A stretch of DNA of 64,000 nucleotides from Rhodanobacter sp. ANJX3 (GTDB lineage: Bacteria > Pseudomonadota > Gammaproteobacteria > Xanthomonadales > Rhodanobacteraceae), in NCBI RefSeq assembly GCF_014200755.1, contig NZ_JACHCM010000004.1, positions 434,001 through 498,000 of the forward strand. Reading direction: 5' to 3'. The translations under genes were made by a program, and so were the position numbers. Shown here piece after piece: positions 1 to 64,000 of this stretch (position 1 is the first letter of the stretch; each line of letters opens with the position of its first letter). A model generated the notes under the pieces. The model saw only the letters and a program-made list of their open reading frames with translations, had not been told where the DNA came from and made no database searches.

Positions 1-656
1 TTCTGCCATTTACCGGCGCCGATGGAGGCCAGCCGCACGCGCACGCCGAGCAGGGGCTCGACGTCTAGCGCGCTGGCTTCGGCAAACACGTGCTCGAGCT
101 CGGACAGCTTCTCGATCACGATGTGCACGCGCAGCCCCAGCTTCAGCCCGATCAACGCCAGACGCACATATTCGCGGTCCTTGTAGCCGTTGCAGATCAC
201 GATGGAACCGGGGCGCGCCATCGCCAGCACGGCCATCAGCTCGGGCTTGGAACCGGCCTCCAGGCCGAAACCATGCGTGCCCGCGGCCACCAGCTCGCCG
301 GCCACACCGCGCTGCTGGTTGACCTTGATCGGGTAGATAGCCGTATAGCCGCCCGAATAATTCCATTCGCCGATCGCCTTGGCGAAGGCGTCCTGCAACT
401 TGGACAGGCGATCGGCGAGAATGTCGGGAAAACGCACCAGCAGCGGCAGGCGCAGACCTTCGTCGCGCGCACGCGCCACGATGCCGGGCAAGGACAGGGC
501 GGGACCCGTCGGGCCTCGCGGGCGAATGACGATGTCGCCGCCGGCATCCGCATCGACATAGCCATCACCCCAGTGCGCCATCGCGTAGGTGTCGCGGGCG
601 ACGTCGGTGCTCCAATCGGGTGTATTCCAATCGGATGTGTTCCACTGCTTCGCCAT
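1..656 (-). CDS. speA: Biosynthetic arginine decarboxylase, N-terminal part (cut by window edge)
   Basis: Reading the minus strand from the ATG at 656-654 gives an open frame running off the left edge, about 218 codons. It begins MAKQWNTSDWNTPDWSTDVA and contains YPIKVNQQ at about residue 107; the lysine of this motif carries PLP in fold-III arginine decarboxylases. The following GFGLEAGSKPEL and ICNGYKDREY stretches are also typical of SpeA. The enzyme converts arginine to agmatine in the cytoplasm, the first step of one polyamine route. A GAGGAG ribosome site lies 8-9 bases before the start. The divergent neighbour is spermidine synthase, which supports the role. Full SpeA proteins are about 630 residues, so roughly two thirds of the gene, including the C-terminal domain, lies outside the window. 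Confidence 0.93.
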   Translation of the reverse strand, partial: MAKQWNTSDWNTPDWSTDVARDTYAMAHWGDGYVDADAGGDIVIRPRGPTGPALSLPGIVARARDEGLRLPLLVRFPDILADRLSKLQDAFAKAIGEWNYSGGYTAIYPIKVNQQRGVAGELVAAGTHGFGLEAGSKPELMAVLAMARPGSIVICNGYKDREYVRLALIGLKLGLRVHIVIEKLSELEHVFAEASALDVEPLLGVRVRLASIGAGKWQ

Positions 657-1021
657 CGGCGAATCTCCTCAAGTGACCAGATCTGGACGGCCGCAGGCCC
701 TGCATCAACGGCATGTAGCCCACGAATGCGTCGCAGCGGCGAGCCTTGACGGTATCGCCCGTTGGCCGGCCGCCGGCTCGCGGCGGCACGTCAGCGGGCA
801 CGAAGTTCGACCGGCCGGAAGCCTCGCACGCCGCGGGGCCGGTCGAACTTGCCGGCCGCGCGACGCGCTGCGCCGCCGACCGAACCGCTATTGTAATGGT
901 CGCCTGTGACGATATGCGTATGGCCGTTGAACTGCGCCTTTGCGCCGCGCTTCTTTAGGATGCCGTTTCAGCAGTTACAATGGCCGGCCCCATTCTCCCT
1001 TGCACGTCAGGAACTCCCGCC
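657..1021. promoter_or_regulatory. Divergent speA-speE intergenic region with a long inverted repeat
   Basis: A 365-base gap between the divergent polyamine genes that must hold both promoters. A TACAAT hexamer at 976-981 could be the -10 box of speE, but I find no good -35 match. The clearest structure is a perfect 14-bp inverted repeat described separately. Several short open frames here are not supported as genes. Confidence 0.5.
803..850. repeat. Perfect 14-bp inverted repeat between speA and speE
   Basis: AAGTTCGACCGGCC at 803-816 is matched by its exact reverse complement at 837-850, with a 20-base spacer. There is no T-run on either side, so it is not an ordinary intrinsic terminator. 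It lies about 147 bases before the speA start and 172 before the speE start. It could be a leader-RNA hairpin or a protein site; the sequence does not say which. Confidence 0.7.
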
Positions 1022-1891
1022 ATGTCGCAGCAGCACACGCCGAATGAAGTCCGCTGGTTCACCGAAGCCCACCAGGCCTCCGGCTCCTCCATCGGTTTTC
1101 GCACCGAGCAGCAGCTGCACGCCGAGAAAACGCCGTTCCAGACCATCGAGATCTACAAGACCACCGACTGGGGCAACCTGATGGTGATCGACGGCTGCGT
1201 CATGCTGACCACGCGCGACAATTTTCTCTACCACGAGATGATGACCCACCCGGCGCTGTTCACCCATGCGCGCGCCAAGCGCGTGGTGATCATCGGGGGC
1301 GGCGACTGCGGCACGCTACGCGAGGTGCTCAAGCACGAGGAAGTGGAAAAAGCCACGCAGGTGGAAATCGACGAGCGCGTGACGCGGCTGGCCGAGGAAT
1401 ATTTCCCTGAGCTGTGCGACAGCAACCACGATCCGCGCGCCGAGCTGCTGTTTATCGACGGCATCAAGTATATGGCCGACGCCGAGCCGGAATCGCTGGA
1501 CCTGATCATCGTCGATTCGACCGATCCGGTCGGACCGGCCGAAGGCCTGTTCAATGCCGCTTTCTACACCAGCTGCTACAAGGCGCTGCGCCACGGCGGC
1601 ATCCTGGTACAGCAGAGCGAATCGCCGCTGGTCCATCTGGACCTGATCAAATCGATGCGCTCGGCCATGCGCGCCTCGGGTTTCTCTGCCGTGCGCACGC
1701 TGCCGTTTCCGCAGCCGTGCTACCCCACCGGTTGGTGGAGCTGCACGATGGTGCGCAAGGGCGGCGACCTGTCCGGTTTCCGCGAACGCGGCGCGCTGAG
1801 CAAAAATTTCCCCACCCGCTACTACAACGCCGACATTCACAAGGCCGCGCTGGCGCAGCCGGAATTCATGCGCGAGGCGCTGGGCGAGTAA
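1022..1891 (+). CDS. speE: Spermidine synthase
   Basis: 289 residues starting MSQQHTPNEVRWFTEAHQ. It transfers the aminopropyl group from decarboxylated S-adenosylmethionine to putrescine. Visible family features are QTIEIYKTTDWGNLMVIDG near the N-terminus, the nucleotide-binding loop VVIIGGGDCGTLREVLKH with the usual acidic residue afterwards (VEIDERV), and the catalytic-loop sequence LIIVDSTDPVGPAEGLF. The ATG at 1022 is preferred over the in-frame ATG at 980 because the protein family begins here and a CAGGAA ribosome site precedes it at 1008-1013. It is divergent from speA, so two polyamine genes share one control region. Confidence 0.95.
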   Translation: MSQQHTPNEVRWFTEAHQASGSSIGFRTEQQLHAEKTPFQTIEIYKTTDWGNLMVIDGCVMLTTRDNFLYHEMMTHPALFTHARAKRVVIIGGGDCGTLREVLKHEEVEKATQVEIDERVTRLAEEYFPELCDSNHDPRAELLFIDGIKYMADAEPESLDLIIVDSTDPVGPAEGLFNAAFYTSCYKALRHGGILVQQSESPLVHLDLIKSMRSAMRASGFSAVRTLPFPQPCYPTGWWSCTMVRKGGDLSGFRERGALSKNFPTRYYNADIHKAALAQPEFMREALGE

Positions 1892-1953
1892 TCCGGCCGG
1901 AGCCCTGTCTGCGGCGGAGCACGCCGCGCGTCGGGGGGTGGCCCGAGCGTCGG

Positions 1954-2220
1954 CTAGAACAGCTTGCTGCGTACCTTGGGCAGCAGCACCAGCAGCAGCG
2001 TAGCGATCGGCCCGAACAACAGCGACAGCAAGAACCACAGCAGGCCGCTGCGGTTCTTGCCCTGCGCCAGCGCCGCGTTGACCAGCGCCAGCGTGCCCCA
2101 GCCCGCAAACCACGGTGCGCCTGTAGCGAAGGTTAAATAATGATCCAATGCGTTCTCCCAACCAGTTCGGGCCCGTCGCGGTGGCGCGCCAGCTGCCCAT
2201 GAGTTCCACAAGCCATGCAT
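1954..2220 (-). CDS. Small hydrophobic membrane protein
   Basis: Up to 88 residues, no recognised family. There are two hydrophobic stretches, one around APWFAGWGTLALVNAALAQ and one GLLWFLLSLLFGPIATLLLV, separated by a short KNRSG turn and ending in a basic tail (PKVRSKLF), so a two-helix inner-membrane hairpin is likely. The start is uncertain. The ATG at 2220 gives a proline/arginine-rich leader that looks unlike a membrane protein, whereas a TTG at 2148 preceded by GGGAG would give about 64 residues holding just the two helices. It is convergent with speE. Function unknown. Confidence 0.55.
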   Translation of the reverse strand: MHGLWNSWAAGAPPRRARTGWENALDHYLTFATGAPWFAGWGTLALVNAALAQGKNRSGLLWFLLSLLFGPIATLLLVLLPKVRSKLF

Positions 2221-2338
2221 ATGGAGAGTCCTATCCTAACAAGCATCGCGGCGGCTGCCCGTCCGCCGGGGTGATTGGATCAGCCCGGCTTAATCGGCGC
2301 AGGGTATGCTGACCGCTTTAATCTGTAGACGGAAACCG

Positions 2339-3382
2339 ATGATGCGTGGACTGCACCGCCTTGCCCTGACCTGCGCCCTGTCGCTCGCCTTCGCGCCTGC
2401 ATTTGCCGCCGACGCCGCCAAGCCCGCGGATCCCGCGGTCGCCGCACCCTCGCGCGACAAGGCGTTGCTGGCCTACCAGCATGATCTGGTCAGCGTACTG
2501 GCGCCACGCGCCGACGCCATGCCGCTGCTGGCCGCCGCCATCCTGTCGCGGCCCTTGACCGACCTGCCCAAGTTCAACAATTTCCACGGGCTGATCGACC
2601 GCGCGGCGCAGGCCGATGGCGCCGCCGATATCGCGGCGGCCATCAGCTGGACGCGGCTGGCCGATTGCGACAGCAAGGCAGATGCCTGCCCCAATGCATC
2701 GGCGCTCGAACAGCTCACCACGCAGGCGCCGGACAACGCCGCCGTGTGGCTGCTCAAGATCGGCGAAGACACCCGCAATATGAAGCAGGACGCGGCGCGC
2801 GCCGATCTGGCCAAGGCGGCCAACGCCAAGCTGTATGAGGATTACGCCGGCACCAGCCTGAAGGCGCTGGCCAACTCGGTGGGCATACTGCCGCCGCCGG
2901 CCGATACGTACGACAGCGCCAACGCCAGCGGTGCGGCCGGGGTGCAGGTCGTGCTCGTCTACGGCCTGGCCAACGCGCAGCCGCAGCCCGTGCTGCAGGT
3001 GACCGCCAAGCTGTGCGAGAGCGCCGCCGGCGATGCATCCATCAAGGCCGACTGTCTGAAACTGGGCAAGGTGCTCGAGTGGGGTTCCAGCCCGCTGGGT
3101 CGTTCGCTCGGGCTGCATCTGCGCGAAGTGCTGGCCGACGATCCGGCGCAGCAGGAAGATGCCAAGCACGCGCGCCTGAGCCTGATCTGGCAGGTGCAGA
3201 GCTTCAGCCGTCTGCTCGGTCGCGCGCAGAATGACGCCGCTGTCGCGCAGCATCTGGTGACCATCGCCCGCCGCGGCGGCACCGAAATGAGCTTGCTGCT
3301 GACCGCCCTGCGCGACAACAACATCCCGACCGAAGCGCCGGCCGACTGGAAGCCGCCGTCCGCGTCACAGCCGCAGGGCTGA
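2339..3382 (+). CDS. Hypothetical exported protein
   Basis: 347 residues beginning MMRGLHRLALTCALSLAF with a clear signal peptide that probably ends at AFA-ADAAK, so it should be periplasmic. The mature part is alanine-rich and mainly helical, with cysteines at CDSKADAC, KLCESA and KADCLKL. Stretches such as DNAAVWLLKIGEDTRNMKQDAARADLAKAANAK resemble a degenerate tetratricopeptide-like helical array, but I do not recognise the family. A longer in-frame ATG at 2306 lacks the signal peptide at its N-terminus and is less likely. It lies alone between a minus-strand small gene and a ParA-like gene. No function is assigned. Confidence 0.75.
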   Translation: MMRGLHRLALTCALSLAFAPAFAADAAKPADPAVAAPSRDKALLAYQHDLVSVLAPRADAMPLLAAAILSRPLTDLPKFNNFHGLIDRAAQADGAADIAAAISWTRLADCDSKADACPNASALEQLTTQAPDNAAVWLLKIGEDTRNMKQDAARADLAKAANAKLYEDYAGTSLKALANSVGILPPPADTYDSANASGAAGVQVVLVYGLANAQPQPVLQVTAKLCESAAGDASIKADCLKLGKVLEWGSSPLGRSLGLHLREVLADDPAQQEDAKHARLSLIWQVQSFSRLLGRAQNDAAVAQHLVTIARRGGTEMSLLLTALRDNNIPTEAPADWKPPSASQPQG

Positions 3383-3458
3383 TCTCGTCGCAGCGCAGCT
3401 TTGCGCCGCATCCGCAGCCGTGTAGGCTTGGGCCACCTTCCGCGGCAGGGGTGAGTCG

Positions 3459-4091
3459 ATGCTTACGACGCTGGTGGCAAGCAGCAAAGGTGGATGCGGC
3501 AAGAGCACGCTGGTAACCCAGCTGGCCTCGCACTGGGCGCAGGCGGGTCAGCATACCGCCATCATCGATGCCGACCGCCAGGGCTCCAGCTTTCGTTGGG
3601 CGGCCCTGCGGCCGGACAATGTACCCGGCGTACTGGCGCTCGAAGGCGGCAAGAAAGCCCTGCAGAAGGTGCCTGCCGACACGCAGCAGCTGTTGATCGA
3701 CACACCGGCCGGCGTGGGTGAACGCGAGCTTGAGCCCTACATCGAATCGGCCGACGTGCTGCTGGTGCCGGTACTGCCGTCCTCGTTCGATCTGCACGCC
3801 ACGCTCGGTTTCATCGAAGAGCTGCAGAAGATCAACCGCATTCGCCGCGGCAAACTGCCAGTCGCGCTGGTCGCCAACCGGCTCAAGCCATGGACCCATG
3901 CCAGCCAAGACGCGGTCGCCCAGCTCGCCGAGCAATCTCCCTTTCCGATCGCCGCACAGCTGCGCGACAGTCAGGCCTATGTGCTGCTGAGCGCGCTGGG
4001 CAAGGGCATCTTCGATTACCAGTCCGAGCAGGTGCGCAACCACCAGCAGGATTGGAAAGCCCTGCTGCGCTGGATCAAGCGCCAGCAGTGA
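3459..4091 (+). CDS. Solo ParA/MinD-family P-loop ATPase
   Basis: 210 residues. The deviant Walker A motif SSKGGCGKSTL is at about residues 8-18, followed by IIDADRQGSS, the switch sequence LLIDTPAGVG near residue 80, and VALVANRLKPW, all features of the ParA family. The protein is shorter than the Soj-type ParA encoded at 39306-40181 and has no ParB beside it, so it is not obviously a chromosome-partition gene. Small solo ParA ATPases position other cargo such as plasmids, chemoreceptor arrays or cell-surface machinery. A GGGGTGAG ribosome site precedes the ATG. The phosphatase gene that follows is 82 bases away on the same strand. Cargo unknown. Confidence 0.85.
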   Translation: MLTTLVASSKGGCGKSTLVTQLASHWAQAGQHTAIIDADRQGSSFRWAALRPDNVPGVLALEGGKKALQKVPADTQQLLIDTPAGVGERELEPYIESADVLLVPVLPSSFDLHATLGFIEELQKINRIRRGKLPVALVANRLKPWTHASQDAVAQLAEQSPFPIAAQLRDSQAYVLLSALGKGIFDYQSEQVRNHQQDWKALLRWIKRQQ

Positions 4092-4173
4092 AAGTCCATC
4101 CAGCAATCTCGCCTTCCGCTGCCTGCATCGATACTCGGGGCAGCTCGCGCGCTATCACCTGACGGAGTCCACC

Positions 4174-4647
4174 ATGCAAGAACTCATTCTGCTGCGACAT
4201 GCCGAGGCCGTACCCATAGACAAGGCCGGTGACGACCAGCAACGCTCGCTCAGCGCGCGCGGCGAACAGGAAGCCCAGGCCGCCGGGCGCTGGCTGGCTG
4301 GACACGGCGCCCACCCCGACCGCGTGCTGTGTTCGCCCAGCCGCCGCACCGACGAAACCGCCCGGCTTGCACTGGCCGCCATCAATAACGCGCCCGCACC
4401 GCAGCTGGCCAGCGAAATCTATGACGCCTCTCCCGGCGAACTGCTGGCCCTGCTGGACCAGCACGGCGACGCCGACACCGTGATGCTGGTGGGCCACAAC
4501 CCAGGCATCGAACGGCTGGTGGCGCTGCTGGTCGAGGGCCGCTCCGACGAATACCGCGGCATGCCGCCGGGCGCTCTGGCCGTGCTGCATCTGAATGGCG
4601 CGCTGGAGCCGGGCAACGCCAGGCTGGATGCTTTCTGGTCGCCGTGA
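4174..4647 (+). CDS. sixA: Histidine phosphatase, SixA-like
   Basis: 157 residues. The N-terminal LILLRHAEAVP carries the RHG-type catalytic histidine, and VMLVGHNPGIERL near residue 109 carries the second histidine. DRVLCSPSRRTDETA supplies the conserved arginines. The length and the HNP motif fit the SixA branch of the histidine phosphatase superfamily, whose E. coli member removes phosphate from phosphohistidine on phosphotransfer proteins. Its actual partner here cannot be read from sequence. The last codons overlap the GTG start of the YceI gene by four bases (GTGA), so the two are probably translationally coupled. Confidence 0.85.
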   Translation: MQELILLRHAEAVPIDKAGDDQQRSLSARGEQEAQAAGRWLAGHGAHPDRVLCSPSRRTDETARLALAAINNAPAPQLASEIYDASPGELLALLDQHGDADTVMLVGHNPGIERLVALLVEGRSDEYRGMPPGALAVLHLNGALEPGNARLDAFWSP

Positions 4648-5228
4648 CTCAGCCTGTTGCCACCGCGTCGCTGCTGGCGTCGCTGCTTTTCGCCGCGCTG
4701 GTGCTGGCAGCGCCGACGGCGCGCGCGATGGATTACCGCATCAACTCAGCCCGCTCGGACGCTGAGTTCGGCGTCCGACTGCTGTGGCTGAAAACCATCA
4801 CCGGACGCTTCACCCAGATCGCCGGTGAGGTAAAGCTCGACGATCACGGCCTGGCCACGGTCGATGCCCGCATCACCGCCAGCAGCATCCAGATGGCCTC
4901 CGACCGGCTGCGCCGCTGGGTGATGGCGCCGGATTTTTTCGACGCCCTGCAGTACCCCACGATCCGTTTTCTGTCGCAGCCGATCACCTTCAGCATGCTT
5001 ACCACTGGCGGCGTGCTGCAGGGCCAGCTGACCCTGCGCGGCGTCACCCAGCCGATGCGCTTTGAACTGCTGCCCGCCCATTGCACGCCAAGCGTACGGC
5101 AGACCTGCCTGATCGAAGCGCGTGGTTCGCTGTCGCGCACCGCCTTCGGCATGGCCTCGCATCGAACCGCGCTCTCTGACCAGGTGCAGTTGGGCCTGCT
5201 GATCGCGCTGGAACATACGCCGAACTGA
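4644..5228 (+). CDS. YceI-family periplasmic protein
   Basis: 194 residues with a signal peptide ending at TARA-MDYRI. The mature protein shows the YceI lipocalin-like pattern: YRINSARSDAEFGVRLLWLKTITGRF, then ASSIQMASDRLRRWVMAPDFFDALQYPTIRF, then LQGQLTLRGVTQPMRFEL, and a C-terminal RTAFGM segment. YceI proteins are small beta-barrels that bind a polyisoprenoid chain in the periplasm; their physiological task is poorly defined. The GTG start overlaps the stop of the SixA-like gene. Two cysteines late in the protein (HCTPSVRQTCL) could form a disulfide. Confidence 0.88.
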   Translation: MTQPVATASLLASLLFAALVLAAPTARAMDYRINSARSDAEFGVRLLWLKTITGRFTQIAGEVKLDDHGLATVDARITASSIQMASDRLRRWVMAPDFFDALQYPTIRFLSQPITFSMLTTGGVLQGQLTLRGVTQPMRFELLPAHCTPSVRQTCLIEARGSLSRTAFGMASHRTALSDQVQLGLLIALEHTPN

Positions 5229-5255
5229 CACCGACAACCCGTATCATGCGGGCAC

Positions 5256-7229
5256 ATGTCTCCGCGCTCGATCTTTCTCCCGGCTCTGTTCGCTGCAGCC
5301 CTGCTGCAGGGCTGTGTCGCGTCGAAAACGCAGATCCGCCGTGCCGATGCGGTCGTCGCCGCCACCGTCGACACGCGCACGAGCTGCGATCGTCCGGACC
5401 ATTGCGCCGCGGCGTCGCCGCTGCTGGACGCCGCGACCGATGCCGTCGCCGCATCCACACTGCAGCGGCCCGTGCATATCGTCAGCCTGCTCAACGACAG
5501 CGAGGCCGCCATGGTGGCGCGGCTCAGCCTGATCCGCGGCGCCCGCCACTCGATCGACGTGCAGACGTATATCTGGGAGCAGGACGATGTCGGCCAGCTG
5601 GTGCTCGACGAGCTGGTACAGGCGGCGCGGCGCGGCGTGCAGGTGCGCATACTGGCCGATCAGCTTTCCTCGTTCGACGACATGGCCGTGCTCAACCGGC
5701 TGGCGCGGGTCAGCCCCCATTTGCAGGTGCGGCTGTACAACCCGACATTCCACGACGCGCATACCTCGCCGCTGCAATGGGCTGCGGGTATCGCCTGCTG
5801 CTTCTTCAAGTTCAACCAGCGCATGCACAACAAGGTGCTGCTGGTCGACGACAGCGCCGGCATTACCGGCGGGCGCAATTACGAAAATCGCTACTTCGAC
5901 TGGGACGACGACTTCGACTACGTCGACCGCGACGTACTGGTCGGTGGACCGGCTGCCAAGGCCATGGCCGACAGTTTCTTGCTGTTCTGGAACCATCGCC
6001 GCTCGGTGCCGTTGACCCATCTGCGCGACGTCAATCGCTATATCGTGGCGCATCCGGCTGCGCCGGAGTGGCCCGCGCCGACCTTCGCGCATCCGCAACG
6101 CGCCTATCGAGCCCAGCAGGAAGCCAGTGATCCCGACTGGCTGCGTGCGCACGTGCTGGCCGACAGCATCCGCACCGGCAACGTGGAATTCTTCAGCGAT
6201 ATGCCGGCCAAGACCGACAAGCCGAACAAGAAGAGCGCGCGCGAGTTCACCCGCCACGTGATGCAGATGGTGGCCAGCGCCAAAAGCGAAGTGGTTCTGC
6301 AGACGCCGTACTTGGTGATGAGCCGCCGCGCGCGCAAGATTTTCGACAAACTGCACCAGCAGACGCCGCCTCCACGCATTATTGTCGCGACCAACTCACT
6401 GGCCTCGACCGACGCCTTCGCGGTGTATGCGCTCTCCTACAAACACCGCAAACGCTATCTGAAAGACTACGGTTTCGAGATCTACGAGCTGAAGCCGCAC
6501 GCGCCGGGGCCGGCCGAAGCCAATGCCTATGCCAGCATGGAATCGACCAGTGAAAGTGCGCCGCCGATGGACAGCGGCGAAACGACCGGCGGCACCGGCA
6601 CCGCCAATGCCGATGGCCAGACCGGCAGCGAAGGCGCTCCCAGAGACGGCGGCGGCAAAAGCAAAAGCAACGAAGCCTCGCGCCATTTTGTGGACACTGA
6701 GAACCGCGGACTGCTGGGCAGCCATGGCAGCAGTCGGCGTCCGGCCCCGCTGATCAGCGGCGGCCGCCGCTTTGGCCTGCATGCCAAGTCGATCGTGATC
6801 GACGACGGCATCGCCATGGTCGGCTCGCACAATTTCGACCCGCGCTCGGATCACTACAATACCGAGGCCGGCGTGATCATCTACGACCAGCGTTTCGCCA
6901 CGCAGCTGCGCCAGAGCATTCTGCGCGACACGCAGCCGGAGAACGCATGGGTCATCGGGCCGCGGCGCACGGGCGTACCGGTACTGACGGATATCAACAA
7001 CGCCATCGGCAGCGTCTCCGAACAGCTGCCGCTGTTCGACCTGTGGCCGTTCCGCTACGCGACCAGCTATCAGCTCAAGCCTGGCTGCCAGCCGATGCGC
7101 GTCAGCGACCCGGGCTTCTTCGCCTGCTACGAGCCGGTGGGCGATTTCCCCGACGTGGCGGTCTCGCCGAAAATGTTCTTCACCCTGATCATTACCGCGT
7201 TCGGCGCCGGCGTGTCGGGCATCCTCTAG
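5256..7229 (+). CDS. Phospholipase D-family lipoprotein (cardiolipin-synthase-like)
   Basis: 657 residues. The N-terminus MSPRSIFLPALFAAALLQGC ends in a lipobox, so it is probably a lipoprotein. Two HKD motifs of the PLD superfamily are present: HNKVLLVDD followed by GGRNYENRYFD near residues 190-213, and HAKSIVIDDGIAMVGSHNFDPRS near residues 508-530. Both have the H-x-K-x4-D spacing and so appear intact. Between them, at about residues 430-475, lies a low-complexity linker rich in Ser, Gly, Thr and Glu. Such proteins exchange phosphatidyl groups, but the substrate is not evident. A C-terminal tail ending FFTLIITAFGAGVSGIL is hydrophobic and may sit in the membrane. Confidence 0.85.
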   Translation: MSPRSIFLPALFAAALLQGCVASKTQIRRADAVVAATVDTRTSCDRPDHCAAASPLLDAATDAVAASTLQRPVHIVSLLNDSEAAMVARLSLIRGARHSIDVQTYIWEQDDVGQLVLDELVQAARRGVQVRILADQLSSFDDMAVLNRLARVSPHLQVRLYNPTFHDAHTSPLQWAAGIACCFFKFNQRMHNKVLLVDDSAGITGGRNYENRYFDWDDDFDYVDRDVLVGGPAAKAMADSFLLFWNHRRSVPLTHLRDVNRYIVAHPAAPEWPAPTFAHPQRAYRAQQEASDPDWLRAHVLADSIRTGNVEFFSDMPAKTDKPNKKSAREFTRHVMQMVASAKSEVVLQTPYLVMSRRARKIFDKLHQQTPPPRIIVATNSLASTDAFAVYALSYKHRKRYLKDYGFEIYELKPHAPGPAEANAYASMESTSESAPPMDSGETTGGTGTANADGQTGSEGAPRDGGGKSKSNEASRHFVDTENRGLLGSHGSSRRPAPLISGGRRFGLHAKSIVIDDGIAMVGSHNFDPRSDHYNTEAGVIIYDQRFATQLRQSILRDTQPENAWVIGPRRTGVPVLTDINNAIGSVSEQLPLFDLWPFRYATSYQLKPGCQPMRVSDPGFFACYEPVGDFPDVAVSPKMFFTLIITAFGAGVSGIL

Positions 7230-7270
7230 GCGCCTGTTCACGCTCTGCCCTTGCCTCGCGTCCGCGCGGT

Positions 7271-7825
7271 TCAGCGCAGGCTGGCGACTGGATCGTCGTG
7301 CGAGGAAAAGCGCATCGGCAAGTCTGCACTCAGGCCATCGGGATGATCCGGCGGCACGGCAAAACGCCAGCCGCGGACGCTGCGCAGGGCGTGCGCATCA
7401 AGCACTGTATCCCCGCTCGACTCGAGCACGCTGGCCGCCGTGACGCGGCCGCTGCCATCGATGCTGATGTGCATGATCACACGGCCGTCCAGATGACCAC
7501 GCAGCCTGTCGTAGGCCACATCGCGATTCACCGGCATGTCCAGCGGCACCAGCTCCGGCGGCAGCGCGGCAGGCGCTTCGGTGCTTTGGCCGGCGATATG
7601 GCTATCGATGGGCGGCTGCCGCGGCCGATGGCTTCGTATCGATAGCGGTGCCGGCGGGTGTGAGGTCGCTGGCCGTGCAGCGGCGAAATGATTGGAGGAG
7701 CCATGCCGCTTCAGCGGCATGGCCAGCGGTTCGTCGGCGCTGCGCTGACTGAGCCAGTGCGTGCCGGCCACACCGACCGCCAGTGCCAGCAGGCTAAGGA
7801 CGACAGTGGTGCGCAGGCGCAACAT
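7271..7825 (-). CDS. TonB-like protein with C-terminal TonB domain
   Basis: 184 residues. An N-terminal membrane anchor (TTVVLSLLALAVGVAGTHWL) is followed by a proline/serine-rich periplasmic linker and a short TonB C-terminal domain: LDGRVIMHISIDGSGRVTAASVLESSGDTVLDAHALRSVRGWRF. It could transduce energy to an outer-membrane receptor such as the one at 45839, but no exbB/exbD lies nearby and the linker is short. A role as a general TonB-domain envelope protein is equally possible. It is convergent with the PLD gene, and its start lies 12 bases after the stop of fadI on the same strand, so they may be co-transcribed. Confidence 0.8.
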   Translation of the reverse strand: MLRLRTTVVLSLLALAVGVAGTHWLSQRSADEPLAMPLKRHGSSNHFAAARPATSHPPAPLSIRSHRPRQPPIDSHIAGQSTEAPAALPPELVPLDMPVNRDVAYDRLRGHLDGRVIMHISIDGSGRVTAASVLESSGDTVLDAHALRSVRGWRFAVPPDHPDGLSADLPMRFSSHDDPVASLR

Positions 7826-7837
7826 GGGGTGAGCCGC

Positions 7838-9124
7838 TTACGGCCGTTCGAGTATCGCCGTGACGCCCATGCCGCCGGCGGTGCAGATCGAAATCAAACC
7901 GCGGCCGCGGCCTTTGCGTTCGAGCAACTTGGCCAACGTCGCCACCACGCGCGCGCCCGTCGCGGCGAATGGATGACCGACGGCGAGGCTGGAACCGTGC
8001 ACATTGAGCTTGGCCGGATCGATGCTGCCCAACGGCGCGTCGAGCCCGAGCCGATTCTTGCAGTAGTCGGCGCTTTCCCACGCGCGCAGCGTGCACAGCA
8101 CCTGCGCGGCGAAGGCCTCGTGGATTTCGTAGTAATCGAAATCCTGCAGGGTCAGGCCGTGGCGCGCCAGCATGCGCGGTACCGCGACGGTCGGCGCCAT
8201 CAGCAGGCCTTCGCCGTGGACGAAATCCACCGCGGAAACTTCCGCGTCCAGTAAATAGGCCTGAATGCTGAGGCCGCGTTTGGCCGCCCACTCGTCGCTG
8301 CCCAACAGCACGACCGCGGCGCCGTCGGAGAGGCCGGTGGAATTGGCCGCGGTCAGTGTGCCCTGGCCCGAGGTCTTGTCGAACGCCGGCTTGAGCGACG
8401 CCAGCTTCTCCATGGTCGAGTCGGGGCGCAGGAAACCGTCGCGCTTGAGCCCGCGGAACGGCACCAGCAGATCGTCGAAGAAGCCCGACTCGTACGCGGC
8501 GGCCAGCTTGCGGTGGCTGTCCAGCGCCAGCTGATCCTGCTCGACCCGGCCGATATGCCATTCCTTGGCCATCAGCTCGCAGTGATCGCCCATCGATTTA
8601 CCGGTCCGCGGCTCGGCCACGCCGGGGAAGGAAGGCTTCAATTCGCTCAGCGAGAATCCACGGGTCGCCGCCTTGAACTTGTCCATCGGCGTCTTGGCGC
8701 GATTGACGGCCAGCAGCCGCTTGCGCAGCCGCGCGCCATACACGATGGGAACGTCGCTGGTGGTATCCGAACCGCCGGCGATGCCGGCTTCGATCTGGCC
8801 GGCGGCGATCTTGTTGGCGATGATGATGGCATTGTCCAACGAGGTGCCGCAGGCCCGCGCCGTGGTAATGCCAGGCGTAGTCGGCGCCAGGCCGGAGCTC
8901 AGCAGCGCCTCGCGCGCCAGGTTCCATTCGGACGAATGCTTGATCACCGCGCCCATCGCCACTTCGCCGAGTTCCACACCGTGCAGCCCGAACCGTTCAA
9001 CCAGGGCTCCGAGCACCTTCACCGACATGCCGAAGTTGCCGACGTCGGCGTAGGCGGTGTTGTTGCGGCAGAACGGGATGCGGACACCGCCGATCACCCC
9101 CACGCGTTTTTGCGTTTTTTCCAT
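7838..9124 (-). CDS. fadI: Acetyl-CoA C-acyltransferase (thiolase), FadI-like
   Basis: 428 residues starting MEKTQKRVGVIGGVRIPFCR. It carries the thiolase signatures: the nucleophilic cysteine in ITTARACGTSLDNAI, EIHEAFAAQVLCTLRAW, GHPFAATGARVVATL, and the second active-site cysteine in ISICTAGGMGVTAIL near the C-terminus. The length (about 430) and the phrase LNVHGSSLAVGHP fit the FadI branch of 3-ketoacyl-CoA thiolases used in fatty-acid beta-oxidation. The longer in-frame frame back to 9328 overlaps the divergent gene and reads as non-thiolase sequence, so the ATG at 9124 is chosen. No fadJ partner is adjacent. Confidence 0.92.
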   Translation of the reverse strand: MEKTQKRVGVIGGVRIPFCRNNTAYADVGNFGMSVKVLGALVERFGLHGVELGEVAMGAVIKHSSEWNLAREALLSSGLAPTTPGITTARACGTSLDNAIIIANKIAAGQIEAGIAGGSDTTSDVPIVYGARLRKRLLAVNRAKTPMDKFKAATRGFSLSELKPSFPGVAEPRTGKSMGDHCELMAKEWHIGRVEQDQLALDSHRKLAAAYESGFFDDLLVPFRGLKRDGFLRPDSTMEKLASLKPAFDKTSGQGTLTAANSTGLSDGAAVVLLGSDEWAAKRGLSIQAYLLDAEVSAVDFVHGEGLLMAPTVAVPRMLARHGLTLQDFDYYEIHEAFAAQVLCTLRAWESADYCKNRLGLDAPLGSIDPAKLNVHGSSLAVGHPFAATGARVVATLAKLLERKGRGRGLISICTAGGMGVTAILERP

Positions 9125-9242
9125 GGTCAGAACAGTCCGGAACTCAAGGCCTCCAAGGCTAACCCGCGATGCCGTGCGGCGAAAGCCCAAAACGCTGAAT
9201 GGTACGATTCGCCTCTTGTTCGTACGTTTTGGAGCTGCTTTC

Positions 9243-10397
9243 GTGGAAGCGCAAACGCTGCTCGCCCTGCCGGTGGTACTGGCACTGGAGTTGGCCGAAG
9301 GCCAGCCGGTGCCGCGCCTGACCTTCAACCGCGACGAAGCGGCGGAGCTGGCGCAGTTCGTGGCGGCCGATCTGCACGCGCTGGTGCCGCCGGTTAACCG
9401 GGCGCGGCTGGCACTGGCCGGCGCGCTATTCGATCAGGTCGAACTGCTGCGGCCGGGCTTTCCGGTGTGGTCGACGCTGGACGAACTGGCCCGGCGCGTG
9501 CCGCGCGGACATATCGAGAATGTGGTCGCCTTCGGCAGCCACGATGGCCATATGCCGGCACAGCCGCTGGAACCGTCACCGACGTTTGCCGACGGCCCGA
9601 TGCGCCTGCTGCCACTGAGCCTGCTGGCGCCCGAGACGCTGGCCGAGGAGCTGTCGGAACAGCTGGAAGTGCAGCTGGTCGGCCGCGGCGAAGCCGGAAC
9701 GCTGACCGCCGACTGGTTGATGCGTACGCTCGGCATCCGGCTGGAGCACGTGCGCTATCTCAGCCGCAACGACCTCCTGGCGCTGACCTGCGTGCAGTAC
9801 GAGCACGTCAACCTTGCGGCGCTGTGGTCCTTGCTGGAAGCCGCGCTGCTGACGCCGTACCGCGAAGAGTCCGCGATAACCGCGCGTGGCCTGGCGCTGC
9901 AGTATGCCGAAGGCAAGGTGTTCGCTCAGTCGCCGTCGCAGTGGCTGATCGAGCAGCCGACCAAGGACAACGACGACCACGCTGCGCGCCGCCACGCGCT
10001 CGCCGGCATCGTCTTCGAGTTGCGCCAATACGCCGCGCTGCTCGACGCCCATCGGCTGCCGCTGCGGCTGCGCCCAAGCGCCGACCGCACTGTCGAAGCC
10101 AGTGCCGGTTATCTGCTCGAAACGCTGGCGGCGGTGGACGATACAAGCGAACCGCCGACATTGTTCGCGCACGAGGCGCCCGGCCTGGGCGTGGTCGCCC
10201 TCACCGTGGTGCAGCGCGGTGAGGGCGGCCGCGCCCGCGCGCTGGCGCACGCTTATCCGCTGCAGCCGCAGGCGCTGAACCCGTTGTTGAACCTGCTGGC
10301 CGAGCGCTACGGCACCACGGCGGAGCAGCGCGCCCACGGGCCGATCACGCTCGATCCGCGGGGCGCCCTGAGCGCGCCGGCCACGACCCTCCACTGA
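9243..10397 (+). CDS. Hypothetical protein
   Basis: 384 residues with no family I recognise. I choose the GTG at 9243 (VEAQTLLALPVVLALELAEG) because a GGAG ribosome site lies about 9 bases upstream and the longer frame from 9057 overlaps the divergent thiolase gene. The protein has no signal peptide or clear membrane helix, is rich in Leu, Ala and Glu, and looks soluble. Notable runs are VAFGSHDGHMPAQPLEPSP and CVQYEHVNLAALWSLLEAAL. It is divergent from fadI and followed 69 bases later by the PAS-GGDEF-EAL gene on the same strand. Confidence 0.75.
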   Translation: MEAQTLLALPVVLALELAEGQPVPRLTFNRDEAAELAQFVAADLHALVPPVNRARLALAGALFDQVELLRPGFPVWSTLDELARRVPRGHIENVVAFGSHDGHMPAQPLEPSPTFADGPMRLLPLSLLAPETLAEELSEQLEVQLVGRGEAGTLTADWLMRTLGIRLEHVRYLSRNDLLALTCVQYEHVNLAALWSLLEAALLTPYREESAITARGLALQYAEGKVFAQSPSQWLIEQPTKDNDDHAARRHALAGIVFELRQYAALLDAHRLPLRLRPSADRTVEASAGYLLETLAAVDDTSEPPTLFAHEAPGLGVVALTVVQRGEGGRARALAHAYPLQPQALNPLLNLLAERYGTTAEQRAHGPITLDPRGALSAPATTLH

Positions 10398-10466
10398 GGC
10401 GACAGGCCGCTGTGAAACGGCAGCTGGCCGGCGCATGATGGCGGCAAACCGGGGGACGGAACGACC

Positions 10467-12935
10467 ATGCAGCCGAAAGAGCCTGCCGAGGTGTCGCCAT
10501 CACTTGAAACCCAGGCGCAGGAATGGTCCGCGCGGATGCTGCGTGGCGCGCCCGCACTGCTCTCTTACATCGACACGTCGCGGTGCTTTGTCTACGCCAA
10601 CGAAACCCATCGCACCTGGCTGGGCGTCGACCCCGCACAGCTGATCGGCCGCACCCTGATCGAGGTCGGTGGCCGGCGCAATTATCTGAATATGGGTCCG
10701 CCCCTGGAGCGTGCGTTTGCCGGGCAGATGGCCAGCTACGAGGGCGAGGCGTTCGGCGGCAACCAGAGTCGCTATGTGCACGGCAATTTTCAGCCGGACG
10801 TCGATGAGAGCGGCGCCGTGCGTGGCGTGTTCACGGCGTTCGTCGACATCACCGAGCGGCGCACGCTGGAGCTCAAGCTGCAAGAGAGCGAGCAGCGTTT
10901 CTTCGGCGCGTTTCAGCACGCCGCGATCGGCATGGCCCTGATCCATCCGGACGGCCGCTTCCTGCGCGTCAATACCGCGGTGTGCCAGATGCTCGGCTAT
11001 CGCGAGGACGAGCTGCTGGCGCTGGACATCACCGCCATCACCCATCCGGACGATCTCGACACCGACGTGGAACTGCTCGGCCAGCTGCTGTCCGGCCAGC
11101 GCGACTCCTATCAACTGGAGAAGCGCAACTTCCACAAGGACGGCCACGCAGTGCACCTGCAGCTGAGCGTGTCGGTAGTACGCGACGAGCATCGGCAGCC
11201 GCGCTATTTCGTGTCGCAGGCGCAGGACATCAGCCAGCGCAAGGCGTTCGAGGAGGCGCTCCACCGCGAGCGCGAGCTGGCCGAAGTGACGCTGCGCTCG
11301 ATCGGCGATGCGGTGATCACCACCGATACCGAACTGCGCGTGACCTCGCTCAACCCGATCGCCGAAGCGATGACCGGCTGGACCAGTGCCGAGGCGCAGG
11401 GCCGTCCGATCGAGGAAATTTTCCAGCTGTTCGACGCGCAGACCGGCCAGGCCGTGGCCAATCCGCTGCGCGCTGCCATGGAACGCAACATCATCGCCGA
11501 TCTGGTCGGCAGGATCCTGCTGCGCCACCGACACGGTTTCGACACCCCGGTCGAAGATTCCTCCGCGCCCATCCACGATCATGCCGGCAACGTGATCGGC
11601 GGCGTGCTGGTGTTCCACGACGTCAGCGAGAACCGCGCGCTGGCGCTGAAGATGATCCATTTGACCCAGCACGACACGCTCACCGGCCTACCCAATCGCA
11701 GCCAGCTGCATGCGCATATCGCGCACGCGCTGGTCACGGCGACGCGGCGCCAGCAGCGCGCCGCGGTGCTGTATCTGGATGTCGATCGCTTCAAGCAGAT
11801 CAACGAGCTGTATGGCCACGCCGACGGCGATCGCGCGCTGCGCGCGCTCAGCGCCCAACTGCGCAAGGGCCTGCCCAACGGCGAGCTGATCAGCCGCTTC
11901 GGCGACGACGAATTCGTGGTGATGCTGCCGCATCTTGGCAGCGCGGGCGAGGTGGCCAGCCGCTGCCAGATTTTGATTGCCTACTGCCAGGAAACCCGCG
12001 TGCCGGACATCCCCGAACTGGCGCTGCGCGTGAGCATGGGCATCAGCCTTTTTCCGGACGACGCGACCGAGGCCGAAACCCTGGTGCAGCAGGCGGAAAC
12101 CGCGATGTATGCGGCCAAGGCGCAGGGCCAGCACGGCTACCGTTTTTTCACCGCGTCGATGAGCGAGCGCACCCAGGCAAGGCGCAAGATCGAAACCGCG
12201 CTGCGCCACATGCTGGCGCGACAGGAACTGGCGCTGCACTACCAGCCCAAGGTCGATGCCCAAAGCGGGCGCATCGTCGGTGCCGAAGCGCTGCTGCGGC
12301 TGCTGGTCGACGGCCGCCAGCTGTACGCGCCGGACCAGTTCATTCCGGTCGCCGAGGACACCGGCCTGATCATGCCGATCGGCGCCTGGGTACTGCGCGA
12401 AGCCTGCCAGCAGGCCAAGCGCTGGCGCGACATCGGGATCGATCTGCCGGTGTCCGTCAACGTCTCGCCGCTGCAGTTTCAGCACGCCGATTTTTACGCC
12501 TGGCTGGACGCCGTACTGGACGAAAGCGGGCTGGAGCCCGGTCAGCTCGAGCTCGAGCTGACCGAGCGCATGGTGATGTCCGGCGGCGACGCCACCACCG
12601 AACTGCTGCAGCGGATCAAGCAGCGCGGCGTGCGGCTGTCGCTGGATGATTTCGGCACCGGCTATTGCAGCCTGTCGTATCTGAGGCATTTCCCGATCGA
12701 CGCGCTGAAGATCGATCGCACTTTCGTACGCGACATCACTACCGATGCCGATACCGCCACCATCACGCAGGCCATCATCGCAATGGCGCGCAGTCTGCAT
12801 AAGGACGTGATCGCCGAAGGCGTGGAAACGCTGGAGCAGGGCGACCTGCTGCGCCGCGCGGGCTGCTCGCAGCTGCAGGGCTTTCTTTACGGGGTGCCGA
12901 TGCCGGCATCGGCGCTGGAGGCGCTGCTGGTTTAG
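10467..12935 (+). CDS. Triple-PAS GGDEF/EAL protein, probable c-di-GMP phosphodiesterase
   Basis: 822 residues, no membrane segments. Three PAS-like sensor domains span about 20-135, 140-260 and 265-385, each ending in a short DITERR, DISQRK or DVSEN linker. A GGDEF domain (395-555) has a degenerate active site: SRFGDDEF replaces the usual GGDEF, and INELYGH replaces the usual ND pair, so it is unlikely to make c-di-GMP. The EAL domain (565-815) looks intact, with GAEALLRL, ELTERM, DDFGTGYCSLSYL, IDRTFVRD and IAEGVET. I infer a cytoplasmic c-di-GMP hydrolase tuned by PAS ligands and possibly by GTP binding in the GGDEF domain. Its stop overlaps the stop of the convergent GNAT gene. Confidence 0.93.
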   Translation: MQPKEPAEVSPSLETQAQEWSARMLRGAPALLSYIDTSRCFVYANETHRTWLGVDPAQLIGRTLIEVGGRRNYLNMGPPLERAFAGQMASYEGEAFGGNQSRYVHGNFQPDVDESGAVRGVFTAFVDITERRTLELKLQESEQRFFGAFQHAAIGMALIHPDGRFLRVNTAVCQMLGYREDELLALDITAITHPDDLDTDVELLGQLLSGQRDSYQLEKRNFHKDGHAVHLQLSVSVVRDEHRQPRYFVSQAQDISQRKAFEEALHRERELAEVTLRSIGDAVITTDTELRVTSLNPIAEAMTGWTSAEAQGRPIEEIFQLFDAQTGQAVANPLRAAMERNIIADLVGRILLRHRHGFDTPVEDSSAPIHDHAGNVIGGVLVFHDVSENRALALKMIHLTQHDTLTGLPNRSQLHAHIAHALVTATRRQQRAAVLYLDVDRFKQINELYGHADGDRALRALSAQLRKGLPNGELISRFGDDEFVVMLPHLGSAGEVASRCQILIAYCQETRVPDIPELALRVSMGISLFPDDATEAETLVQQAETAMYAAKAQGQHGYRFFTASMSERTQARRKIETALRHMLARQELALHYQPKVDAQSGRIVGAEALLRLLVDGRQLYAPDQFIPVAEDTGLIMPIGAWVLREACQQAKRWRDIGIDLPVSVNVSPLQFQHADFYAWLDAVLDESGLEPGQLELELTERMVMSGGDATTELLQRIKQRGVRLSLDDFGTGYCSLSYLRHFPIDALKIDRTFVRDITTDADTATITQAIIAMARSLHKDVIAEGVETLEQGDLLRRAGCSQLQGFLYGVPMPASALEALLV

Positions 12936-13402
12936 CTTTCGTCGGCGCTGGCTAGCGCGCTTTCATACATGAAGTAACGACAGCGCTGCATGCCGAGGCC
13001 GACATAGGTCGCCTGCGCGTTGGCGTTCTCGGTCTCCACATACAGCCGCAGACCGACCGCGCCGGCCGCCGCCGCACGCTGCTCCACGGCCGCGTACAAC
13101 GCGCGGAATACGCCGCCGCGGCGCGCTTCGGGGGCGACGTAGACGCTCTGAATCCACCAGAAGTCGCCGCAGCGCCAGTCGCTCCATTCGTAGGTGACCA
13201 TCAGGCTGCCGACCGCCACGCCATCGCGTTCGGCGACCAGATAGAAACCGCGCTGAGGTCGTTCGAAGATGCCGGCGATCCCGCGTTCGAGCACGGCCGG
13301 GTCGAGCCGCTTGTGTTCGGTTTCCCACGCCATCGCCGCATTCCAGGCGAGCAGCGAAGACGTGTCGTCCGGCGTGGCGGCGCGAATCAGCAACGAAGGC
13401 AC
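12932..13402 (-). CDS. GNAT-family N-acetyltransferase
   Basis: 156 residues from the GTG at 13402 (VPSLLIRAATPDDTSSLLAWN), chosen because GGAG lies about 8 bases upstream; an ATG at 13456 would add 18 residues of poor similarity. GNAT features are the N-terminal IRAATPDD strand, VAVGSLMVTYEWSD, and the acetyl-CoA loop region IQSVYVAPEARRGGVFRALY, followed by LRLYVETENANAQATYVGLGM. The Q/R-x-x-G-x-G/A loop appears as RRGGVF, one residue off consensus. The acceptor substrate is unknown. Its TAA and the TAG of the c-di-GMP gene overlap tail to tail. Confidence 0.85.
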   Translation of the reverse strand: MPSLLIRAATPDDTSSLLAWNAAMAWETEHKRLDPAVLERGIAGIFERPQRGFYLVAERDGVAVGSLMVTYEWSDWRCGDFWWIQSVYVAPEARRGGVFRALYAAVEQRAAAAGAVGLRLYVETENANAQATYVGLGMQRCRYFMYESALASADES

Positions 13403-13535
13403 AAGACAACTCCGGCAAGGTGCTAGTTGGACTATCGTAGCGTGCGTGATCTTCACGCGGTGGCGCGTACCTTCCCCGACCGAGTGCCGGGGATGCTTTC
13501 ATCAGTCATCACTCGCCACGGGGTGGTGAGGATGC

Positions 13536-16500
13536 GTGGAGGCACAACGCCGGCTGTGTCACCCTGAACCCCCGGAAGGAAAGCTGGAATTGGACATCGT
13601 CCGCACACTCGATCTGCTCAAACTGCGCCGACTGCGCGCTTTCCGTCGTCAACGCGCAGCCGCCCGCACCAAGCCCGAGCAGGAGCCGGCGCTACGCTCG
13701 GAGCTGTTCAGCGCTGACCAGATGGAACGGCACGGCCAGGTACTCGCCGGCCAACATCGCCTGAGCCCGGACGAAACCAGCAACCTGCTGCTGGCCCGCC
13801 TGGATGACAACGAAGCGGTGCTCGCACATACCTGCGAACGTCTCACGGCGGCCACTCGCCACCGCCGGCGCATCACGCCGGCCGGCGAATGGCTGCTCGA
13901 CAATTTTTATTTGATAGAAGAGCAGATCCGCATCGCCCGGCGGCATTTGCCCAAGGGCTACAGCAAGGAGCTGCCGCGACTGGAGAGCGGCCCCTCGGCC
14001 GAACTGCCGCGCGTGTACGACATCGCGCTGGAAATTATTTCGCACGGCGACGGCCGCGTCGATACGGCCAGCCTGTCGCGTTTCGTCAACGCCTATCAGA
14101 CGGTGACGCCGCTCAAGCTCGGCGAACTGTGGGCCATTCCGATCATGCTGCGGCTGGCGCTGATCGAAAACCTGCGCCGCGTCGCCGCGCGCGTGATCGC
14201 CGACTGGCAGTACCGCGGCAAGGCCGCACGCTGGGCCGACAACCTCACCGCCACCGCCGAGAGCGATCCGAAAAGCGTGGTGCTGGTGGTCGCCGACATG
14301 GCGCGCTCCAAGCCGCCGATGACCGGCCCATTCGTCGCCGAAATGGCACGCCGCCTGCAAGGTCAGAGCCCCGCGCTGGCGCTGCCGCTGAGTTGGATCG
14401 AGCAGCGCCTGTCGGAATCGGGCCAGACCATCGAGCATCTGGTACAGCTCGAGGCGCAGCAGCAGGCCGCGGATCAGGTGTCGATCGGCAACAGCATCGG
14501 CAGCCTGCGTGCGTTGTCGGCGATCGACTGGCGCGACTTCGTCGAACACACCAGCATCGTCGACCAGTTCCTGCGTCAGGACCCGGCCGGAATCTATAGC
14601 TCGATGGATTTCACCACGCGCGACGACTATCGCCACGTGATCGAGTCGATCTCGCGCAGGCACAAGTTGAACGAACCGGACGTGGCCGAGGCCGCGCTGA
14701 CGCTCAGTCGAGAGGGTGCCGGCGCGGACGCCAGCGCGGTCGCGCGACACGTCGGCTTCTATCTGATCGACAAGGGGCGAAACACGCTGGAACAGCGGCT
14801 CGGCGTGAAGCTGACCGTGGCCGAGACGCTGCGCCGGGTGCTCGACCGCGCGCCGCTGCCGATCTATCTAGGGCTGCTGGCGCTGCTGACTTTCGCGCTG
14901 GCGCGCGCGCTGGTGGTATCCGCCTCGCACAACGACCTGCCGACGTGGGGCCTGATCGCCATCGCCATTCCGTCGGTCATCCTGGCCAGCCAGCTGGCGA
15001 TGAGCCTGCTCAACTGGATCGCCACGCTGACCGTGGCGCCGCGGCAGCTGCCGCGCATGGACTACTCGGCCGGCATCCCCGAAAGCGCGCGAACCATGGT
15101 CGTGGTGCCCAGCCTGTTCGGCAGCGCGCAGGACATCGAGGAACTGGTCGAAGCGCTGGAGGTTCGCTTCCTCGGCAACCGCGATCCGCAGCTGCATTTC
15201 GCCCTGCTTACCGACTTTCCCGACGCAGCCAGCGAAACGCTGCCCGGCGACGACGCGCTGCTGCGGCTGGCCCGACGCCGCGTCGAGGCGCTCAACGACA
15301 AATACGCCACCGCTGAAATGGACCGGTTTTTCCTGTTCCACCGGCCGCGAAAGTGGAATGCCGCCGAGCAGAGCTGGATGGGGCAGGAACGCAAGCGCGG
15401 CAAGCTGGGCGATCTGAATGCGCTGCTTCGTGGCGGCGCGCGCGATCGCTACCTGCTGATCGTCGGCGACATCGATACGCTGCCGCCGGTGCAATACATC
15501 ATCACGCTGGACACCGACACGCAGCTGCCGCGCGAATCGGCATACGAGTTCGTCGGCGCGATCGACCATCCGCTCAACCGCGCGGTGTACGACCCCGCAC
15601 TGCGTCGCGTGGTGTCCGGTTACGGCGTGCTGCAACCGCGCGTGGGCATCAGCCTGCCCAGCACGGCGCGCTCGCGCTATGCGCAGCTGTACGCCAGCGA
15701 CGCGGGTATCGATCCCTATACGCAGATGGTCTCGGACGTCTATCAGGACGTGTTCCACGAAGGCTCGTTCATCGGCAAGGGCATCTACGCCATCGATGCA
15801 TTCGAACTCAGCCTCGAGGGCCGCTTCCCCGACAACGCCATCCTCAGCCACGATCTGGTCGAGGGCTGCCACGCCCGCTCGGGCCTGCTCAGCGACGTGC
15901 AGCTGTACGAGGAATACCCGGCGCGCTACAGCGCCGACGTCAAGCGCCGGCATCGCTGGATCCGCGGCGACTGGCAGCTGCTGCCGTGGCTGCTGCCGTG
16001 GGCGCCGACCGCGCACGACGGCTGGCGCAAGAATGCGCTGACCGCGCTGTCGCGCTGGAAGATTCTCGACAACCTGCGCCGCAGCCTGGTGCCGGTATCG
16101 CTGCTGGCCCTGCTGTTGACCGGCTGGTTGCTGCTGTCGCCGGCGTTTTCCTGGATGCTCGCCGTACTGGCGATGGTGCTGATTCCGCCGGTGCTGTCGG
16201 CGATGCTCGATCTGGTGCAGAAGCAGGCCGAAGTGCAGATGGATCAGCACCTGCGCGCGGCCATGCATTCCACCGGCCAGCACCTGGCGCGAATGGCGCT
16301 TGGCCTCGCGTGGCTGCCGCATGAGGTGCTGTACAGCGTCGATGCGATCCTGCGCACGCTGTGGCGCATGACGGTCAGTCGTCGGCTGCTGCTGCAGTGG
16401 CAAACCTCCAGCGATGTCGAGAAGCGCAGCAGCAACGCGCCGGCCGCACTGTGGCGGCTTATGTGGATCGGCCCGGCACTGGCCGTGGTGCTGGCCGCCG

Positions 16501-19500
16501 TACTGGCCTGGCATCGACCTTCGGCCCTGCTGGTCGCCGCACCGCTGCTCCTGTTGTGGCTGTGTTCGCCATCGATCGCCTGGTGGATCAGCAAGCCGAA
16601 CCTGCCGCCGGTTTTTTCGCCGACCGCCGCGCAGATGCAGTTTCTACGCACCCTGGCGCGCAAGACCTGGGCGTTTTTCGACACGCATGTGGGCCCGGCC
16701 GATCACTGGCTGCCGCCAGACAATGTGCAGATCCAGCCCGCCCCGGCAATCGCGCACCGCACCTCGCCGACGAATATCGGACTGGCCCTGCTGGCCAATC
16801 TGGCCGCCTACGATTTCGGCTTTCTCAGCGCCGGCCGCCTGCTCGACCGCACCGTACAGACGCTGGCGACGATGCGCCTGCTGCCGCGCCATCGCGGGCA
16901 TTTCTACAACTGGTACGACACGCTGACCTTGCAGCCACTGGCGCCGCTGTACATCTCGGCGGTGGACAGCGGCAACCTCGCTGGGCACCTGCTGACCCTG
17001 CGCCCGGGCCTGTTGGCGCTGGCTGACGAACCGGTATTCCAGCCGCGCGCGCTGCAGGGGCTGCTCGATACGCTGGCCGTGCTGCAGAACTCGCTGCCCG
17101 GCGCCAGCGCCACTTCGCTGAGCCCGCTGCAGCGTCCGTTGGAGGCCGCGCTGGTGTCGCCGCCGGCGACCACCGGCGCGGCCGTGGCACTGCTGCAGAC
17201 CTTGCTGGATCAAGCGCATGCCCTGGCGCGTTCGCTGCCGGTCGAGCCCGACAGCGACGCCGAGTTCTGGCTCGACGCCCTGTTGCAGCAGTGCAGCGAC
17301 CTGCTCGATGAAACCAGCCACTTCCATCTCAACCCGCCGCCCGATGACGACGCCAACTTCAAGGGCATTCCGACCTTGCGCCAGCTGTCGCGCATCGAGC
17401 CGCTGATCTGGCCCGACGAGGCCGATGCGGAAACCCTGCGCGAACGGGCGCGCGAACGCATCGCCACGCTCGAACAGGTGGCGCTGGAAACCGGCGAACT
17501 GGCGCTGATGGATTACCGGTTTCTGTACGACAGCGCGCGCGATCTGCTGGCGATCGGCTACAACGTCGACGAGCGCCGCCTCGACGCCGGCTTCTACGAT
17601 CTGCTGGCCTCCGAAGCGCGCCTGGCCAGCTTCGTCGCCATCGCGCAGGGCCAGCTGCCGCAGGACAACTGGTTCTCGCTGGGGCGATTGCTGACCACCA
17701 GCGGCGGCCAGCCGGTGCTGCTGTCCTGGACCGGCTCGATGTTCGAATACCTGATGCCGATGCTGGTGATGCCCAGCTACGAAGGCACCCTGCTCGACCA
17801 GACCTGCCGTGCCGCGGTGGCGCGCCAGATCGAATACGGCACCCAGCTCAACATTCCGTGGGGCGTTTCCGAATCGGGCTACAACACGCTCGATGCGCAC
17901 TTCACCTATCAATACCGCGCATTCGGCGTGCCCGGCCTGGGCCTGAAACGCGGGCTCGGCGACGACGTGGTGATCGCACCGTATGCCACCGTGATGGCGA
18001 TGATGGTGGCGCCCACGGCCTCCACCCGCAACATGCAGCGCCTGGTCGATGCAGGCGCGGAAGGGCGGCTGGGTTTCTATGAAGCGATCGATTACACGCC
18101 CGCGCGCCTGCCGCTGGGCCAGTCCTCGGCGCTGGTGCAGTCGTACATGGTCCACCACCAGGGCATGAGCCTGCTGGCGCTGGACTATGCGCTGCTGGAC
18201 AAGCCGATGCAGCGCCGCTTCGAATCCGATCCGCAGTTCCAGGCCACCAGCCTGCTGCTGCAGGAGCGCGTACCGAAGACCGCCGCGGAATATCTGCACG
18301 CCTCGGGTTTCCCCGAAATGGACGGCCAGTCGCGCGCCGCCGAAGCGCGCCTGCGCGTTTTCACCGAGCCCGATCGCGCCCGCCCCGCCGTGCAGCTGCT
18401 GTCCAACGGCCGCTATCACGTGATGGTCAGCAGCGCCGGCGGCGGCTACAGCCGCTGCCGCGATATGGCCCTGACGCGCTGGCGCGAGGACATCACCAGC
18501 GACAACTGGGGCATGTTCTGCTACCTGCGCGATGTGGCCAGCGGCGCGTACTGGTCGACCGCGCACCAGCCGACGCTGAAAAAGGCCGAACTGTTCGAAG
18601 CGATCTTCTCCGATGCCCGCGCCGAGTTCCGCGTGCGCGAGCGCGAGTTCGACGCGCATACCGAAATCGTGGTGTCGCCCGAAGACGACATCGAACTGCG
18701 CCGCACGCGCATCACCAACCGCAGCCGTACGCGTCGCACGATCGAGCTGACCAGCTTCGCCGAAGTGGTGCTGGCGCCGCCGATCGCCGACGCGATGCAC
18801 CCGGCTTTCAGCAAGCTGTTCGTGCAGACCGAGCTGATGCCCGAGCTGCAGGCCATCGTCTGCACCCGCCGCCCGCGCGCGCACGACGAAGCCGTGCCGT
18901 GGATGTGCCACCTGCTGGCCGTGCACAACGGGCACATCGACGAAATCTCCTACGAGACCGACCGTGCTCGCTTTATCGGTCGCGGCCGCAGCGCCGCCGC
19001 GCCGCTGGCGATGGGCACGCCGAGCGACCCGCATCCAAGGCTCTCCAACAGCGAGGGCTCGGTGCTCGATCCGATCGTATCGATTCGCTGCCGCATCACG
19101 CTGGAGCCGGAGCAATCGGTCACGGTGGATTTTGTCACCGGCATGGGCGACACCCGCGACGCCTGCGTGCAGCTGATCGGCAAATACCGCGACCGCCATC
19201 TGGCCGACCGCGTGTTCGACCTGGCCTGGACGCACAGCCAGGTGCTGCTGCGCCAGCTCAACGCGTCGCTGGCCGATGCGCAGCTGTACGAGCACATGGC
19301 CACCTCGATCATCTACCCCAGCTCCAATATGCGCGCCGAACCGGGCATGATCGCGGCCAACCACCGCGGCCAGTCGGGCCTGTGGGGACAGTCGATTTCC
19401 GGCGATCTACCCATCGTGTTGCTGCAGATCGCCGACCCGGCGCGGATCGAACTGGTCCGTCAGCTGGTGCAGGCGCATGCGTATTGGCGTTTGAAGGGTC

Positions 19501-22262
19501 TGGCGGTGGATCTGGTGATCTGGAACGAGGATCGCGCCGGCTACCGGCAGGAGCTGCAGGACCAGATCATGGGCCTGATCGCCTCGGGCAGCGAAGCGAG
19601 CCTGCTCGATCGTCCCGGCGGCATCTTCGTGCGCCCGGCGCAGCAGCTGTCCAGCGAAGACCGCATCCTGGTCCAGGCCAGCGCTCGCATCATCCTGGCC
19701 GACACCCGCGGCACGCTGGCCGAACAGGTCAGCCGGCGCTGGGTCGAAACGCACATGCCGCGCTTCGAGCCGAGCAAGCCGCGACACAGCGCGCCGGCCG
19801 TCGTGCCGGCGCTGCTGGCGCCGCCGGTGGCGGACGTTGACCGACATGTCGCACGCGGCCTGCAGCTGAGCAACCCGTACGGCGGCTTCAGTGCCGACGG
19901 GCGCGAGTACGTCATCGTGCTGGGCCCGAACGACGCCACGCCGGCGCCATGGGCGAACGTGCTGGCCAACCCGCATTTCGGCACGGTGATTTCCGAAAGC
20001 GGCGGCGCCTATACCTGGGCCGAGAACGCGCACGAGTTCCGCCTGTCGCCCTGGCACAACGACCCGGTCGGCGACACCAGCGGCGAGGCGATCTATCTGC
20101 GCGACGAGGAAACCGGCCAGGTCTGGTCGCCGACGCCGCTGCCCGCGCGCGGTACCGGCGAATACGTAACCCGTCACGGCTTCGGCTACAGCGTGTTCGA
20201 ACACACCGAAGACGGCATTTATTCCGAGCTGTGGGTGTATGTGGCGCTGGATGCGTCGGTGAAGTTCTCGCTGCTGAAATTGCGCAACGATTCCGGCCGC
20301 GCGCGCCGGATCAGCGCCACCGGCTACGTCGAGTGGATGCTGGGCGACTTGCGCGAAAAGACCGCCATGCACGTGGTCACCGAATCGGATCCGGCCAGTG
20401 GTGCGCTGTTCGCCCGCAACGCCTACAACACCGAGTTCCCCGGCCGCGTGGCGTTCTTCGACGTCGACGATCCGAGCCGCTCGATCGGCGGCGATCGCAG
20501 CGAGTTCCTCGGCCGCAACGGCAGCACGCGCGCGCCGGCCGCGCTCGGCCGCACGCATCTGTCCGGTCGCCTCGGCGCCGGCCTCGATCCCTGCGGTGCA
20601 CTGCAGATGACGATCGAGCTGGGCGAGAGCGAAAAACGCGACGTGGTGTTCCGACTGGGGCTGGGCCGCGACACCGCCGATGCGAGTGCGCTGGTACAGC
20701 GCTTCCGCGGCGCTGCGGCCGCGGGCGAAGCCCTGAACAAGGTGCGCGGCCACTGGCAGCGCACGCTGGGTGCGGTGCAGGTGAAAACGCCTGATCCGGC
20801 CGTCGATGTGCTGGCCAACGGCTGGCTGCTGTACCAGACCATTGCCTGCCGGTTCTGGGCGCGCAGCGGCTATTACCAGTCCGGCGGCGCGTTCGGTTTC
20901 CGCGACCAGCTGCAGGATTCGATGGCGATGATTCACGCCGCGCCGGACAGCGCGCGGCGGCAGATCATGCTGTGCGCCGCGCACCAATTCCCCGACGGCG
21001 ACGTGCAGCACTGGTGGCATCCACCGCTCGATCGCGGCGTACGCACGGCCTGCTCCGACGATTATCTGTGGCTGCCGCTGGCCACCGCGCGCTACGTGCT
21101 GGCCACGGACGATCGGCAGGTGCTCGACGAAACCGTCGGCTATATCGAGGGCCGGCCGCTGCATCCGGGTGAAGAGTCGTATTACGACCTGCCGCAGCAC
21201 TCGAGCCTGCGCGAAACGCTCTACCGCCACTGCGTGCGGGCGATCGAACATAGTCTGGTGCGCGGCGTGCACGGCCTGCCGCTGATCGGCTGCGGCGACT
21301 GGAACGACGGCATGAACCGGGTCGGCGAAGCAGGCCGCGGCGAAAGCATCTGGCTTGGCTGGTTCTCGTGCGAAGTGATGAACCGCTTCGCCGACGTCGC
21401 GCGCCTGCACGACGACGAAGCGTTCGCCCTGCTCTGCGAAAGCGAAGTGGCCAAGCTGAAGATCGCGCTGGAGCAGAACGGCTGGGACGGCGCCTGGTAT
21501 CGCCGCGCCTACTACGACGACGGCACCCCGCTGGGCTCGGCGCCGAACGATGAGTGCCGCATCGACTCGATCGCGCAGAGCTGGTCGGTAATCTCCGGCG
21601 TCGCCGATCCGGCGCGCCAGCAGCAGGCGATGAATTCGCTCGATCAGCATCTGGTCAAGCGCGAGGCTCGGCTGGTGCAGCTGCTCGATCCACCGTTCGA
21701 CAAATCGCCGCTCGATCCGGGCTACATCAAGGGTTACGTGCCGGGCGTACGCGAGAACGGCGGCCAGTACACGCATGCGGCGATCTGGGCGACGATGGCG
21801 TTCGCCGAGCTCGGCGACAGCGCCCGCGCGTGGGAACTGCTGCGCATGATCAACCCACTCAGCCACACGCGCGACGCGGCCGAAATCGACGTCTACAAGG
21901 TCGAACCCTATGTGGTCAGTGCAGACGTCTACGCGGTACAGCCGCACGTCGGCCGCGGCGGCTGGAGCTGGTACACCGGCTCGGCCGGCTGGATGTATCG
22001 ACTGGTGGTCGAATCGCTGCTCGGCCTGCACATGGACGCCGGCCATCTGACCTTTGCGCCGGTGCTGCCCGCCGACTGGGAAGGTTTTTCGATGCGCTAT
22101 CGCTATCGCCAGACCTGGTATCAGATCGAGGTGACGCAAGTTGCTGCGGATACGCCGCGCACGCTGCGGCTGGACGGCGAGCCGATGGCAGACGGCCGCG
22201 TGCTGCTGATCAACGACGGCCAGGAGCATCGGGTGCAACTGCAGCATCCGCGCTCGCACTGA
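13536..22262 (+). CDS. ndvB: Cyclic beta-1,2-glucan synthase (NdvB/Cgs-like)
   Basis: 2908 residues, matching the usual 2,800-2,900 of NdvB/Cgs. The order is an N-terminal soluble part, membrane helices at about 440-500, a GT84 glycosyltransferase with [11 protein letters not shown] (about 657) and [16 protein letters not shown] (about 804), helices at 850-895 and 970-1022, a PF10091 domain at about 1318-1555 (now linked to chain cyclisation, GH189), and a GH94 phosphorylase-like part with two sugar-binding repeats and [13 protein letters not shown] (about 2583). The enzyme polymerises UDP-glucose to beta-1,2-glucan at the inner membrane, cyclises it and trims its length. A GTG at 13536 follows GAGGA; a TTG at 13590 after GGAAGGAAA is an alternative start. 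Confidence 0.93.
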
Positions 22263-22275
22263 ACATGCCTTGAAA

Positions 22276-22333
22276 CCGCTTGGCGGTGACGACAGGAAGC
22301 TACGATCCGGCTCCTGTCGTCACCGCCAAGCGG
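22276..22333. repeat. Perfect 22-bp inverted repeat after the glucan synthase gene
   Basis: The arm at 22276-22297 (beginning CCGCTTGGCGG, ending GACAGGA) is the exact reverse complement of 22312-22333, around a 14-base spacer. It starts 14 bases after the ndvB stop and lies about 155 bases before zwf. The stem is unusually long and there is no T-run on either side, so it may be a terminator-like or RNA-stabilising hairpin, or a regulatory site for zwf. Confidence 0.75.
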
Positions 22334-22488
22334 GCGATCTTAGCGAAGACTTCACTCATCGGCGCGCAAGCTACACTGCCGATTCGAAGCGCCGCCGGCA
22401 TCGAAGCCCCCGACGCGGCAAAATGTTTCCCCCGGTGTCGCCGCGATGGCCGCCGTACAATCCAAGCCACATGGAGAGAGTTACCGCT

Positions 22489-23895
22489 ATGCCGACACCT
22501 CGTTCGGATGCCCTGGTCTTTTTCGGCGCCACTGGCGACCTGGCTTACAAGAAAATCTTCCCCGCACTGCAAGCGATGATTCTCAATGACGGGCTGGACC
22601 TGCCCATCATCGGCGTCGCCCACTCCGATTGGACCATCAAGGATCTGCGCGCTCGCGCTCGCGATAGCCTGACCAAGGCAGCCAAGGACAAGGGCGCCAA
22701 ATTCGACAAGGAGGGTTTCGACAAACTCTCGGCGCTGCTGCACTACGTCGACGGCGACTACAACGATCCGGCCACCTTCGACGCGATCAAGAAGGCGCTG
22801 GGCAAGGCCAAGCGGCCGCTGCACTATCTGGCGATTCCACCGAGCCTGTTCGCCGTCGTGGCGCAGGGCCTTCAGAAGGTGGGCTGCGCCGAAAACGCCC
22901 GGGTGGTGGTGGAGAAACCGTTCGGCCGTGACCTGGCCTCGGCCAAGGCGCTCAACGCCACGCTGCACGAGGTGTTTCCCGAGCAGTCGATCTTTCGCAT
23001 TGACCATTATCTGGGCAAGGAGCCGGTTCAGAACCTGCTCTATTTCCGCTTCGCCAACACCTTGTTCGAGCCGGTGTGGAACCGCAACTACGTCGAAAGC
23101 GTGCAGATCACCATGGCCGAGGACTTCGGCGTACAGGGCCGCGGCGCGTTCTACGACGACATCGGCGCGATCCGCGACGTGGTGCAGAACCACTTGCTGC
23201 AGGTGATCGCCATGCTGGCGATGGATGCGCCGGTGGGCAGCGACGCCGACTCGCTGCGCGCCGAAAAGCTGCGCATCTTCCGCGCGATGAAACCGGTCGA
23301 TCCTAAAGACGTAGTGCGCGGCCAGTACAAGGGCTATCGCGACGTCGAAGGCGTCAAGCCCGACTCGAATGTGGAAACCTTCGTGGCGCTGCGTCTGCAT
23401 ATCGACAACTGGCGCTGGAACGGCGTGCCGTTCTATATCCGCGCCGGCAAAAACCTGCCGATCACCGCCACCGAGGTGATCGTCGACATGAAGACGCCGC
23501 CGCTGTCGCTGTTCGACGAAATCGGCCAGAAAGAGTCCAATTACTTCCGCTTCCGCTTCAATCCCGAGGTGATCATCGCCGAAGGCGCGCGGGTCAAGAA
23601 GCCCGGCGAAAAGATGCGTGGCGAGCCGGTCGAGCTGGTGGCACGGCACCACCCGCAGCGGGAAAAATTGCCGTACGAGCGCCTGCTCGGCGATGCCATC
23701 CGCGGCGACAATTCGCAGTTCACCAGCGATGAAAGCGTGGAAGCGGCGTGGGCCGTGGTCGATAAGGTGCTGACGCACGAGAAGCCGGTCGTGCTGTACA
23801 AGCCCGGCAGCTGGGGCCCGACCGAGGCCGCGAAAATATTCCAAGGCGAGGAAGGCTGGCACGACCCGACGCCCGAGGAATCTTTTCCATGCTGA
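22489..23895 (+). CDS. zwf: Glucose-6-phosphate 1-dehydrogenase
   Basis: 468 residues starting [27 protein letters not shown], in which [10 protein letters not shown] is the NADP-binding loop. [15 protein letters not shown] is the catalytic signature with the essential His and Lys, and [10 protein letters not shown] is the usual late motif. The enzyme oxidises glucose 6-phosphate to the lactone, feeding the Entner-Doudoroff and pentose phosphate routes. The ATG at 22489 is preferred because GGAGAGAG lies 8 bases upstream; an in-frame ATG at 22471 overlaps that site, and the frame further back to 22270 is unrelated sequence. The last 7 bases overlap the start of the HAD gene, so the two are likely coupled. 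Confidence 0.95.
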
Positions 23896-24608
23896 GTGCG
23901 GTTGCCAGCAGCGACGCGCCGGCGGAGGTGTTCATCCTGGTCGATGTCGACAACACCTTGTTCGACAACGACCGTTTCGCAATCGAGCTGTCCGCGCACC
24001 TGGAAACATCGTTCAACGTGACCGAGCGCGAGCGCTACTGGTCGCTGCACAAAAAGCGTTGGGCCGAGAACGGCATATCGGATTATCTCGGCACCATGCA
24101 GGAATTTCGCGTCGGCCTGCAGAACGATCCGGCGCTGCTGCAGATGTCACCGTTCCTGCTCGACTTTCCGTTTGCCGATCTGCTCTATCCGCACGCGCTG
24201 GAAGTCGTGGCGCACCTGCGCACGCTGGCGCCGGCCTCGGCACTGTCCGACGGCGACATGGTGTTCCAGCCGCGTAAGGTAGCGCACTCTGGCGTGTTCG
24301 ACGCCTTCGGCGGCAACGTGCTGATCTACGAGCACAAGCAGCACGAGCTCGACCTGATGCAGCGGCGCTATCCGGCCAAACACTACGTGATGATCGACGA
24401 CAAGCCGAACATCCTCGCCGACATGAAGAACGTGCTCGGCAATCGACTCACCACGGTGTTCGTGCGCCAGGGCCAATACGCGGCCAACGCCTCGGCCGAG
24501 CTGCGCAACGCACCGGACATCAAGATCGATCGCATCGGCGATCTGCTCGGGTACACGCTGGCGGACTTTGCGCTCACGTCATCCGCCCGTCATAGCGCCG
24601 TGCATTAG
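23889..24608 (+). CDS. HAD-superfamily hydrolase
   Basis: 239 residues. The HAD nucleophile motif is [13 protein letters not shown] at about residues 16-28, [12 protein letters not shown] supplies the second motif, and [19 protein letters not shown] carries the paired acidic residues of motif IV. The [13 protein letters not shown] and QEFRVGLQ segments would form the cap. HAD enzymes are mostly phosphatases; a sugar-phosphate substrate is a reasonable guess since the gene overlaps the end of zwf by seven bases and is followed by tal, pgi and pgm, but nothing in the sequence proves it. Confidence 0.85.
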
Positions 24609-24696
24609 TCACTAGCGCCCCGCTATTTCGTCCCCATCTTCAAAAACACGACCTATCCGCAACACCGCCATCTTCCATACGTAGTCAGGAGCCACC

Positions 24697-25800
24697 ATGA
24701 AAGCGACCCAGCAACTGCATGATCTCGGCCAGAGCCTCTGGCTCGACAACATCACCCGTACCCTGCTCGACGACGGCACGCTGGCGCGCTATATCGCCGA
24801 GAATTCGGTCACCGGCCTCACCTCCAACCCCAGCATCTTCGACGCGGCCATCGGCGGCGGCGATGCCTACGATGCCGGCATCCGCGAAAAGGCCAAGGCC
24901 GGGCTGTCCGGCGAAAAGCTGTTCAACGAGCTGGCGCTGGAAGACCTGCGCCGCGCCGCCGACCTGTTCGCGCCGATCTTCAAGTCCACCCACAAGGTGG
25001 ACGGCTGGGTCTCGATGGAAGTGTCGCCACTGCTGTCGGCGGATACCGAAGGCACCATCGCGGCAGCCAAGGAAATTCACTCGCTGGCGCAGCGCGAGAA
25101 CCTGTTCGTGAAGATTCCCGGCACGCCTGAGGGTATTCCGGCGATCGAGGAAGCGATCTTCCTCGGCATTCCGATCAACGTGACCCTGCTGTTTTCGCGC
25201 GAGCACTACCTGGCCTCGGCCGAGGCGTATCTCCGCGGCCTGGAGCGTCGTCATGCGGCCGGTCAGCATCTGGACGTCGGCTCGGTGGCGTCGGTATTCG
25301 TCAGCCGCTGGGATGTCGCCAGCAACAAGCAGCTGCCCGACGAACTGCACAACAAGCTCGGCATCGCCGTGTGCCAGCAGACCTACTGCGCCTATCGCGA
25401 ACTGCTGGAATCGCCGCGCTGGAAGAAGCTCGCCGCCGCCGGCGCCAAACCGCAGCGCCTGCTGCTGGCCAGCACCGGCACCAAGGATCCGGCTGCCTCC
25501 GACACGTTGTACGTCAGCGCGCTGGCCGCACCGGACACCATCGACACGATGCCGGAAAAAACCCTGCTGGCCTTTGCCGAACACGGCCAGCTGCACGGCG
25601 TGATGCCGACCGACGGCAAGGAGGCGGAAGAAACGCTGGCGAAGATCACCAAGGCCGGCGTCGATATCGATGCGCTGGCGGCCCAGTTGCAGACCGAAGG
25701 CGCGGCGTCGTTCGTCAAGTCGTGGGGAGAACTGCTCAAGCGCATCGTCGACAAGACCGGCAAGCTCGAGGACGACTCGAAAGGATCGGCCCAGAAATGA
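24697..25800 (+). CDS. tal: Transaldolase
   Basis: 367 residues. [17 protein letters not shown] and [15 protein letters not shown] at the N-terminus, [39 protein letters not shown] (with the Schiff-base lysine) and [12 protein letters not shown] are characteristic of the longer transaldolase type that often precedes or is fused to pgi. It moves a dihydroxyacetone unit between sedoheptulose 7-phosphate and glyceraldehyde 3-phosphate. An AGGAG site precedes the ATG. Its stop overlaps the pgi start as ATGA, giving tight translational coupling instead of the tal-pgi fusion seen in some bacteria. Confidence 0.95.
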
Positions 25801-27509
25801 GCTCACCCCTGGTTTCCCGGCCGCAGTGGCAGGCGCTGAAGAAGCACTTTGCGCAGATCGGCGAGAAGCATCTGCGCGAGCTGTTCGCTGCCGATGCCAA
25901 TCGCGGCACCACGCTGACCGCCGAAGCGGTCGGCCTGTACCTCGACTACTCCAAGCAGCGCGTCAACGCCGACACCCTGCGCCTGCTGCGCGAGCTGGCC
26001 GAAGCGTGCGACCTGCCCAAGCGCATCGAGGCGATGTTCCGCGGCGACAAGATCAACATCACCGAGAAACGCGCGGCCGAGCACGTAGCACTGCGCTCAC
26101 CGGTCGGCGAGAAGATCCTGGTCGACGGCAAGGACGTCGTGCCCGACGTGCACGCGGTGCTCGACCGCATGACCACCTTCGCCGAAAAGGTACGCAGCGG
26201 CGCGTGGCTGGGCCACAGCGGCAAGCGCATTCGCAACGTCATCAGTATCGGCATCGGCGGTTCGGATCTCGGCCCGGTGATGGCCTACGAGGCGCTGCGC
26301 GATTACAGCCAGCGCGACATCAGCTTCCGCTTCGTCTCCAACGTCGACGGCACCGATTTCGCCGAAGCCACGCGCGATCTGGACGCGGCCGAAACGCTGT
26401 TCATCGTCTGCTCGAAAACCTTCACCACGCTGGAAACGCTGACCAATGCGCACGCCGCCCGCGCCTGGGCGCTGAAAGCGCTCGGCGTCAGCGGCGCCGA
26501 CGAGGGCACGGCCGTCGCCAAGCATTTCGTCGCCGTGTCCACCAACGCCGAAGAAGTGACCAAGTTCGGCATCGACACCGCCAACATGTTTGGCTTCTGG
26601 GACTGGGTCGGCGGACGCTACTCGATGGATTCGGCGATCGGTCTGTCGACCATGATCGCCATCGGCCCGGATCATTTCCGCGAAATGCTGGCCGGCTTTC
26701 ACGCGATGGACGAGCACTTCCGGCATGCGCCGCTGGAAAAGAACCTGCCCGCGCTGATGGGCCTGCTGGCGATCTGGAACAACAACTTCCTCGATGCCGC
26801 CACCGTGGCGGTGCTGCCGTACGAGCAGTATCTGAAGCGCTTCCCGGCCTACCTGCAGCAGCTGACGATGGAGAGCAACGGCAAGCACGTGACGCTCGAC
26901 GGCAGCACGGTCGATTACGCTACTGGCCCGATCTACTGGGGCGAGCCCGGCACCAACGGCCAGCACTCGTTCTATCAGCTGATCCACCAGGGCACGCGCA
27001 TCGTGCCCTGCGATTTCATCGGCTTCGGCCAAACGCTGAACCCGCTGCCGGTGCACGACGGCAGCGACCATCCGGCGGGCGATCAGCACGACCTGCTGAT
27101 GGCCAACCTGATCGCCCAGGGCGAGGCGCTGGCCTTCGGCAAGACCGCCGACGAAGTGCTGTCCGAAGGTACGGCCGAGGCGCTGGTGCCGCACCGCACG
27201 TTCGAGGGCAATCGGCCGAGCAACACGATTCTCGCATCGCGCCTCACGCCGCACATCCTCGGCACGCTGATCGCACTGTACGAGCACAGCGTGTTCGTGC
27301 AGGGCACGATCTGGAATATCGATTCGTTCGACCAGTGGGGCGTGGAGCTGGGCAAGCAGCTGGCCAAAACCACCATCGCCGAACTGACCGCGAAGGACGA
27401 ACCCGAGCTCAAGCACGACAGCTCGACCAACGCGTTGATCCACCGCTATCGCCAGCTGCGCGATGGCCGCCTGAAAGACGCACGCACACCACCGGCGGCA
27501 CCGAAATGA
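25797..27509 (+). CDS. pgi: Glucose-6-phosphate isomerase
   Basis: 570 residues starting [18 protein letters not shown]. Signatures include [63 protein letters not shown] (PGI signature), ESNGKHV with the catalytic glutamate region, [15 protein letters not shown] and the late [14 protein letters not shown]. It interconverts glucose 6-phosphate and fructose 6-phosphate. It starts inside the tal stop (ATGA at 25797-25800) and ends inside the pgm start (ATGA at 27506-27509), so tal, pgi and pgm form one coupled unit. Confidence 0.96.
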
Positions 27510-29158
27510 GCCAGAAGATCAGCCCGCTCGCCGGCAAGCCGGCACCGCAGTCGATCCTGATCGACATCGCCAAGCTCCTCGCCGCGTATGCCGATCTGAA
27601 GCCCGATCCGGCCGAGGCGTCGCAGCGCGTGGCGTTCGGTACCTCCGGCCATCGCGGCAGTTCGTTTACGCGCAGCTTCAACGAATGGCACATCCTGGCG
27701 ATCAGTCAGGCGATCTGCGAATACCGCAAGAGCAAAGGCATCGACGGTCCGCTGTTTATCGGCTTCGATACGCATGCGCTGTCGCAGCCCGCGTTCGAGA
27801 GCGCGCTGGAAGTGCTGGCGGCGAACGGCGTCGAAACCATGATCTCGGCCAAGGGCGAGTTCACGCCCACGCCGACGATTTCGCACGCCATACTCACCTA
27901 CAACAAGGGCCGCAAGACGGGATTAGCCGACGGCATCGTAATTACGCCGTCGCACAACCCGCCGGACAACGGCGGCTTCAAGTACAACCCGCCCAACGGC
28001 GGCCCGGCCGATACCGACATCACCAACTGGGTGCAGGACCGCGCCAACAAGCTGATCGAAGGCGGCCTGAAAGAGGTCAAGCGCATGCCGTTCGCGCAGG
28101 CGAGCAAGGCCTCGACCACGCACACGCACGATTACCTCGACGCGTATGTGGCCGACCTCGGCAATATGATCGACTTCGACATCATCCGCAGCGCCGGCGT
28201 GCACATGGGCGTCGATCCGCTGGGCGGCGCGGGCGTGCATTTCTGGGCACCGATCGCCGAACGCTACAAGCTCGACCTCACCGTGGTCAGCGATACGGTC
28301 GATCCGCAGTTCGCCTTTATGACGGTGGACTGGGACGGCCAGATCCGCATGGACCCGTCGTCGAAATACGCGATGCAGCGGCTGATCGTGCTGAAGGACA
28401 AGTACGACGTCGCGTTCGCCTGCGATACCGACCACGATCGCCACGGCATCGTGACGCGCAGCAACGGGCTGATGGAGCCGAATCATTACCTGTCGGTGCT
28501 GATCGATTACCTGTTCCAGAACCGCCCGCACTGGAGCGACAAGGCAGCCATCGGCAAGACCGTGGTCAGCACCGCGATGATCGATCGCGTGGCCAAGCGC
28601 CTGGGCCGCAAGCTGTATGAAGTGCCGGTCGGCTTCAAGTGGTTTTCCGAAGGCCTGTTCGACGGCTCGCTCGGTTTCGGCGGCGAAGAAAGCGCCGGCG
28701 CCTCGCTGCTGCGCCGCGACGGTTCGGTGTGGACCACCGACAAGGACGGCCTGGTGCCGGCGCTGCTGTCGGCCGAGATCACCGCACGTCACGGCAAGGA
28801 CCCGGGCGAAATCTACGCGCAGATGACCAAGGATCTCGGCGAACCGTTCGCCGACCGCGTCGAGGCCGCCGCCACACCGGCGCAGAAGGCCAAGCTGGCC
28901 AAGCTGTCGCCGGATCAGCTGCACAGCGATCAGCTGGCCGGCGAGAAGATCACCCAAGTGCTCGACAAGGCCCCTGGCAACGGCGCCGCGATCGGCGGCA
29001 TCAAGGCCATCGCGCCTAGCGGCTGGTTCGCCGCGCGGCCGTCCGGCACCGAGGCGATCTACAAGATCTACGCCGAGAGCTTCAAGAGTCAGGATCATCT
29101 GAAAGCGATCCTGGAAGAAGCGCAGAAAATCGTCGACGCCTCGCTCGGTGGTGCATGA
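27506..29158 (+). CDS. pgm: Phosphoglucomutase, alpha-D-glucose specific
   Basis: 550 residues from [39 protein letters not shown] near residue 45 is the substrate loop, [19 protein letters not shown] carries the phosphoserine, [12 protein letters not shown] is the metal-binding loop, and [13 protein letters not shown] the sugar-binding loop. [16 protein letters not shown] near the end binds the phosphate. The size and TSGHRG motif match the Pgm type. It makes glucose 1-phosphate, the precursor of UDP-glucose used by the glucan synthase upstream. It is translationally coupled to pgi. An inverted repeat 23 bases after the stop may end the transcript. Confidence 0.96.
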
Positions 29159-29180
29159 TGGAGCGCGCCTCTTGAGCACG

Positions 29181-29209
29181 CAGACGCGCACCACAGCGGT
29201 GCGCGTCTG
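29181..29209. terminator. Hairpin after pgm
   Basis: CAGACGCGCACC and its exact complement GGTGCGCGTCTG enclose a five-base loop. It lies 23 bases after the pgm stop and 60 before the VIT gene. There is no run of T after it, so it may slow or protect the transcript end and not terminate efficiently on its own. Confidence 0.55.
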
Positions 29210-29269
29210 ATAAACATCCAGGGCACGCGTACCGTATCCCGCGGGTGATTCCGTTGAAAGGCTGACCCT

Positions 29270-29971
29270 TTGTCCCGTTCCCGAAAGCACTCCGAACGCC
29301 ACGTCACAGCCCGCATCAACTGGCTGCGGGCCGCGGTACTGGGCGCTAATGACGGCATCGTTTCCACCGCCAGTCTGGTGCTGGGCGTCGCTGCAGCGCA
29401 CGCCAGCCACGCCAGCATTCTGGTCGCCGGTACGGCAGGCCTTGTCGCCGGCGCGATGTCCATGGCCGCAGGAGAGTACGTGTCGGTGCACTCCCAGGCC
29501 GATATCGAAAATGCCGAGCTGGCCAAGGAGCAGCTCGAGCTGCACACCGACAGCGAAGGCGAGCACAAAGAGTTGGCTGCGATCTACGTCGGCCGTGGGC
29601 TCGATCCGGCGCTGGCTGCGCAGGTGGCTGTGCAGCTGATGGCGCACGACGCGCTGGATGCGCACGCGCGCGACGAGCTTGGCATCACCGACACGCAGCG
29701 GGCGCGACCGCTGCAGGCCGCCATAGCCTCGGCGCTGAGTTTTTCGATCGGCGCCGCGCTGCCGCTGCTGGTAGCCGCTGTGACGCCGGAACCGATTCTG
29801 ATCCCAAGCATCTTTCTTAGCGCGCTGCTGTTTCTTGTGCTGCTGGGCGCGCTCGCTGCGCGCGTGGGCGGCGCCCGTGTCTTGGCAGGTGCTTTGCGCA
29901 TCGGTTTCTGGGGCGCGCTGGCCATGGCCATGACCGCCGGCATTGGCGCGCTGATCGGACATGCGGCCTGA
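29270..29971 (+). CDS. VIT/CCC1-family membrane transporter
   Basis: 233 residues with a TTG start at 29270. The N-terminal INWLRAAVLGANDGIVSTASLVLGVAAA and the following GLVAGAMSMAAGEYVSVHSQADIENAE are hallmark sequences of the VIT1/CCC1 family of Fe/Mn transporters. About five hydrophobic helices are visible: two before a cytoplasmic helical, metal-binding-like acidic segment (EQLELHTDSEGEHKEL), then three near the C-terminus. In eukaryotes the family exports iron or manganese into vacuoles; bacterial members are thought to detoxify these metals. It interrupts the sugar-phosphate cluster without obvious functional link. Confidence 0.88.
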   Translation: MSRSRKHSERHVTARINWLRAAVLGANDGIVSTASLVLGVAAAHASHASILVAGTAGLVAGAMSMAAGEYVSVHSQADIENAELAKEQLELHTDSEGEHKELAAIYVGRGLDPALAAQVAVQLMAHDALDAHARDELGITDTQRARPLQAAIASALSFSIGAALPLLVAAVTPEPILIPSIFLSALLFLVLLGALAARVGGARVLAGALRIGFWGALAMAMTAGIGALIGHAA

Positions 29972-30106
29972 CTGTTTTGACGCGTGTGCGCACCGGCTTG
30001 CGCAGCCTGTCTGAAAACTTGACGGTAGCTTTACCCGGCAACCGTCATGCTAAGTGTTCTAGATATGCCTCCCCGCAGTGAATACCTGCCTCCCCAAGGA
30101 CTCCCC

Positions 30107-32161
30107 ATGACTGTCTCCTCGCTCGATCAGCAATGCATCGATACGCTCCGTTTTCTTTCGGTCGATATGGTGCAGAAAGCCAACAGCGGCCACCCTGGGC
30201 TGCCGCTCGGCGCCGCGCCCATGGCCTATGTGCTCTGGACGAAGCATCTCAAGCATTATCCGAGCAACCCTGAGTGGGTGGATCGCGATCGCTTCGTGCT
30301 GTCGGCCGGCCACGGTTCGGCGCTGCTGTACAGCCTGCTGCACGTGACCGGTTATGACCTGTCGCTGGACGACATCAAACAGTTTCGCCAGTGGGGCAGC
30401 AAGGCGCCGGGGCATCCCGAGCGCGGCCACACCGCCGGCGTCGAAGTCACCACCGGCCCGCTCGGTCAGGGCATCGCCAACGCGGTCGGCATGGCCATCG
30501 GCGAAGCGCACCTCGCGGCGCGCTACAACCGCGATGACCACACTGTTATCGATCACCGCACCTGGGCGTTGGTGGGCGACGGCGACCTGATGGAGGGCGT
30601 GGCTTCCGAGGCCGCCTCGCTGGCCGGCCATCTCAAGCTGGGCAAGCTGATCTGCCTTTATGACGACAACTACGTCAGTCTGGCTGCCGGCACCGACATC
30701 TCGTTTACCGAAGATCGCGCCAAGCGCTTTGAAGCCTACGGCTGGCAGACGATTACGGTGGCCGACGGCAATGATATTGCCGCCATCGATGCCGCCATCG
30801 AAAAGGCCAAGGCGGACACCACGCGCCCGTCGCTTATTCTGGTGCGCACGCAGATCGGCTTCGGCTCGCCCAAGCAGGGATCGTTCAAGGCGCACGGCTC
30901 GCCGCTGGGCGTCGAAGAGGTCAAGGAAACCAAGCAGAAGCTGGGCTGGCCGGTCGAGCCCGATTTCCTGATACCGCAGCCCGCGCTGGAGCACTTCCGC
31001 GAAGCGCAGCAGCGCGGCGAGGAGCAGAAGAGCGAGTGGAATGGCCGTATGGACGCCTATTCGAAAGCCTTCCCCGAGCTGGCGACCGAACTGCGCGATC
31101 GCCTGGACGGCAAACTCCCCGCCGGTTGGGATGCCGACATTCCGACATTCCCGGCGGACGCCAAGGGCATCGCGACGCGCGCGGCCGGCGGCAAGATCAT
31201 GAATGCGTTTGCGGAGAAGCTGCCGGCGCTGTTCGGCGGCTCGGCCGATCTGGATTCGTCGACCAATACCAACCTCAAAGGCTTCGGCGATTTCAATTCG
31301 GCCGCCACCGCTGGCGAAGACACCCAGGGCTCGGACAGCGCCGGCTGGAGCCATGCCGGACGCAACCTGCACTTCGGCGTGCGCGAGCATGCGATGGGCG
31401 CGGTGGTCAACGGGCTGGCCGCGCACGGCGGGTTTATTCCGTACGGCTCCACCTTTCTGATCTTCTCCGATTACATGCGCCCGACGATTCGCTTGGCCGC
31501 GCTGTCCAAGCTGCACGTGGTGCACGTGTTCACCCACGACAGCATCGCGGTCGGCGAAGACGGCCCGACCCACCAGCCGGTCGAACAGATCGCCAGCCTG
31601 CGGGCGATTCCGCATGTCACGGTGATCCGTCCGGCCGATGCGAACGAAACGGCGGTCGCGTGGAAGGTCGCCGTGGAAACACGCGAGCGTCCGGTGCTGC
31701 TGGCGCTGACCCGGCAGGAGCTGCCGGTGCTGGATCGCACCAAGTTCGCCAGCGCCGATGGCCTGCGCAAGGGCGCCTATGTGCTCAGCGATGCGAAAGA
31801 GGGCAAGCCTGAGCTCGTGCTGATCGCCACCGGTTCGGAAGTCGGCCTGATCGTGGAGGCCGCCGAGAAGCTGCAGGCCGACGGCGTAGCCGTTCGCTGC
31901 GTGTCGATGCCGAGCTGGGATCTATTCGAAGCCCAGCCGCAGAGCTATCGCGATGAAGTTTTGCCGCCGGACGTCACTGCCAAGCTCGCGGTGGAAATGG
32001 GCGTATCGATGGGCTGGGATCGCTACGTCGGCCCGCACGGCGCCGTGCTGGGCGTAGATCGCTACGGCGCCTCGGCCCCGGCCAAGGTACTGTTGCCCGA
32101 GTACGGCTTCACTGTCGACAACGTGATCGCGCATGCCAAGGCGCTGCTGAAGAAAGCGTAA
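30107..32161 (+). CDS. tkt: Transketolase
   Basis: 684 residues beginning [43 protein letters not shown] is the transketolase N-terminal signature; [21 protein letters not shown] holds the thiamine-diphosphate motif; [16 protein letters not shown] contains the catalytic glutamate; [26 protein letters not shown] is the second signature. The enzyme moves two-carbon units between pentose and hexose phosphates. The ATG at 30107 has AAGGA 6 bases upstream; a farther in-frame ATG at 30047 is not preferred. A TGACGGT/ACCGTCA inverted repeat at 30020-30047 may be part of its control region. Confidence 0.96.
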
Positions 32162-32177
32162 AATGCCGATAGACGAA

Positions 32178-32208
32178 GCGGGAGCCCGGCGCACCGCCGG
32201 GCTCCCGC
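32178..32208. terminator. Bidirectional hairpin between tkt and the BI-1 gene
   Basis: A 14-bp perfect stem (GCGGGAGCCCGGCG at 32178-32191 and its complement at 32195-32208) with a 3-base loop lies between two convergent genes. T content afterwards is modest, so strength is uncertain. Confidence 0.65.
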
Positions 32209-32232
32209 TCTGGTCGATGTACACGCCCAGCG

Positions 32233-32988
32233 TCAGTTACGCGACTGCATCTTCGACAGCAGCCGCAGCAGCTCCAGATAAAGCCAGACCAGGGTAACCA
32301 CCAGCGCGAACGCGCCGTACCACTCCATGTATTTCGGCGCGCCGCCGTTGACCCCGGTTTCGATCATGTCGAAATCCAGAATCAGGTTCAGTGCGGCAAT
32401 CACCACCACCACGCCGCTGAACACGATGCCGACGGTGCTGTGGCCGTTGATGAAGCCGATCGGATGGCCGAAGAAGCTCATCGCCATATTGGCCAGATAA
32501 AGCAGCATGACGCCGCCGGTGGCGGCCACGATGCAGAGCTTGAATTTTTCCGTGGCGCGAATGAGCCCGCTGCGATAGGCCAGCAGCAGCGCCGCCATGG
32601 TGCCGAAGGTAAGCCCGACCGCCTGCACCACGATGCCTGGATAACGCATCTCGAAAATCGCCGACAGCGCGCCGATGAACACGCCTTCCACCAGCGCGTA
32701 CAGCGGTGCGGTGACCGGTGCCCAGGTTTTCTTGAACGAGGTGACCAGGCCAAGCACCAGGCCGCCGATCGCGCCACCCAACGCCAGCGGCCACATCGCC
32801 GGAATGCTGCCAGGTCCGCTGAAGTGGCTCCAGCTGAACATGGCGCCGATCAGTACCAGGATCAGCAGCAGGCCGGTCTTGTTGACCGTGCCGTTGAGCG
32901 TCATCGCCTCGCCGTTGCGCGATACGACCAAGCCGCTGGCCGCGTCGAGGAAGGTATTCTTATTCAGTGCCGGGTTGCCGCTTTGCAT
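32233..32988 (-). CDS. Bax inhibitor-1/YccA-family membrane protein
   Basis: 251 residues from MQSGNPALNKNTFLDA, start chosen because GGAG sits 7 bases upstream; an ATG at 33015 is possible. Seven hydrophobic helices are visible, beginning with GLLLILVLIGAMFSW and including PLYALVEGVFIGALSAIFE, a family-typical sequence, and LILDFDMIETG with the two acidic residues near the sixth helix. The last helix is followed by a basic tail KMQSRN. This matches the YccA/YbhL/BI-1 group, whose members act as calcium leak channels or as regulators of FtsH proteolysis. It is convergent with tkt and divergent from hemC. Confidence 0.9.
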   Translation of the reverse strand: MQSGNPALNKNTFLDAASGLVVSRNGEAMTLNGTVNKTGLLLILVLIGAMFSWSHFSGPGSIPAMWPLALGGAIGGLVLGLVTSFKKTWAPVTAPLYALVEGVFIGALSAIFEMRYPGIVVQAVGLTFGTMAALLLAYRSGLIRATEKFKLCIVAATGGVMLLYLANMAMSFFGHPIGFINGHSTVGIVFSGVVVVIAALNLILDFDMIETGVNGGAPKYMEWYGAFALVVTLVWLYLELLRLLSKMQSRN

Positions 32989-33113
32989 GAAGTGCTCCGA
33001 TGAGTTCGTCGCCATCGTATCTGGCCCGCCGCAGCCGCGCACGCTGACCGCATTGCGCGCATAGCTGCATAACTACGCGACAATGAGACCTTGCCGAACG
33101 TCGCGGAGTTCCG

Positions 33114-34031
33114 ATGAGCCCTTCCATCCTGCGTATCGCCACCCGCAAGAGCCCGCTCGCACTGTGGCAGGCAGAGCACGTGGCGGCCGCCCTGAGCGCG
33201 GCGCATCCGGCGCTATCGGTGCAGCTGGTGCCGATGTCCACGCGCGGCGATGAGATCCTCGACCGGCCGCTGGCCGAGGTCGGTGGCAAGGGCCTGTTTC
33301 TGAAGGAGCTCGAGGTCGCGATGATGGAAGGTCGCGCCGATCTGGCCGTGCATTCGCTCAAGGACGTACCCGTGACGCTGGAACCCGGCTTTACGCTGCC
33401 GGCGATCCTGCCGCGCGCCGATGCAGCCGATGCGTTTGTCAGCAACGAATACGCCAACCTCGCCGCGCTGCCGCAGGGCGCGCGGGTGGGCACCTCGTCG
33501 CTGCGACGGCAGGCGCTGCTGCGCGCGCTGCGGCCGGATCTACAGCTGCTCGATCTGCGCGGCAACGTCGGCACACGACTGACCAAGCTCGATGCCGGCG
33601 GCTACGACGCGATCGTGCTGGCCTGCGCGGGGCTGGAGCGGCTGGGCTTCGCCGCGCGCATCCGCTCGCGTCTCACCCCGCCGGACTGGCTGCCGGCGCC
33701 TGGCCAGGCCGCCATTGCGATCGAGGCCTGCTCGGATCATTCGGCCGCACTGACCCTGCTGGCCGCGCTCGACGATGCCGATACGCGCCTGACCGTCGAC
33801 GCCGAGCGGGCGATGAACCAGGCGCTCGGTGGCAGCTGCACCGTACCGGTTGCCGCGTGGTGCGTATTGGGCGAGCGCGGCCTGCATCTGCGCGGCATGG
33901 TCGGCGATGCAGCATCCGGTCGGCTCCTGCATGCCGAGGCGATGAGGGCCGATGACGACGCGGTAGCGCTGGGGCGGGAGGTGGCCGCCGCATTGATCGA
34001 CCAGGGCGCGGGCGAAATACTGGGCCTCTGA
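33114..34031 (+). CDS. hemC: Hydroxymethylbilane synthase (porphobilinogen deaminase)
   Basis: 305 residues starting [23 protein letters not shown], the usual N-terminus. [45 protein letters not shown] and [13 protein letters not shown] are substrate- and cofactor-binding motifs. The cysteine that holds the dipyrromethane cofactor is in [12 protein letters not shown] near residue 241. The enzyme joins four porphobilinogens in haem synthesis. No other hem gene is adjacent. A strong terminator follows within 35 bases. Confidence 0.96.
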
Positions 34032-34062
34032 ATGAGCCTGCGTCGCTGCAGGTGCGGCACAG

Positions 34063-34093
34063 AAAAGCCCCGCAGCGAACCGCGGGGCTTTTT
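34063..34093 (+). terminator. Intrinsic terminator of hemC
   Basis: AAAAGCCCCGC at 34063-34073 pairs with GCGGGGCTTTTT starting at 34082, followed by more T. A classic GC stem with a T-run 31 bases after the hemC stop. Confidence 0.88.
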
Positions 34094-34099
34094 GATTTT

Positions 34100-34197
34100 A
34101 TGGCCATGGATGGCCGGTAAACCGGAAATGCAGGAGCAATTTCCGGTTATGGCCATGGATACCCGCCAAACCGGAAATGCAAGAGCCATTTCCGGCT
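34100..34197. repeat. Tandem pair of a 49-bp structured repeat
   Basis: Two adjacent units start ATGGCCATGGAT at 34100 and 34149. They share ACCGGAAATGCA and TTTCCGG in register and differ mainly at unit positions 13-20. Within each unit CCGGAAAT pairs with ATTTCCGG across a 9-base loop, and the first copy has extra palindromes (GGCCAT/ATGGCC, CCGG-TAAA-CCGG). A third, more divergent copy lies at 63881. The pair sits between the ends of convergent hemC and DUF481 genes, as REP-type elements do. Confidence 0.8.
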
Positions 34198-34216
34198 CCT
34201 CGACCGAACAAACGCG

Positions 34217-35059
34217 TCAGAGGTTGTAGACGATATTGGTGGTGGTGAGCGTGTCGTTCTTGCGGATACCCGGCAGCACGTTGGTGTTGTGGCGCACCTG
34301 GAAACCGACCTTCACCGCCAGCTTCTTGGTCATGCTGACCGAGACACCGGCGTCATTCTGAAGATACGTGTTCTTGGAACCCGCTTCCGTCAGGAATGTA
34401 TCTTCGAACGAGGTGTTGTCGGTGAGCTTGTGCTTGTAGTTGACCAGGCCACGGGCAATCGCCTCGCTCTGCGTACCGTTCGCTTCCTGCGGCACTTCAA
34501 CACCATTGATCAGCGTGTCCTGAACCGCCGGGCGGTAGCGCTTGTAACCGGGACCGAGTTCAAACGACAGCTCGTTGGTGTCGTCCTTCAGCGCGATATA
34601 GCCGTAACCGACCGACACCACGCCCTGCCAGATATTGGCGCCGAAGTCGTCATGCTCGTAGCGCGCGGCCGTCACGATATAGCTGCGCGGATCGAGCTTG
34701 TAGCCGACCGAGGCACCGCCGTCGTAGCGATTGGCGGTCTCGTTGAACTGCTCCACCGTGACGCCCGACGCGTTGGTCACCGCCTGCTGGCTTTTCGCGC
34801 GCAAGAAATCGACGTAGAAGTTGTTCTTCCACTGCTCGTTTTCCTGATTCAGGTTGAGCTTGCCGTTGACGTTCTGCGAGCGCGTGTTGCCCGTAGCGGA
34901 GGCAAAACCGAACTCGCCCGATCCGCTCCAGCCGCCGTTGTTGGCCGCATTGCTGGTGCTGTTGGCATCAGCCCCGGAAGCCGGTGCGGCATTGTCGGCC
35001 TGAGCGGCGAAACTTGCCATGGAAGCCAGCAAAACGCAGGCGATCAAGGTCTTTTTCAT
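34217..35059 (-). CDS. DUF481 outer-membrane protein (YdiY-like)
   Basis: 280 residues from MKKTLIACVLLASMASFAAQ, a clear signal peptide cleaved near AQA-DNA. After a low-complexity alanine/serine/asparagine stretch comes WSGSGEFGFASATGNTRSQNVNGKLNLNQENEQWKNNFY, the opening strands of the DUF481 beta-barrel, then alternating aromatic strands and a C-terminal NTNVLPGIRKNDTLTTTNIVYNL ending in Leu. The E. coli homologue YdiY is an acid- or salt-induced outer-membrane protein of unknown task. The ATG at 35059 is used; the longer frame to 35131 lacks a signal peptide at its start. Confidence 0.87.
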   Translation of the reverse strand: MKKTLIACVLLASMASFAAQADNAAPASGADANSTSNAANNGGWSGSGEFGFASATGNTRSQNVNGKLNLNQENEQWKNNFYVDFLRAKSQQAVTNASGVTVEQFNETANRYDGGASVGYKLDPRSYIVTAARYEHDDFGANIWQGVVSVGYGYIALKDDTNELSFELGPGYKRYRPAVQDTLINGVEVPQEANGTQSEAIARGLVNYKHKLTDNTSFEDTFLTEAGSKNTYLQNDAGVSVSMTKKLAVKVGFQVRHNTNVLPGIRKNDTLTTTNIVYNL

Positions 35060-35262
35060 GGGTGATGATCCATTTGTTAAAGAATAGTGATTGGCTACCT
35101 TAACGGCCCGGATTGAACTTGAAATGAACAATCTGCTGCGCCGCAGCGGAGAACTTCATGATCCTGCGGCAATCGAGGCGGCGAATCAACGCCTTGAAGC
35201 GGCCGCGCGCGGCTGCAACCATGCTACAAACGCTGTCACTCCCGATACTTTCGATCAGGCAC

Positions 35263-36246
35263 ATGGACCGCTACGAACGCATATCCACCTTGCACCGACT
35301 GCTCAAGTCGGCGCATTACCCGATTCCCCTGGCCCGGCTGCGCGAGGAGCTCGAATGCTCGCGCGCTACGCTTTATCGCGATGTGGCGTTTCTGCGTGAC
35401 GCGCTGGGCGCGCCGGTCGAAAGCGCCGGCGGCGACCAGGCCGCGTTTCGCTATGAAGTGGGCGAGGGCGAACGCTTCGAGTTGCCCGGCCTGTGGCTGA
35501 CCTCGGACGAACTGTCCGCGCTGCTGGCGTTGAACGAACTGATCGATCGCTCCGGCACCGGCGTGCTGGCCGGCGCACTGACGCCGCTGCGCAAGCGCAT
35601 CGAAGGCCTGCTGTCCAATCGCGAAGGCAACGACGAGCCACTGCCGATCGAGCGCATCCGGGTGATTCCGTGGGGCGAACGCAAGCTCAGCCAGCAGGTT
35701 TTCCGCATTGTCGCCGGCTCGGTGCTGAAGCGGCATCAGCTGCGCTTTCGCTATCGCGCGCGCACCACCAATACCGACAGCCGCCGCACCGTGTCGCCGC
35801 AGCGGCTGACCCACTATCGCGACAACTGGTATCTCGACGTGTGGGATCACGACCGCGAGGCACTGCGCAGTTTCGCCGTGGATCGCATCGTCGAACCGCA
35901 AGCGCTGGATGCTGCGGCTATCGACGTGGCCGAGAACGACCTCAACGAACTGCTGGCCTCCAGTTACGGCATCTTCGCGGGCAAGCCCAAGGCATGGGCC
36001 ACGATCCGTTTTTCGCAGCATGCCGCGCGCTGGGTCGCCGACGAGCACTGGCATTCGCAGCAGCGCGGCGAGTGGCTGCCGGACGGTCGCTACGAGCTGC
36101 AGGTGCCCTACTCCAATTCGCGCGAGCTGCTGATGGACGTGCTCAAGTACGGCCCCGACGCCGAGATCGTCTCTCCGCTGCCGCTGCGCGAAGAAATGAA
36201 GATCCTGCTGCAGCTGGCGATGAGCGGCTATCAGCCTAGCCTCTGA
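35263..36246 (+). CDS. HTH-WYL transcriptional regulator
   Basis: 327 residues from MDRYERISTLHRLLKSAHYP. The N-terminal winged helix includes PLARLREELECSRATLYRDVAFLRDALGAPVES (HTH_11/DeoR type). The middle has ELSALLALNELIDR, and the WYL domain at about 150-240 reads LRFRYRARTTNTDSRRTVSPQRLTHYRDNWYLDVWDHDREALRSFAVDRI, where the usual WYL triad appears as WYLDV. A WCX-like C-terminal part follows. WYL proteins sense ligands or nucleic acids and often regulate DNA-damage or defence genes. No defence gene is visible beside it. It is divergent from the DUF481 gene about 200 bases away, a possible target. Confidence 0.88.
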   Translation: MDRYERISTLHRLLKSAHYPIPLARLREELECSRATLYRDVAFLRDALGAPVESAGGDQAAFRYEVGEGERFELPGLWLTSDELSALLALNELIDRSGTGVLAGALTPLRKRIEGLLSNREGNDEPLPIERIRVIPWGERKLSQQVFRIVAGSVLKRHQLRFRYRARTTNTDSRRTVSPQRLTHYRDNWYLDVWDHDREALRSFAVDRIVEPQALDAAAIDVAENDLNELLASSYGIFAGKPKAWATIRFSQHAARWVADEHWHSQQRGEWLPDGRYELQVPYSNSRELLMDVLKYGPDAEIVSPLPLREEMKILLQLAMSGYQPSL

Positions 36247-36409
36247 TCGCAACACGCGGGAAAACCTAGATTCCCGCAGCGACTGTTGCGGCATGAATAG
36301 GTTGAAAGGCCACGGCAGCTTGCCGAGAATTTGTGGCGCGTCCATGCTTGTCAGACGCCGCATGCCGTCAGCGGGTGGCGGCCGCTCCGACCACAATTGA
36401 AAGCTGCGC

Positions 36410-37354
36410 ATGACACACACCGATATCGCCGACCCTACCGCGCTGCCCGCAGCGCTTTCCGAATCACGCCGTCCCACCGTAGCGCTGGCCCTTGGTGCGG
36501 GAGGCGCAAAGGGGCTGGCGCACATCGGCGCGATTGAAGAAATCGAGGCGCAGGGTTTTGAGATCGTCGCCATCGCCGGCTGCTCGATGGGCGCACTGAT
36601 CGGCGGCATCTACGCGATGGGCAAGCTCAACGTTTACCGCGACTGGGTCTCGACGCTGGCCAAGTTCGACGTGCTGAAGCTGCTCGACTGGACGTTTTCC
36701 GGCGGTGGTTTCATCAAGGGCGAGCGCATCATGGGCACGCTGCTGGAGCTGATCGGCGATACCTGCATCGAGGAGCTGCCGTTCCCGTTCACCGCCGTTG
36801 CCACCGACCTGGAGCGCGAGCGCGAGGTCTGGCTGACCCGCGGCTCGCTGTTCGATGCGATCCGCGCGTCGATTGCCATTCCCACCGTCTTTCGCCCGTA
36901 CCACCTCAACGGACGCGTGCTGGTCGACGGCGCGCTGTTGAACCCGCTACCCGTGTCGCCGCTGATTCGCGAAACCGCCGACTACATCATGGCCGTTAGC
37001 GTAGATGGTCCCGCCGAATTCACACCGGTGGAAACGCAGGAGCTGGAAGAACCGGCGGCCAACGGGGCACGGCACCGGATCGGCGAATTCTTGAGTCGGC
37101 TGAGGCCGCACAGCGAACCGAAGCCGCGCGAACCGGGCGCGTTCGAACTGCTCAACCAGTCAATGGACCTGATGCAGGCCAATCTCTCACGGCTGCGTCT
37201 CGCGGCGTATGCGCCCGACCTGCTGATCCAGATGCCGCGCAACGCATCCACCGCCTACGAGTTCTATCGCGCCCGCGAGCTGATCGAACTGGGACGACAG
37301 CGAGCCCGCGCCGCATTCTCCAACTGGAAGCCGGTTTCACATCAACCGCGTTAG
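36410..37354 (+). CDS. Patatin-like phospholipase (RssA-like)
   Basis: 314 residues. ALALGAGGAKGLAHIGAIEEIE contains the oxyanion GGxxG loop, IAGCSMGALIGGIYAMG the catalytic serine in a GxSxG motif, and RVLVDGALLNPLPV the catalytic aspartate in DG. These are intact, so it should be an active serine lipase acting on membrane lipids or acyl esters. There is no signal peptide, so it is probably cytoplasmic. The C-terminal part (FELLNQSMDLMQANLSRLRLAAYAPDLLIQMP) matches RssA/YchK-type patatins. It is convergent with the glycosyltransferase gene, 20 bases apart. Confidence 0.9.
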   Translation: MTHTDIADPTALPAALSESRRPTVALALGAGGAKGLAHIGAIEEIEAQGFEIVAIAGCSMGALIGGIYAMGKLNVYRDWVSTLAKFDVLKLLDWTFSGGGFIKGERIMGTLLELIGDTCIEELPFPFTAVATDLEREREVWLTRGSLFDAIRASIAIPTVFRPYHLNGRVLVDGALLNPLPVSPLIRETADYIMAVSVDGPAEFTPVETQELEEPAANGARHRIGEFLSRLRPHSEPKPREPGAFELLNQSMDLMQANLSRLRLAAYAPDLLIQMPRNASTAYEFYRARELIELGRQRARAAFSNWKPVSHQPR

Positions 37355-37374
37355 CCGACGCGGGTCAGCCGAAG

Positions 37375-38091
37375 TCAAAGCTCTTCGATGCGGGTGACCT
37401 TGCCACGACGCATCAGCCAGGCCACACCGCGCAAATCGGCCAGACCCACCCATAGACGATCGAGCATGCCGTACTTGGATACACCGGCGGTGCGCGGGCG
37501 ATGGCCCACCGGCACGCTTTGGCAGGCGAAGCCGGCACGCTTGACCAGCGCGGGCAGGTAGCGATGCATATGATCGAAGTAGGGCAGACGCAGAAAGACT
37601 TCGCGATCGAACAACTTCAGTCCGCAGCCGGTGTCCGGCGTGGCGTCCTTCAACATGCGCGAGCGCACCGCATTGGCGATCTTGGAGGAGATGCGCTTGT
37701 TGAAACTGTCGCGGCGCGTAGTGCGCCAGCCGGCGAACAGGCGCAAATCCGCCGACGCCTTGTCGCGCGCCGCCAGCAGCTTGGGAATGTCGGCCGGATC
37801 GTTCTGGCCGTCGCCATCGAGCGTGGCGATCCACGGCGACTTCGCCGCACGCACGCCGTTCCATACGGCGGTGCTCTGACCGCTGCGGGTCACGTGATGC
37901 AACACGCGCAGCTCCGGATGAAGCGCCTTCTGCGCGGCCAGCACGGCGCGGCTGTCATCGGCGGAATCGTCGTCGACGTAGATCACTTCGTAATCGATCT
38001 GCCCGCGCAGGGCGGCAGCGATTTCGGCGAGCAGCGGCGGAATATTGTCGCGCTCGTTGAAGACGGGAACGACGACGGACAGTTGCGGCAT
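37375..38091 (-). CDS. Family 2 glycosyltransferase, polyprenyl-phosphate-sugar synthase-like
   Basis: 238 residues from MPQLSVVVPVFNERDNIPPLL. VIYVDDDSADDSRAVL and WIATLDGDGQNDPADIPKLL hold the metal- and nucleotide-binding acidic motifs of GT2; TGCGLKLFDREVFLRLPYFDHMHRYLPALV and PRTAGVSKYG match the dolichol-phosphate mannose synthase/GtrB/ArnC subgroup. No C-terminal membrane helices are present, so it is the short soluble type that moves a sugar from a nucleotide to a lipid phosphate. The longer frame back to 38250 is low-quality sequence; the ATG at 38091 has an AAGG site before it. The sugar is unknown. Confidence 0.88.
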   Translation of the reverse strand: MPQLSVVVPVFNERDNIPPLLAEIAAALRGQIDYEVIYVDDDSADDSRAVLAAQKALHPELRVLHHVTRSGQSTAVWNGVRAAKSPWIATLDGDGQNDPADIPKLLAARDKASADLRLFAGWRTTRRDSFNKRISSKIANAVRSRMLKDATPDTGCGLKLFDREVFLRLPYFDHMHRYLPALVKRAGFACQSVPVGHRPRTAGVSKYGMLDRLWVGLADLRGVAWLMRRGKVTRIEEL

Positions 38092-38427
38092 GGGGAAGCC
38101 TTGTTGCGGGGACGGGGCGCGCAGGCGCTGGGCGGATTCTAGTGGGTGGGGGCGTTTGGAGAAAGAAAGGGGCGAGAAGCGAGAGGCGAGGGCGCATCGG
38201 TGGCGTTCGTCGAATCGGTCAGTTGGCGATACGTTAGAAAACAGTTGCAAGAACCGCGATTTCTGCGTCTGCGATAGCTGCGATGGGGAAGGCTGGTCGC
38301 TTGTGCCGCCGCCAAGTTGTCTAGATTCGGGGCGTCACAGCATGAGTCTTTTCCACATTTTTCGTCGCATCCCGTCGGAGCGCCCTCGCTACTCGCCCCT
38401 CGCCCTCTTCCCTGCTCTATCCCTGCT
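38092..38427. other. Gene-free region between the glycosyltransferase start and the parB end
   Basis: 336 bases without a supportable gene. It presumably holds the glycosyltransferase promoter and the 3' end of the parAB transcript. The notable content is two purine/pyrimidine-biased arrays of degenerate heptamers in opposite orientation, listed separately. I found no consensus parS site in it. Confidence 0.6.
38169..38406. repeat. Facing arrays of degenerate heptamers
   Basis: At 38169-38189 three tandem heptamers read GGGGCGA, GAAGCGA, GAGGCGA. At 38386-38406 three more read TCGCTAC, TCGCCCC, TCGCCCT, which are GTAGCGA, GGGGCGA and AGGGCGA on the other strand. The arrays thus form a long imperfect inverted repeat around about 196 bases, just past the end of parB. 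Meaning unknown. Confidence 0.6.
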
Positions 38428-39303
38428 TTACCGTATCTTGCCCAGAATCCCTTCCAGCTCGTCGTTGCTGTGGTAGTGGATGACCAGTTTGCCGCGCCCG
38501 CCGCGGCCCTGCGCCAGCTCGACGCGGGTGGCGAAGCGCTCGCCCAGCTCGCGTTCCAGATCGCCGATGTTCGGATCGCGCGCCGGGGCAGCTTTGGCCT
38601 TGCCCTTCGGCACGGTCTGGGCGCGCCGCGCGGCTTCTTCGAGTTCGCGCACGCTCCAGCCGTTGCGCGCGGCTTCCAGCGCCAGGCTTTCGGCCTGATG
38701 TTCGGGCAGGGTCAGCAGGCAGCGGGCGTGGCCCATGTCGAGCTTGCCTTCGTCGAGCAGTTTCTTGATCGAGGCGGGCAGTTCGGTGAGACGCAGCAGG
38801 TTGGATACCGACGCGCGCGAACGGCCGACCGCGTCGGCCGCCTGCTGATGGGTGAGGGCGAAGTCGTCGATCAGCCGCTTCAGCGCATCGGCTTCTTCCA
38901 GCGGAGTGAGGTCTTCGCGCTGAATGTTCTCGATCAGCGCCATCGCCGGCACCGAGGCCTCGGGCACGATTTTCACCAGCGCCGGCAGCTCGCTCAGCTG
39001 GGCGCGCTGCGCCGCACGCCAGCGGCGCTCGCCGGCGATCAGCTCGTAGCTGTCCTTGCCCAGCGCGCGCACCACCACGGGCTGGATCAGCCCCTGCGCC
39101 TTGATCGATGCGGCCAGTTCGTCCAGCGCCTCGTCGTTCCAATGCCGGCGCGGCTGATACTTGCCGGGCTGGATCTGCTGGATCGGCAGGATGCGCAGCT
39201 CGCCTTCCTGCCCGATCACCGACGGCGAGCCCTCGACGTCACCATCGCCGCCGAGCAGGGCGTCGAGCCCGCGTCCAAGTCCACGTTTTTTTGCAGCAGC
39301 CAT
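38428..39303 (-). CDS. parB: Chromosome-partitioning protein ParB
   Basis: 291 residues starting MAAAKKRGLGRGLDALLGG, the standard ParB N-terminus that touches ParA. The CTPase/ParB-N domain has LPIQQIQPGKYQPRRHWNDEALDELAASI, SYELIAGERRWRAAQRA and ALIENIQREDLTPLEEA. The central helix-turn-helix ALTHQQAADAVGRSRASVSNLLRL binds parS, and the C-terminal domain ends RGKLVIHYHSNDELEGILGKIR. It loads on parS near the origin and drives segregation with ParA. Its start is 2 bases after the parA stop, so they are co-transcribed. I did not find a full TGTTTCACGTGAAACA parS in the window. Confidence 0.96.
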   Translation of the reverse strand: MAAAKKRGLGRGLDALLGGDGDVEGSPSVIGQEGELRILPIQQIQPGKYQPRRHWNDEALDELAASIKAQGLIQPVVVRALGKDSYELIAGERRWRAAQRAQLSELPALVKIVPEASVPAMALIENIQREDLTPLEEADALKRLIDDFALTHQQAADAVGRSRASVSNLLRLTELPASIKKLLDEGKLDMGHARCLLTLPEHQAESLALEAARNGWSVRELEEAARRAQTVPKGKAKAAPARDPNIGDLERELGERFATRVELAQGRGGRGKLVIHYHSNDELEGILGKIR

Positions 39304-39305
39304 GC

Positions 39306-40181
39306 CTAGTCCTGTTGATTGGCCGCCGGCGCCTTCAGCGTCGGGCCGTTTTTGCTTGGGGCCGGTGGTTCGACCGCTTCGACATCGGCTTCCGCGTCGA
39401 CGTTCGCAGCCGGCGGCAAACCCCGTTCGCGCCGGATGATTTCGCCAGCCAGACCGATATAGGCGATCGCCCCGCGCGAGCTGCGGTCGTACAGATGGAT
39501 CGGCTGACCATGGCTCGGCGCCTCGGCCAGGCGCACGTTGCGCGGAATGATCGAGCGCAGCACCTTGTCACCGAAGTGCTGGGTCAGCTGTGCGGAGACC
39601 TCGTTGCCGAGGTTGTTGCGCACGTCGTACATCGTGCGCAGCAGGCCTTCGATCTCGAGTTTCGGATTCAACCGGTGACGCACGGCCTTGACCGTATCGA
39701 GCAGACTGGACAGACCTTCCAGCGCGAAATATTCGCACTGCACCGGGATCAAAACGCCGTTGGCGGCGGTCAGCGCATTCAGCGTCAGCAGATTCAGCGA
39801 CGGCGGGCAGTCGATCAAAATGGTGTCGTAGCTGCCGAGCACCTTGGCCAGGATTTCCTTCAGCCGGTGCTCGCGCGCCAGCGCATCCATCAGCTTCAGC
39901 TCGGCGGCGGTGACGTCGCCGTTGCCGGGCAGCAGGTCGTAGTGGGCGTCGGTGGGCACGATGGCTGCCGTGATCTCCGCTTCTTCCAGCAACACTTCGC
40001 ACGCGTTCGGCTTGGCTTCGCGCTTGTTCACGCCCGACGCCATGGTGGCGTTGCCCTGCGGGTCCAGATCGACCAGCAGCACGCGACGTTTCGCCGCCGC
40101 CAAGGCGGCCGCGAGATTGACGGCAGTGGTGGTCTTGCCGACGCCGCCCTTCTGGTTGGCGACAGCGATGATGCGGGCCAT
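39306..40181 (-). CDS. parA: Chromosome-partitioning ATPase ParA (Soj)
   Basis: 291 residues from MARIIAVANQKGGVGKTTTA, with the deviant Walker A motif KGGVGKTT, LLVDLDPQGNATM, TILIDCPPSLNLLTLNAL and IPVQCEYFALEGLSSLLDTV, all typical of Soj. A longer C-terminal tail rich in Ala, Pro and Glu (AANVDAEADVEAVEPPAPS) extends beyond the core. The ATG at 40181 is the conserved start; the frame back to 40274 is not protein-like. It usually follows rsmG directly, but here a sugar ABC ATPase gene lies upstream on the same strand, 89 bases away, so read-through from that gene into parAB is possible. Confidence 0.95.
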   Translation of the reverse strand: MARIIAVANQKGGVGKTTTAVNLAAALAAAKRRVLLVDLDPQGNATMASGVNKREAKPNACEVLLEEAEITAAIVPTDAHYDLLPGNGDVTAAELKLMDALAREHRLKEILAKVLGSYDTILIDCPPSLNLLTLNALTAANGVLIPVQCEYFALEGLSSLLDTVKAVRHRLNPKLEIEGLLRTMYDVRNNLGNEVSAQLTQHFGDKVLRSIIPRNVRLAEAPSHGQPIHLYDRSSRGAIAYIGLAGEIIRRERGLPPAANVDAEADVEAVEPPAPSKNGPTLKAPAANQQD

Positions 40182-40270
40182 GGATAGATAGCTACCGGAC
40201 GCGTGAAGAGGGCTAGTGTAATGCGTCGACCCGACCGGTGCGCTGACGGCGCTCGGCGTACCGCCCTGGC

Positions 40271-41362
40271 TCAAACGCCGATGCGCAGGCCGCTGGCGGG
40301 ATCGAACAGGTGCAGGCGCTCGGCAGCCAGCCCCAGCGGCACCGTGCTGCCGGCCTCGGGCAAAGCGCGCGGCGACACGCGCGACACCAGCGCCTGGCTA
40401 CCGTAGCGCAGGTTGAGAAAGATCTCATTGCCGACCGGTTCGAGCACTTCGAGCTGTGCGATCAACGCTGCCTCATCCGCTTCCACGGGCAGCAGGTCTT
40501 CCGGACGCATGCCCAGCACGATCTCGCGATCGCGCCATTCCTGCCAGCCCGCCGCCTGCGCCGGCCGGCCCAGCATCACCTCGCCGTGCTCGGTCACCAC
40601 CGACCAGCCCCTGCCGAGAGTCAGCCTGCCGCGCAGCAGGTTCATGCCGGGACTGCCGACGAAGCCGGCTACGAACAAATTGGCCGGCCGGTCGTACAGA
40701 TGCATCGGCGTGTCGATCTGCTGGATCACGCCGCCGTCGAGTACCACGATGCGCTGGCCCAGCGTCATCGCCTCGATCTGGTCGTGCGTGACGTAGATCA
40801 TCGTGGCCTTGAGCTGGCGATGCAGCCGTGCGATCTCGACCCGCATGGTCAGCCGCAGCTTGGCATCCAGATTGGACAGCGGCTCGTCGAGCAGAAACAC
40901 TTTCGGATCGCGCACCAGCGCCCGACCGAGCGCCACGCGCTGGCGCTGACCGCCGGACAATGCACCTGGCCGCGATGCCAGCCGCGGCTCCAGTTCCAGG
41001 GTCTTGGCGGCCTCACGCACGCGGCGGTCGATCTCCCCTTTGGACTGGCCGCGCAGCTTCAGGCCGAAGGCCAGGTTTTCCGCTACGGTCATATGCGGAT
41101 ACAGCGCGTAGTTCTGGAACACCATCGCGATATCGCGATCCTTCGGTTCCACGTCGTTCACCACGCGACCGTCGATGCTCAGCGTACCGCCGCTGATCGA
41201 CTCCAGCCCAGCAATCATCCGCAACAACGTGGTCTTGCCGCAGCCCGATGGCCCGACCAGCACCAGCAGCTCGCCATCGGCGATATCGAAACTCGCGCCG
41301 GCGACGCCGACGTGGCCGCCGGGGTAAACCTTGCGCAGTTGATCCAGACGAACGGTGGCCAT
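40271..41362 (-). CDS. ugpC: Sugar ABC transporter ATPase (UgpC/MalK/MsmX type)
   Basis: 363 residues from MATVRLDQLRKVYPGGHVGV. Walker A is VGPSGCGKTTLLRMIAGLE, the Q-loop FQNYALYPHMTVAENLAFGLK, the signature LSGGQRQRVALGRALVRDP, Walker B VFLLDEPLSNLDAKLR and the switch VTHDQIEAMTLG. A MalK-type TOBE regulatory domain follows (about 235-363). The ATG at 41362 is chosen over 41368 because AGGAA then sits 6 bases away. It stands alone without permeases. Two MalF/MalG-like permeases and a binding protein without an ATPase lie at 52043-55066, and the two places share a LacI-type operator, so I infer that this is their ATPase. Confidence 0.93.
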   Translation of the reverse strand: MATVRLDQLRKVYPGGHVGVAGASFDIADGELLVLVGPSGCGKTTLLRMIAGLESISGGTLSIDGRVVNDVEPKDRDIAMVFQNYALYPHMTVAENLAFGLKLRGQSKGEIDRRVREAAKTLELEPRLASRPGALSGGQRQRVALGRALVRDPKVFLLDEPLSNLDAKLRLTMRVEIARLHRQLKATMIYVTHDQIEAMTLGQRIVVLDGGVIQQIDTPMHLYDRPANLFVAGFVGSPGMNLLRGRLTLGRGWSVVTEHGEVMLGRPAQAAGWQEWRDREIVLGMRPEDLLPVEADEAALIAQLEVLEPVGNEIFLNLRYGSQALVSRVSPRALPEAGSTVPLGLAAERLHLFDPASGLRIGV

Positions 41363-41452
41363 CGGCATTTCCTGTGCGGTCGGCCACAAAGGCCAGCATT
41401 CGGCGTGTGAAGGTGTCTGCACATCGGCGAAACATTCGGCTATTCTGCCTAC

Positions 41453-41464
41453 GTAATCGTTTAC
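41453..41464. promoter_or_regulatory. Candidate LacI-family operator between ugpC and the GH1 gene
   Basis: GTAATCGTTTAC matches the palindrome GTAAACGTTTAC at 11 of 12 positions, a typical LacI-family half-site pair. It lies 91 bases before the ugpC start and 41 before the beta-glucosidase start, so one bound repressor could control both divergent genes. A near-identical site precedes the lacI gene at 44722. Confidence 0.65.
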
Positions 41465-41504
41465 ATCAAGCCTTAATCACCCGTTTTCATCTGCAGGAAG
41501 CTCC

Positions 41505-42863
41505 ATGACCGGTCGTTTTCGTTTTCCCGAGGGTTTTCACTGGGGTGCCGCCACGTCGGCCTACCAGATCGAAGGTTCACCGCTGGCCGATGGCGCCGGC
41601 CCCAGCATCTGGCAGCGTTTTGCGCATACGCCAGGCATGATGTCCAACGGTGATACCGGCGACGTCGCCTGCGATCACTACAACCGCTACAAGGACGACG
41701 TGCAGCTGATGCGCGCGCTCGGCCTGCAGGGCTATCGCTTCAGCATCAATTGGGCACGCGTGCTGCCCGAGGGCACCGGCCGGGTCAACGCCAAGGGCCT
41801 GGGTTTCTATTCGCGCCTGGTGGACGAACTGCTGGAAAACGGCATCGTGCCGAACGCCACGCTGTTTCATTGGGACCTGCCGGCGGCGCTTGACGATCGT
41901 GGCGGCTGGCTCAACCGCGACGTCGCGCACTGGTTTGCCGATTACGCCGAAGTGATGTTCAAGGCGCTCGGCGATCGCGTGCCGCGCTGGGCCACGCTCA
42001 ACGAACCCTGGGTCGTCACCGACGGCGGCTACCTGCACGGCGCGCTGGCGCCCGGACACCGCAGCAAGTACGAGGCGCCGATCGCCGCGCACAATCTGAT
42101 GCGCGCCAGCGGCGCCGGTATCCAGGCGTATCGCGCGCACGGCAAGCACGAGATCGGCGTGGTGTTCAACATCGAGCCCAAGTACCCCGCCTCGGACAGC
42201 GCCGAGGATCTCGCCGCGACCAAGCGCGCCCACGCGTATATGAACAAGCAGTTTGCCGACCCGGCACTGCTCGGCAGCTATCCGCCCGAGCTGAAGGAAA
42301 TCTTCGGCGACGCGTGGCCGGATTTTCCGGAAGACGACTTCAAGCTGACGAATCAGAAGGTCGATTTCGTCGGCATCAACTATTACACCCGCGCCGTGGT
42401 CAAACACGACGTCGACGCGTATCCGCTGAAAGCCGTGCCGGTGCGCCAGCCCAACAAGACCTACACGGAAACCGGCTGGGAAGTGTTCGAGCAGGGCCTG
42501 ACCGACACGCTCACCTGGTTCAAGCACCGCTACGGCGACATTCCGCTGTACATCACCGAAAACGGCTCGGCTTTCTACGATCCACCGGTGGCGGAGAACG
42601 GTGTGCTGGACGACCCGCTGCGCACCAACTATCTACGCAAGCACCTCGGCGCCATGCACAAGGCGATCGAGGCGGGCGTCAATATCAAGGGTTATTACGC
42701 CTGGTCGCTGATGGACAACCTCGAATGGTCGCTGGGCTTCTCCAAGCGCTTCGGGCTCTACCACGTCGACTTCGCCACGCAGAAGCGCACGGCGAAGGCG
42801 ACGGCCAAACTCTACGCCCAGGTGATCGGGAGCAACGGCGCCGTGCTGGACGAACAGGGGTAA
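41505..42863 (+). CDS. bgl: GH1 beta-glucosidase
   Basis: 452 residues beginning MTGRFRFPEGFHWGAATSAYQIEG, the GH1 N-terminal signature. The acid/base glutamate is in WATLNEPWVVTDGGY (about residue 166) and the nucleophile in IPLYITENGSAF (about 351). The late SLMDNLEWSLGFSKRFGLYHVDF is also typical. No signal peptide, so it acts in the cytoplasm on imported beta-linked di- or oligosaccharides or on phospho-free glucosides. An AGGAAG site precedes the ATG. It is divergent from ugpC across a LacI-type operator and convergent with rsmG. Together with ugpC it splits the usual parA-rsmG neighbourhood. Confidence 0.94.
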   Translation: MTGRFRFPEGFHWGAATSAYQIEGSPLADGAGPSIWQRFAHTPGMMSNGDTGDVACDHYNRYKDDVQLMRALGLQGYRFSINWARVLPEGTGRVNAKGLGFYSRLVDELLENGIVPNATLFHWDLPAALDDRGGWLNRDVAHWFADYAEVMFKALGDRVPRWATLNEPWVVTDGGYLHGALAPGHRSKYEAPIAAHNLMRASGAGIQAYRAHGKHEIGVVFNIEPKYPASDSAEDLAATKRAHAYMNKQFADPALLGSYPPELKEIFGDAWPDFPEDDFKLTNQKVDFVGINYYTRAVVKHDVDAYPLKAVPVRQPNKTYTETGWEVFEQGLTDTLTWFKHRYGDIPLYITENGSAFYDPPVAENGVLDDPLRTNYLRKHLGAMHKAIEAGVNIKGYYAWSLMDNLEWSLGFSKRFGLYHVDFATQKRTAKATAKLYAQVIGSNGAVLDEQG

Positions 42864-42869
42864 ATCCAC

Positions 42870-42904
42870 GAAGGTCAGGTTGCGCGACACGCCACCTGAC
42901 CTTC
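42870..42904. terminator. Bidirectional hairpin between the GH1 gene and rsmG
   Basis: GAAGGTCAGGT at 42870-42880 pairs perfectly with ACCTGACCTTC at 42894-42904 around a 13-base loop, in the 54-base gap between two convergent genes. T-runs are weak on both sides. Confidence 0.65.
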
Positions 42905-42917
42905 CGGCACCCTGCAA

Positions 42918-43547
42918 TCAGGCCCTGCCGAGCACCACGAGACGGCGCTCGGCATCCAGCCCCGGTACCGTCAGCACATGCGTTTCCCGCACGGCGAAAC
43001 CGGACGGCACGCCCGACAGTTCGTCCTCCGACAGCTTGCCCTTCATGGCCAGCCAGATGCCGTCGGGCGCCAGCAGGTGTCCGCCCCAACCGAGCATGTC
43101 GGCGAAGCTGGCGAAGGCGCGCGCGGTGACGCAGTCAAACTGGCCTTGCACGTCTTCCACGCGCGACTGTACGGCGCGCACGCCGTCGAGCTTCAGCGCG
43201 CGGATCGCCTCGCGCAAAAAACGCACCTTCTTGCCGTTGGAATCGACCAGCAGCATCTCCCGGCCCGGCGCCGCAATCGCCAGCACGATGCCGGGCAACC
43301 CGGGGCCGGTGCCCAGATCCGCCAGGGTGGCGCCGCGCACATAGGGCAGAATCGCCAGCGAATCGAGCAGGTGGCGGGTAATCATCTCGCCCGCGTCGCG
43401 TACGGCGGTGAGGTTATAGGCGCCGTTCCAGCGCTCCAGCAGTACCTGATAATCCAGCAAGCGCGACACGGCCTCTGCCGGCAGGCCAAGCCCCAACTCG
43501 GCGATGCCGCGTACCAGTTGGGTCTGCAAGAGGTCGCGCGCGGTCAT
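42918..43547 (-). CDS. rsmG: 16S rRNA (guanine527-N7)-methyltransferase
   Basis: 209 residues from MTARDLLQTQLVRGIAELGL. LLERWNGAYNLTAVRDAGEMITRHLLDSLAIL, then the SAM-binding ADLGTGPGLPGIVLAIAAPG, and LVDSNGKKVRFLREAIRAL are the RsmG (GidB) family hallmarks. It methylates G527 of 16S rRNA. The ATG at 43547 has AGGAA about 6 bases upstream; the longer frame to 43679 crosses a terminator and is rejected. In many bacteria rsmG sits right before parA near the replication origin; here about 2.7 kb of sugar genes lie between them. Confidence 0.93.
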   Translation of the reverse strand: MTARDLLQTQLVRGIAELGLGLPAEAVSRLLDYQVLLERWNGAYNLTAVRDAGEMITRHLLDSLAILPYVRGATLADLGTGPGLPGIVLAIAAPGREMLLVDSNGKKVRFLREAIRALKLDGVRAVQSRVEDVQGQFDCVTARAFASFADMLGWGGHLLAPDGIWLAMKGKLSEDELSGVPSGFAVRETHVLTVPGLDAERRLVVLGRA

Positions 43548-43636
43548 CCGGATTCCTGGTAGCTTGGCGTAAGAGAGCAGTATCTCCGGCAACGACCGGC
43601 AATGCCAAAGCGCGTGCCAAGAAACTATGCAAAAGA

Positions 43637-43656
43637 AAACCCGCCGCAGCGGGTTT
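43637..43656 (-). terminator. Intrinsic terminator of the band-7 gene
   Basis: AAACCCGC and GCGGGTTT form an 8-bp stem around a 4-base loop. Read on the minus strand it is followed by TCTTTTG, so it serves the minus-strand gene ending at 43718. Confidence 0.75.
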
Positions 43657-43717
43657 CGGTTTGCCAGTCGTGCGAGCAACTCGGCCTATTTGACGCCAGT
43701 CGAGCGGCGCAATGGGC

Positions 43718-44176
43718 TCAGGCCGCGTCCAGTTCGACCCGCGTCACCATCATGCCGCGCTCGCGCAGGCTCTGGTTGAGCAGCTGCTTCATATGCGAGC
43801 CGAGCACGCGGCGATCGGCATGCGCCACATCGCGCTCGGTGCACAGCGCCTCGTGAGCGCCGCGAAGAATCAGCTGGTCGACTTGGCCGAATACCGCATC
43901 GGCGCGCTCCGGCTCCAGCACCTGCCAGTAAACCGTGCCGCTGACGTCGCGATCGTCCGCCATCGGCTCTTCGAATCGCAGTACCTGGCCGGAGAGGTTG
44001 ATCTTGTTGGCGATGCGCTCCACCAGCGGCAGCACCACGTGCACACCCGGCTGCAGCAGCCGCGCCGGCTTGCCCTGGCGATAGAGGCTGTAGACCTGAC
44101 CCGCAGGCACGCGCTTGACGGCGCTGACGAACAGCGCGGCGAAGAACAGGGCGATAACGATGAGCGAGATGAACAT
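43718..44176 (-). CDS. Short SPFH/band-7-like membrane protein
   Basis: 152 residues. The N-terminal helix MFISLIVIALFFAALFVSA is followed by a juxtamembrane KRVPAGQVYSLYRQGKPARLLQPGVHVVLPLVERI, the pattern of SPFH (stomatin/prohibitin) domains, then INLSGQVLRFEEP and TVYWQVLEPERADAVFGQVDQLILRGAHEALC. It ends at MMVTRVELDAA, without the long coiled coil of stomatins, so it is a short family member. Role unknown; such proteins organise membrane complexes or proteases. A terminator on its own strand separates it from rsmG. A small perfect palindrome sits just before the start. Confidence 0.8.
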   Translation of the reverse strand: MFISLIVIALFFAALFVSAVKRVPAGQVYSLYRQGKPARLLQPGVHVVLPLVERIANKINLSGQVLRFEEPMADDRDVSGTVYWQVLEPERADAVFGQVDQLILRGAHEALCTERDVAHADRRVLGSHMKQLLNQSLRERGMMVTRVELDAA

Positions 44177-44682
44177 AATGTTTCAGAAACAGCGACTTAA
44201 TCGCTTTATGGTGATTGTTTGCAGGAAGTTGATGGTACAGGCGCTTGAGCGGTCAAACATTAACCTTGATTTAACGGCATCTGCAAAACTTTAACAAGTC
44301 CTTCTTTTTGCGTGGACATAACCCTCGGCGATCAATCAGCGGCCGGCTTGATCCAAGTAGCCGGCAACAAATACGCACCCCCTTCAACGCCACCCATCAC
44401 CGACAGCCATGTCGCTTTCTCCAAACGCTTTCCGTTCAGCGCGGGTGCGTGCGTGATCGTCTCCATCTACTTAAACGTCTGCTGGCGCCAAAACTTTAGC
44501 GAGGACACTGAGCGTGTGACGATGCAAAAGTCACCCATCGCCCGATCCCGAGACCCGACGGCGTCAGCGCCTGATGTTGCGGAGCCGCACTGGTTTTTTC
44601 GACGCTCAAACGTAATATTTAGCGCCAATTAGGCGTTTTCCGATTCGGCACGCTCGGCATCCCGAAAACCCTTTTGCGCTGC

Positions 44683-44696
44683 AACAAATATTTGTT
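44683..44696. promoter_or_regulatory. Perfect 14-bp AT-rich palindrome upstream of lacI
   Basis: AACAAATATTTGTT is fully self-complementary, 25 bases upstream of the LacI-type operator. It may be a second regulator site or simply part of an AT-rich promoter. Confidence 0.4.
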
Positions 44697-44721
44697 TTGC
44701 AAACACTTTACAAGCAGCCAT

Positions 44722-44733
44722 GAAAACGTTTAC
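44722..44733. promoter_or_regulatory. Candidate LacI-family operator upstream of lacI
   Basis: GAAAACGTTTAC matches GTAAACGTTTAC at 11 of 12 positions and lies 43 bases before the lacI start, a position suited to autoregulation and control of the genes downstream. The same motif with a different single mismatch occurs at 41453. Confidence 0.65.
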
Positions 44734-44775
44734 GTTCCCGCCACTGGGGGATTCCGGGGGTTAGCGAAGCTTGTC

Positions 44776-45798
44776 ATGGCAACCATCACGATCAAGGATG
44801 TAGCGCGCGAAGCCAACGTGTCGGTGGCTTCGGTGTCGCGTGCGCTGAACGGCGGCAGCGGCGTCACCGCCGAAACCGGCCAGCGCATTCGCGACGTGGC
44901 CCTGCGCCTGCGCTATATCCCGCACGCTGCGGCGCGCATGCTGATCACCCGTCGCACCAACACCATCGGCGCCCTGCTTCCGGATTTATACGGCGAATTC
45001 TTTTCCGAATTGATTCGCGGCATCGATCTGGCCGCCCGCGCGCACGGCTTGCATCTGCTGGTTTCCAGCTCCCACGACAGTTCCGAGGACGCCGCCGCGG
45101 CCCTGCGCGCCATGCAGGGCCGCGTCGACGGCATGCTGATCATGTCCGCGCACGTCGACGACGCATTCCTGCGCGCCAATCTGCCCGAGGATCTGCCGAC
45201 CGTACTGATCAACAGCCCGGTGCAAGATGAGGCCTACCGCGTCATCAACGTCGACAATTACGCTGGCGCGCGCGCGATGACCAAGCATCTGATCGACACC
45301 GGTCACCAGGACATTGCGTTTATTGCCGGCCCAGAGAACAACTTCGACGCACAGCAGCGCGAGAACGGCTATCGCGCGGCGATGGCCAAGTACGCGTCCA
45401 AGGTCGAACCCGTTGTCGTCGCCGGCGACTTCACCGAGGAAGCCGGCTTTCGCGCCGGTGAAGCACTGCTAGCTCGGAAGAAGCGACCGAATGCAGTATT
45501 CGCGGCCAACGACATGATGGCGGTCGGTTGCATGCACGCATTCCGCGAAGCCGGTGTCTGTGTACCCCAAGACATCGCTTTGGCCGGCTTCGACGATATT
45601 CCGGTCGCCCGTTATGTCGCGCCGCCCCTCAGCACGGTGCGCGTGCGCATCGTCGACCTCGGACGCAGCGCGCTCGAGGCTGTGGCGAGCATGCTGGAAA
45701 ACCCCGATCACCAAGTCACAGCCGGACCGACCTTCGGCTGCGAAATCGTTGTGCGCGAAACCTGCGGCGCCCGTGGCGCCCCAGCGTCCCACGAATAA
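44776..45798 (+). CDS. LacI-family transcriptional regulator of the sugar locus
   Basis: 340 residues from MATITIKDVAREANVSVASV. The LacI helix-turn-helix and hinge are TIKDVAREANVSVASVSRALNG, ending near YIPHAAARML. The sugar-binding core has IGALLPDLYGEFFSELIRGIDLAA, DGMLIMSAHVDD, DIAFIAGPENNFDAQQRENGYRAAM, NAVFAANDMMAVGCMHAFREAG and IALAGFDDIPVARYVAPPLSTVR, all standard. It lacks the C-terminal tetramerisation helix of E. coli LacI, so it is probably dimeric. It leads the 13-kb locus, 40 bases before the receptor gene, and a fitting operator lies upstream. The inducer is unknown; a di- or oligosaccharide from the glucan is likely. Confidence 0.94.
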   Translation: MATITIKDVAREANVSVASVSRALNGGSGVTAETGQRIRDVALRLRYIPHAAARMLITRRTNTIGALLPDLYGEFFSELIRGIDLAARAHGLHLLVSSSHDSSEDAAAALRAMQGRVDGMLIMSAHVDDAFLRANLPEDLPTVLINSPVQDEAYRVINVDNYAGARAMTKHLIDTGHQDIAFIAGPENNFDAQQRENGYRAAMAKYASKVEPVVVAGDFTEEAGFRAGEALLARKKRPNAVFAANDMMAVGCMHAFREAGVCVPQDIALAGFDDIPVARYVAPPLSTVRVRIVDLGRSALEAVASMLENPDHQVTAGPTFGCEIVVRETCGARGAPASHE

Positions 45799-45838
45799 AG
45801 TCCGAATTAGCACGTCACATTGCCCGGGGAGGGGAATC

Positions 45839-48800
45839 ATGAAAACGTCAACGCGCTTCAAGAAGAAATTGCTCGCCAGTCTGATCACGGCATCGGTTAC
45901 CGCGATCGCTGCGGGTGTACCCAGTATGTCGGTCGCGGCGAGTGCCGATGCCAACCTTCGAGGACATGCCGCTCCTGGAGCCGTGATAACGGCCAAGCAG
46001 ATTTCCACCGGTGCCGTTCGTCGCACCAAGGCCGACACGGACGGCAGCTATGCGCTGGTCGGCTTGCCGCCGGGCACGTATCAGGTCGATGCCGGTCCGG
46101 GAACCGAAAGAACCGTCACGCTGAGCGTAGCCTCCACCGCGTCTCTCGACCTGCTTGCGGCGGCCGCCAACGCACCATCGACCGCCAACGCCACCAACCT
46201 CAACGGCGTCACCGTGTCGGCCACCGATCTGCGCGAAGTCAAAACGTCGGAAGTCGGCACCACGGTCTCGCTGCATCAGATCAACACCACGCCGCAAGCC
46301 TCGCGCAACTTCCTCGAGTTTGCCGACGTCGTGCCGGGTATGGTTTTCACCCGGAGCGCCGATGGCACCACCAGCCTACGCGCCGGTGCTCAGGCGACAT
46401 CGGCCATCAACGTGTATATCGACGGCGTCGGCCAGAAGAACTACGTGCTGTCGGGCGGCGTCACCGGCCAGAACAACAGCCAGGGCAATCCGTTCCCGCA
46501 ACTTGCCGTCGGCGAATACAAGGTCATTACCTCCAACTACAAGGCGGAATACGACCAGATATCGAGCGCCGCCGTGACCGCCGAAACCAAGTCCGGCACC
46601 AATGAATTCCACGGCGATGTGCTGGGCAGTTTCACCAACACGGCCATGCGTGCGGAAACGCCCGCCGAACAGGCCGCCGACAAGAAAACGTCGTCGCATG
46701 AAAAGGATTATGGATTCGATCTGGGCGGTCCGATTGCGAAGGACCTGGCGCACTTCTTCATTGCTTACGAAGGCAAGGAATTCGATAGCCCGACGACCGT
46801 CGTCCCGGCCGGTGACGCTTCTTACATCAGCCAGCTGCCCACAAGCGTGCAGAGCCTGCTGGGCCCAGCCAGCCTGCCGTTCAAGGAAAACGACTGGTTC
46901 GGCAAGATAGACTTCGAGCCGACCGACCGCGATCGTTTCGAAATAAGCGGCAAATATCGCGATGAAAGCGCGATCAGCGGCATTGGTGGGCCTATCGCTG
47001 CCACCGCCGCACTCAATACCAAGAACTTCGACAAACGCTTCGATATCCGCTGGGATCACAGCACGGACAGCTGGTTCAACCGTTTGCAGGCAACCTACGA
47101 AAATGCTTTCTACACGCCAACGCCTGTGTTTACCGGTGACGGCAGCGCCTACGTCGAGCAGCAGAACCAGAACCAGACCATTCTGACTACCGGCAACTCG
47201 CCGCTGTCCCAGCAGAACAAGGGTCAGAAAGGTCCGGCGCTGCAGGACGACCTGACCTTCAACGACTTCGAATGGCATGGCGACCACGTCATCAAGATGG
47301 GCGTGAAGTACAAGGAGGCGAAGCTCACCGCACAAGACGCTGGCGACACGAACGCGCTCTACAGCTACGCCGTCAGCCAGAACAATGGCACCGAGAGCAT
47401 TCCGTATCAGGTGCAGTTCGGCTCGCCTACACCGGGCTTGAGCCCGGTGGCGAGAAGCTCGGACAAACAGTTCGGTACGTATATCCAGGACGACTGGGCG
47501 GTCAACGACAAGCTGACCTTGAACCTCGGCATCCGCTGGGATTACGAGAAAACGCCGTCGTACCTCAACTACGTCACGCCGCAAAATGTCATCGACGCCT
47601 TCAACAGCCAGGATCCCAACGCGCCGCCGGGCCAGACCTATGCCCAGACGCTGGCTAAAGGCGGCGTCAATGTAAACGATTACATCAGTACGGGTCACAA
47701 CCGCAGCGCGCCGAAGAACGAGTTCCAGCCAAGGCTGGGCTTCTCCTACGACCTCAACGGCGACGAGGCGCACGTGATCTTTGGCGGCATCGGCCGCTCT
47801 TACGACCGCGACCTGTACGAGGCTTTGCAGGTCGAACAGACCAAGTCGGTCCTGTCGCAGCCAACGCTGCTTTTCAATACACCCGACAAACCCTGCGTCG
47901 TGGGGCAGAACTCCTGCTACGCGTGGGATCCGAAGTACTACCAGATTCCCAATCTGCAGGCGCTCGTGGCAGGCAGCACCTCCGGCAAGGAAGTCGATCT
48001 GATCACCAACAACCTGAAGGCGCCGTATTCCGACCAGCTCAGTCTCGGCATGCGCAACAAGCTGGGCGACTGGAATACCAGCGCCGCGGTGGCCTATGTG
48101 CACAGCCACGATGGTTTGGTCTACACGCTCGGCAACCGCTATCCGGACGGCGCTTTCTGGCAGAACGGCAGCCAGCCCTGGGGCAACGGTATTCCCGGTT
48201 TCGGCAGCCTGATCATCGGCAACAACGGCTTGGTCACTAAGACCACTCAGGTACTGCTGTCAGCCGAAAAACCGTACACCCACGAATCCGGCTGGGGCGC
48301 GACCATTGCCTACACCTACACCCATGCGCTGCAGAACAACGACAACAACTCGCCGGACGACCAGTACGCATTCGATTACGAGACGATCGGCAACTACCCG
48401 TATACCGGCTCGGGCGTTTCCAAACATCGCCTGGTCGCCACCGGGACCATCGACGGCCCCTGGGGCTTCGTGTTCGGCTCCAAGCTGACGCTTTCCACGC
48501 CAGTACCCGATCTCAACCTGGCTTGCTACGGGGCCGCTGCCACCAATCAAGATGCCAACGGTATCAACGGTGCGGGCTGTCGGTCGGTGTCGTTTGCTCC
48601 GGCGGCCACCGGCCGCTTTCTGATCGGTGGAAAGTTCTTCGGCTATCGCGACATCGATTTTCAGGCAACGAAGAATTTTACCTTCTACGGCGGCCTGGGT
48701 GGCTACGTCCGGCTGGACCTGATCAACGCGTTCAACTGGGACAACTACACCGACTATATTGAAACCTTCGGCGCCAACGGCGTGCTCAACAAGGTACGCG

Positions 48801-48874
48801 TTTCGTACAACCCGACCGGCGAAATCACCGGCTACACGCGCACGCTGAAAGTATCCGTAGGCATCAACTTCTAG
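45839..48874 (+). CDS. TonB-dependent outer-membrane receptor, Oar-like
   Basis: 1011 residues from MKTSTRFKKKLLASLITASV, with a signal peptide ending near SVAA-SADA. An N-terminal carboxypeptidase-regulatory-like domain (about 30-115) contains DGSYALVGLPPGTYQVDAGPG. A TonB-box-like GVTVSA precedes the plug (about 130-260: RNFLEFADVVPGMVF, AINVYIDGVGQKNYVLSGG, YKAEYDQISSAAVTAETKSGTNEFHG), followed by a beta-barrel ending in LKVSVGINF with a terminal Phe. This is the Oar/CarboxypepD_reg receptor type common for sugar uptake in Xanthomonadales. GGGGAGGGG precedes the ATG. It would bring oligosaccharides into the periplasm. A terminator follows it. Confidence 0.94.
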   Translation: MKTSTRFKKKLLASLITASVTAIAAGVPSMSVAASADANLRGHAAPGAVITAKQISTGAVRRTKADTDGSYALVGLPPGTYQVDAGPGTERTVTLSVASTASLDLLAAAANAPSTANATNLNGVTVSATDLREVKTSEVGTTVSLHQINTTPQASRNFLEFADVVPGMVFTRSADGTTSLRAGAQATSAINVYIDGVGQKNYVLSGGVTGQNNSQGNPFPQLAVGEYKVITSNYKAEYDQISSAAVTAETKSGTNEFHGDVLGSFTNTAMRAETPAEQAADKKTSSHEKDYGFDLGGPIAKDLAHFFIAYEGKEFDSPTTVVPAGDASYISQLPTSVQSLLGPASLPFKENDWFGKIDFEPTDRDRFEISGKYRDESAISGIGGPIAATAALNTKNFDKRFDIRWDHSTDSWFNRLQATYENAFYTPTPVFTGDGSAYVEQQNQNQTILTTGNSPLSQQNKGQKGPALQDDLTFNDFEWHGDHVIKMGVKYKEAKLTAQDAGDTNALYSYAVSQNNGTESIPYQVQFGSPTPGLSPVARSSDKQFGTYIQDDWAVNDKLTLNLGIRWDYEKTPSYLNYVTPQNVIDAFNSQDPNAPPGQTYAQTLAKGGVNVNDYISTGHNRSAPKNEFQPRLGFSYDLNGDEAHVIFGGIGRSYDRDLYEALQVEQTKSVLSQPTLLFNTPDKPCVVGQNSCYAWDPKYYQIPNLQALVAGSTSGKEVDLITNNLKAPYSDQLSLGMRNKLGDWNTSAAVAYVHSHDGLVYTLGNRYPDGAFWQNGSQPWGNGIPGFGSLIIGNNGLVTKTTQVLLSAEKPYTHESGWGATIAYTYTHALQNNDNNSPDDQYAFDYETIGNYPYTGSGVSKHRLVATGTIDGPWGFVFGSKLTLSTPVPDLNLACYGAAATNQDANGINGAGCRSVSFAPAATGRFLIGGKFFGYRDIDFQATKNFTFYGGLGGYVRLDLINAFNWDNYTDYIETFGANGVLNKVRVSYNPTGEITGYTRTLKVSVGINF
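47672..47683. promoter_or_regulatory. Operator-like sequence inside the receptor gene
   Basis: GTAAACGATTAC within the receptor coding sequence is the exact reverse complement of the operator at 41453, and identity extends to 14 bases (ATGTAAACGATTAC). It encodes residues VNDY, so it may be chance, but an auxiliary LacI site inside a gene would fit DNA looping. Confidence 0.3.
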
Positions 48875-48923
48875 GCTTGCCCTGTAGGCTCCGTGCCGGC
48901 AACGGCACGCGGGCCTCGACCCG

Positions 48924-48950
48924 AGCCCGCGACGTGCGGGCTTTGTTTTT
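48924..48950 (+). terminator. Intrinsic terminator between the receptor and halogenase-like genes
   Basis: AGCCCGC and GCGGGCT around GACGT, followed by TTGTTTTTT. It lies 50 bases after the receptor stop and would reduce transcription of the downstream genes relative to the receptor. Confidence 0.8.
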
Positions 48951-48973
48951 TGCGACACGATGAGCGCTTTTCG

Positions 48974-50494
48974 ATGACAGCTGACCGCATCAAAAACATT
49001 CTTATCGTCGGTGGCGGCACGGCCGGCTGGATGGCTGCATCTGCGATGGCCAAGGTACTTGGCCCCGGTTATTCGATACGCCTGATCGAGTCGGAAGAGA
49101 TCGGCATCGTCGGCGTGGGTGAGGCGACAGTGCCGCATCTGAAGCTGTTCAACGACCTGCTCGGCATCGACGACATCGAGTTCGTCAAACAGACCCAGGG
49201 CACGTTCAAGCTCGGCATCCAGTTCAATGACTGGGGTCAGCTGGGCGACTCGTATATTCATGGCTTCGGCAGCATCGGCCACGACATCAGCCTGCTGCCT
49301 TTTCATCAGTTCTGGATCAAGGCCCGTCAGTTGGGTCTCGCGACCGACATCGGCGCGTATTCGATCAATACCGTAGCGGCGCCGCGCGGCAAGTTCATGC
49401 CGTCGGCGACGGACGTTCCCGCCGGTTCGCCGCTGGCGGATATCGCGTACGCCTATCACTTCGACGCCGGGCTGTACGCCAAATTTCTGCGCGGCTACGC
49501 CGAGCGCATCGGCGTGACGCGCACCGAGGGCAAGATCGCGCAGACGCGCCTCCGTGCGGACGACGGCTTTGTCGAATCCGTTGTTCTGGAAAGCGGCGAA
49601 ACCATCGAGGCCGATCTTTTCATCGACTGCTCGGGCTTTCGCGGGTTGCTGATCGAACAGGCGCTGCATACCGGCTATATCGATTTCACCCACTGGCTGC
49701 CGTGCGATCGGGCGCTCGCAGTACCCTGCGAAAAGGTCGGGCCGCCCACGCCGTATACGCGCTCGACCGCGCGCGCGGCCGGCTGGCAGTGGCGCATTCC
49801 GCTGCAGCACCGTACCGGCAACGGCTACGTTTACTCCAGCGCACACCTCAGCGACGACAAGGCGGCCGCCACGCTGCTGAAGCATCTCGACGGTCGCCCA
49901 CTGGCCGAACCGCGACCGCTGCGCTTTACCACCGGCATGCGCCGCAAGGGCTGGAACAAGAACGTGGTCGCACTCGGCCTGGCCAGTGGGTTCATGGAAC
50001 CGCTGGAATCGACCAGCATCTATCTGATCCAGTCCGGCATCACCCGTCTGCTGAGCCTGTTTCCGCAGCGCGATTGCAGCACGGTTCTGGCCGACCGCTA
50101 CAACGCACAAACAGCCTTCGAGTTCGAGCGCATCCGCGATTTTCTGATCCTGCACTACTGCGCGACCCAGCGCGACGACACGGCGTTCTGGAACGACTGC
50201 CGCACCCTGTCGATTCCTGAATCGCTGCGGGAAAACATGCGCTTGTTCGAGGATAGCGGGCGCTTCTATCGCAACGCCGAAGAGATGTTCGCCAGCGTGA
50301 GCTGGGTGCAGGTGATGATCGGCCAAGGGATCGTGCCACAGGGCTATCACCCGATGGTCGATCAGATGCCGCAGGACGACCTGCAGAAATTCATGGCCAG
50401 CGTGGGTCACGTGATCTCCAGCTGCGTCGATGCGATGCCGATGCATCAGGCGTTTATCGACCGGCATTGCGCCGCGCCAAAGGTGACTTTCTAA
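48974..50494 (+). CDS. Tryptophan-halogenase-family flavoprotein
   Basis: 506 residues from MTADRIKNILIVGGGTAGWM. The FAD motif GGGTAGWMAA, the IGIVGVGEATVPHLK stretch, the lysine in QGTFKLGIQF (Lys79 by count, the position of the catalytic lysine in PrnA), and the flavin-halogenase motif GWQWRIPLQHRTGNGYVYSS are all present, as is GFMEPLESTSIYLIQSGI. The catalytic parts look intact, so halogenation of an indole or other aromatic is possible. However, in Xanthomonadales and Caulobacterales such genes recur next to TonB receptors in sugar loci, and their real substrate there is not established. No tryptophan-related gene is nearby. Confidence 0.9.
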   Translation: MTADRIKNILIVGGGTAGWMAASAMAKVLGPGYSIRLIESEEIGIVGVGEATVPHLKLFNDLLGIDDIEFVKQTQGTFKLGIQFNDWGQLGDSYIHGFGSIGHDISLLPFHQFWIKARQLGLATDIGAYSINTVAAPRGKFMPSATDVPAGSPLADIAYAYHFDAGLYAKFLRGYAERIGVTRTEGKIAQTRLRADDGFVESVVLESGETIEADLFIDCSGFRGLLIEQALHTGYIDFTHWLPCDRALAVPCEKVGPPTPYTRSTARAAGWQWRIPLQHRTGNGYVYSSAHLSDDKAAATLLKHLDGRPLAEPRPLRFTTGMRRKGWNKNVVALGLASGFMEPLESTSIYLIQSGITRLLSLFPQRDCSTVLADRYNAQTAFEFERIRDFLILHYCATQRDDTAFWNDCRTLSIPESLRENMRLFEDSGRFYRNAEEMFASVSWVQVMIGQGIVPQGYHPMVDQMPQDDLQKFMASVGHVISSCVDAMPMHQAFIDRHCAAPKVTF

Positions 50495-50579
50495 CGGCAG
50501 CCGACATGTTCTCCGCGGTCGAGCGCGATTGCCTGGCCGCACATTCCCCTTCACCGCAACAACATCGAGCCTTTTGACG

Positions 50580-52046
50580 ATGGCAAAAAAACTGCTTCGC
50601 ACCCTCGCTACCAAACTTCTTGTCTCGCTTCTCGTCGTCGGCATCGGCGGTGTCTCTGCGCTATCTGCCAGAGACGTCCCCACTGGCTACGCTGCGTTGG
50701 CAAAGCCGCAGCAGGCGATGGTGGCGGATATCGAAAAACGCAGCTTCGACTGGTTCTGGCAGAGCGCCAACCCCGTCAACGGCCTGATACCGGACCACTA
50801 CCCGGCGGATTCGTTTGCCAGCATCGCGTCGGTCGGCTTTGGCCTGACCGCGTACGGCATCGGTGTGGAGCGCGGCTACATCACGCGCGACCAGGCGATC
50901 GATCGAACCCTGGCCACGCTGCACTTTTTCAAGGAAGCGCCGCAGAACGACAGCGAGGACGATGCCACCGGCTACCACGGCTTTTTCTATCACTTCCTCA
51001 ATATGCAGACCGGCAAACGCGAGGCGCGCTGGGTCGAAGTATCCACCGTGGATACCTCGCTGCTGCTCGGCGGCATCCTGTTCGCGCAGTCGTATTACGA
51101 CCGCGACACGCCGAAGGAAAAGGAAATCCGTCAGCTGGCCGACGCCATTTATCGCGGCGTCGACTGGACCTGGGCACAGCCTCGCGCGCCACTGATCAAT
51201 ATGGGCTGGACGCCCGGCGGCAAGTTCATACCGCACGACTGGGAAGGCTACAACGAAGGCATGCTGATCTACGTGTTGGCGCTGGGCTCGCCGACGCATG
51301 CCGTGGGCAGCGATGCGTGGGCGGCGTGGACGTCCACCTACGATCGTCAGTGGGGCAAGTTTCAGGGGCAGCAGCTGCTGAACTTCGCGCCGCTGTTCGG
51401 CCACCAGTACAGCCAGTCGTGGATCGATTTTCGCGGCATCCGCGATGCGTGGAACCGCCAGCACGATCTGGACTATTTCGAGAACAGCCGCCGCGCGGCC
51501 TACTCGCAGCAGGCGTATGCGATCGCCAACCCGGGCCATTGGAACGACTACGGCAAAAACATCTGGGGCCTGACCGCCAGCAACGGCCCCGGCGGTTTCG
51601 TGGTGAAGGATGCCGGCGGCGAGCGCACGTATTACGGCTACACCGCACGCGGTGCGGGGATGGATTACATCAGCGACGACGGCACCATCGCACCGACGGC
51701 TGCGGCCGGCTCGATCGCCTTTGCACCGGAAATCGTGGTGCCCGCACTGCAGGAAATGCAGCGCCGCTACGGCAAGCGCGTGTACAACCGATTCGGCTTC
51801 GTCGACGCGTTCAACCCTACCTTCCACACCAAAACCGAGACGCGCACCGGTCAGCTGCTGCCAGGCCAGGGCTGGTTTGACACCGAACAGCTGGGTATCG
51901 ACCAGGGTCCGATCGTGCTGATGAGCGAGAACTGGCGCAGCGGTTTTGTCTGGCGGGTGATGCGGAAGAACCCCTATATCCGCAAGGGGCTCGAGCGCGC
52001 CGGCTTCACCGGCGGCTGGCTGGATGCGGAGAAGGCAGCGCCGTGA
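50580..52046 (+). CDS. PF10091/GH144-like glucanase
   Basis: 488 residues from MAKKLLRTLATKLLVSLLVV, with a signal peptide ending near ALSA-RDV, so it acts in the periplasm or outside. Family sequences include SFDWFWQSANPVNGLIPDHYP, SIASVGFGLTAYGIGVERGYI, WVEVSTVDTSLLLGGILFA and FIPHDWEGYNEGMLIYVLALGSPTH, matching the PF10091 glycoamylase family. Characterised stand-alone members of this group (GH144) are endo-beta-1,2-glucanases, and the same domain is built into cyclic beta-1,2-glucan synthases such as the gene at 13536. I therefore suggest it cleaves a beta-1,2-glucan, by family only. Its stop overlaps the next start as GTGA. Confidence 0.85.
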   Translation: MAKKLLRTLATKLLVSLLVVGIGGVSALSARDVPTGYAALAKPQQAMVADIEKRSFDWFWQSANPVNGLIPDHYPADSFASIASVGFGLTAYGIGVERGYITRDQAIDRTLATLHFFKEAPQNDSEDDATGYHGFFYHFLNMQTGKREARWVEVSTVDTSLLLGGILFAQSYYDRDTPKEKEIRQLADAIYRGVDWTWAQPRAPLINMGWTPGGKFIPHDWEGYNEGMLIYVLALGSPTHAVGSDAWAAWTSTYDRQWGKFQGQQLLNFAPLFGHQYSQSWIDFRGIRDAWNRQHDLDYFENSRRAAYSQQAYAIANPGHWNDYGKNIWGLTASNGPGGFVVKDAGGERTYYGYTARGAGMDYISDDGTIAPTAAAGSIAFAPEIVVPALQEMQRRYGKRVYNRFGFVDAFNPTFHTKTETRTGQLLPGQGWFDTEQLGIDQGPIVLMSENWRSGFVWRVMRKNPYIRKGLERAGFTGGWLDAEKAAP

Positions 52047-53353
52047 ATCGCCTTCGCTCACTGCGCATCTTTCGCTATCGACGCCTGTGGTCGGTCGGCC
52101 TTCTGCTATGCCTTGGCGCGCTTGGCAGCTGCGCGAAAACCACGGTAGACGATAACGCGCTGGTGTTCTGGACGATCGGTCGGGAAGGCGAAGCCATCGC
52201 CAAACTGCTGCCGGATTTCGAACGCCTAAATCCGGATATCCACGTCAAGGTGCAGCAGCTGCCGCTGACCGCCGCCCACCAGAAACTGCTGACCGCCTTC
52301 GCCGGCAACTCGACGCCGGACCTGACCCAGCTCGGCAACACCTGGCTGCCGGAAATGGTGGCGCTGGATGCGCTGGAACCGCTGCAGTCGCGCGTCGATC
52401 GTTCGAGCATCGTGAAACGCGACGATTACTTCCCGAGCATCTGGTCGACCAATCTGATCGACGGCACGCTGTACGGGGTACCGTGGTATGTCGATACGCG
52501 CATTCTGTTCTATCGCACCGATCTGCTGAAGCAGGCCGGCTTCGACCGCTCGCCGCAGGACTGGGCGCAGTGGCGAAACGTTCTCGGCGCACTCAGCGAT
52601 CCTGCAAGGCACCGCTACGGCATTCTGCTACCGACGAATGAATACGAACCGCTGATGGCGCTGGCGCTGCAGTCACCCGACCCGCTGCTGCGCGACGGCG
52701 GACGCTACGGCAACTTCGAAAGCGCGGGCTTCAAGCGGGTGCTGACGTTTTATGTGGACACGTTCAAGCTGCATCAGGCACCGGCGATCACCAATGTCGA
52801 AGCCGGCAACCCGTGGTCCGAATTCGGCCGCGGCGTCTACGCGTTTTATCTTTCCGGCCCTTGGAATATCGGCGAGTTTCGCTCACGCCTTCCCGCTACC
52901 GAACAGGCCGACTGGTCGACGATGCCGCTGCCCGGTGAGAACGGCCCCGGCGCATCGGTGGCCGGCGGCTCCAGCCTGGTGATCTTTCGCACGTCCACGC
53001 ACAAGCAGGCGGCGTGGACGCTGATCGAATACCTGTCGCAGCCGGCGGTGCAGCAGCGCTTCTACGATCTGCTGGGCGACATGCCGCCGCGGCGGTCGTC
53101 GTGGGAAGGTGCCAGCCTGCGCGACGACCCGAAGGCGCACGCCTTCCGCGAACAGATGGAACGTATGAAACCGACACCGCCGGTGCCGGAATGGGAGCGC
53201 ATCGCCAGCGAGATGCAGCTCGTCGCGGCGCAGGCCATCGCCGGCGAACTCAGCATCGACCAGGCGACGGCAAAACTCGATCAGCGTACCGACGCGATTC
53301 TCGAGAAGCGTCGCTGGATGCTCGATCACTCGCTGCGGAGCGACGCACGATGA
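52043..53353 (+). CDS. Sugar ABC transporter substrate-binding lipoprotein
   Basis: 436 residues with a GTG start overlapping the previous stop. The N-terminus has a positively charged leader, a hydrophobic stretch and the lipobox LGSC, so it is membrane-anchored. VFWTIGREGEAIAKLLPDFERLNPDIHVKVQQLP, PDLTQLGNTWLPEMVALDALEPL, GTLYGVPWYVDTRILFYRTDLLKQAGF and FYLSGPWNIGEF are typical of family 1 (MalE-like) sugar-binding proteins. It delivers oligosaccharides to the two permeases that follow. Start choice is set by the 4-base coupling with the hydrolase gene. Confidence 0.93.
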   Translation: MNRLRSLRIFRYRRLWSVGLLLCLGALGSCAKTTVDDNALVFWTIGREGEAIAKLLPDFERLNPDIHVKVQQLPLTAAHQKLLTAFAGNSTPDLTQLGNTWLPEMVALDALEPLQSRVDRSSIVKRDDYFPSIWSTNLIDGTLYGVPWYVDTRILFYRTDLLKQAGFDRSPQDWAQWRNVLGALSDPARHRYGILLPTNEYEPLMALALQSPDPLLRDGGRYGNFESAGFKRVLTFYVDTFKLHQAPAITNVEAGNPWSEFGRGVYAFYLSGPWNIGEFRSRLPATEQADWSTMPLPGENGPGASVAGGSSLVIFRTSTHKQAAWTLIEYLSQPAVQQRFYDLLGDMPPRRSSWEGASLRDDPKAHAFREQMERMKPTPPVPEWERIASEMQLVAAQAIAGELSIDQATAKLDQRTDAILEKRRWMLDHSLRSDAR

Positions 53354-53363
53354 AAGGTTTCCG

Positions 53364-54248
53364 ATGAACAAGCAGCGCATGGCATGGCTATTCCTGGCAC
53401 CGGCACTGATCGTGCTGGGGCTGTTCTTTCTGCTGCCGGTAATTGCGGCGCTGGCGCTGAGCCTGACAGACTACGATATCTATGCGCTGGCGAATATCCA
53501 CAACCTGCGCTTCGTGGCGCTGAGCAATTACTGGCTGCTGCTGCAGCGGCCGCTGTTCTGGTCGGCGCTCGGGCACACGGTGTATTTCGTCGCCGTCGGC
53601 GTACCGCTGTCGATGGGAGCTTCACTGGGCGCCGCCATGCTGCTGAACTCGCCGCTGGCACGGATGAAGCCGTTCTTCCGCACCGCGCTGTTTGCGCCAG
53701 TGGTGACCACGGTGGTGGCGATGGCGGTGATCTGGCGCTACCTGTTCAACACCAAGTACGGCATAGCCAACTATGTGCTCGGACATTTGGGCGTCCATCC
53801 GATCGACTGGCTCGGCGATCCGCACTGGGCCATGCCGACGATCATTCTGTTCGCTGTGTGGAAGAACTTCGGCTACAACATGATCATCTTTCTGGCCGGC
53901 CTGCAGGCGATTCCGATCGATCTGTACGAGGCCGCCCGCATCGACGGCGCCTCGGCGTTGCGGCAGTTCCGCCACATCACCCTGCCGATGCTGGGGCCGA
54001 CGCTGTTGATGGTGAGCATTCTCACGGTGTCGGGCTATTTCCAGCTGTTCGCCGAACCCTATGTCATGACCGAGGGTGGGCCACTGCAGAGCACGACCAG
54101 CGTGCTGTACCTGATGTACGAGGAAGGTTTCAAGTGGTGGAATCTTGGCTCGGCCTCCGCCGTGGCCTTTCTGCTTTTCCTGATCATGTTTGCGGTGACG
54201 GCGATGATGCTGCGCCTGTCCCGGCGCAGCGAAGGAGCCGACGCATGA
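53364..54248 (+). CDS. Sugar ABC transporter permease, MalF type
   Basis: 294 residues with six hydrophobic helices. MAWLFLAPALIVLGLFFLLPVIAAL is the usual first helix and EAARIDGASALRQFRHITLPML the EAA loop that contacts the ATPase. The sequence GGPLQSTTSVLYLMYEEGFKW is typical of the MalF/UgpA group. It forms the membrane channel with the next gene; the stop overlaps that start as ATGA. Neither permease has an ATPase beside it, and the lone UgpC-type ATPase at 40271 is the best candidate partner. Confidence 0.94.
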   Translation: MNKQRMAWLFLAPALIVLGLFFLLPVIAALALSLTDYDIYALANIHNLRFVALSNYWLLLQRPLFWSALGHTVYFVAVGVPLSMGASLGAAMLLNSPLARMKPFFRTALFAPVVTTVVAMAVIWRYLFNTKYGIANYVLGHLGVHPIDWLGDPHWAMPTIILFAVWKNFGYNMIIFLAGLQAIPIDLYEAARIDGASALRQFRHITLPMLGPTLLMVSILTVSGYFQLFAEPYVMTEGGPLQSTTSVLYLMYEEGFKWWNLGSASAVAFLLFLIMFAVTAMMLRLSRRSEGADA

Positions 54249-55066
54249 GCCCGCGCATGGCCAAGGCAATGATCAACGGGCTGCTGATCGGCGGCGCCGT
54301 GATCGCGCTGTTTCCGCTTTTGTGGATGCTGTCCGTGTCTTTCATGCAGCCGGGCGAGGCCAGCTCGCTGCCGCCGCCGCTGCTGCCATCGCATGCAACA
54401 CTCAACAACTATCGCGAGCTGTTCGTGCATGCCGGCATGGGTACGTACCTGCTCAACAGCCTGCTGGTATCGGGTGCCATCACGCTGCTGTCGCTGTCGT
54501 TCAATCTGATGGCCGGCTATGCCTTCGCCAAGCTGCGCTTCGCCGGGCGCGAGCGCCTGTTCCAGGCGCTGATTGGCGCGTTGGTGATTCCCGCCCAGGT
54601 CGCGATGTTGCCGCTTTTTCTGTTGCTGAAATACATCGGACTGGTGAACAGCTATGCCGGCGTGATCGTGCCCGGGATGGCCACGGTGTTCGGCATCTTT
54701 CTGGTGCGCCAGTATGCGCGCGGCATTCCCGACGAGTTGATGGAAGCCGCGCGCATCGACGGCGCGGGCGAATGGCGGATCTTTCTGCAGATCGTGATGC
54801 CGCTGCTGAAGCCGATCATGGTGACGCTGGCGATCTTCAGTTTTCTCGCCGCTTGGAACGATTTCATGTGGCCGCTGATCGTGCTGACCGGGCAGGAACA
54901 TTACACCCTGCCGATCGGGCTGGCCTCGCTGGCGCGTGAGCACTCGCAGGACAGCGAACTGATGATGGCCGGTTCGGTCGTCACCGTGCTGCCCGTGCTG
55001 GTGCTGTTTCTGGCGATGCAGCGCTATTACCTGGAAGGTCTGCTGCTGGGCAGCGTCAAAGGCTGA
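54245..55066 (+). CDS. Sugar ABC transporter permease, MalG type
   Basis: 273 residues from MSPRMAKAMINGLLIGGAVI. Six helices; TYLLNSLLVSGAITLLSLSFNLMAGYAFAKLRFAG and the EAA loop EAARIDGAGEWRIFLQIVMPLLKPIM are classical MalG/UgpE sequences, followed by AWNDFMWPLIVLTGQEHYTLPIGL. The start overlaps the previous stop by four bases. The larger open frame that begins upstream at 53384 is only the shifted reading of the first permease gene joined to this one. Confidence 0.94.
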   Translation: MSPRMAKAMINGLLIGGAVIALFPLLWMLSVSFMQPGEASSLPPPLLPSHATLNNYRELFVHAGMGTYLLNSLLVSGAITLLSLSFNLMAGYAFAKLRFAGRERLFQALIGALVIPAQVAMLPLFLLLKYIGLVNSYAGVIVPGMATVFGIFLVRQYARGIPDELMEAARIDGAGEWRIFLQIVMPLLKPIMVTLAIFSFLAAWNDFMWPLIVLTGQEHYTLPIGLASLAREHSQDSELMMAGSVVTVLPVLVLFLAMQRYYLEGLLLGSVKG

Positions 55067-55112
55067 GGCAGGCAGAGGTTGAAACACACGGGATAGGGCA
55101 GGCAGGGTAGAA

Positions 55113-57998
55113 ATGATGATGGTTAAGCCATTGAAGCGCGTGTGCATTGACGTTTGTCGCCCTGGCGGCGCGACGCTGATGGCTGGCCTGTTGCTGACGT
55201 TAGCCGTCGCGGGGCATGCGGCAAAGATGCCTTCCGTCGAAGCGTTGGATGATTTCAGCCACCCGGACGCCTGGAAGGCCACCGGCACTGATGACATCAG
55301 TACGTCGGTAAAAGCGGTCAAGGGCAAAAGCGGCAATGCCGTCTGCGTGGATTTCAATTTCAACGGCGTGTCCGGCGGTGTGACGCTGCACCGCGCGCTG
55401 CCTATCCGGTTCCCCGCCAACTATGCGCTGTCGTTCGACGTGCGTGGTGCGATGCCGGCGAACGATCTGCAGCTGCGCCTGGTCGATGCCAGTGGCGACA
55501 ATGTGTGGTGGTACCGTCACGAGGCGTTTCAGCCCGGCGAAAACTGGCAGACGATCGAGGTCGGCAAGCGGGATATCGATTTCGCCTGGGGAACCGCCAA
55601 GGACAAGGTGTTGCACCAGAGCAGTGCGATCGAGTTCACCGTCTACGCCGGCCACGGCGGCAAGGGCGAGCTTTGCTTCGGCAACCTGCGCCTGACGCCG
55701 CTGCCGGTGACCGCTGCTTCGGAACAGACTACGCCAACCGAAGATCCGAACAAGACCCCGCTGGTGCAGCAGGCGCGGCGTGCGGTACGCGGTATGTACC
55801 CGCGCGGTCTCAGCGGCGAACAGAGCTACTGGACTCTTGTCGGCGTCGATGGTGGCGCGCCGCATTCGGCACTGATGTCCGAAGACGGCGCGATCGAGGT
55901 GGGCAAGGGCGGCTGGTCGATCGAGCCGATGCTGTTCGATGGCCATACGGTCATCGATTGGGCGACGGTAAAAACGCAGCAAAAGCTTTTGGACGGCTAT
56001 TTGCCGATACCCACGGTACGCTGGCAGGCGAACGGCCTAAGTCTGGAGACGACCACCTTCGCCAGCGGCACGCCAAAGGATTCGAACCTCTTCGCGCAGT
56101 ATCGGCTGCATAACGACGGCGACGCGCCACGCTCGCTGATGCTCGCGCTGCTGGTCCGGCCGTTCCAGGTCAATCCGCCGACGCAGTTCCTGAATATGAA
56201 ATCAGGCATCAGCCCGATCCACGATCTGGACTGGAGCGGCCGCGCGCTGCGCGTGAACGATTCGCAACAGATCGTGCCGTTGCAGGCGCCGTCTGCCTTT
56301 GTGGCCAGCCCACATGGCACGGTCACCTTGCCCGAAAAGCTGGCCAGCGGCACACCGGCGAAAATCGATGCGGGCATCGAGAAGGCCTCACTGCACGACG
56401 GCTCCGGCTACGCTCAGGGCGCACTGCTCTACAGACTCACCTTGCCCGCGCATGGCGAGGCAACGCTCGGGCTCGTCGTGCCCAACCTGGGCGCTACCGG
56501 GGAACAGCCGTCGTTCGCGCTGCCACCAGATGCTGCGCAGTGGCTTCGGCAGCAGCAGGATCAAACCGCGGCGGCCTGGCGCGAAAAGCTCAACCGCGTC
56601 ACGCTGCAGCTGCCCGACGGACAGCAGGCCATCGCCGATACCGCGCGCAGCACGCTGGCGCAAATTCTGATGTCGCGCGACGGCGACGCGCTGCAGCCGG
56701 GCACGCGCTCCTACGCTCGTTCGTGGATCCGCGACGGCGCCATGATGAGCGAGGCTCTTCTGCGCAGTGGCCACGCCGACGCGGCCGGCGACTTTATCAA
56801 CTGGTACGCACCGCAGCAGTTTCATACCGGCAAGGTGCCCTGCTGCATCGACAAGCGCGGCGCCGATCCGGTGCCCGAGAACGACAGCCAGGGCGAGCTG
56901 ATTTTCGCCATCGCGCAGTGGTGGCGCTACAGCGGCGATCGCACCGGCCTGGAAAAATTGTGGCCGCACGTCGAACAAACCGTCGCCTATATGGACACGC
57001 TGCGCGCAAGCGAGCGCACATCCGTCAACGCCGCGGATGCGAAGCGTGCCCTGTATGGACTGATGCCCGCATCGATCAGTCACGAAGGTTACTGGGCCAA
57101 GCCCATGCATTCGTACTGGGACGATTTCTGGTCGCTGATCGGCTATCAGGATGCCGTGCAGCTGGCCACGGCGCTGGGCAAGACCGAAGAGACAAAGAAA
57201 TTTGCCGCCTCGCGCGATCAGTTCCAGGCCGATCTGAAGGCCTCGATCCTGCTGGCCATGCAGCAGCATCACATCGACTACGTTCCGGGCTCGGCCGAGC
57301 TCGGCGATTTCGACGCGACCTCGACCACGATCGCCCTGTCGCCTGGCGATGCCATCGACTGGCTGCCACCGGACCTGCTGCCACGCACATTCGAACGCTA
57401 CTGGCAAAATTTCATCGCGCGTCGCGACGGCAAGCAGCCGTGGACCGACTACACACCGTACGAAATCCGTACCATCGGCAGCTTCGTGCGGCTGGGCTGG
57501 CGCGATCGACTGCAGCAGCTGTTTACGTTCTTTTTCGACGGCCGCCGCCCGGCGGCATGGAACCAGTGGGCCGAAGTGGTCGGACACGACCCGCGCCAAC
57601 CGCGCTTTGTCGGCGACATGCCGCACGCGTGGATCGCCTCGGATTTCATGCGCTCGGTTTACGACATGTTTGCCTATGAGCGCAGCAGCGATCGCGCGCT
57701 GGTGTTGGCGGCCGGCATCTCACCGGCGTGGATGGGCGGCAAGGGTGTCGGCATCGCGCACTTGCGCACCCCGTACGGGGAACTGAGTTATTCGCTGCGG
57801 GAAACCGGCACGGCACTCGAACTGAAGATCGACGGCGGCCTGACCGTGCCACCCGGCGGTCTGGTTCTACCATGGCCTTACCCGGGCAAGCCAGGCGCAA
57901 AAAACGCGTCGCTGGATGGGCGTCCGGTGATGTGGCGCGGCGACGAAATCGTCATTCGCCGCGTTCCTGCCCAATTGCGCGTGCAGCACCCGCGCTGA
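55113..57998 (+). CDS. Large exported glycosidase with carbohydrate-binding-like N-terminal domain
   Basis: 961 residues with an N-terminal hydrophobic segment ending near AVAGHA-AKM, so probably exported. Residues about 40-205 form a jelly-roll-like sugar-binding domain (ALDDFSHPDAWKATGT, LSFDVRGAMPANDLQLRLVDASG). The C-terminal half is an (alpha/alpha)6 glycosidase: RSWIRDGAMMSEALLRSGH, NDSQGELIFAIAQWWRYSGD, WDDFWSLIGYQDAVQLA, YTPYEIRTIGSFVRLGWRD and FVGDMPHAWIASDFMRSVYDM. I cannot name the GH family; it resembles proteins annotated in Xanthomonas as discoidin-domain or six-hairpin glycosidases. It closes the sugar locus, followed by a hairpin. Confidence 0.82.
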   Translation: MMMVKPLKRVCIDVCRPGGATLMAGLLLTLAVAGHAAKMPSVEALDDFSHPDAWKATGTDDISTSVKAVKGKSGNAVCVDFNFNGVSGGVTLHRALPIRFPANYALSFDVRGAMPANDLQLRLVDASGDNVWWYRHEAFQPGENWQTIEVGKRDIDFAWGTAKDKVLHQSSAIEFTVYAGHGGKGELCFGNLRLTPLPVTAASEQTTPTEDPNKTPLVQQARRAVRGMYPRGLSGEQSYWTLVGVDGGAPHSALMSEDGAIEVGKGGWSIEPMLFDGHTVIDWATVKTQQKLLDGYLPIPTVRWQANGLSLETTTFASGTPKDSNLFAQYRLHNDGDAPRSLMLALLVRPFQVNPPTQFLNMKSGISPIHDLDWSGRALRVNDSQQIVPLQAPSAFVASPHGTVTLPEKLASGTPAKIDAGIEKASLHDGSGYAQGALLYRLTLPAHGEATLGLVVPNLGATGEQPSFALPPDAAQWLRQQQDQTAAAWREKLNRVTLQLPDGQQAIADTARSTLAQILMSRDGDALQPGTRSYARSWIRDGAMMSEALLRSGHADAAGDFINWYAPQQFHTGKVPCCIDKRGADPVPENDSQGELIFAIAQWWRYSGDRTGLEKLWPHVEQTVAYMDTLRASERTSVNAADAKRALYGLMPASISHEGYWAKPMHSYWDDFWSLIGYQDAVQLATALGKTEETKKFAASRDQFQADLKASILLAMQQHHIDYVPGSAELGDFDATSTTIALSPGDAIDWLPPDLLPRTFERYWQNFIARRDGKQPWTDYTPYEIRTIGSFVRLGWRDRLQQLFTFFFDGRRPAAWNQWAEVVGHDPRQPRFVGDMPHAWIASDFMRSVYDMFAYERSSDRALVLAAGISPAWMGGKGVGIAHLRTPYGELSYSLRETGTALELKIDGGLTVPPGGLVLPWPYPGKPGAKNASLDGRPVMWRGDEIVIRRVPAQLRVQHPR

Positions 57999-58019
57999 AT
58001 TCCCTAGACCGAGTGAGCT

Positions 58020-58041
58020 TGCCTTCCCGTGGCGGAAGGCA
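58020..58041. terminator. Hairpin closing the sugar locus
   Basis: TGCCTTCC at 58020-58027 pairs with GGAAGGCA at 58034-58041, in the 49-base gap between the convergent glycosidase and pirin genes. It could act on both strands; no long T-run. Confidence 0.55.
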
Positions 58042-58047
58042 CAGGCC

Positions 58048-58881
58048 TCAGAACTTGCCGGCGCGGAAGTCGGCAATCGCCTCGTGGATCTGCGCCTGCG
58101 TGTTCATCACGAACGGGCCGTAACGGGCGACGGGCTCGTTCAATGGGCGACCTGCGACCACAATCAGTCGCGAGGCCTTTTCAGCGCCCTTGAGTTGAAT
58201 GCTGTCGCCGTCGGAAAACACGCCCAACTCGCTGCGCTTGAGCTGCTCACCGCCGACCAGGGCCGACTCGCCATCGAACACGTAGGCAAAGCCGTGATGA
58301 CCCTTCGGCAGATCCAGCGTGAGCGCGGCGCCCGCCTGCAGGCTGACATCCAGATAGACGGGGTTGGTGGCGATGCCCTCGACCGGGCCGGTTGCACCAG
58401 CAAGCTCGCCGGCCAGCACGCGCACCTCCACACCGTCGGCGGGATGCACGACCGGGATGTTCTCCGGCGCGATGTCCTGGTAGCGCGGCGCGATCATCTT
58501 GTCCTTCGCCGGCAGGTTCACCCACAGCTGGAAACCCCACATCAGGCCGTTTTCCTGCTGTGGCATCTCCGAATGCAGGATGCCGCGGCCGGCCGTCATC
58601 CACTGCACGCTGCCGGGCTTCAGATCGCCGCTGTTGCCGTGGTTGTCCTTGTGCAGCATGTTGCCAGCGAGCATGTAGGTCACGGTCTCGAAGCCGCGGT
58701 GCGGATGCTCGGGAAAACCGGCGATATAGTCGCCCGCCTGATCGGAGCGGAATTCGTCCAGCATCAGGAACGGGTCGAGCATGTCGAGCCCCGGCTGGCC
58801 GATAATGCGCTTGAGCTTGACGCCCGCGCCGTCGGAGGTATCCATGCCGCGGATACGGCGGACGATATGGCGATCGGTCAT
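58048..58881 (-). CDS. Pirin-family protein
   Basis: 277 residues. The N-terminal cupin has the metal-binding histidines of pirins in FPEHPHRGFETVTYMLAG, plus SVQWMTAGRGILHSEMPQ, and the typical DMLDPFLMLDEFRSDQAGDYIAGF before them. The C-terminal cupin (about 170-277) is the pirin_C domain with PVYLDVSLQAGAALTLDLPKGHHGFAYVF and ends FVMNTQAQIHEAIADFRAGKF. Bacterial pirins such as YhhW can oxidise quercetin; others act as metabolic regulators. Role here not known. It is convergent with the sugar locus and likely monocistronic. Confidence 0.92.
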   Translation of the reverse strand: MTDRHIVRRIRGMDTSDGAGVKLKRIIGQPGLDMLDPFLMLDEFRSDQAGDYIAGFPEHPHRGFETVTYMLAGNMLHKDNHGNSGDLKPGSVQWMTAGRGILHSEMPQQENGLMWGFQLWVNLPAKDKMIAPRYQDIAPENIPVVHPADGVEVRVLAGELAGATGPVEGIATNPVYLDVSLQAGAALTLDLPKGHHGFAYVFDGESALVGGEQLKRSELGVFSDGDSIQLKGAEKASRLIVVAGRPLNEPVARYGPFVMNTQAQIHEAIADFRAGKF

Positions 58882-58998
58882 GTCTGCTCTCCGTCAAAAG
58901 ATTCCAGCAAGATGGACCCGACGCGGCACGCTGCCAAGGGCGCTCATGGGAACGGATTGTTTCCTAGAGCTCGCCAGTTAGGGCTCGATGCGCTTGAA

Positions 58999-59904
58999 TC
59001 AGGCCGTAGGCAGACGGGGGCGCAGGAACGATGTGCTGCAAAGTCCGCGTACCGTGCGCATATTCAACGGAAGCTCCAGCAGCACATGGCCAAGGCTCAG
59101 CGGCAAGCTGACAAGCAGGCCGACAACGATGCTCTGCGCATAGGCAAACATCACCACAGCCCACGCACTCGCCAGCAGCACCAGCCGCGTCGATGACACA
59201 CGGTGCGAGCCCAGCAGTCCCGTTTTCAGGAACCAGTTTACGTAGTGATAGGCATAAGCAAAGCCCAGGAAGCCCACCAGCCGTAACGCAACACCGTGGC
59301 CTGGTACCGACAACAACTCCAATAGTCGTGGAAAACTTTTTTCGGCCGTCTTCAAGAAGCTGCCGTCGCCGAGATCCACGGTCGGCAGCAAAAGAAAACT
59401 GGCCGCCGCCAGCCCCAGAGCAGCAAGCGGCAAGCAATCCTTTGTTTGGCGCGTGCGGCTCGCACCGGCCAGCATGAACATCGTCGTGAATGCAAAGACG
59501 TGGATAAGCGTTGGCACGAGCACGACCACCGCCAGAACGAAGCCCCAGCCCAGCTTTGCGCCCGCCATGCCAATACCGGCCGAGAAAGCCGTGACGAGGA
59601 CAGTCACGACCATCGACATGCCCAGGTCCGCGGCGACCAATCCTCCAAGCAACGCGCAAAACACACCGTCGGCCTCGGGCTGGTTCGGGCGCACGAGCAT
59701 GATCATCAGCACCGCAAGCGCCGTGATGATCCACAGCCTTGGACGGCTCACAAAATACTTTCGGTCATGCAGCCAGGAAATTTCGGTGAGGTAATGGGCC
59801 GGACCGAGGACCGCGTAGGCGCCGAGCCATGTCGTTGCGGGAAGAACGTGCGCGAGGACAGCGCAAAGGAAGATGGCGAGCACATTCAAATGCGTTTGCG
59901 ACAC
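58999..59904 (-). CDS. Multi-pass membrane protein of unknown family
   Basis: 301 residues from MSQTHLNVLAIFLCAVLAHV, with about eight hydrophobic helices and short loops. Striking conserved-looking pieces are LGPAHYLTEISWLHDRKYF after the first helices, LVPTLIHVFAFTTMFMLAG and AYAYHYVNWFLKTGLLGSH, all with histidines at helix ends, which suggests an integral-membrane metal or lipid enzyme and not a simple transporter. I do not recognise a named family. The coding sequence looks less GC-rich than its neighbours, a possible sign of transfer. No partner gene is adjacent. Confidence 0.72.
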   Translation of the reverse strand: MSQTHLNVLAIFLCAVLAHVLPATTWLGAYAVLGPAHYLTEISWLHDRKYFVSRPRLWIITALAVLMIMLVRPNQPEADGVFCALLGGLVAADLGMSMVVTVLVTAFSAGIGMAGAKLGWGFVLAVVVLVPTLIHVFAFTTMFMLAGASRTRQTKDCLPLAALGLAAASFLLLPTVDLGDGSFLKTAEKSFPRLLELLSVPGHGVALRLVGFLGFAYAYHYVNWFLKTGLLGSHRVSSTRLVLLASAWAVVMFAYAQSIVVGLLVSLPLSLGHVLLELPLNMRTVRGLCSTSFLRPRLPTA

Positions 59905-59957
59905 GCTGATTCCTTTCGACTAGCATCTGTCTGACGTCGATGATAGACCCGATGGCT

Positions 59958-61739
59958 TCACATGGCTCCCAGAGAATGACCGCAGCTGGCGCAGAAACGT
60001 GCGCCGACCGATGTCGCTACACCGCAGTGAGGGCAAAAGGCCGGTGGTTTCGGTGCATCGGTCGGCGCGCTGGTTGGCGCGGGCGCACCGCCCATCGCCT
60101 TGAGCAGCGCATCCGGTGAGGCGGGTCGGCCGCCGAACTGATTCATCGCGCCCAGCGCGGCGATCTTTTCAACGTCGCGGCGCGAGGTCGGCATGTCGAC
60201 GCTGCTCTGGTCCGCGGCAAAGTTTTCCAGCTGTTTGCGCAAGGCGCTGGCCCGATCGGTGAGGCCGCGCAGGCCGACGATGCGCCGTTCGGATTCGCTG
60301 CCGAAAGTGACCGAGTCCACTTCGGCCACCCACACCCGCAGGGTCATGTCGTTGACGCTGACGATGTCTTTCTCGGTGCGCACGCGATCGGTGAACGGCG
60401 CACCGACTGCCGTATGCGCGCGCTGAAAGCTGCCGTCGATCTCGACCCAGGTCATAAGCGAAACAAAATCAAACCGCGCCCACAGAATATGCCCGGCGCG
60501 CAGGCAGAACAGCGCCAGCGAAAACATGCCGCCCGCGTAGCAGACGTATTTCCACAGCGTCGGCGCCAGCTCGCCCATCGTCACCTGATGGGTAAACAGC
60601 AGCAGCGCAATCGAACCGGCCACGGTATACAGAACGCCCAGCGCGCTTAGCACGGTCAGCCAGCGGTAGCGCGGTTCGGCCAGCGCGTGCGAAAAGCTCA
60701 CCGTGCGCATGTCCTCGCGCGGCATCGGCTGCGTTTCCTCCAGCAGTTCGCCGTGGAAGGTTCCGTTGTCGCCCACCGTTTGCGGCACGTAGCGCGCGTA
60801 GCGGCGGTTGGGAATCTGCTCGATCCAGTTGCGCTGCATTTCGCGATCGAGCTCGACCAGGATCTGGTTCGGCGGCGCGTTCATCGATACCGTCGCCAGT
60901 TCGCAGGCCATGGTGGTCTGCGGCGGCGCCACCATCTGCCGCAGCACGGCGACGAAAAACACCAGTACGGATATCAGCGCGCAAAGCAGCAGAAACAGCG
61001 CCTGCCCGCTGAGGTCGATGCCGCCGAGATTGGGCAGCGCGGGCGAAATCGTATGGATCAACACCGGCGCGAGTATCGCCACCAGTACCAGCACGATCAG
61101 CCCGGCGGAGCCCAGGTGCGTGCTCGCCTGCGAGCCGCTTTCCAGCGGTTTGAGAAGCAATGCAGCGGTGTAGATGAAAAAGAACAGGCCGAGCCAGGCC
61201 ATGTCCTTTTCGCTCAGCACACCGAGCAACGAGACCAGCAGGCCGAGCAGGACGACGGCAAGAGTCAGGCCGGTGCGAAATAAACGCTGCGCCACCCACT
61301 GAATCCGCTGCGGCGCCCAGATCAACGATCGCACCAGGCTGTAAAGCAGGCCATTCAAGGCGCCCGTGGGCTCGTCGACCGAGATGGCGCCACCGCGAAT
61401 GGTCGACTTCAGCGCGACCGCGCCGGCCAGTTCGCCGAGCTGGGCGTCGGCCAATTCACCGGCCAGGCCGGCCGGTTTGCCGCGACCGAAGAAAAAGCGC
61501 AGCCGGCTCAGCCCCACCGCCGCGTGCTGAATGCCTGCTGCGAACATCGCCACGCCGACGATGATGGGCGCCAACGCCCAGCCGCCGATATGCGCGTAGA
61601 GGCCGGCGCGACCCTGAAAAAGCGCGATCAGTCCGCCGCCGATCAGAATCGCCGCGGCGATAAAGCGGAAGACGTTTTCGACGCGGAAGGGATTGGGAAA
61701 ATCCAGGCCTTTGGCGCTGGAACCGTATTCATAAGCCAT
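59958..61739 (-). CDS. Membrane protein with C-terminal zinc ribbon, unknown function
   Basis: 593 residues from MAYEYGSSAKGLDFPNPFRV, start chosen because AGGGAA precedes it. Two helices near the N-terminus, four to six in the middle (LTLAVVLLGLLVSLLGVL, LIVLVLVAILAPVLIHTI, ALFLLLCALISVLVFFVAVL) and two more near 385-440 flank a soluble loop with DREMQRNWIEQIPNRRYARYVPQ. The C-terminus carries a zinc ribbon, CPHCGVATSVGARFCASCG. The overall layout suggests a large inner-membrane assembly protein, but the family is not recognised. The UPF0149 gene lies upstream on the same strand, 87 bases away. Confidence 0.78.
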   Translation of the reverse strand: MAYEYGSSAKGLDFPNPFRVENVFRFIAAAILIGGGLIALFQGRAGLYAHIGGWALAPIIVGVAMFAAGIQHAAVGLSRLRFFFGRGKPAGLAGELADAQLGELAGAVALKSTIRGGAISVDEPTGALNGLLYSLVRSLIWAPQRIQWVAQRLFRTGLTLAVVLLGLLVSLLGVLSEKDMAWLGLFFFIYTAALLLKPLESGSQASTHLGSAGLIVLVLVAILAPVLIHTISPALPNLGGIDLSGQALFLLLCALISVLVFFVAVLRQMVAPPQTTMACELATVSMNAPPNQILVELDREMQRNWIEQIPNRRYARYVPQTVGDNGTFHGELLEETQPMPREDMRTVSFSHALAEPRYRWLTVLSALGVLYTVAGSIALLLFTHQVTMGELAPTLWKYVCYAGGMFSLALFCLRAGHILWARFDFVSLMTWVEIDGSFQRAHTAVGAPFTDRVRTEKDIVSVNDMTLRVWVAEVDSVTFGSESERRIVGLRGLTDRASALRKQLENFAADQSSVDMPTSRRDVEKIAALGAMNQFGGRPASPDALLKAMGGAPAPTSAPTDAPKPPAFCPHCGVATSVGARFCASCGHSLGAM

Positions 61740-61826
61740 GGATATTCCCTGTCGACACGGTATGGATAACGGCGTGATCGATGACGGCGCGCGACCGCCC
61801 AACGGCCGGGACGAGCGTCGCTCGAA

Positions 61827-62504
61827 TCAATGCACCCAGTGGCCGCTGCGCTGGCGCGGCGGGGCGTTGTCGTCGTCCTTGGTCTCGGGGATGGCCTGCA
61901 CCATCGCCTCCACCTCGGCCTCGGTCGCCGGCTTGGCCTGCCAGTATTGATTGACTGCACCGAGCACGGCCGGCACCTGCGACAGACACTCGTCGTATTC
62001 GTCGTCGCTGAGCTTTTCGAATTCGGTATCGGCGCTGAGGATGCCTTCGTCCACCGCCAGCGCCATCACCGGGCCAAGCAGCTCCATCAGCTGCGGGTCT
62101 TCCGACAGGCGGTTTTCCCACAGGCTGGCGCGCAGATCGATACCGCGGCTGAAGCCTTCGCACCAGCCGGCGGCCGACAGCATCGGGCCGGTTTCCAGCT
62201 CCACTTCGCCGAGAATCGGCTCGTACGCGTCGACATCGAGTTCGGCGCTGATCGAATCGTTGAGCTTGGCCAGCAGGGCCAGCACGCGGTTGCCCTCGTC
62301 CTCGTCGGCGAAGGGCTCGTGCAGCACCTCGGGCAGCCACTCGTCCGGCAGCACCAGCAGCGGGCCGACCGCCAGCGCGCTGAGCAGGCCGTGCACGCCA
62401 TCGAGCAGCAGGTCACCTTCGCCAGAATGGGCGCGTAGATAGCGGTCCAGTTCTTCCAGTTCGTTATCGTCCAGCGAGCTGGGCCATTCGGTCTTTGCAG
62501 TCAT
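61827..62504 (-). CDS. UPF0149/YecA-family protein
   Basis: 225 residues from MTAKTEWPSSLDDNELEELD. LDRYLRAHSGEGDLLLDGVHGLLSALAVGP, GPMLSAAGWCEGFSRGIDLRASLW and LGAVNQYWQAKP match the UPF0149 group, helical soluble proteins with the GWCxGF sequence; no SEC-C metal motif is present at the C-terminus. Function unknown in general. The ATG overlaps the xth stop (ATGA on the minus strand, 62501-62504), so the two are translated in a coupled way. Confidence 0.85.
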   Translation of the reverse strand: MTAKTEWPSSLDDNELEELDRYLRAHSGEGDLLLDGVHGLLSALAVGPLLVLPDEWLPEVLHEPFADEDEGNRVLALLAKLNDSISAELDVDAYEPILGEVELETGPMLSAAGWCEGFSRGIDLRASLWENRLSEDPQLMELLGPVMALAVDEGILSADTEFEKLSDDEYDECLSQVPAVLGAVNQYWQAKPATEAEVEAMVQAIPETKDDDNAPPRQRSGHWVH

Positions 62505-63283
62505 TTCGTGTCCAGTTCCAGCAGCACCGGCGTGTGGTCGGAAGGGCGCTCCCAGCGTCGCGGTTCGCGGTCGATGGCGGCGGCCTTGGCTATCGATTTC
62601 AGAGTATCGCTGATCAGGATCAGGTCAATACGCAGGCCCAGATTGCGGCGGAATCCCGCCTGCCGATAATCCCACCAGCTGAAGTGTCCGGCGTCGGGCT
62701 CGAACAGGCGGAAGCTGTCGTGCAGGCCGAGCTCGGTGATGGCCTTTAGACCGGCACGCTCCGGCGGCGAGCACAGAATGTCCTCGCCCCAGGCGACCGG
62801 GTCGTAGACGTCGCGATCGTCCGGGCAGATATTGAAATCGCCCAGCACGATCAGCTTCGGATGGCGCACCAGTTCGGCTTCGAGAAAGTCACGAACTCTG
62901 GCCAGCCAGTCCAGCTTGTACGCGTATTTTTCGTCGCCGACCGCCTTGCCGTTGACGACGTACAGATCGACTACGCGCAGATCGCCGATGTTGACGGCCA
63001 GAATGCGCCGCTGCGGATCGTTCAGCCCTGGAATGTCGGTCACCGCGTCGCGCGGCTCGGCGCAGGTATCGGCTCGCGTCAGGATCGCCACGCCGTTATA
63101 GGTTTTCTGGCCGGAAAAGACCGCGCGATAGCCGGCGGCCGCCAGCTCGTCGACCGGAAACTTGGCGTCTTCCAGTTTGGTTTCCTGCAGGGCGACGATG
63201 TCCGGCTGCGCGTCGGCTAGCCACTGGGTGAGGTGGGGTAGACGCACCTTCAGCGAGTTGACGTTCCATGAGGCGATTTTCAT
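62501..63283 (-). CDS. xth: Exodeoxyribonuclease III (AP endonuclease)
   Basis: 260 residues from MKIASWNVNSLKVRLPHLTQ. Motifs of the exonuclease III family are ASWNVNSLKVR, DIVALQETKLED, YNGVAILTR, RILAVNIGDLRVVDLYVVNG, LIVLGDFNICPDDRDVYDP, DAGHFSWWDYR and the final RPSDHTPVLLEL, giving all metal and catalytic residues. It cuts DNA at abasic sites and removes 3'-blocks. It heads a unit with UPF0149 and perhaps the zinc-ribbon membrane protein downstream. Confidence 0.95.
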   Translation of the reverse strand: MKIASWNVNSLKVRLPHLTQWLADAQPDIVALQETKLEDAKFPVDELAAAGYRAVFSGQKTYNGVAILTRADTCAEPRDAVTDIPGLNDPQRRILAVNIGDLRVVDLYVVNGKAVGDEKYAYKLDWLARVRDFLEAELVRHPKLIVLGDFNICPDDRDVYDPVAWGEDILCSPPERAGLKAITELGLHDSFRLFEPDAGHFSWWDYRQAGFRRNLGLRIDLILISDTLKSIAKAAAIDREPRRWERPSDHTPVLLELDTK

Positions 63284-63620
63284 GGCGATATTGTAAGGGA
63301 TGAGCCAATGCCGGCCCCGGCTATTTCAACCATCCCGCCATCATCAGCGACCGCAGGCCAGGCAAGGGGCTCGATCGAGCATGACCCTGAAACCGGCAAA
63401 ACCCTTGATTAGATTTGGATAAAGCGCAAAAAGAGCGGCCTTTTTCCGATGAGGAAAAGGAACTTTCAGGATTTTCGGGGATAAAACCGACCGGTAACCG
63501 TATTTACGGTGTATGCTTAGGAAGCAAGCCCTCGGGGAGACCCTAGGTTCCTGCTCATACTGCGGTAAAGTGCTATTCGCTCCGAGCCGCAAACCATCAC
63601 TGCTTCAAAGGTAATGTTAC
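63284..63620. promoter_or_regulatory. Long leader/promoter region of the cold-shock gene
   Basis: 337 bases between divergent xth and the cold-shock gene, no gene supported. The stretch 63400-63560 is AT-richer and holds the short hairpin AAAAAG/CTTTTT around 63427-63446. A long 5' leader is usual for cspA-type genes, whose RNA structure changes with temperature. I cannot fix the transcription start. Confidence 0.5.
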
Positions 63621-63830
63621 ATGTCGGATCGTCAGAGCGGTACAGTCAAGTGGTTCAACGACGCCAAAGGTTTTGGCTTCATCACGCCGGAAAGCGGTGA
63701 TGACCTGTTCGTGCATTTTCGCGCGATCCAGGGCACGGGCTTCAAGTCCCTGCAGGAAGGTCAGCGCGTCACGTTCGTAGTCACCAAGGGCCAGAAAGGC
63801 CTGCAGGCTGAAGAAGTCCAGGTTGCCTAA
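63621..63830 (+). CDS. cspA: Cold-shock protein, CspA family
   Basis: 69 residues. [20 protein letters not shown] contains RNP1 (KGFGFI), and [28 protein letters not shown] contains RNP2 (LFVHF) and the usual end of the OB-fold; the C-terminus is [11 protein letters not shown]. It binds single-stranded RNA and DNA and melts RNA structure. A terminator follows 24 bases after the stop. The family has both cold-induced and constitutive members and this sequence alone does not decide which. Confidence 0.96.
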
Positions 63831-63853
63831 GTCCTTCGGACTTTAGCGATTTG

Positions 63854-63880
63854 AAAAGCCCGCTTCGGCGGGCTTTTTTT
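63854..63880 (+). terminator. Intrinsic terminator of the cold-shock gene
   Basis: AAAAGCCCGC, TTCG loop, GCGGGCTTTTTTT: a strong canonical terminator. Confidence 0.93.
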
Positions 63881-63929
63881 ATGGCCGTGGCTGGCCGGCA
63901 CACCGGAAATGCAGAAGCCACGCCCAGGA
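63881..63929. repeat. Third copy of the 49-bp repeat
   Basis: Begins ATGGCCGTGGCTGGCCGG directly after the terminator T-run and shares ACCGGAAATGCAGAAGCCA with the pair at 34100-34197. The 3' end has diverged (CGCCCAGG in place of TTTCCGG), so the inner hairpin is lost. Confidence 0.7.
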
Positions 63930-64000
63930 ACGCATGAAAGTTCGGTCGCCCCCCGAACGAGCGGCGACCGTCTAGTTCTGGCTCACGCCAAACCGTGACT

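Follow-up and report, generated by a model that had tools for sequence, protein, structure and literature searches.

A probable LacI-repressed beta-1,2-glucan uptake regulon in two pieces, with a candidate operator inside its receptor gene, in Rhodanobacter sp. ANJX3

The window analyzed here, a 64,000-nucleotide stretch of the genome of the soil bacterium Rhodanobacter sp. ANJX3, carries eight genes between positions 44776 and 57998, all on the plus strand, from lacI to the last glycosidase gene with neighbor spacings of −4 to +96 bp (Table 1). The gene content, direction, and coordinates given for them in an earlier sequence-only reading (regulator, receptor, halogenase-like protein, glucanase, binding protein, two permeases, and glycosidase) were borne out by open reading frames and profile matches. 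An ABC ATPase gene is absent among the eight. That reading had placed the missing ATPase and beta-glucosidase at 40271 to 42863, where the divergent pair ugpC and GH1 was identified, with profile matches over the cut-off. For ugpC, a start at 41365 fits better than one at 41422; GH1 starts at 41505. Since no signal peptide could be seen by eye in GH1, the enzyme is presumed to be cytoplasmic. The stated distance of 11 kb between the pieces holds to the first permease gene (∼10.5 to 12 kb) but not to lacI, as the ugpC/GH1 pair is only 1.9 kb from it; from start to start, ugpC and lacI are 3.4 kb apart.

Table 1. Features of the two-piece locus and its context in the window
Feature	Position	Strand	Evidence and remarks
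Cyclic beta-1,2-glucan synthase (NdvB/CGS type), context gene	13536..22262	+	8rf0 2046 bits over residues 91-2872; GH94 + glycoamylase domains
ugpC, MalK/UgpC-type (CUT1) ABC ATPase, orphan	40271..41365	-	NCBIfam NF008653 479 bits (cut-off 432); ABC_tran, OB_MalK, TOBE_2
Operator O1 ACGTAATCGTTTACAT	41451..41466		Between ugpC and GH1; core GTAATCGTTTAC at 41453-41464
GH1 beta-glucosidase	41505..42863	+	PF00232 516 bits; TIGR03356 581 bits, over cut-off
Operator O2 ATGAAAACGTTTACGT	44720..44735		Before lacI; core GAAAACGTTTAC at 44722-44733
lacI-family repressor	44776..45798	+	PF00356 50.6 bits; PF13377 125 bits; HTH residues 5-49, periplasmic-binding-like sensor
TonB-dependent-receptor-like outer-membrane protein, carboxypeptidase-regulatory-like N-terminal domain	45839..48874	+	PF25183, PF13620, PF00593
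Operator O3 ATGTAAACGATTACAT, candidate auxiliary operator	47670..47685		Inside receptor CDS; core 47672-47683; codons AAT GTA AAC GAT TAC ATC
Flavin-dependent tryptophan-halogenase-like protein	48971..50494	+	PF04820 671 bits; best PDB 9luq, 6y1w, 6frl
GH144 beta-1,2-glucanase (predicted), secreted (signal peptide by eye)	50580..52046	+	PF10091 280 bits; 8xul XCC2207/XcSGL 600 bits
ABC solute-binding protein (lipobox by eye)	52043..53353	+	PF01547; 3uor 507 bits; 5ysb (Lin1841) 222 bits
malF/ugpA-type permease	53364..54248	+	PF00528 71 bits; NCBIfam UgpA best, below its cut-off
malG/ugpE-type permease	54245..55066	+	PF00528 71 bits; NCBIfam UgpE best, below its cut-off
961-aa glycosidase-like protein (signal peptide by eye)	55113..57998	+	Without Pfam family; fold comparison

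Near-identical operators had been proposed at ugpC/GH1 and before lacI. Both are present, far above chance, and differ at two core bases, with the consensus ATGTAAACGTTTACAT. The operators are palindromic, CG centered, located at target promoter regions, and conserved together with the regulator. On the ugpC strand, O1 covers the end of the −35-like hexamer TTGATG together with most of the 17 bp that separate it from AGAATA, and O2 lies 7 bp behind the −35-like hexamer TTTACA; these hexamers were named by eye, and a promoter scan listed no promoter at the operators. Across the whole 4.65-Mb genome, GWAAWCGWTTAC has four distinct occurrences, of which three lie in the glucan cluster, and the reversed control pattern has none. 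The fourth (C4:239505; score, 22.8), near a protease-like gene without a glucan link, was set aside as chance or unrelated. Using a matrix trained on 31 upstream sites, 73 sites scoring ≥20 bits were identified in the 1,483,952 bases of loci L001 to L080, and 71 were at regulon positions. Exact copies of TGTAAWCGWTTACA were present in 27 of 59 family genomes (34 sites altogether). When one place per genome was fetched, the window's own included, 12 were at ugpC/GH1, 4 upstream of lacI, 2 inside a receptor gene, and 9 elsewhere, including one near a GH13 amylase gene in the same genus. The core is of a general LacI-family type, with these 9 of 27 exact sites lying away from regulon genes, so that sites could be shared with another LacI.

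A third operator, O3, was identified in the window beyond the two first described. It has the highest operator score in the window and contains an exact TGTAAWCGWTTACA that occurs nowhere else in the genome. In E. coli, lac O2 is located inside lacZ and gal OI inside galE; the same trait, a full operator embedded in a regulated gene's coding region, is seen at 47670 to 47685, although here such sites occupy two nonhomologous places in two receptor types. At the O3 position (site A; NVNDYI codons), the site is full in four receptors (window, L001, L002, and L023), and its score was reached by 3, 3, 0, and 4 of 500 synonymous shuffles in the four (3 for O3 itself). The second receptor type carries a site at another position (NVNVFI codons), where the rare codons GTA and GTT are used in 8 of 8 cases, and L131 has a perfect site at this second position (SVNVYI codons) in a first-type receptor. 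All 12 sites of ≥20 bits inside matched regulon genes of L001 to L080 were in receptors. The receptor-gene operators are thus candidate selected intragenic operators, and we lean slightly toward selection having repeatedly written an operator into the receptor CDS via rare synonymous codons, with O3 either tying the split regulon together (O1/O2/O3 looping over 3.0 to 6.2 kb) or stopping transcription in the receptor gene. No obvious tetramerization tail was seen by eye in the cluster LacI, and looping would therefore need a helper. That O3 is instead an accident of the sequence coding for NVNDYI, without function, is possible though doubtful given the shuffles, the rare-codon sites, and the uniqueness of its core in 4.65 Mb; consistent with such an accident, at least two of the four receptors with a full site A are from near relatives of the window, L008, L021, L025, and L044 encode the same residues with AAC GTC codons and lack site A, and the weaker site A of L010 (22.6 bits) was matched by 44 of 500 shuffles. 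Furthermore, 27 of 40 receptor ORFs had no intragenic site of 20 bits, and the third operator is absent from six loci in which the ugpC/GH1 pair lies downstream of malG.

The receptor itself matched the barrel families PF25183 (175 bits) and PF00593 (31 bits), with no plug family among profile matches at 1e−3. Flavin-dependent halogenases are marked by a FAD motif, WxWxIP, and catalytic Lys and Glu residues. WQWRIP and candidate K and E residues were identified by eye in the halogenase-like protein, which by sequence fits this family; its gene appears to be accessory, being absent in many orthologous clusters. The 961-aa protein had no Pfam match at 1e−3. Its AlphaFold model (pLDDT, 81.8) suggests an N-terminal beta domain followed by a helical-barrel fold like that of GH15, GH94, and GH95 proteins, and Foldseek matched it best to 9ju0, with GH94 phosphorylases and GH95 also identified.

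A beta-glucan substrate, possibly beta-1,2-linked, had been suggested from the letters alone, and this guess was strengthened. Among characterized members, the GH144 protein is closest to XcSGL, followed by CpSGL (5gzh; 171 bits). XcSGL acts on beta-1,2-glucan, and the SGL-clan residues E239, F286, and Y367 (XcSGL numbering) are all kept in the window protein (PMC12102758, section 6 for activity), where an offset of +14 between chain and paper numbering was inferred from four residues and the 8xul chain has Q at 239, presumably a mutant. By family, similarity, and clan residues, the protein is predicted to be a beta-1,2-glucanase. Because the search was built on GH144, its retention in every locus proves nothing. 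A second GH144 gene (C6:231279; 42% alike) was rejected as a regulon member, as the 13 kb fetched for it contained no site scoring above 10.8 bits. For the binding protein, the sophorooligosaccharide-binding Lin1841 was second among relatives, well above the next (116 bits). The closest, 3uor, is recorded as a sugar binding protein; as a Xanthomonas "MalE," it would suggest alpha-glucosides. Together with the GH15 dextran dextrinase-like fold of the last glycosidase and the breadth of the GH1 family, this could point to another glucan or to maltose-type alpha-glucosides, with GH144 incidental, a reading that is improbable given the experimentally shown activity of XcSGL, the conserved clan residues, and the rank of Lin1841. 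Beyond what was first described, a gene for a cyclic beta-1,2-glucan synthase is present in the window, and the host thus seems able to make cyclic beta-1,2-glucan. OpgG/MdoG was considered as a further glucan source, and no match was found in the genome.

In the relatives, a site with ≥11 of 12 matches was present within 200 bp upstream of 33 of 38 lacI copies (L001 to L080; copies >200 bits on the plus strand), the exceptions being L028, L031, L050, L054, and L058. The same threshold was reached in 13 of 16 ugpC/GH1 intergenic regions, with 10/12 in L025 and L028 and 9/12 in L033. Nineteen chosen relatives lacking ugpC in the fetched locus were searched for moved copies, giving 27 ATPase places at an E value of ≤1e−70. 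An orthologue was identified in 16 genomes, one each (none was found in G016, G018, and G019), and the operator was present at all 16, four of them ∼0.4 to 0.5 Mb from the cluster, compared with 0 of 11 paralogous ATPases in the same 19 genomes. Joint regulation of both pieces, as proposed earlier, is therefore supported by near-identical operators that are kept where ugpC moved. Control of the two sites by different LacI paralogues, which would leave the pieces not one regulon, is very unlikely: the genome encodes six LacI-family proteins, the two sites differ as noted above, and LacI operators look alike, but the recognition helix of the cluster LacI (SVASVSRAL) is distinct from those of four of the five paralogues (SLKTVSRVI, SKITVSRAL, SQSTVSRAL, and SISAVSRTF), most cluster LacIs shown share the helix SVA(S/T)VSRAL, the paralogue stretches L121 to L125 hold no site above 10.8 bits, and in Luteimonas the two sites (L051, GGAAACGATTAC; L086, GAAAACGATTAC) are only one base apart.

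Gene order was compared across related genomes, as the sequence-only reading had proposed. The ugpC/GH1 pair is downstream of malG in six Rhodanobacter loci and also in L033, which supports partnership, and it is contiguous with the cluster in L028 and L033. A remote ugpC/GH1-glucokinase (glk) unit was identified in five genomes, and in Luteibacter (9 of 9) ugpC stands opposite glk, with GH1 lost; the pathway logic of these units was counted in favor of the regulon. In the window clade, ugpC is directly upstream of parA. Sugar control of parAB via ugpC read-through was rejected, as 9 of 10 loci show a −10-like element (TAATCTAG, ACACTA or similar, by eye) ∼50 bp before parA whether or not the insertion is present (L032 gave no parA start).

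All parts of a CUT1 ABC importer are present (binding protein, two permeases, and a MalK/UgpC-type ATPase with an OB/TOBE domain), with the ATPase encoded apart. The window ugpC was the only CUT1 ATPase found in the genome without adjacent permeases, and malFG was the one CUT1 permease pair for which no neighboring ATPase gene was found. UgpC as the proposed engine of MalFG is hence supported by elimination, gene order, and the operator at moved ugpC orthologues. MsiK-type orphan sugar ATPases are likewise encoded apart from permeases; MsiK is shared by several importers, whereas elimination leaves the window ugpC with one dedicated partner. That the other CUT1 ATPase (C5:113503-114600), also UgpC type (461 bits, over the cut-off) and perhaps able to serve several importers, as MalK-type ATPases such as MsiK can, energizes MalFG while the window ugpC serves something else is most improbable, given that the C5 ATPase lies behind its own binding protein and permeases beside a mannitol-dehydrogenase-like gene (names by eye), that no other CUT1 permease pair was found for the window ugpC, and that the latter has the operator of the cluster and is placed downstream of malG in six Rhodanobacter loci and L033.

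The split gene set observed earlier is confirmed, and comparative genomics lends good support to how it was interpreted: these genes very probably form a LacI-repressed beta-1,2-glucan uptake regulon in two pieces under one repressor. Extracellular beta-1,2-glucan, perhaps the cell's own cyclic form, would enter via the outer-membrane receptor; its periplasmic cleavage would fall to the GH144 enzyme, perhaps joined by the 961-aa glycosidase. The binding protein would capture the products for import by MalFG, powered by UgpC from the other piece, and GH1 would hydrolyze the imported sugar to glucose in the cytoplasm. One LacI acting on near-identical operators inside two promoter regions would control both pieces and be released by an imported sugar, and O3 probably strengthens repression, either through loops with the other operators or as a roadblock to elongating polymerase.

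Among the papers listed by searches of open-licence PMC text, none describes, judged by title and abstract opening, a beta-1,2-glucan regulon of this design, a LacI-type operator within a receptor gene, or a halogenase in a glycan cluster. The XCC2207-XCC2208 region of Xanthomonas campestris (neighborhood inferred from locus numbers) has the similar GH144 enzyme XcSGL, and the portions of sources available describe no joint regulon with a remote ATPase there. Listeria innocua lin1839-1841 and Streptomyces griseus SGR_2422-2427 likewise combine a binding protein, ABC transporter genes, and a beta-glucosidase for beta-1,2-gluco-oligosaccharides, SGR_2426 being GH1 as here, but these clusters are Gram positive, without an outer-membrane receptor, and with other glycosidase families, as far as the sections available indicate; "LacI" occurs 0 times in that text (PMC12369401). 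The Xanthomonas sux CUT locus also has a LacI-family repressor (SuxR), a receptor, an inner-membrane transporter, and a sugar gene, but in its available description it is one locus with a major-facilitator transporter for sucrose (PMC1790865).

O3 offers a testable case in which synonymous codon choice may have been selected to provide an internal operator. Because the host seems able to make cyclic beta-1,2-glucan, whether it recycles glucan of its own making can be put to the test, and the related Xanthomonas "MalE" (3uor) may bind beta-1,2-gluco-oligosaccharides. A function and a partner are predicted for an ATPase whose name in automatic annotation comes from glycerol phosphate. Across the Lysobacterales this ATPase occurs in at least four settings with the operator moving along, a natural experiment on how a scattered sugar regulon stays whole.

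The eight genes of the main cluster, on contig C4 of the 4.65-Mb host genome, include neither an ATPase gene nor a cytoplasmic glucosidase gene. Both functions are encoded by ugpC (a CUT1-type ABC ATPase) and the GH1 gene, which diverge across a 139-bp gap, and the sequence-only reading, which had placed exactly these two missing parts at 40271 to 42863, was borne out by the gene content. The window GH144 shares 99% and 92% identity with those of its nearest named loci, L001 and L002, both from Rhodanobacter. A Pfam profile search assigned no family to the 961-aa protein; 17 aligned relatives are 40 to 85% identical to it, and members of its family occur next to GH144 in organisms ranging from Lysobacterales to Bacteroidetes and Kryptoniota MAGs. 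The halogenase-like gene was on the plus strand in 15 mapped loci and on the opposite strand in L050 and L058; all eight loci that have the second receptor type described below lack it.

Features of the putative glucan regulon and its surroundings in the window
Feature	Position	Strand	Remarks
Cyclic beta-1,2-glucan synthase gene, full-length	13536-22262		2046 bits to 8rf0 (NdvB)
ugpC	40271-41365	minus	diverges from GH1
GH1 beta-glucosidase	41505-42863	plus	diverges from ugpC
Main cluster, eight genes	44776-57998	plus	LacI regulator, outer-membrane receptor, tryptophan-halogenase-like protein, GH144, binding protein, two permeases, 961-aa protein
Tryptophan-halogenase-like gene	48971-50494	plus	member of sugar cluster
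961-aa glycosidase-like protein	55113-57998	plus	secreted-looking, without Pfam model

Gene order in relatives, a comparison proposed in the sequence-only reading, was mapped in all of the best 80 of 95 loci from a GH144 protein scan (L001 to L080). The window order (ugpC and GH1, rsmG, a slipin-like gene, main cluster) was found in eight loci (L001, L002, L008, L015, L019, L023, L026, and L032), with parA visible beyond ugpC in L015, L019, and L032 and the other five ending at the flank. The ugpC/GH1 pair lies downstream of malG in six Rhodanobacter loci (L021, L022, L024, L025, L027, and L044), from which rsmG was absent within each fetched locus; it precedes lacI in L028 and follows malG in L033. 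For Luteibacter, Dyella, and Frateuria loci, the pair was not within the fetched stretch. In the window clade (38428 to 43538 of the window), the pair splits the rsmG-parA-parB order, which is unbroken in L003, L005, L014, L018, and L020; by eye, parA retains its own promoter-like element.

A UgpC-family search of the genome identified two proteins above the curated cutoff, the window UgpC (479 bits) and an ATPase on contig C5 (461 bits), and a third match on C2 (272 bits); 12 permease places were found with PF00528. The C2 ATPase adjoins its own permeases, and the C5 ATPase lies downstream of a binding protein and two permeases and upstream of a mannitol-dehydrogenase-like gene (gene names assigned by eye). 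Thus, among the CUT1 ATPases found, that of the window ugpC alone has no adjacent permeases, and among the CUT1 permease pairs found, the window malFG alone has no adjacent ATPase.

Nineteen genomes chosen from loci lacking a nearby ugpC were searched for the gene; further such loci (e.g., L030, L034, L050, L053, L054, L058, and Firmicutes loci) lay outside this set. Orthologous ugpC (66 to 81% identity) was present in 16 of the 19. An operator was identified upstream of all 16 and of none of 11 paralogous ATPases (44 to 50% identity), five from genomes also carrying an operator-bearing ugpC and six, a weaker control, from G016, G018, and G019, three distant genomes that lack an orthologue. 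ugpC and GH144 share a contig, ∼0.4 to 0.5 Mb apart, in G003, G005, G006, and G007 and occupy different contigs in G001, G011, G013, and G014; ugpC lies ∼3 kb beyond the cluster in G017 and on a short contig in G015. A glucokinase gene follows GH1 in G001, G003, G011, G013, and G014, while a glucokinase search gave no match behind GH1 in G015 and G017. In all nine Luteibacter genomes (L097 to L103, L105, and L106), ugpC and that glucokinase gene diverge across the operator; the GH1 orthologue is gone (no match at 1e−100), and no replacement for it was found. Import, hydrolysis, and phosphorylation are thus grouped around one operator. In the ANJX3 genome, three genes belong to the glucokinase family, and all lie outside the window.

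Across the whole genome, GWAAWCGWTTAC occurs at four distinct places (window 41453, 44722, and 47672, and C4:239505) and its reversed control pattern at none. Sites with at least 11 of 12 matches accompanied 33 of 38 lacI copies (>200 bits) and 13 of 16 ugpC/GH1 gaps in L001 to L080. An operator matrix built from 31 upstream sites gave 73 sites of at least 20 bits in the 1,483,952 bases of these loci; 71 were at regulon positions, a count including the training sites, so moved ugpC copies outside the training set, intragenic sites, and a pattern scan of 59 family genomes provide the better evidence. The remaining two sites, from two Asticcacaulis loci, precede GH144 by ∼310 bp. In the 59 genomes, which partly overlap those of the ugpC search, exact TGTAAWCGWTTACA was found in 27, at 34 sites, and the control pattern at none. 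Among 27 fetched places, 12 were at ugpC/GH1, four at lacI, two within receptor genes (L131 and the window itself), and nine elsewhere. One of the nine, from a genome of the same genus (L147), adjoins a GH13 amylase gene, so a second LacI regulon may use the same operator word in a sister species. All nine Luteibacter clusters have an extra operator 18 to 234 bp before the GH144 match.

By eye, the ugpC operator overlaps TTGATG-N17-AGAATA on the ugpC strand, beginning within the end of TTGATG and spanning most of the N17 spacer. Among 22 such sequences compared, TATTCT is kept in 21 and ATCAAG in 14; those of Luteibacter have GTCA in place of ATCAAG, in most cases TTGAC-like when read on the other strand. 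Also by eye, the lacI operator begins 7 bp downstream of a TTTACA hexamer, which reads TTGACA in L021. An automatic promoter scan of the window listed neither set of hexamers. The positions of these two predicted operators are consistent with occlusion of RNA polymerase.

The window GH144 matched 8xul (XCC2207, XcSGL of Xanthomonas campestris) at 600 bits and retains the XcSGL clan residues in alignment; XcSGL hydrolyses beta-1,2-glucan, according to PMC12102758. The binding protein matched 3uor (507 bits), then Lin1841 of Listeria innocua (222 bits), with the next match at 116 bits; PMC12369401 describes Lin1841 as binding sophoro-oligosaccharides. Next after the glucan synthase gene comes one for glucose-6-phosphate dehydrogenase, and transaldolase and phosphoglucomutase-type genes lie close by; MdoG/OpgG had no match in the genome. 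The 961-aa protein gave a fairly good structural model (pLDDT, 81.8). Its best fold matches were to GH15 dextran dextrinase and to GH94 and GH95 enzymes, at TM scores no better than ∼0.4 to 0.5; our guess is that it could open or trim the glucan. A second GH144 gene (L153, C6:231279; 42% identical to that of the window) had no operator-like site above 10.8 bits in its fetched surroundings.

The best-scoring operator site in the window, ATGTAAACGATTACAT at 47670 (30.8 bits), lies within the receptor gene and includes an exact TGTAAWCGWTTACA, of which the genome has no other copy. In a codon alignment of 40 receptor ORFs, this first-type site is present in the window, L001, L002, and L023; L008, L021, L025, and L044 encode identical residues with AAC GTC codons and have no such site. 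A further match in the L025 ORF was rejected as the lacI operator inside an over-long frame. A second receptor type carries AAT GTA AAC GTT TTC ATC at a different position in L005, L014, L015, L017, L018, L019, L020, and L032 (TTT in place of TTC in the last), and L131, whose receptor is 61% identical to that of the window, has a perfect site at this second position. Synonymous shuffling within each receptor gene (500 rounds) reached the observed score three times each for the window and L001, never for L002, and four times for L023; for the second type, this occurred once for L015, four times for L032, and never for the other six. A weaker first-type site in L010 (22.6 bits) was equaled in 44 of 500 shuffles. 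The eight second-type receptors share 458 amino-acid-identical, degenerate columns, of which 94 are codon-identical; four of these use a codon rarer than 0.2, and the site's GTA and GTT account for two of the four. The occurrence of sites at two positions, in two receptor types, speaks for repeated selection of intragenic operators, although shared ancestry of the receptors inflates the site counts and, against selection, 27 of the 40 ORFs lack an intragenic site reaching 20 bits.

All functional steps of the regulon are predicted from sequence. The proposed split regulon is well supported and of an ordinary kind; its one unusual element is the set of predicted operators within receptor coding sequence.
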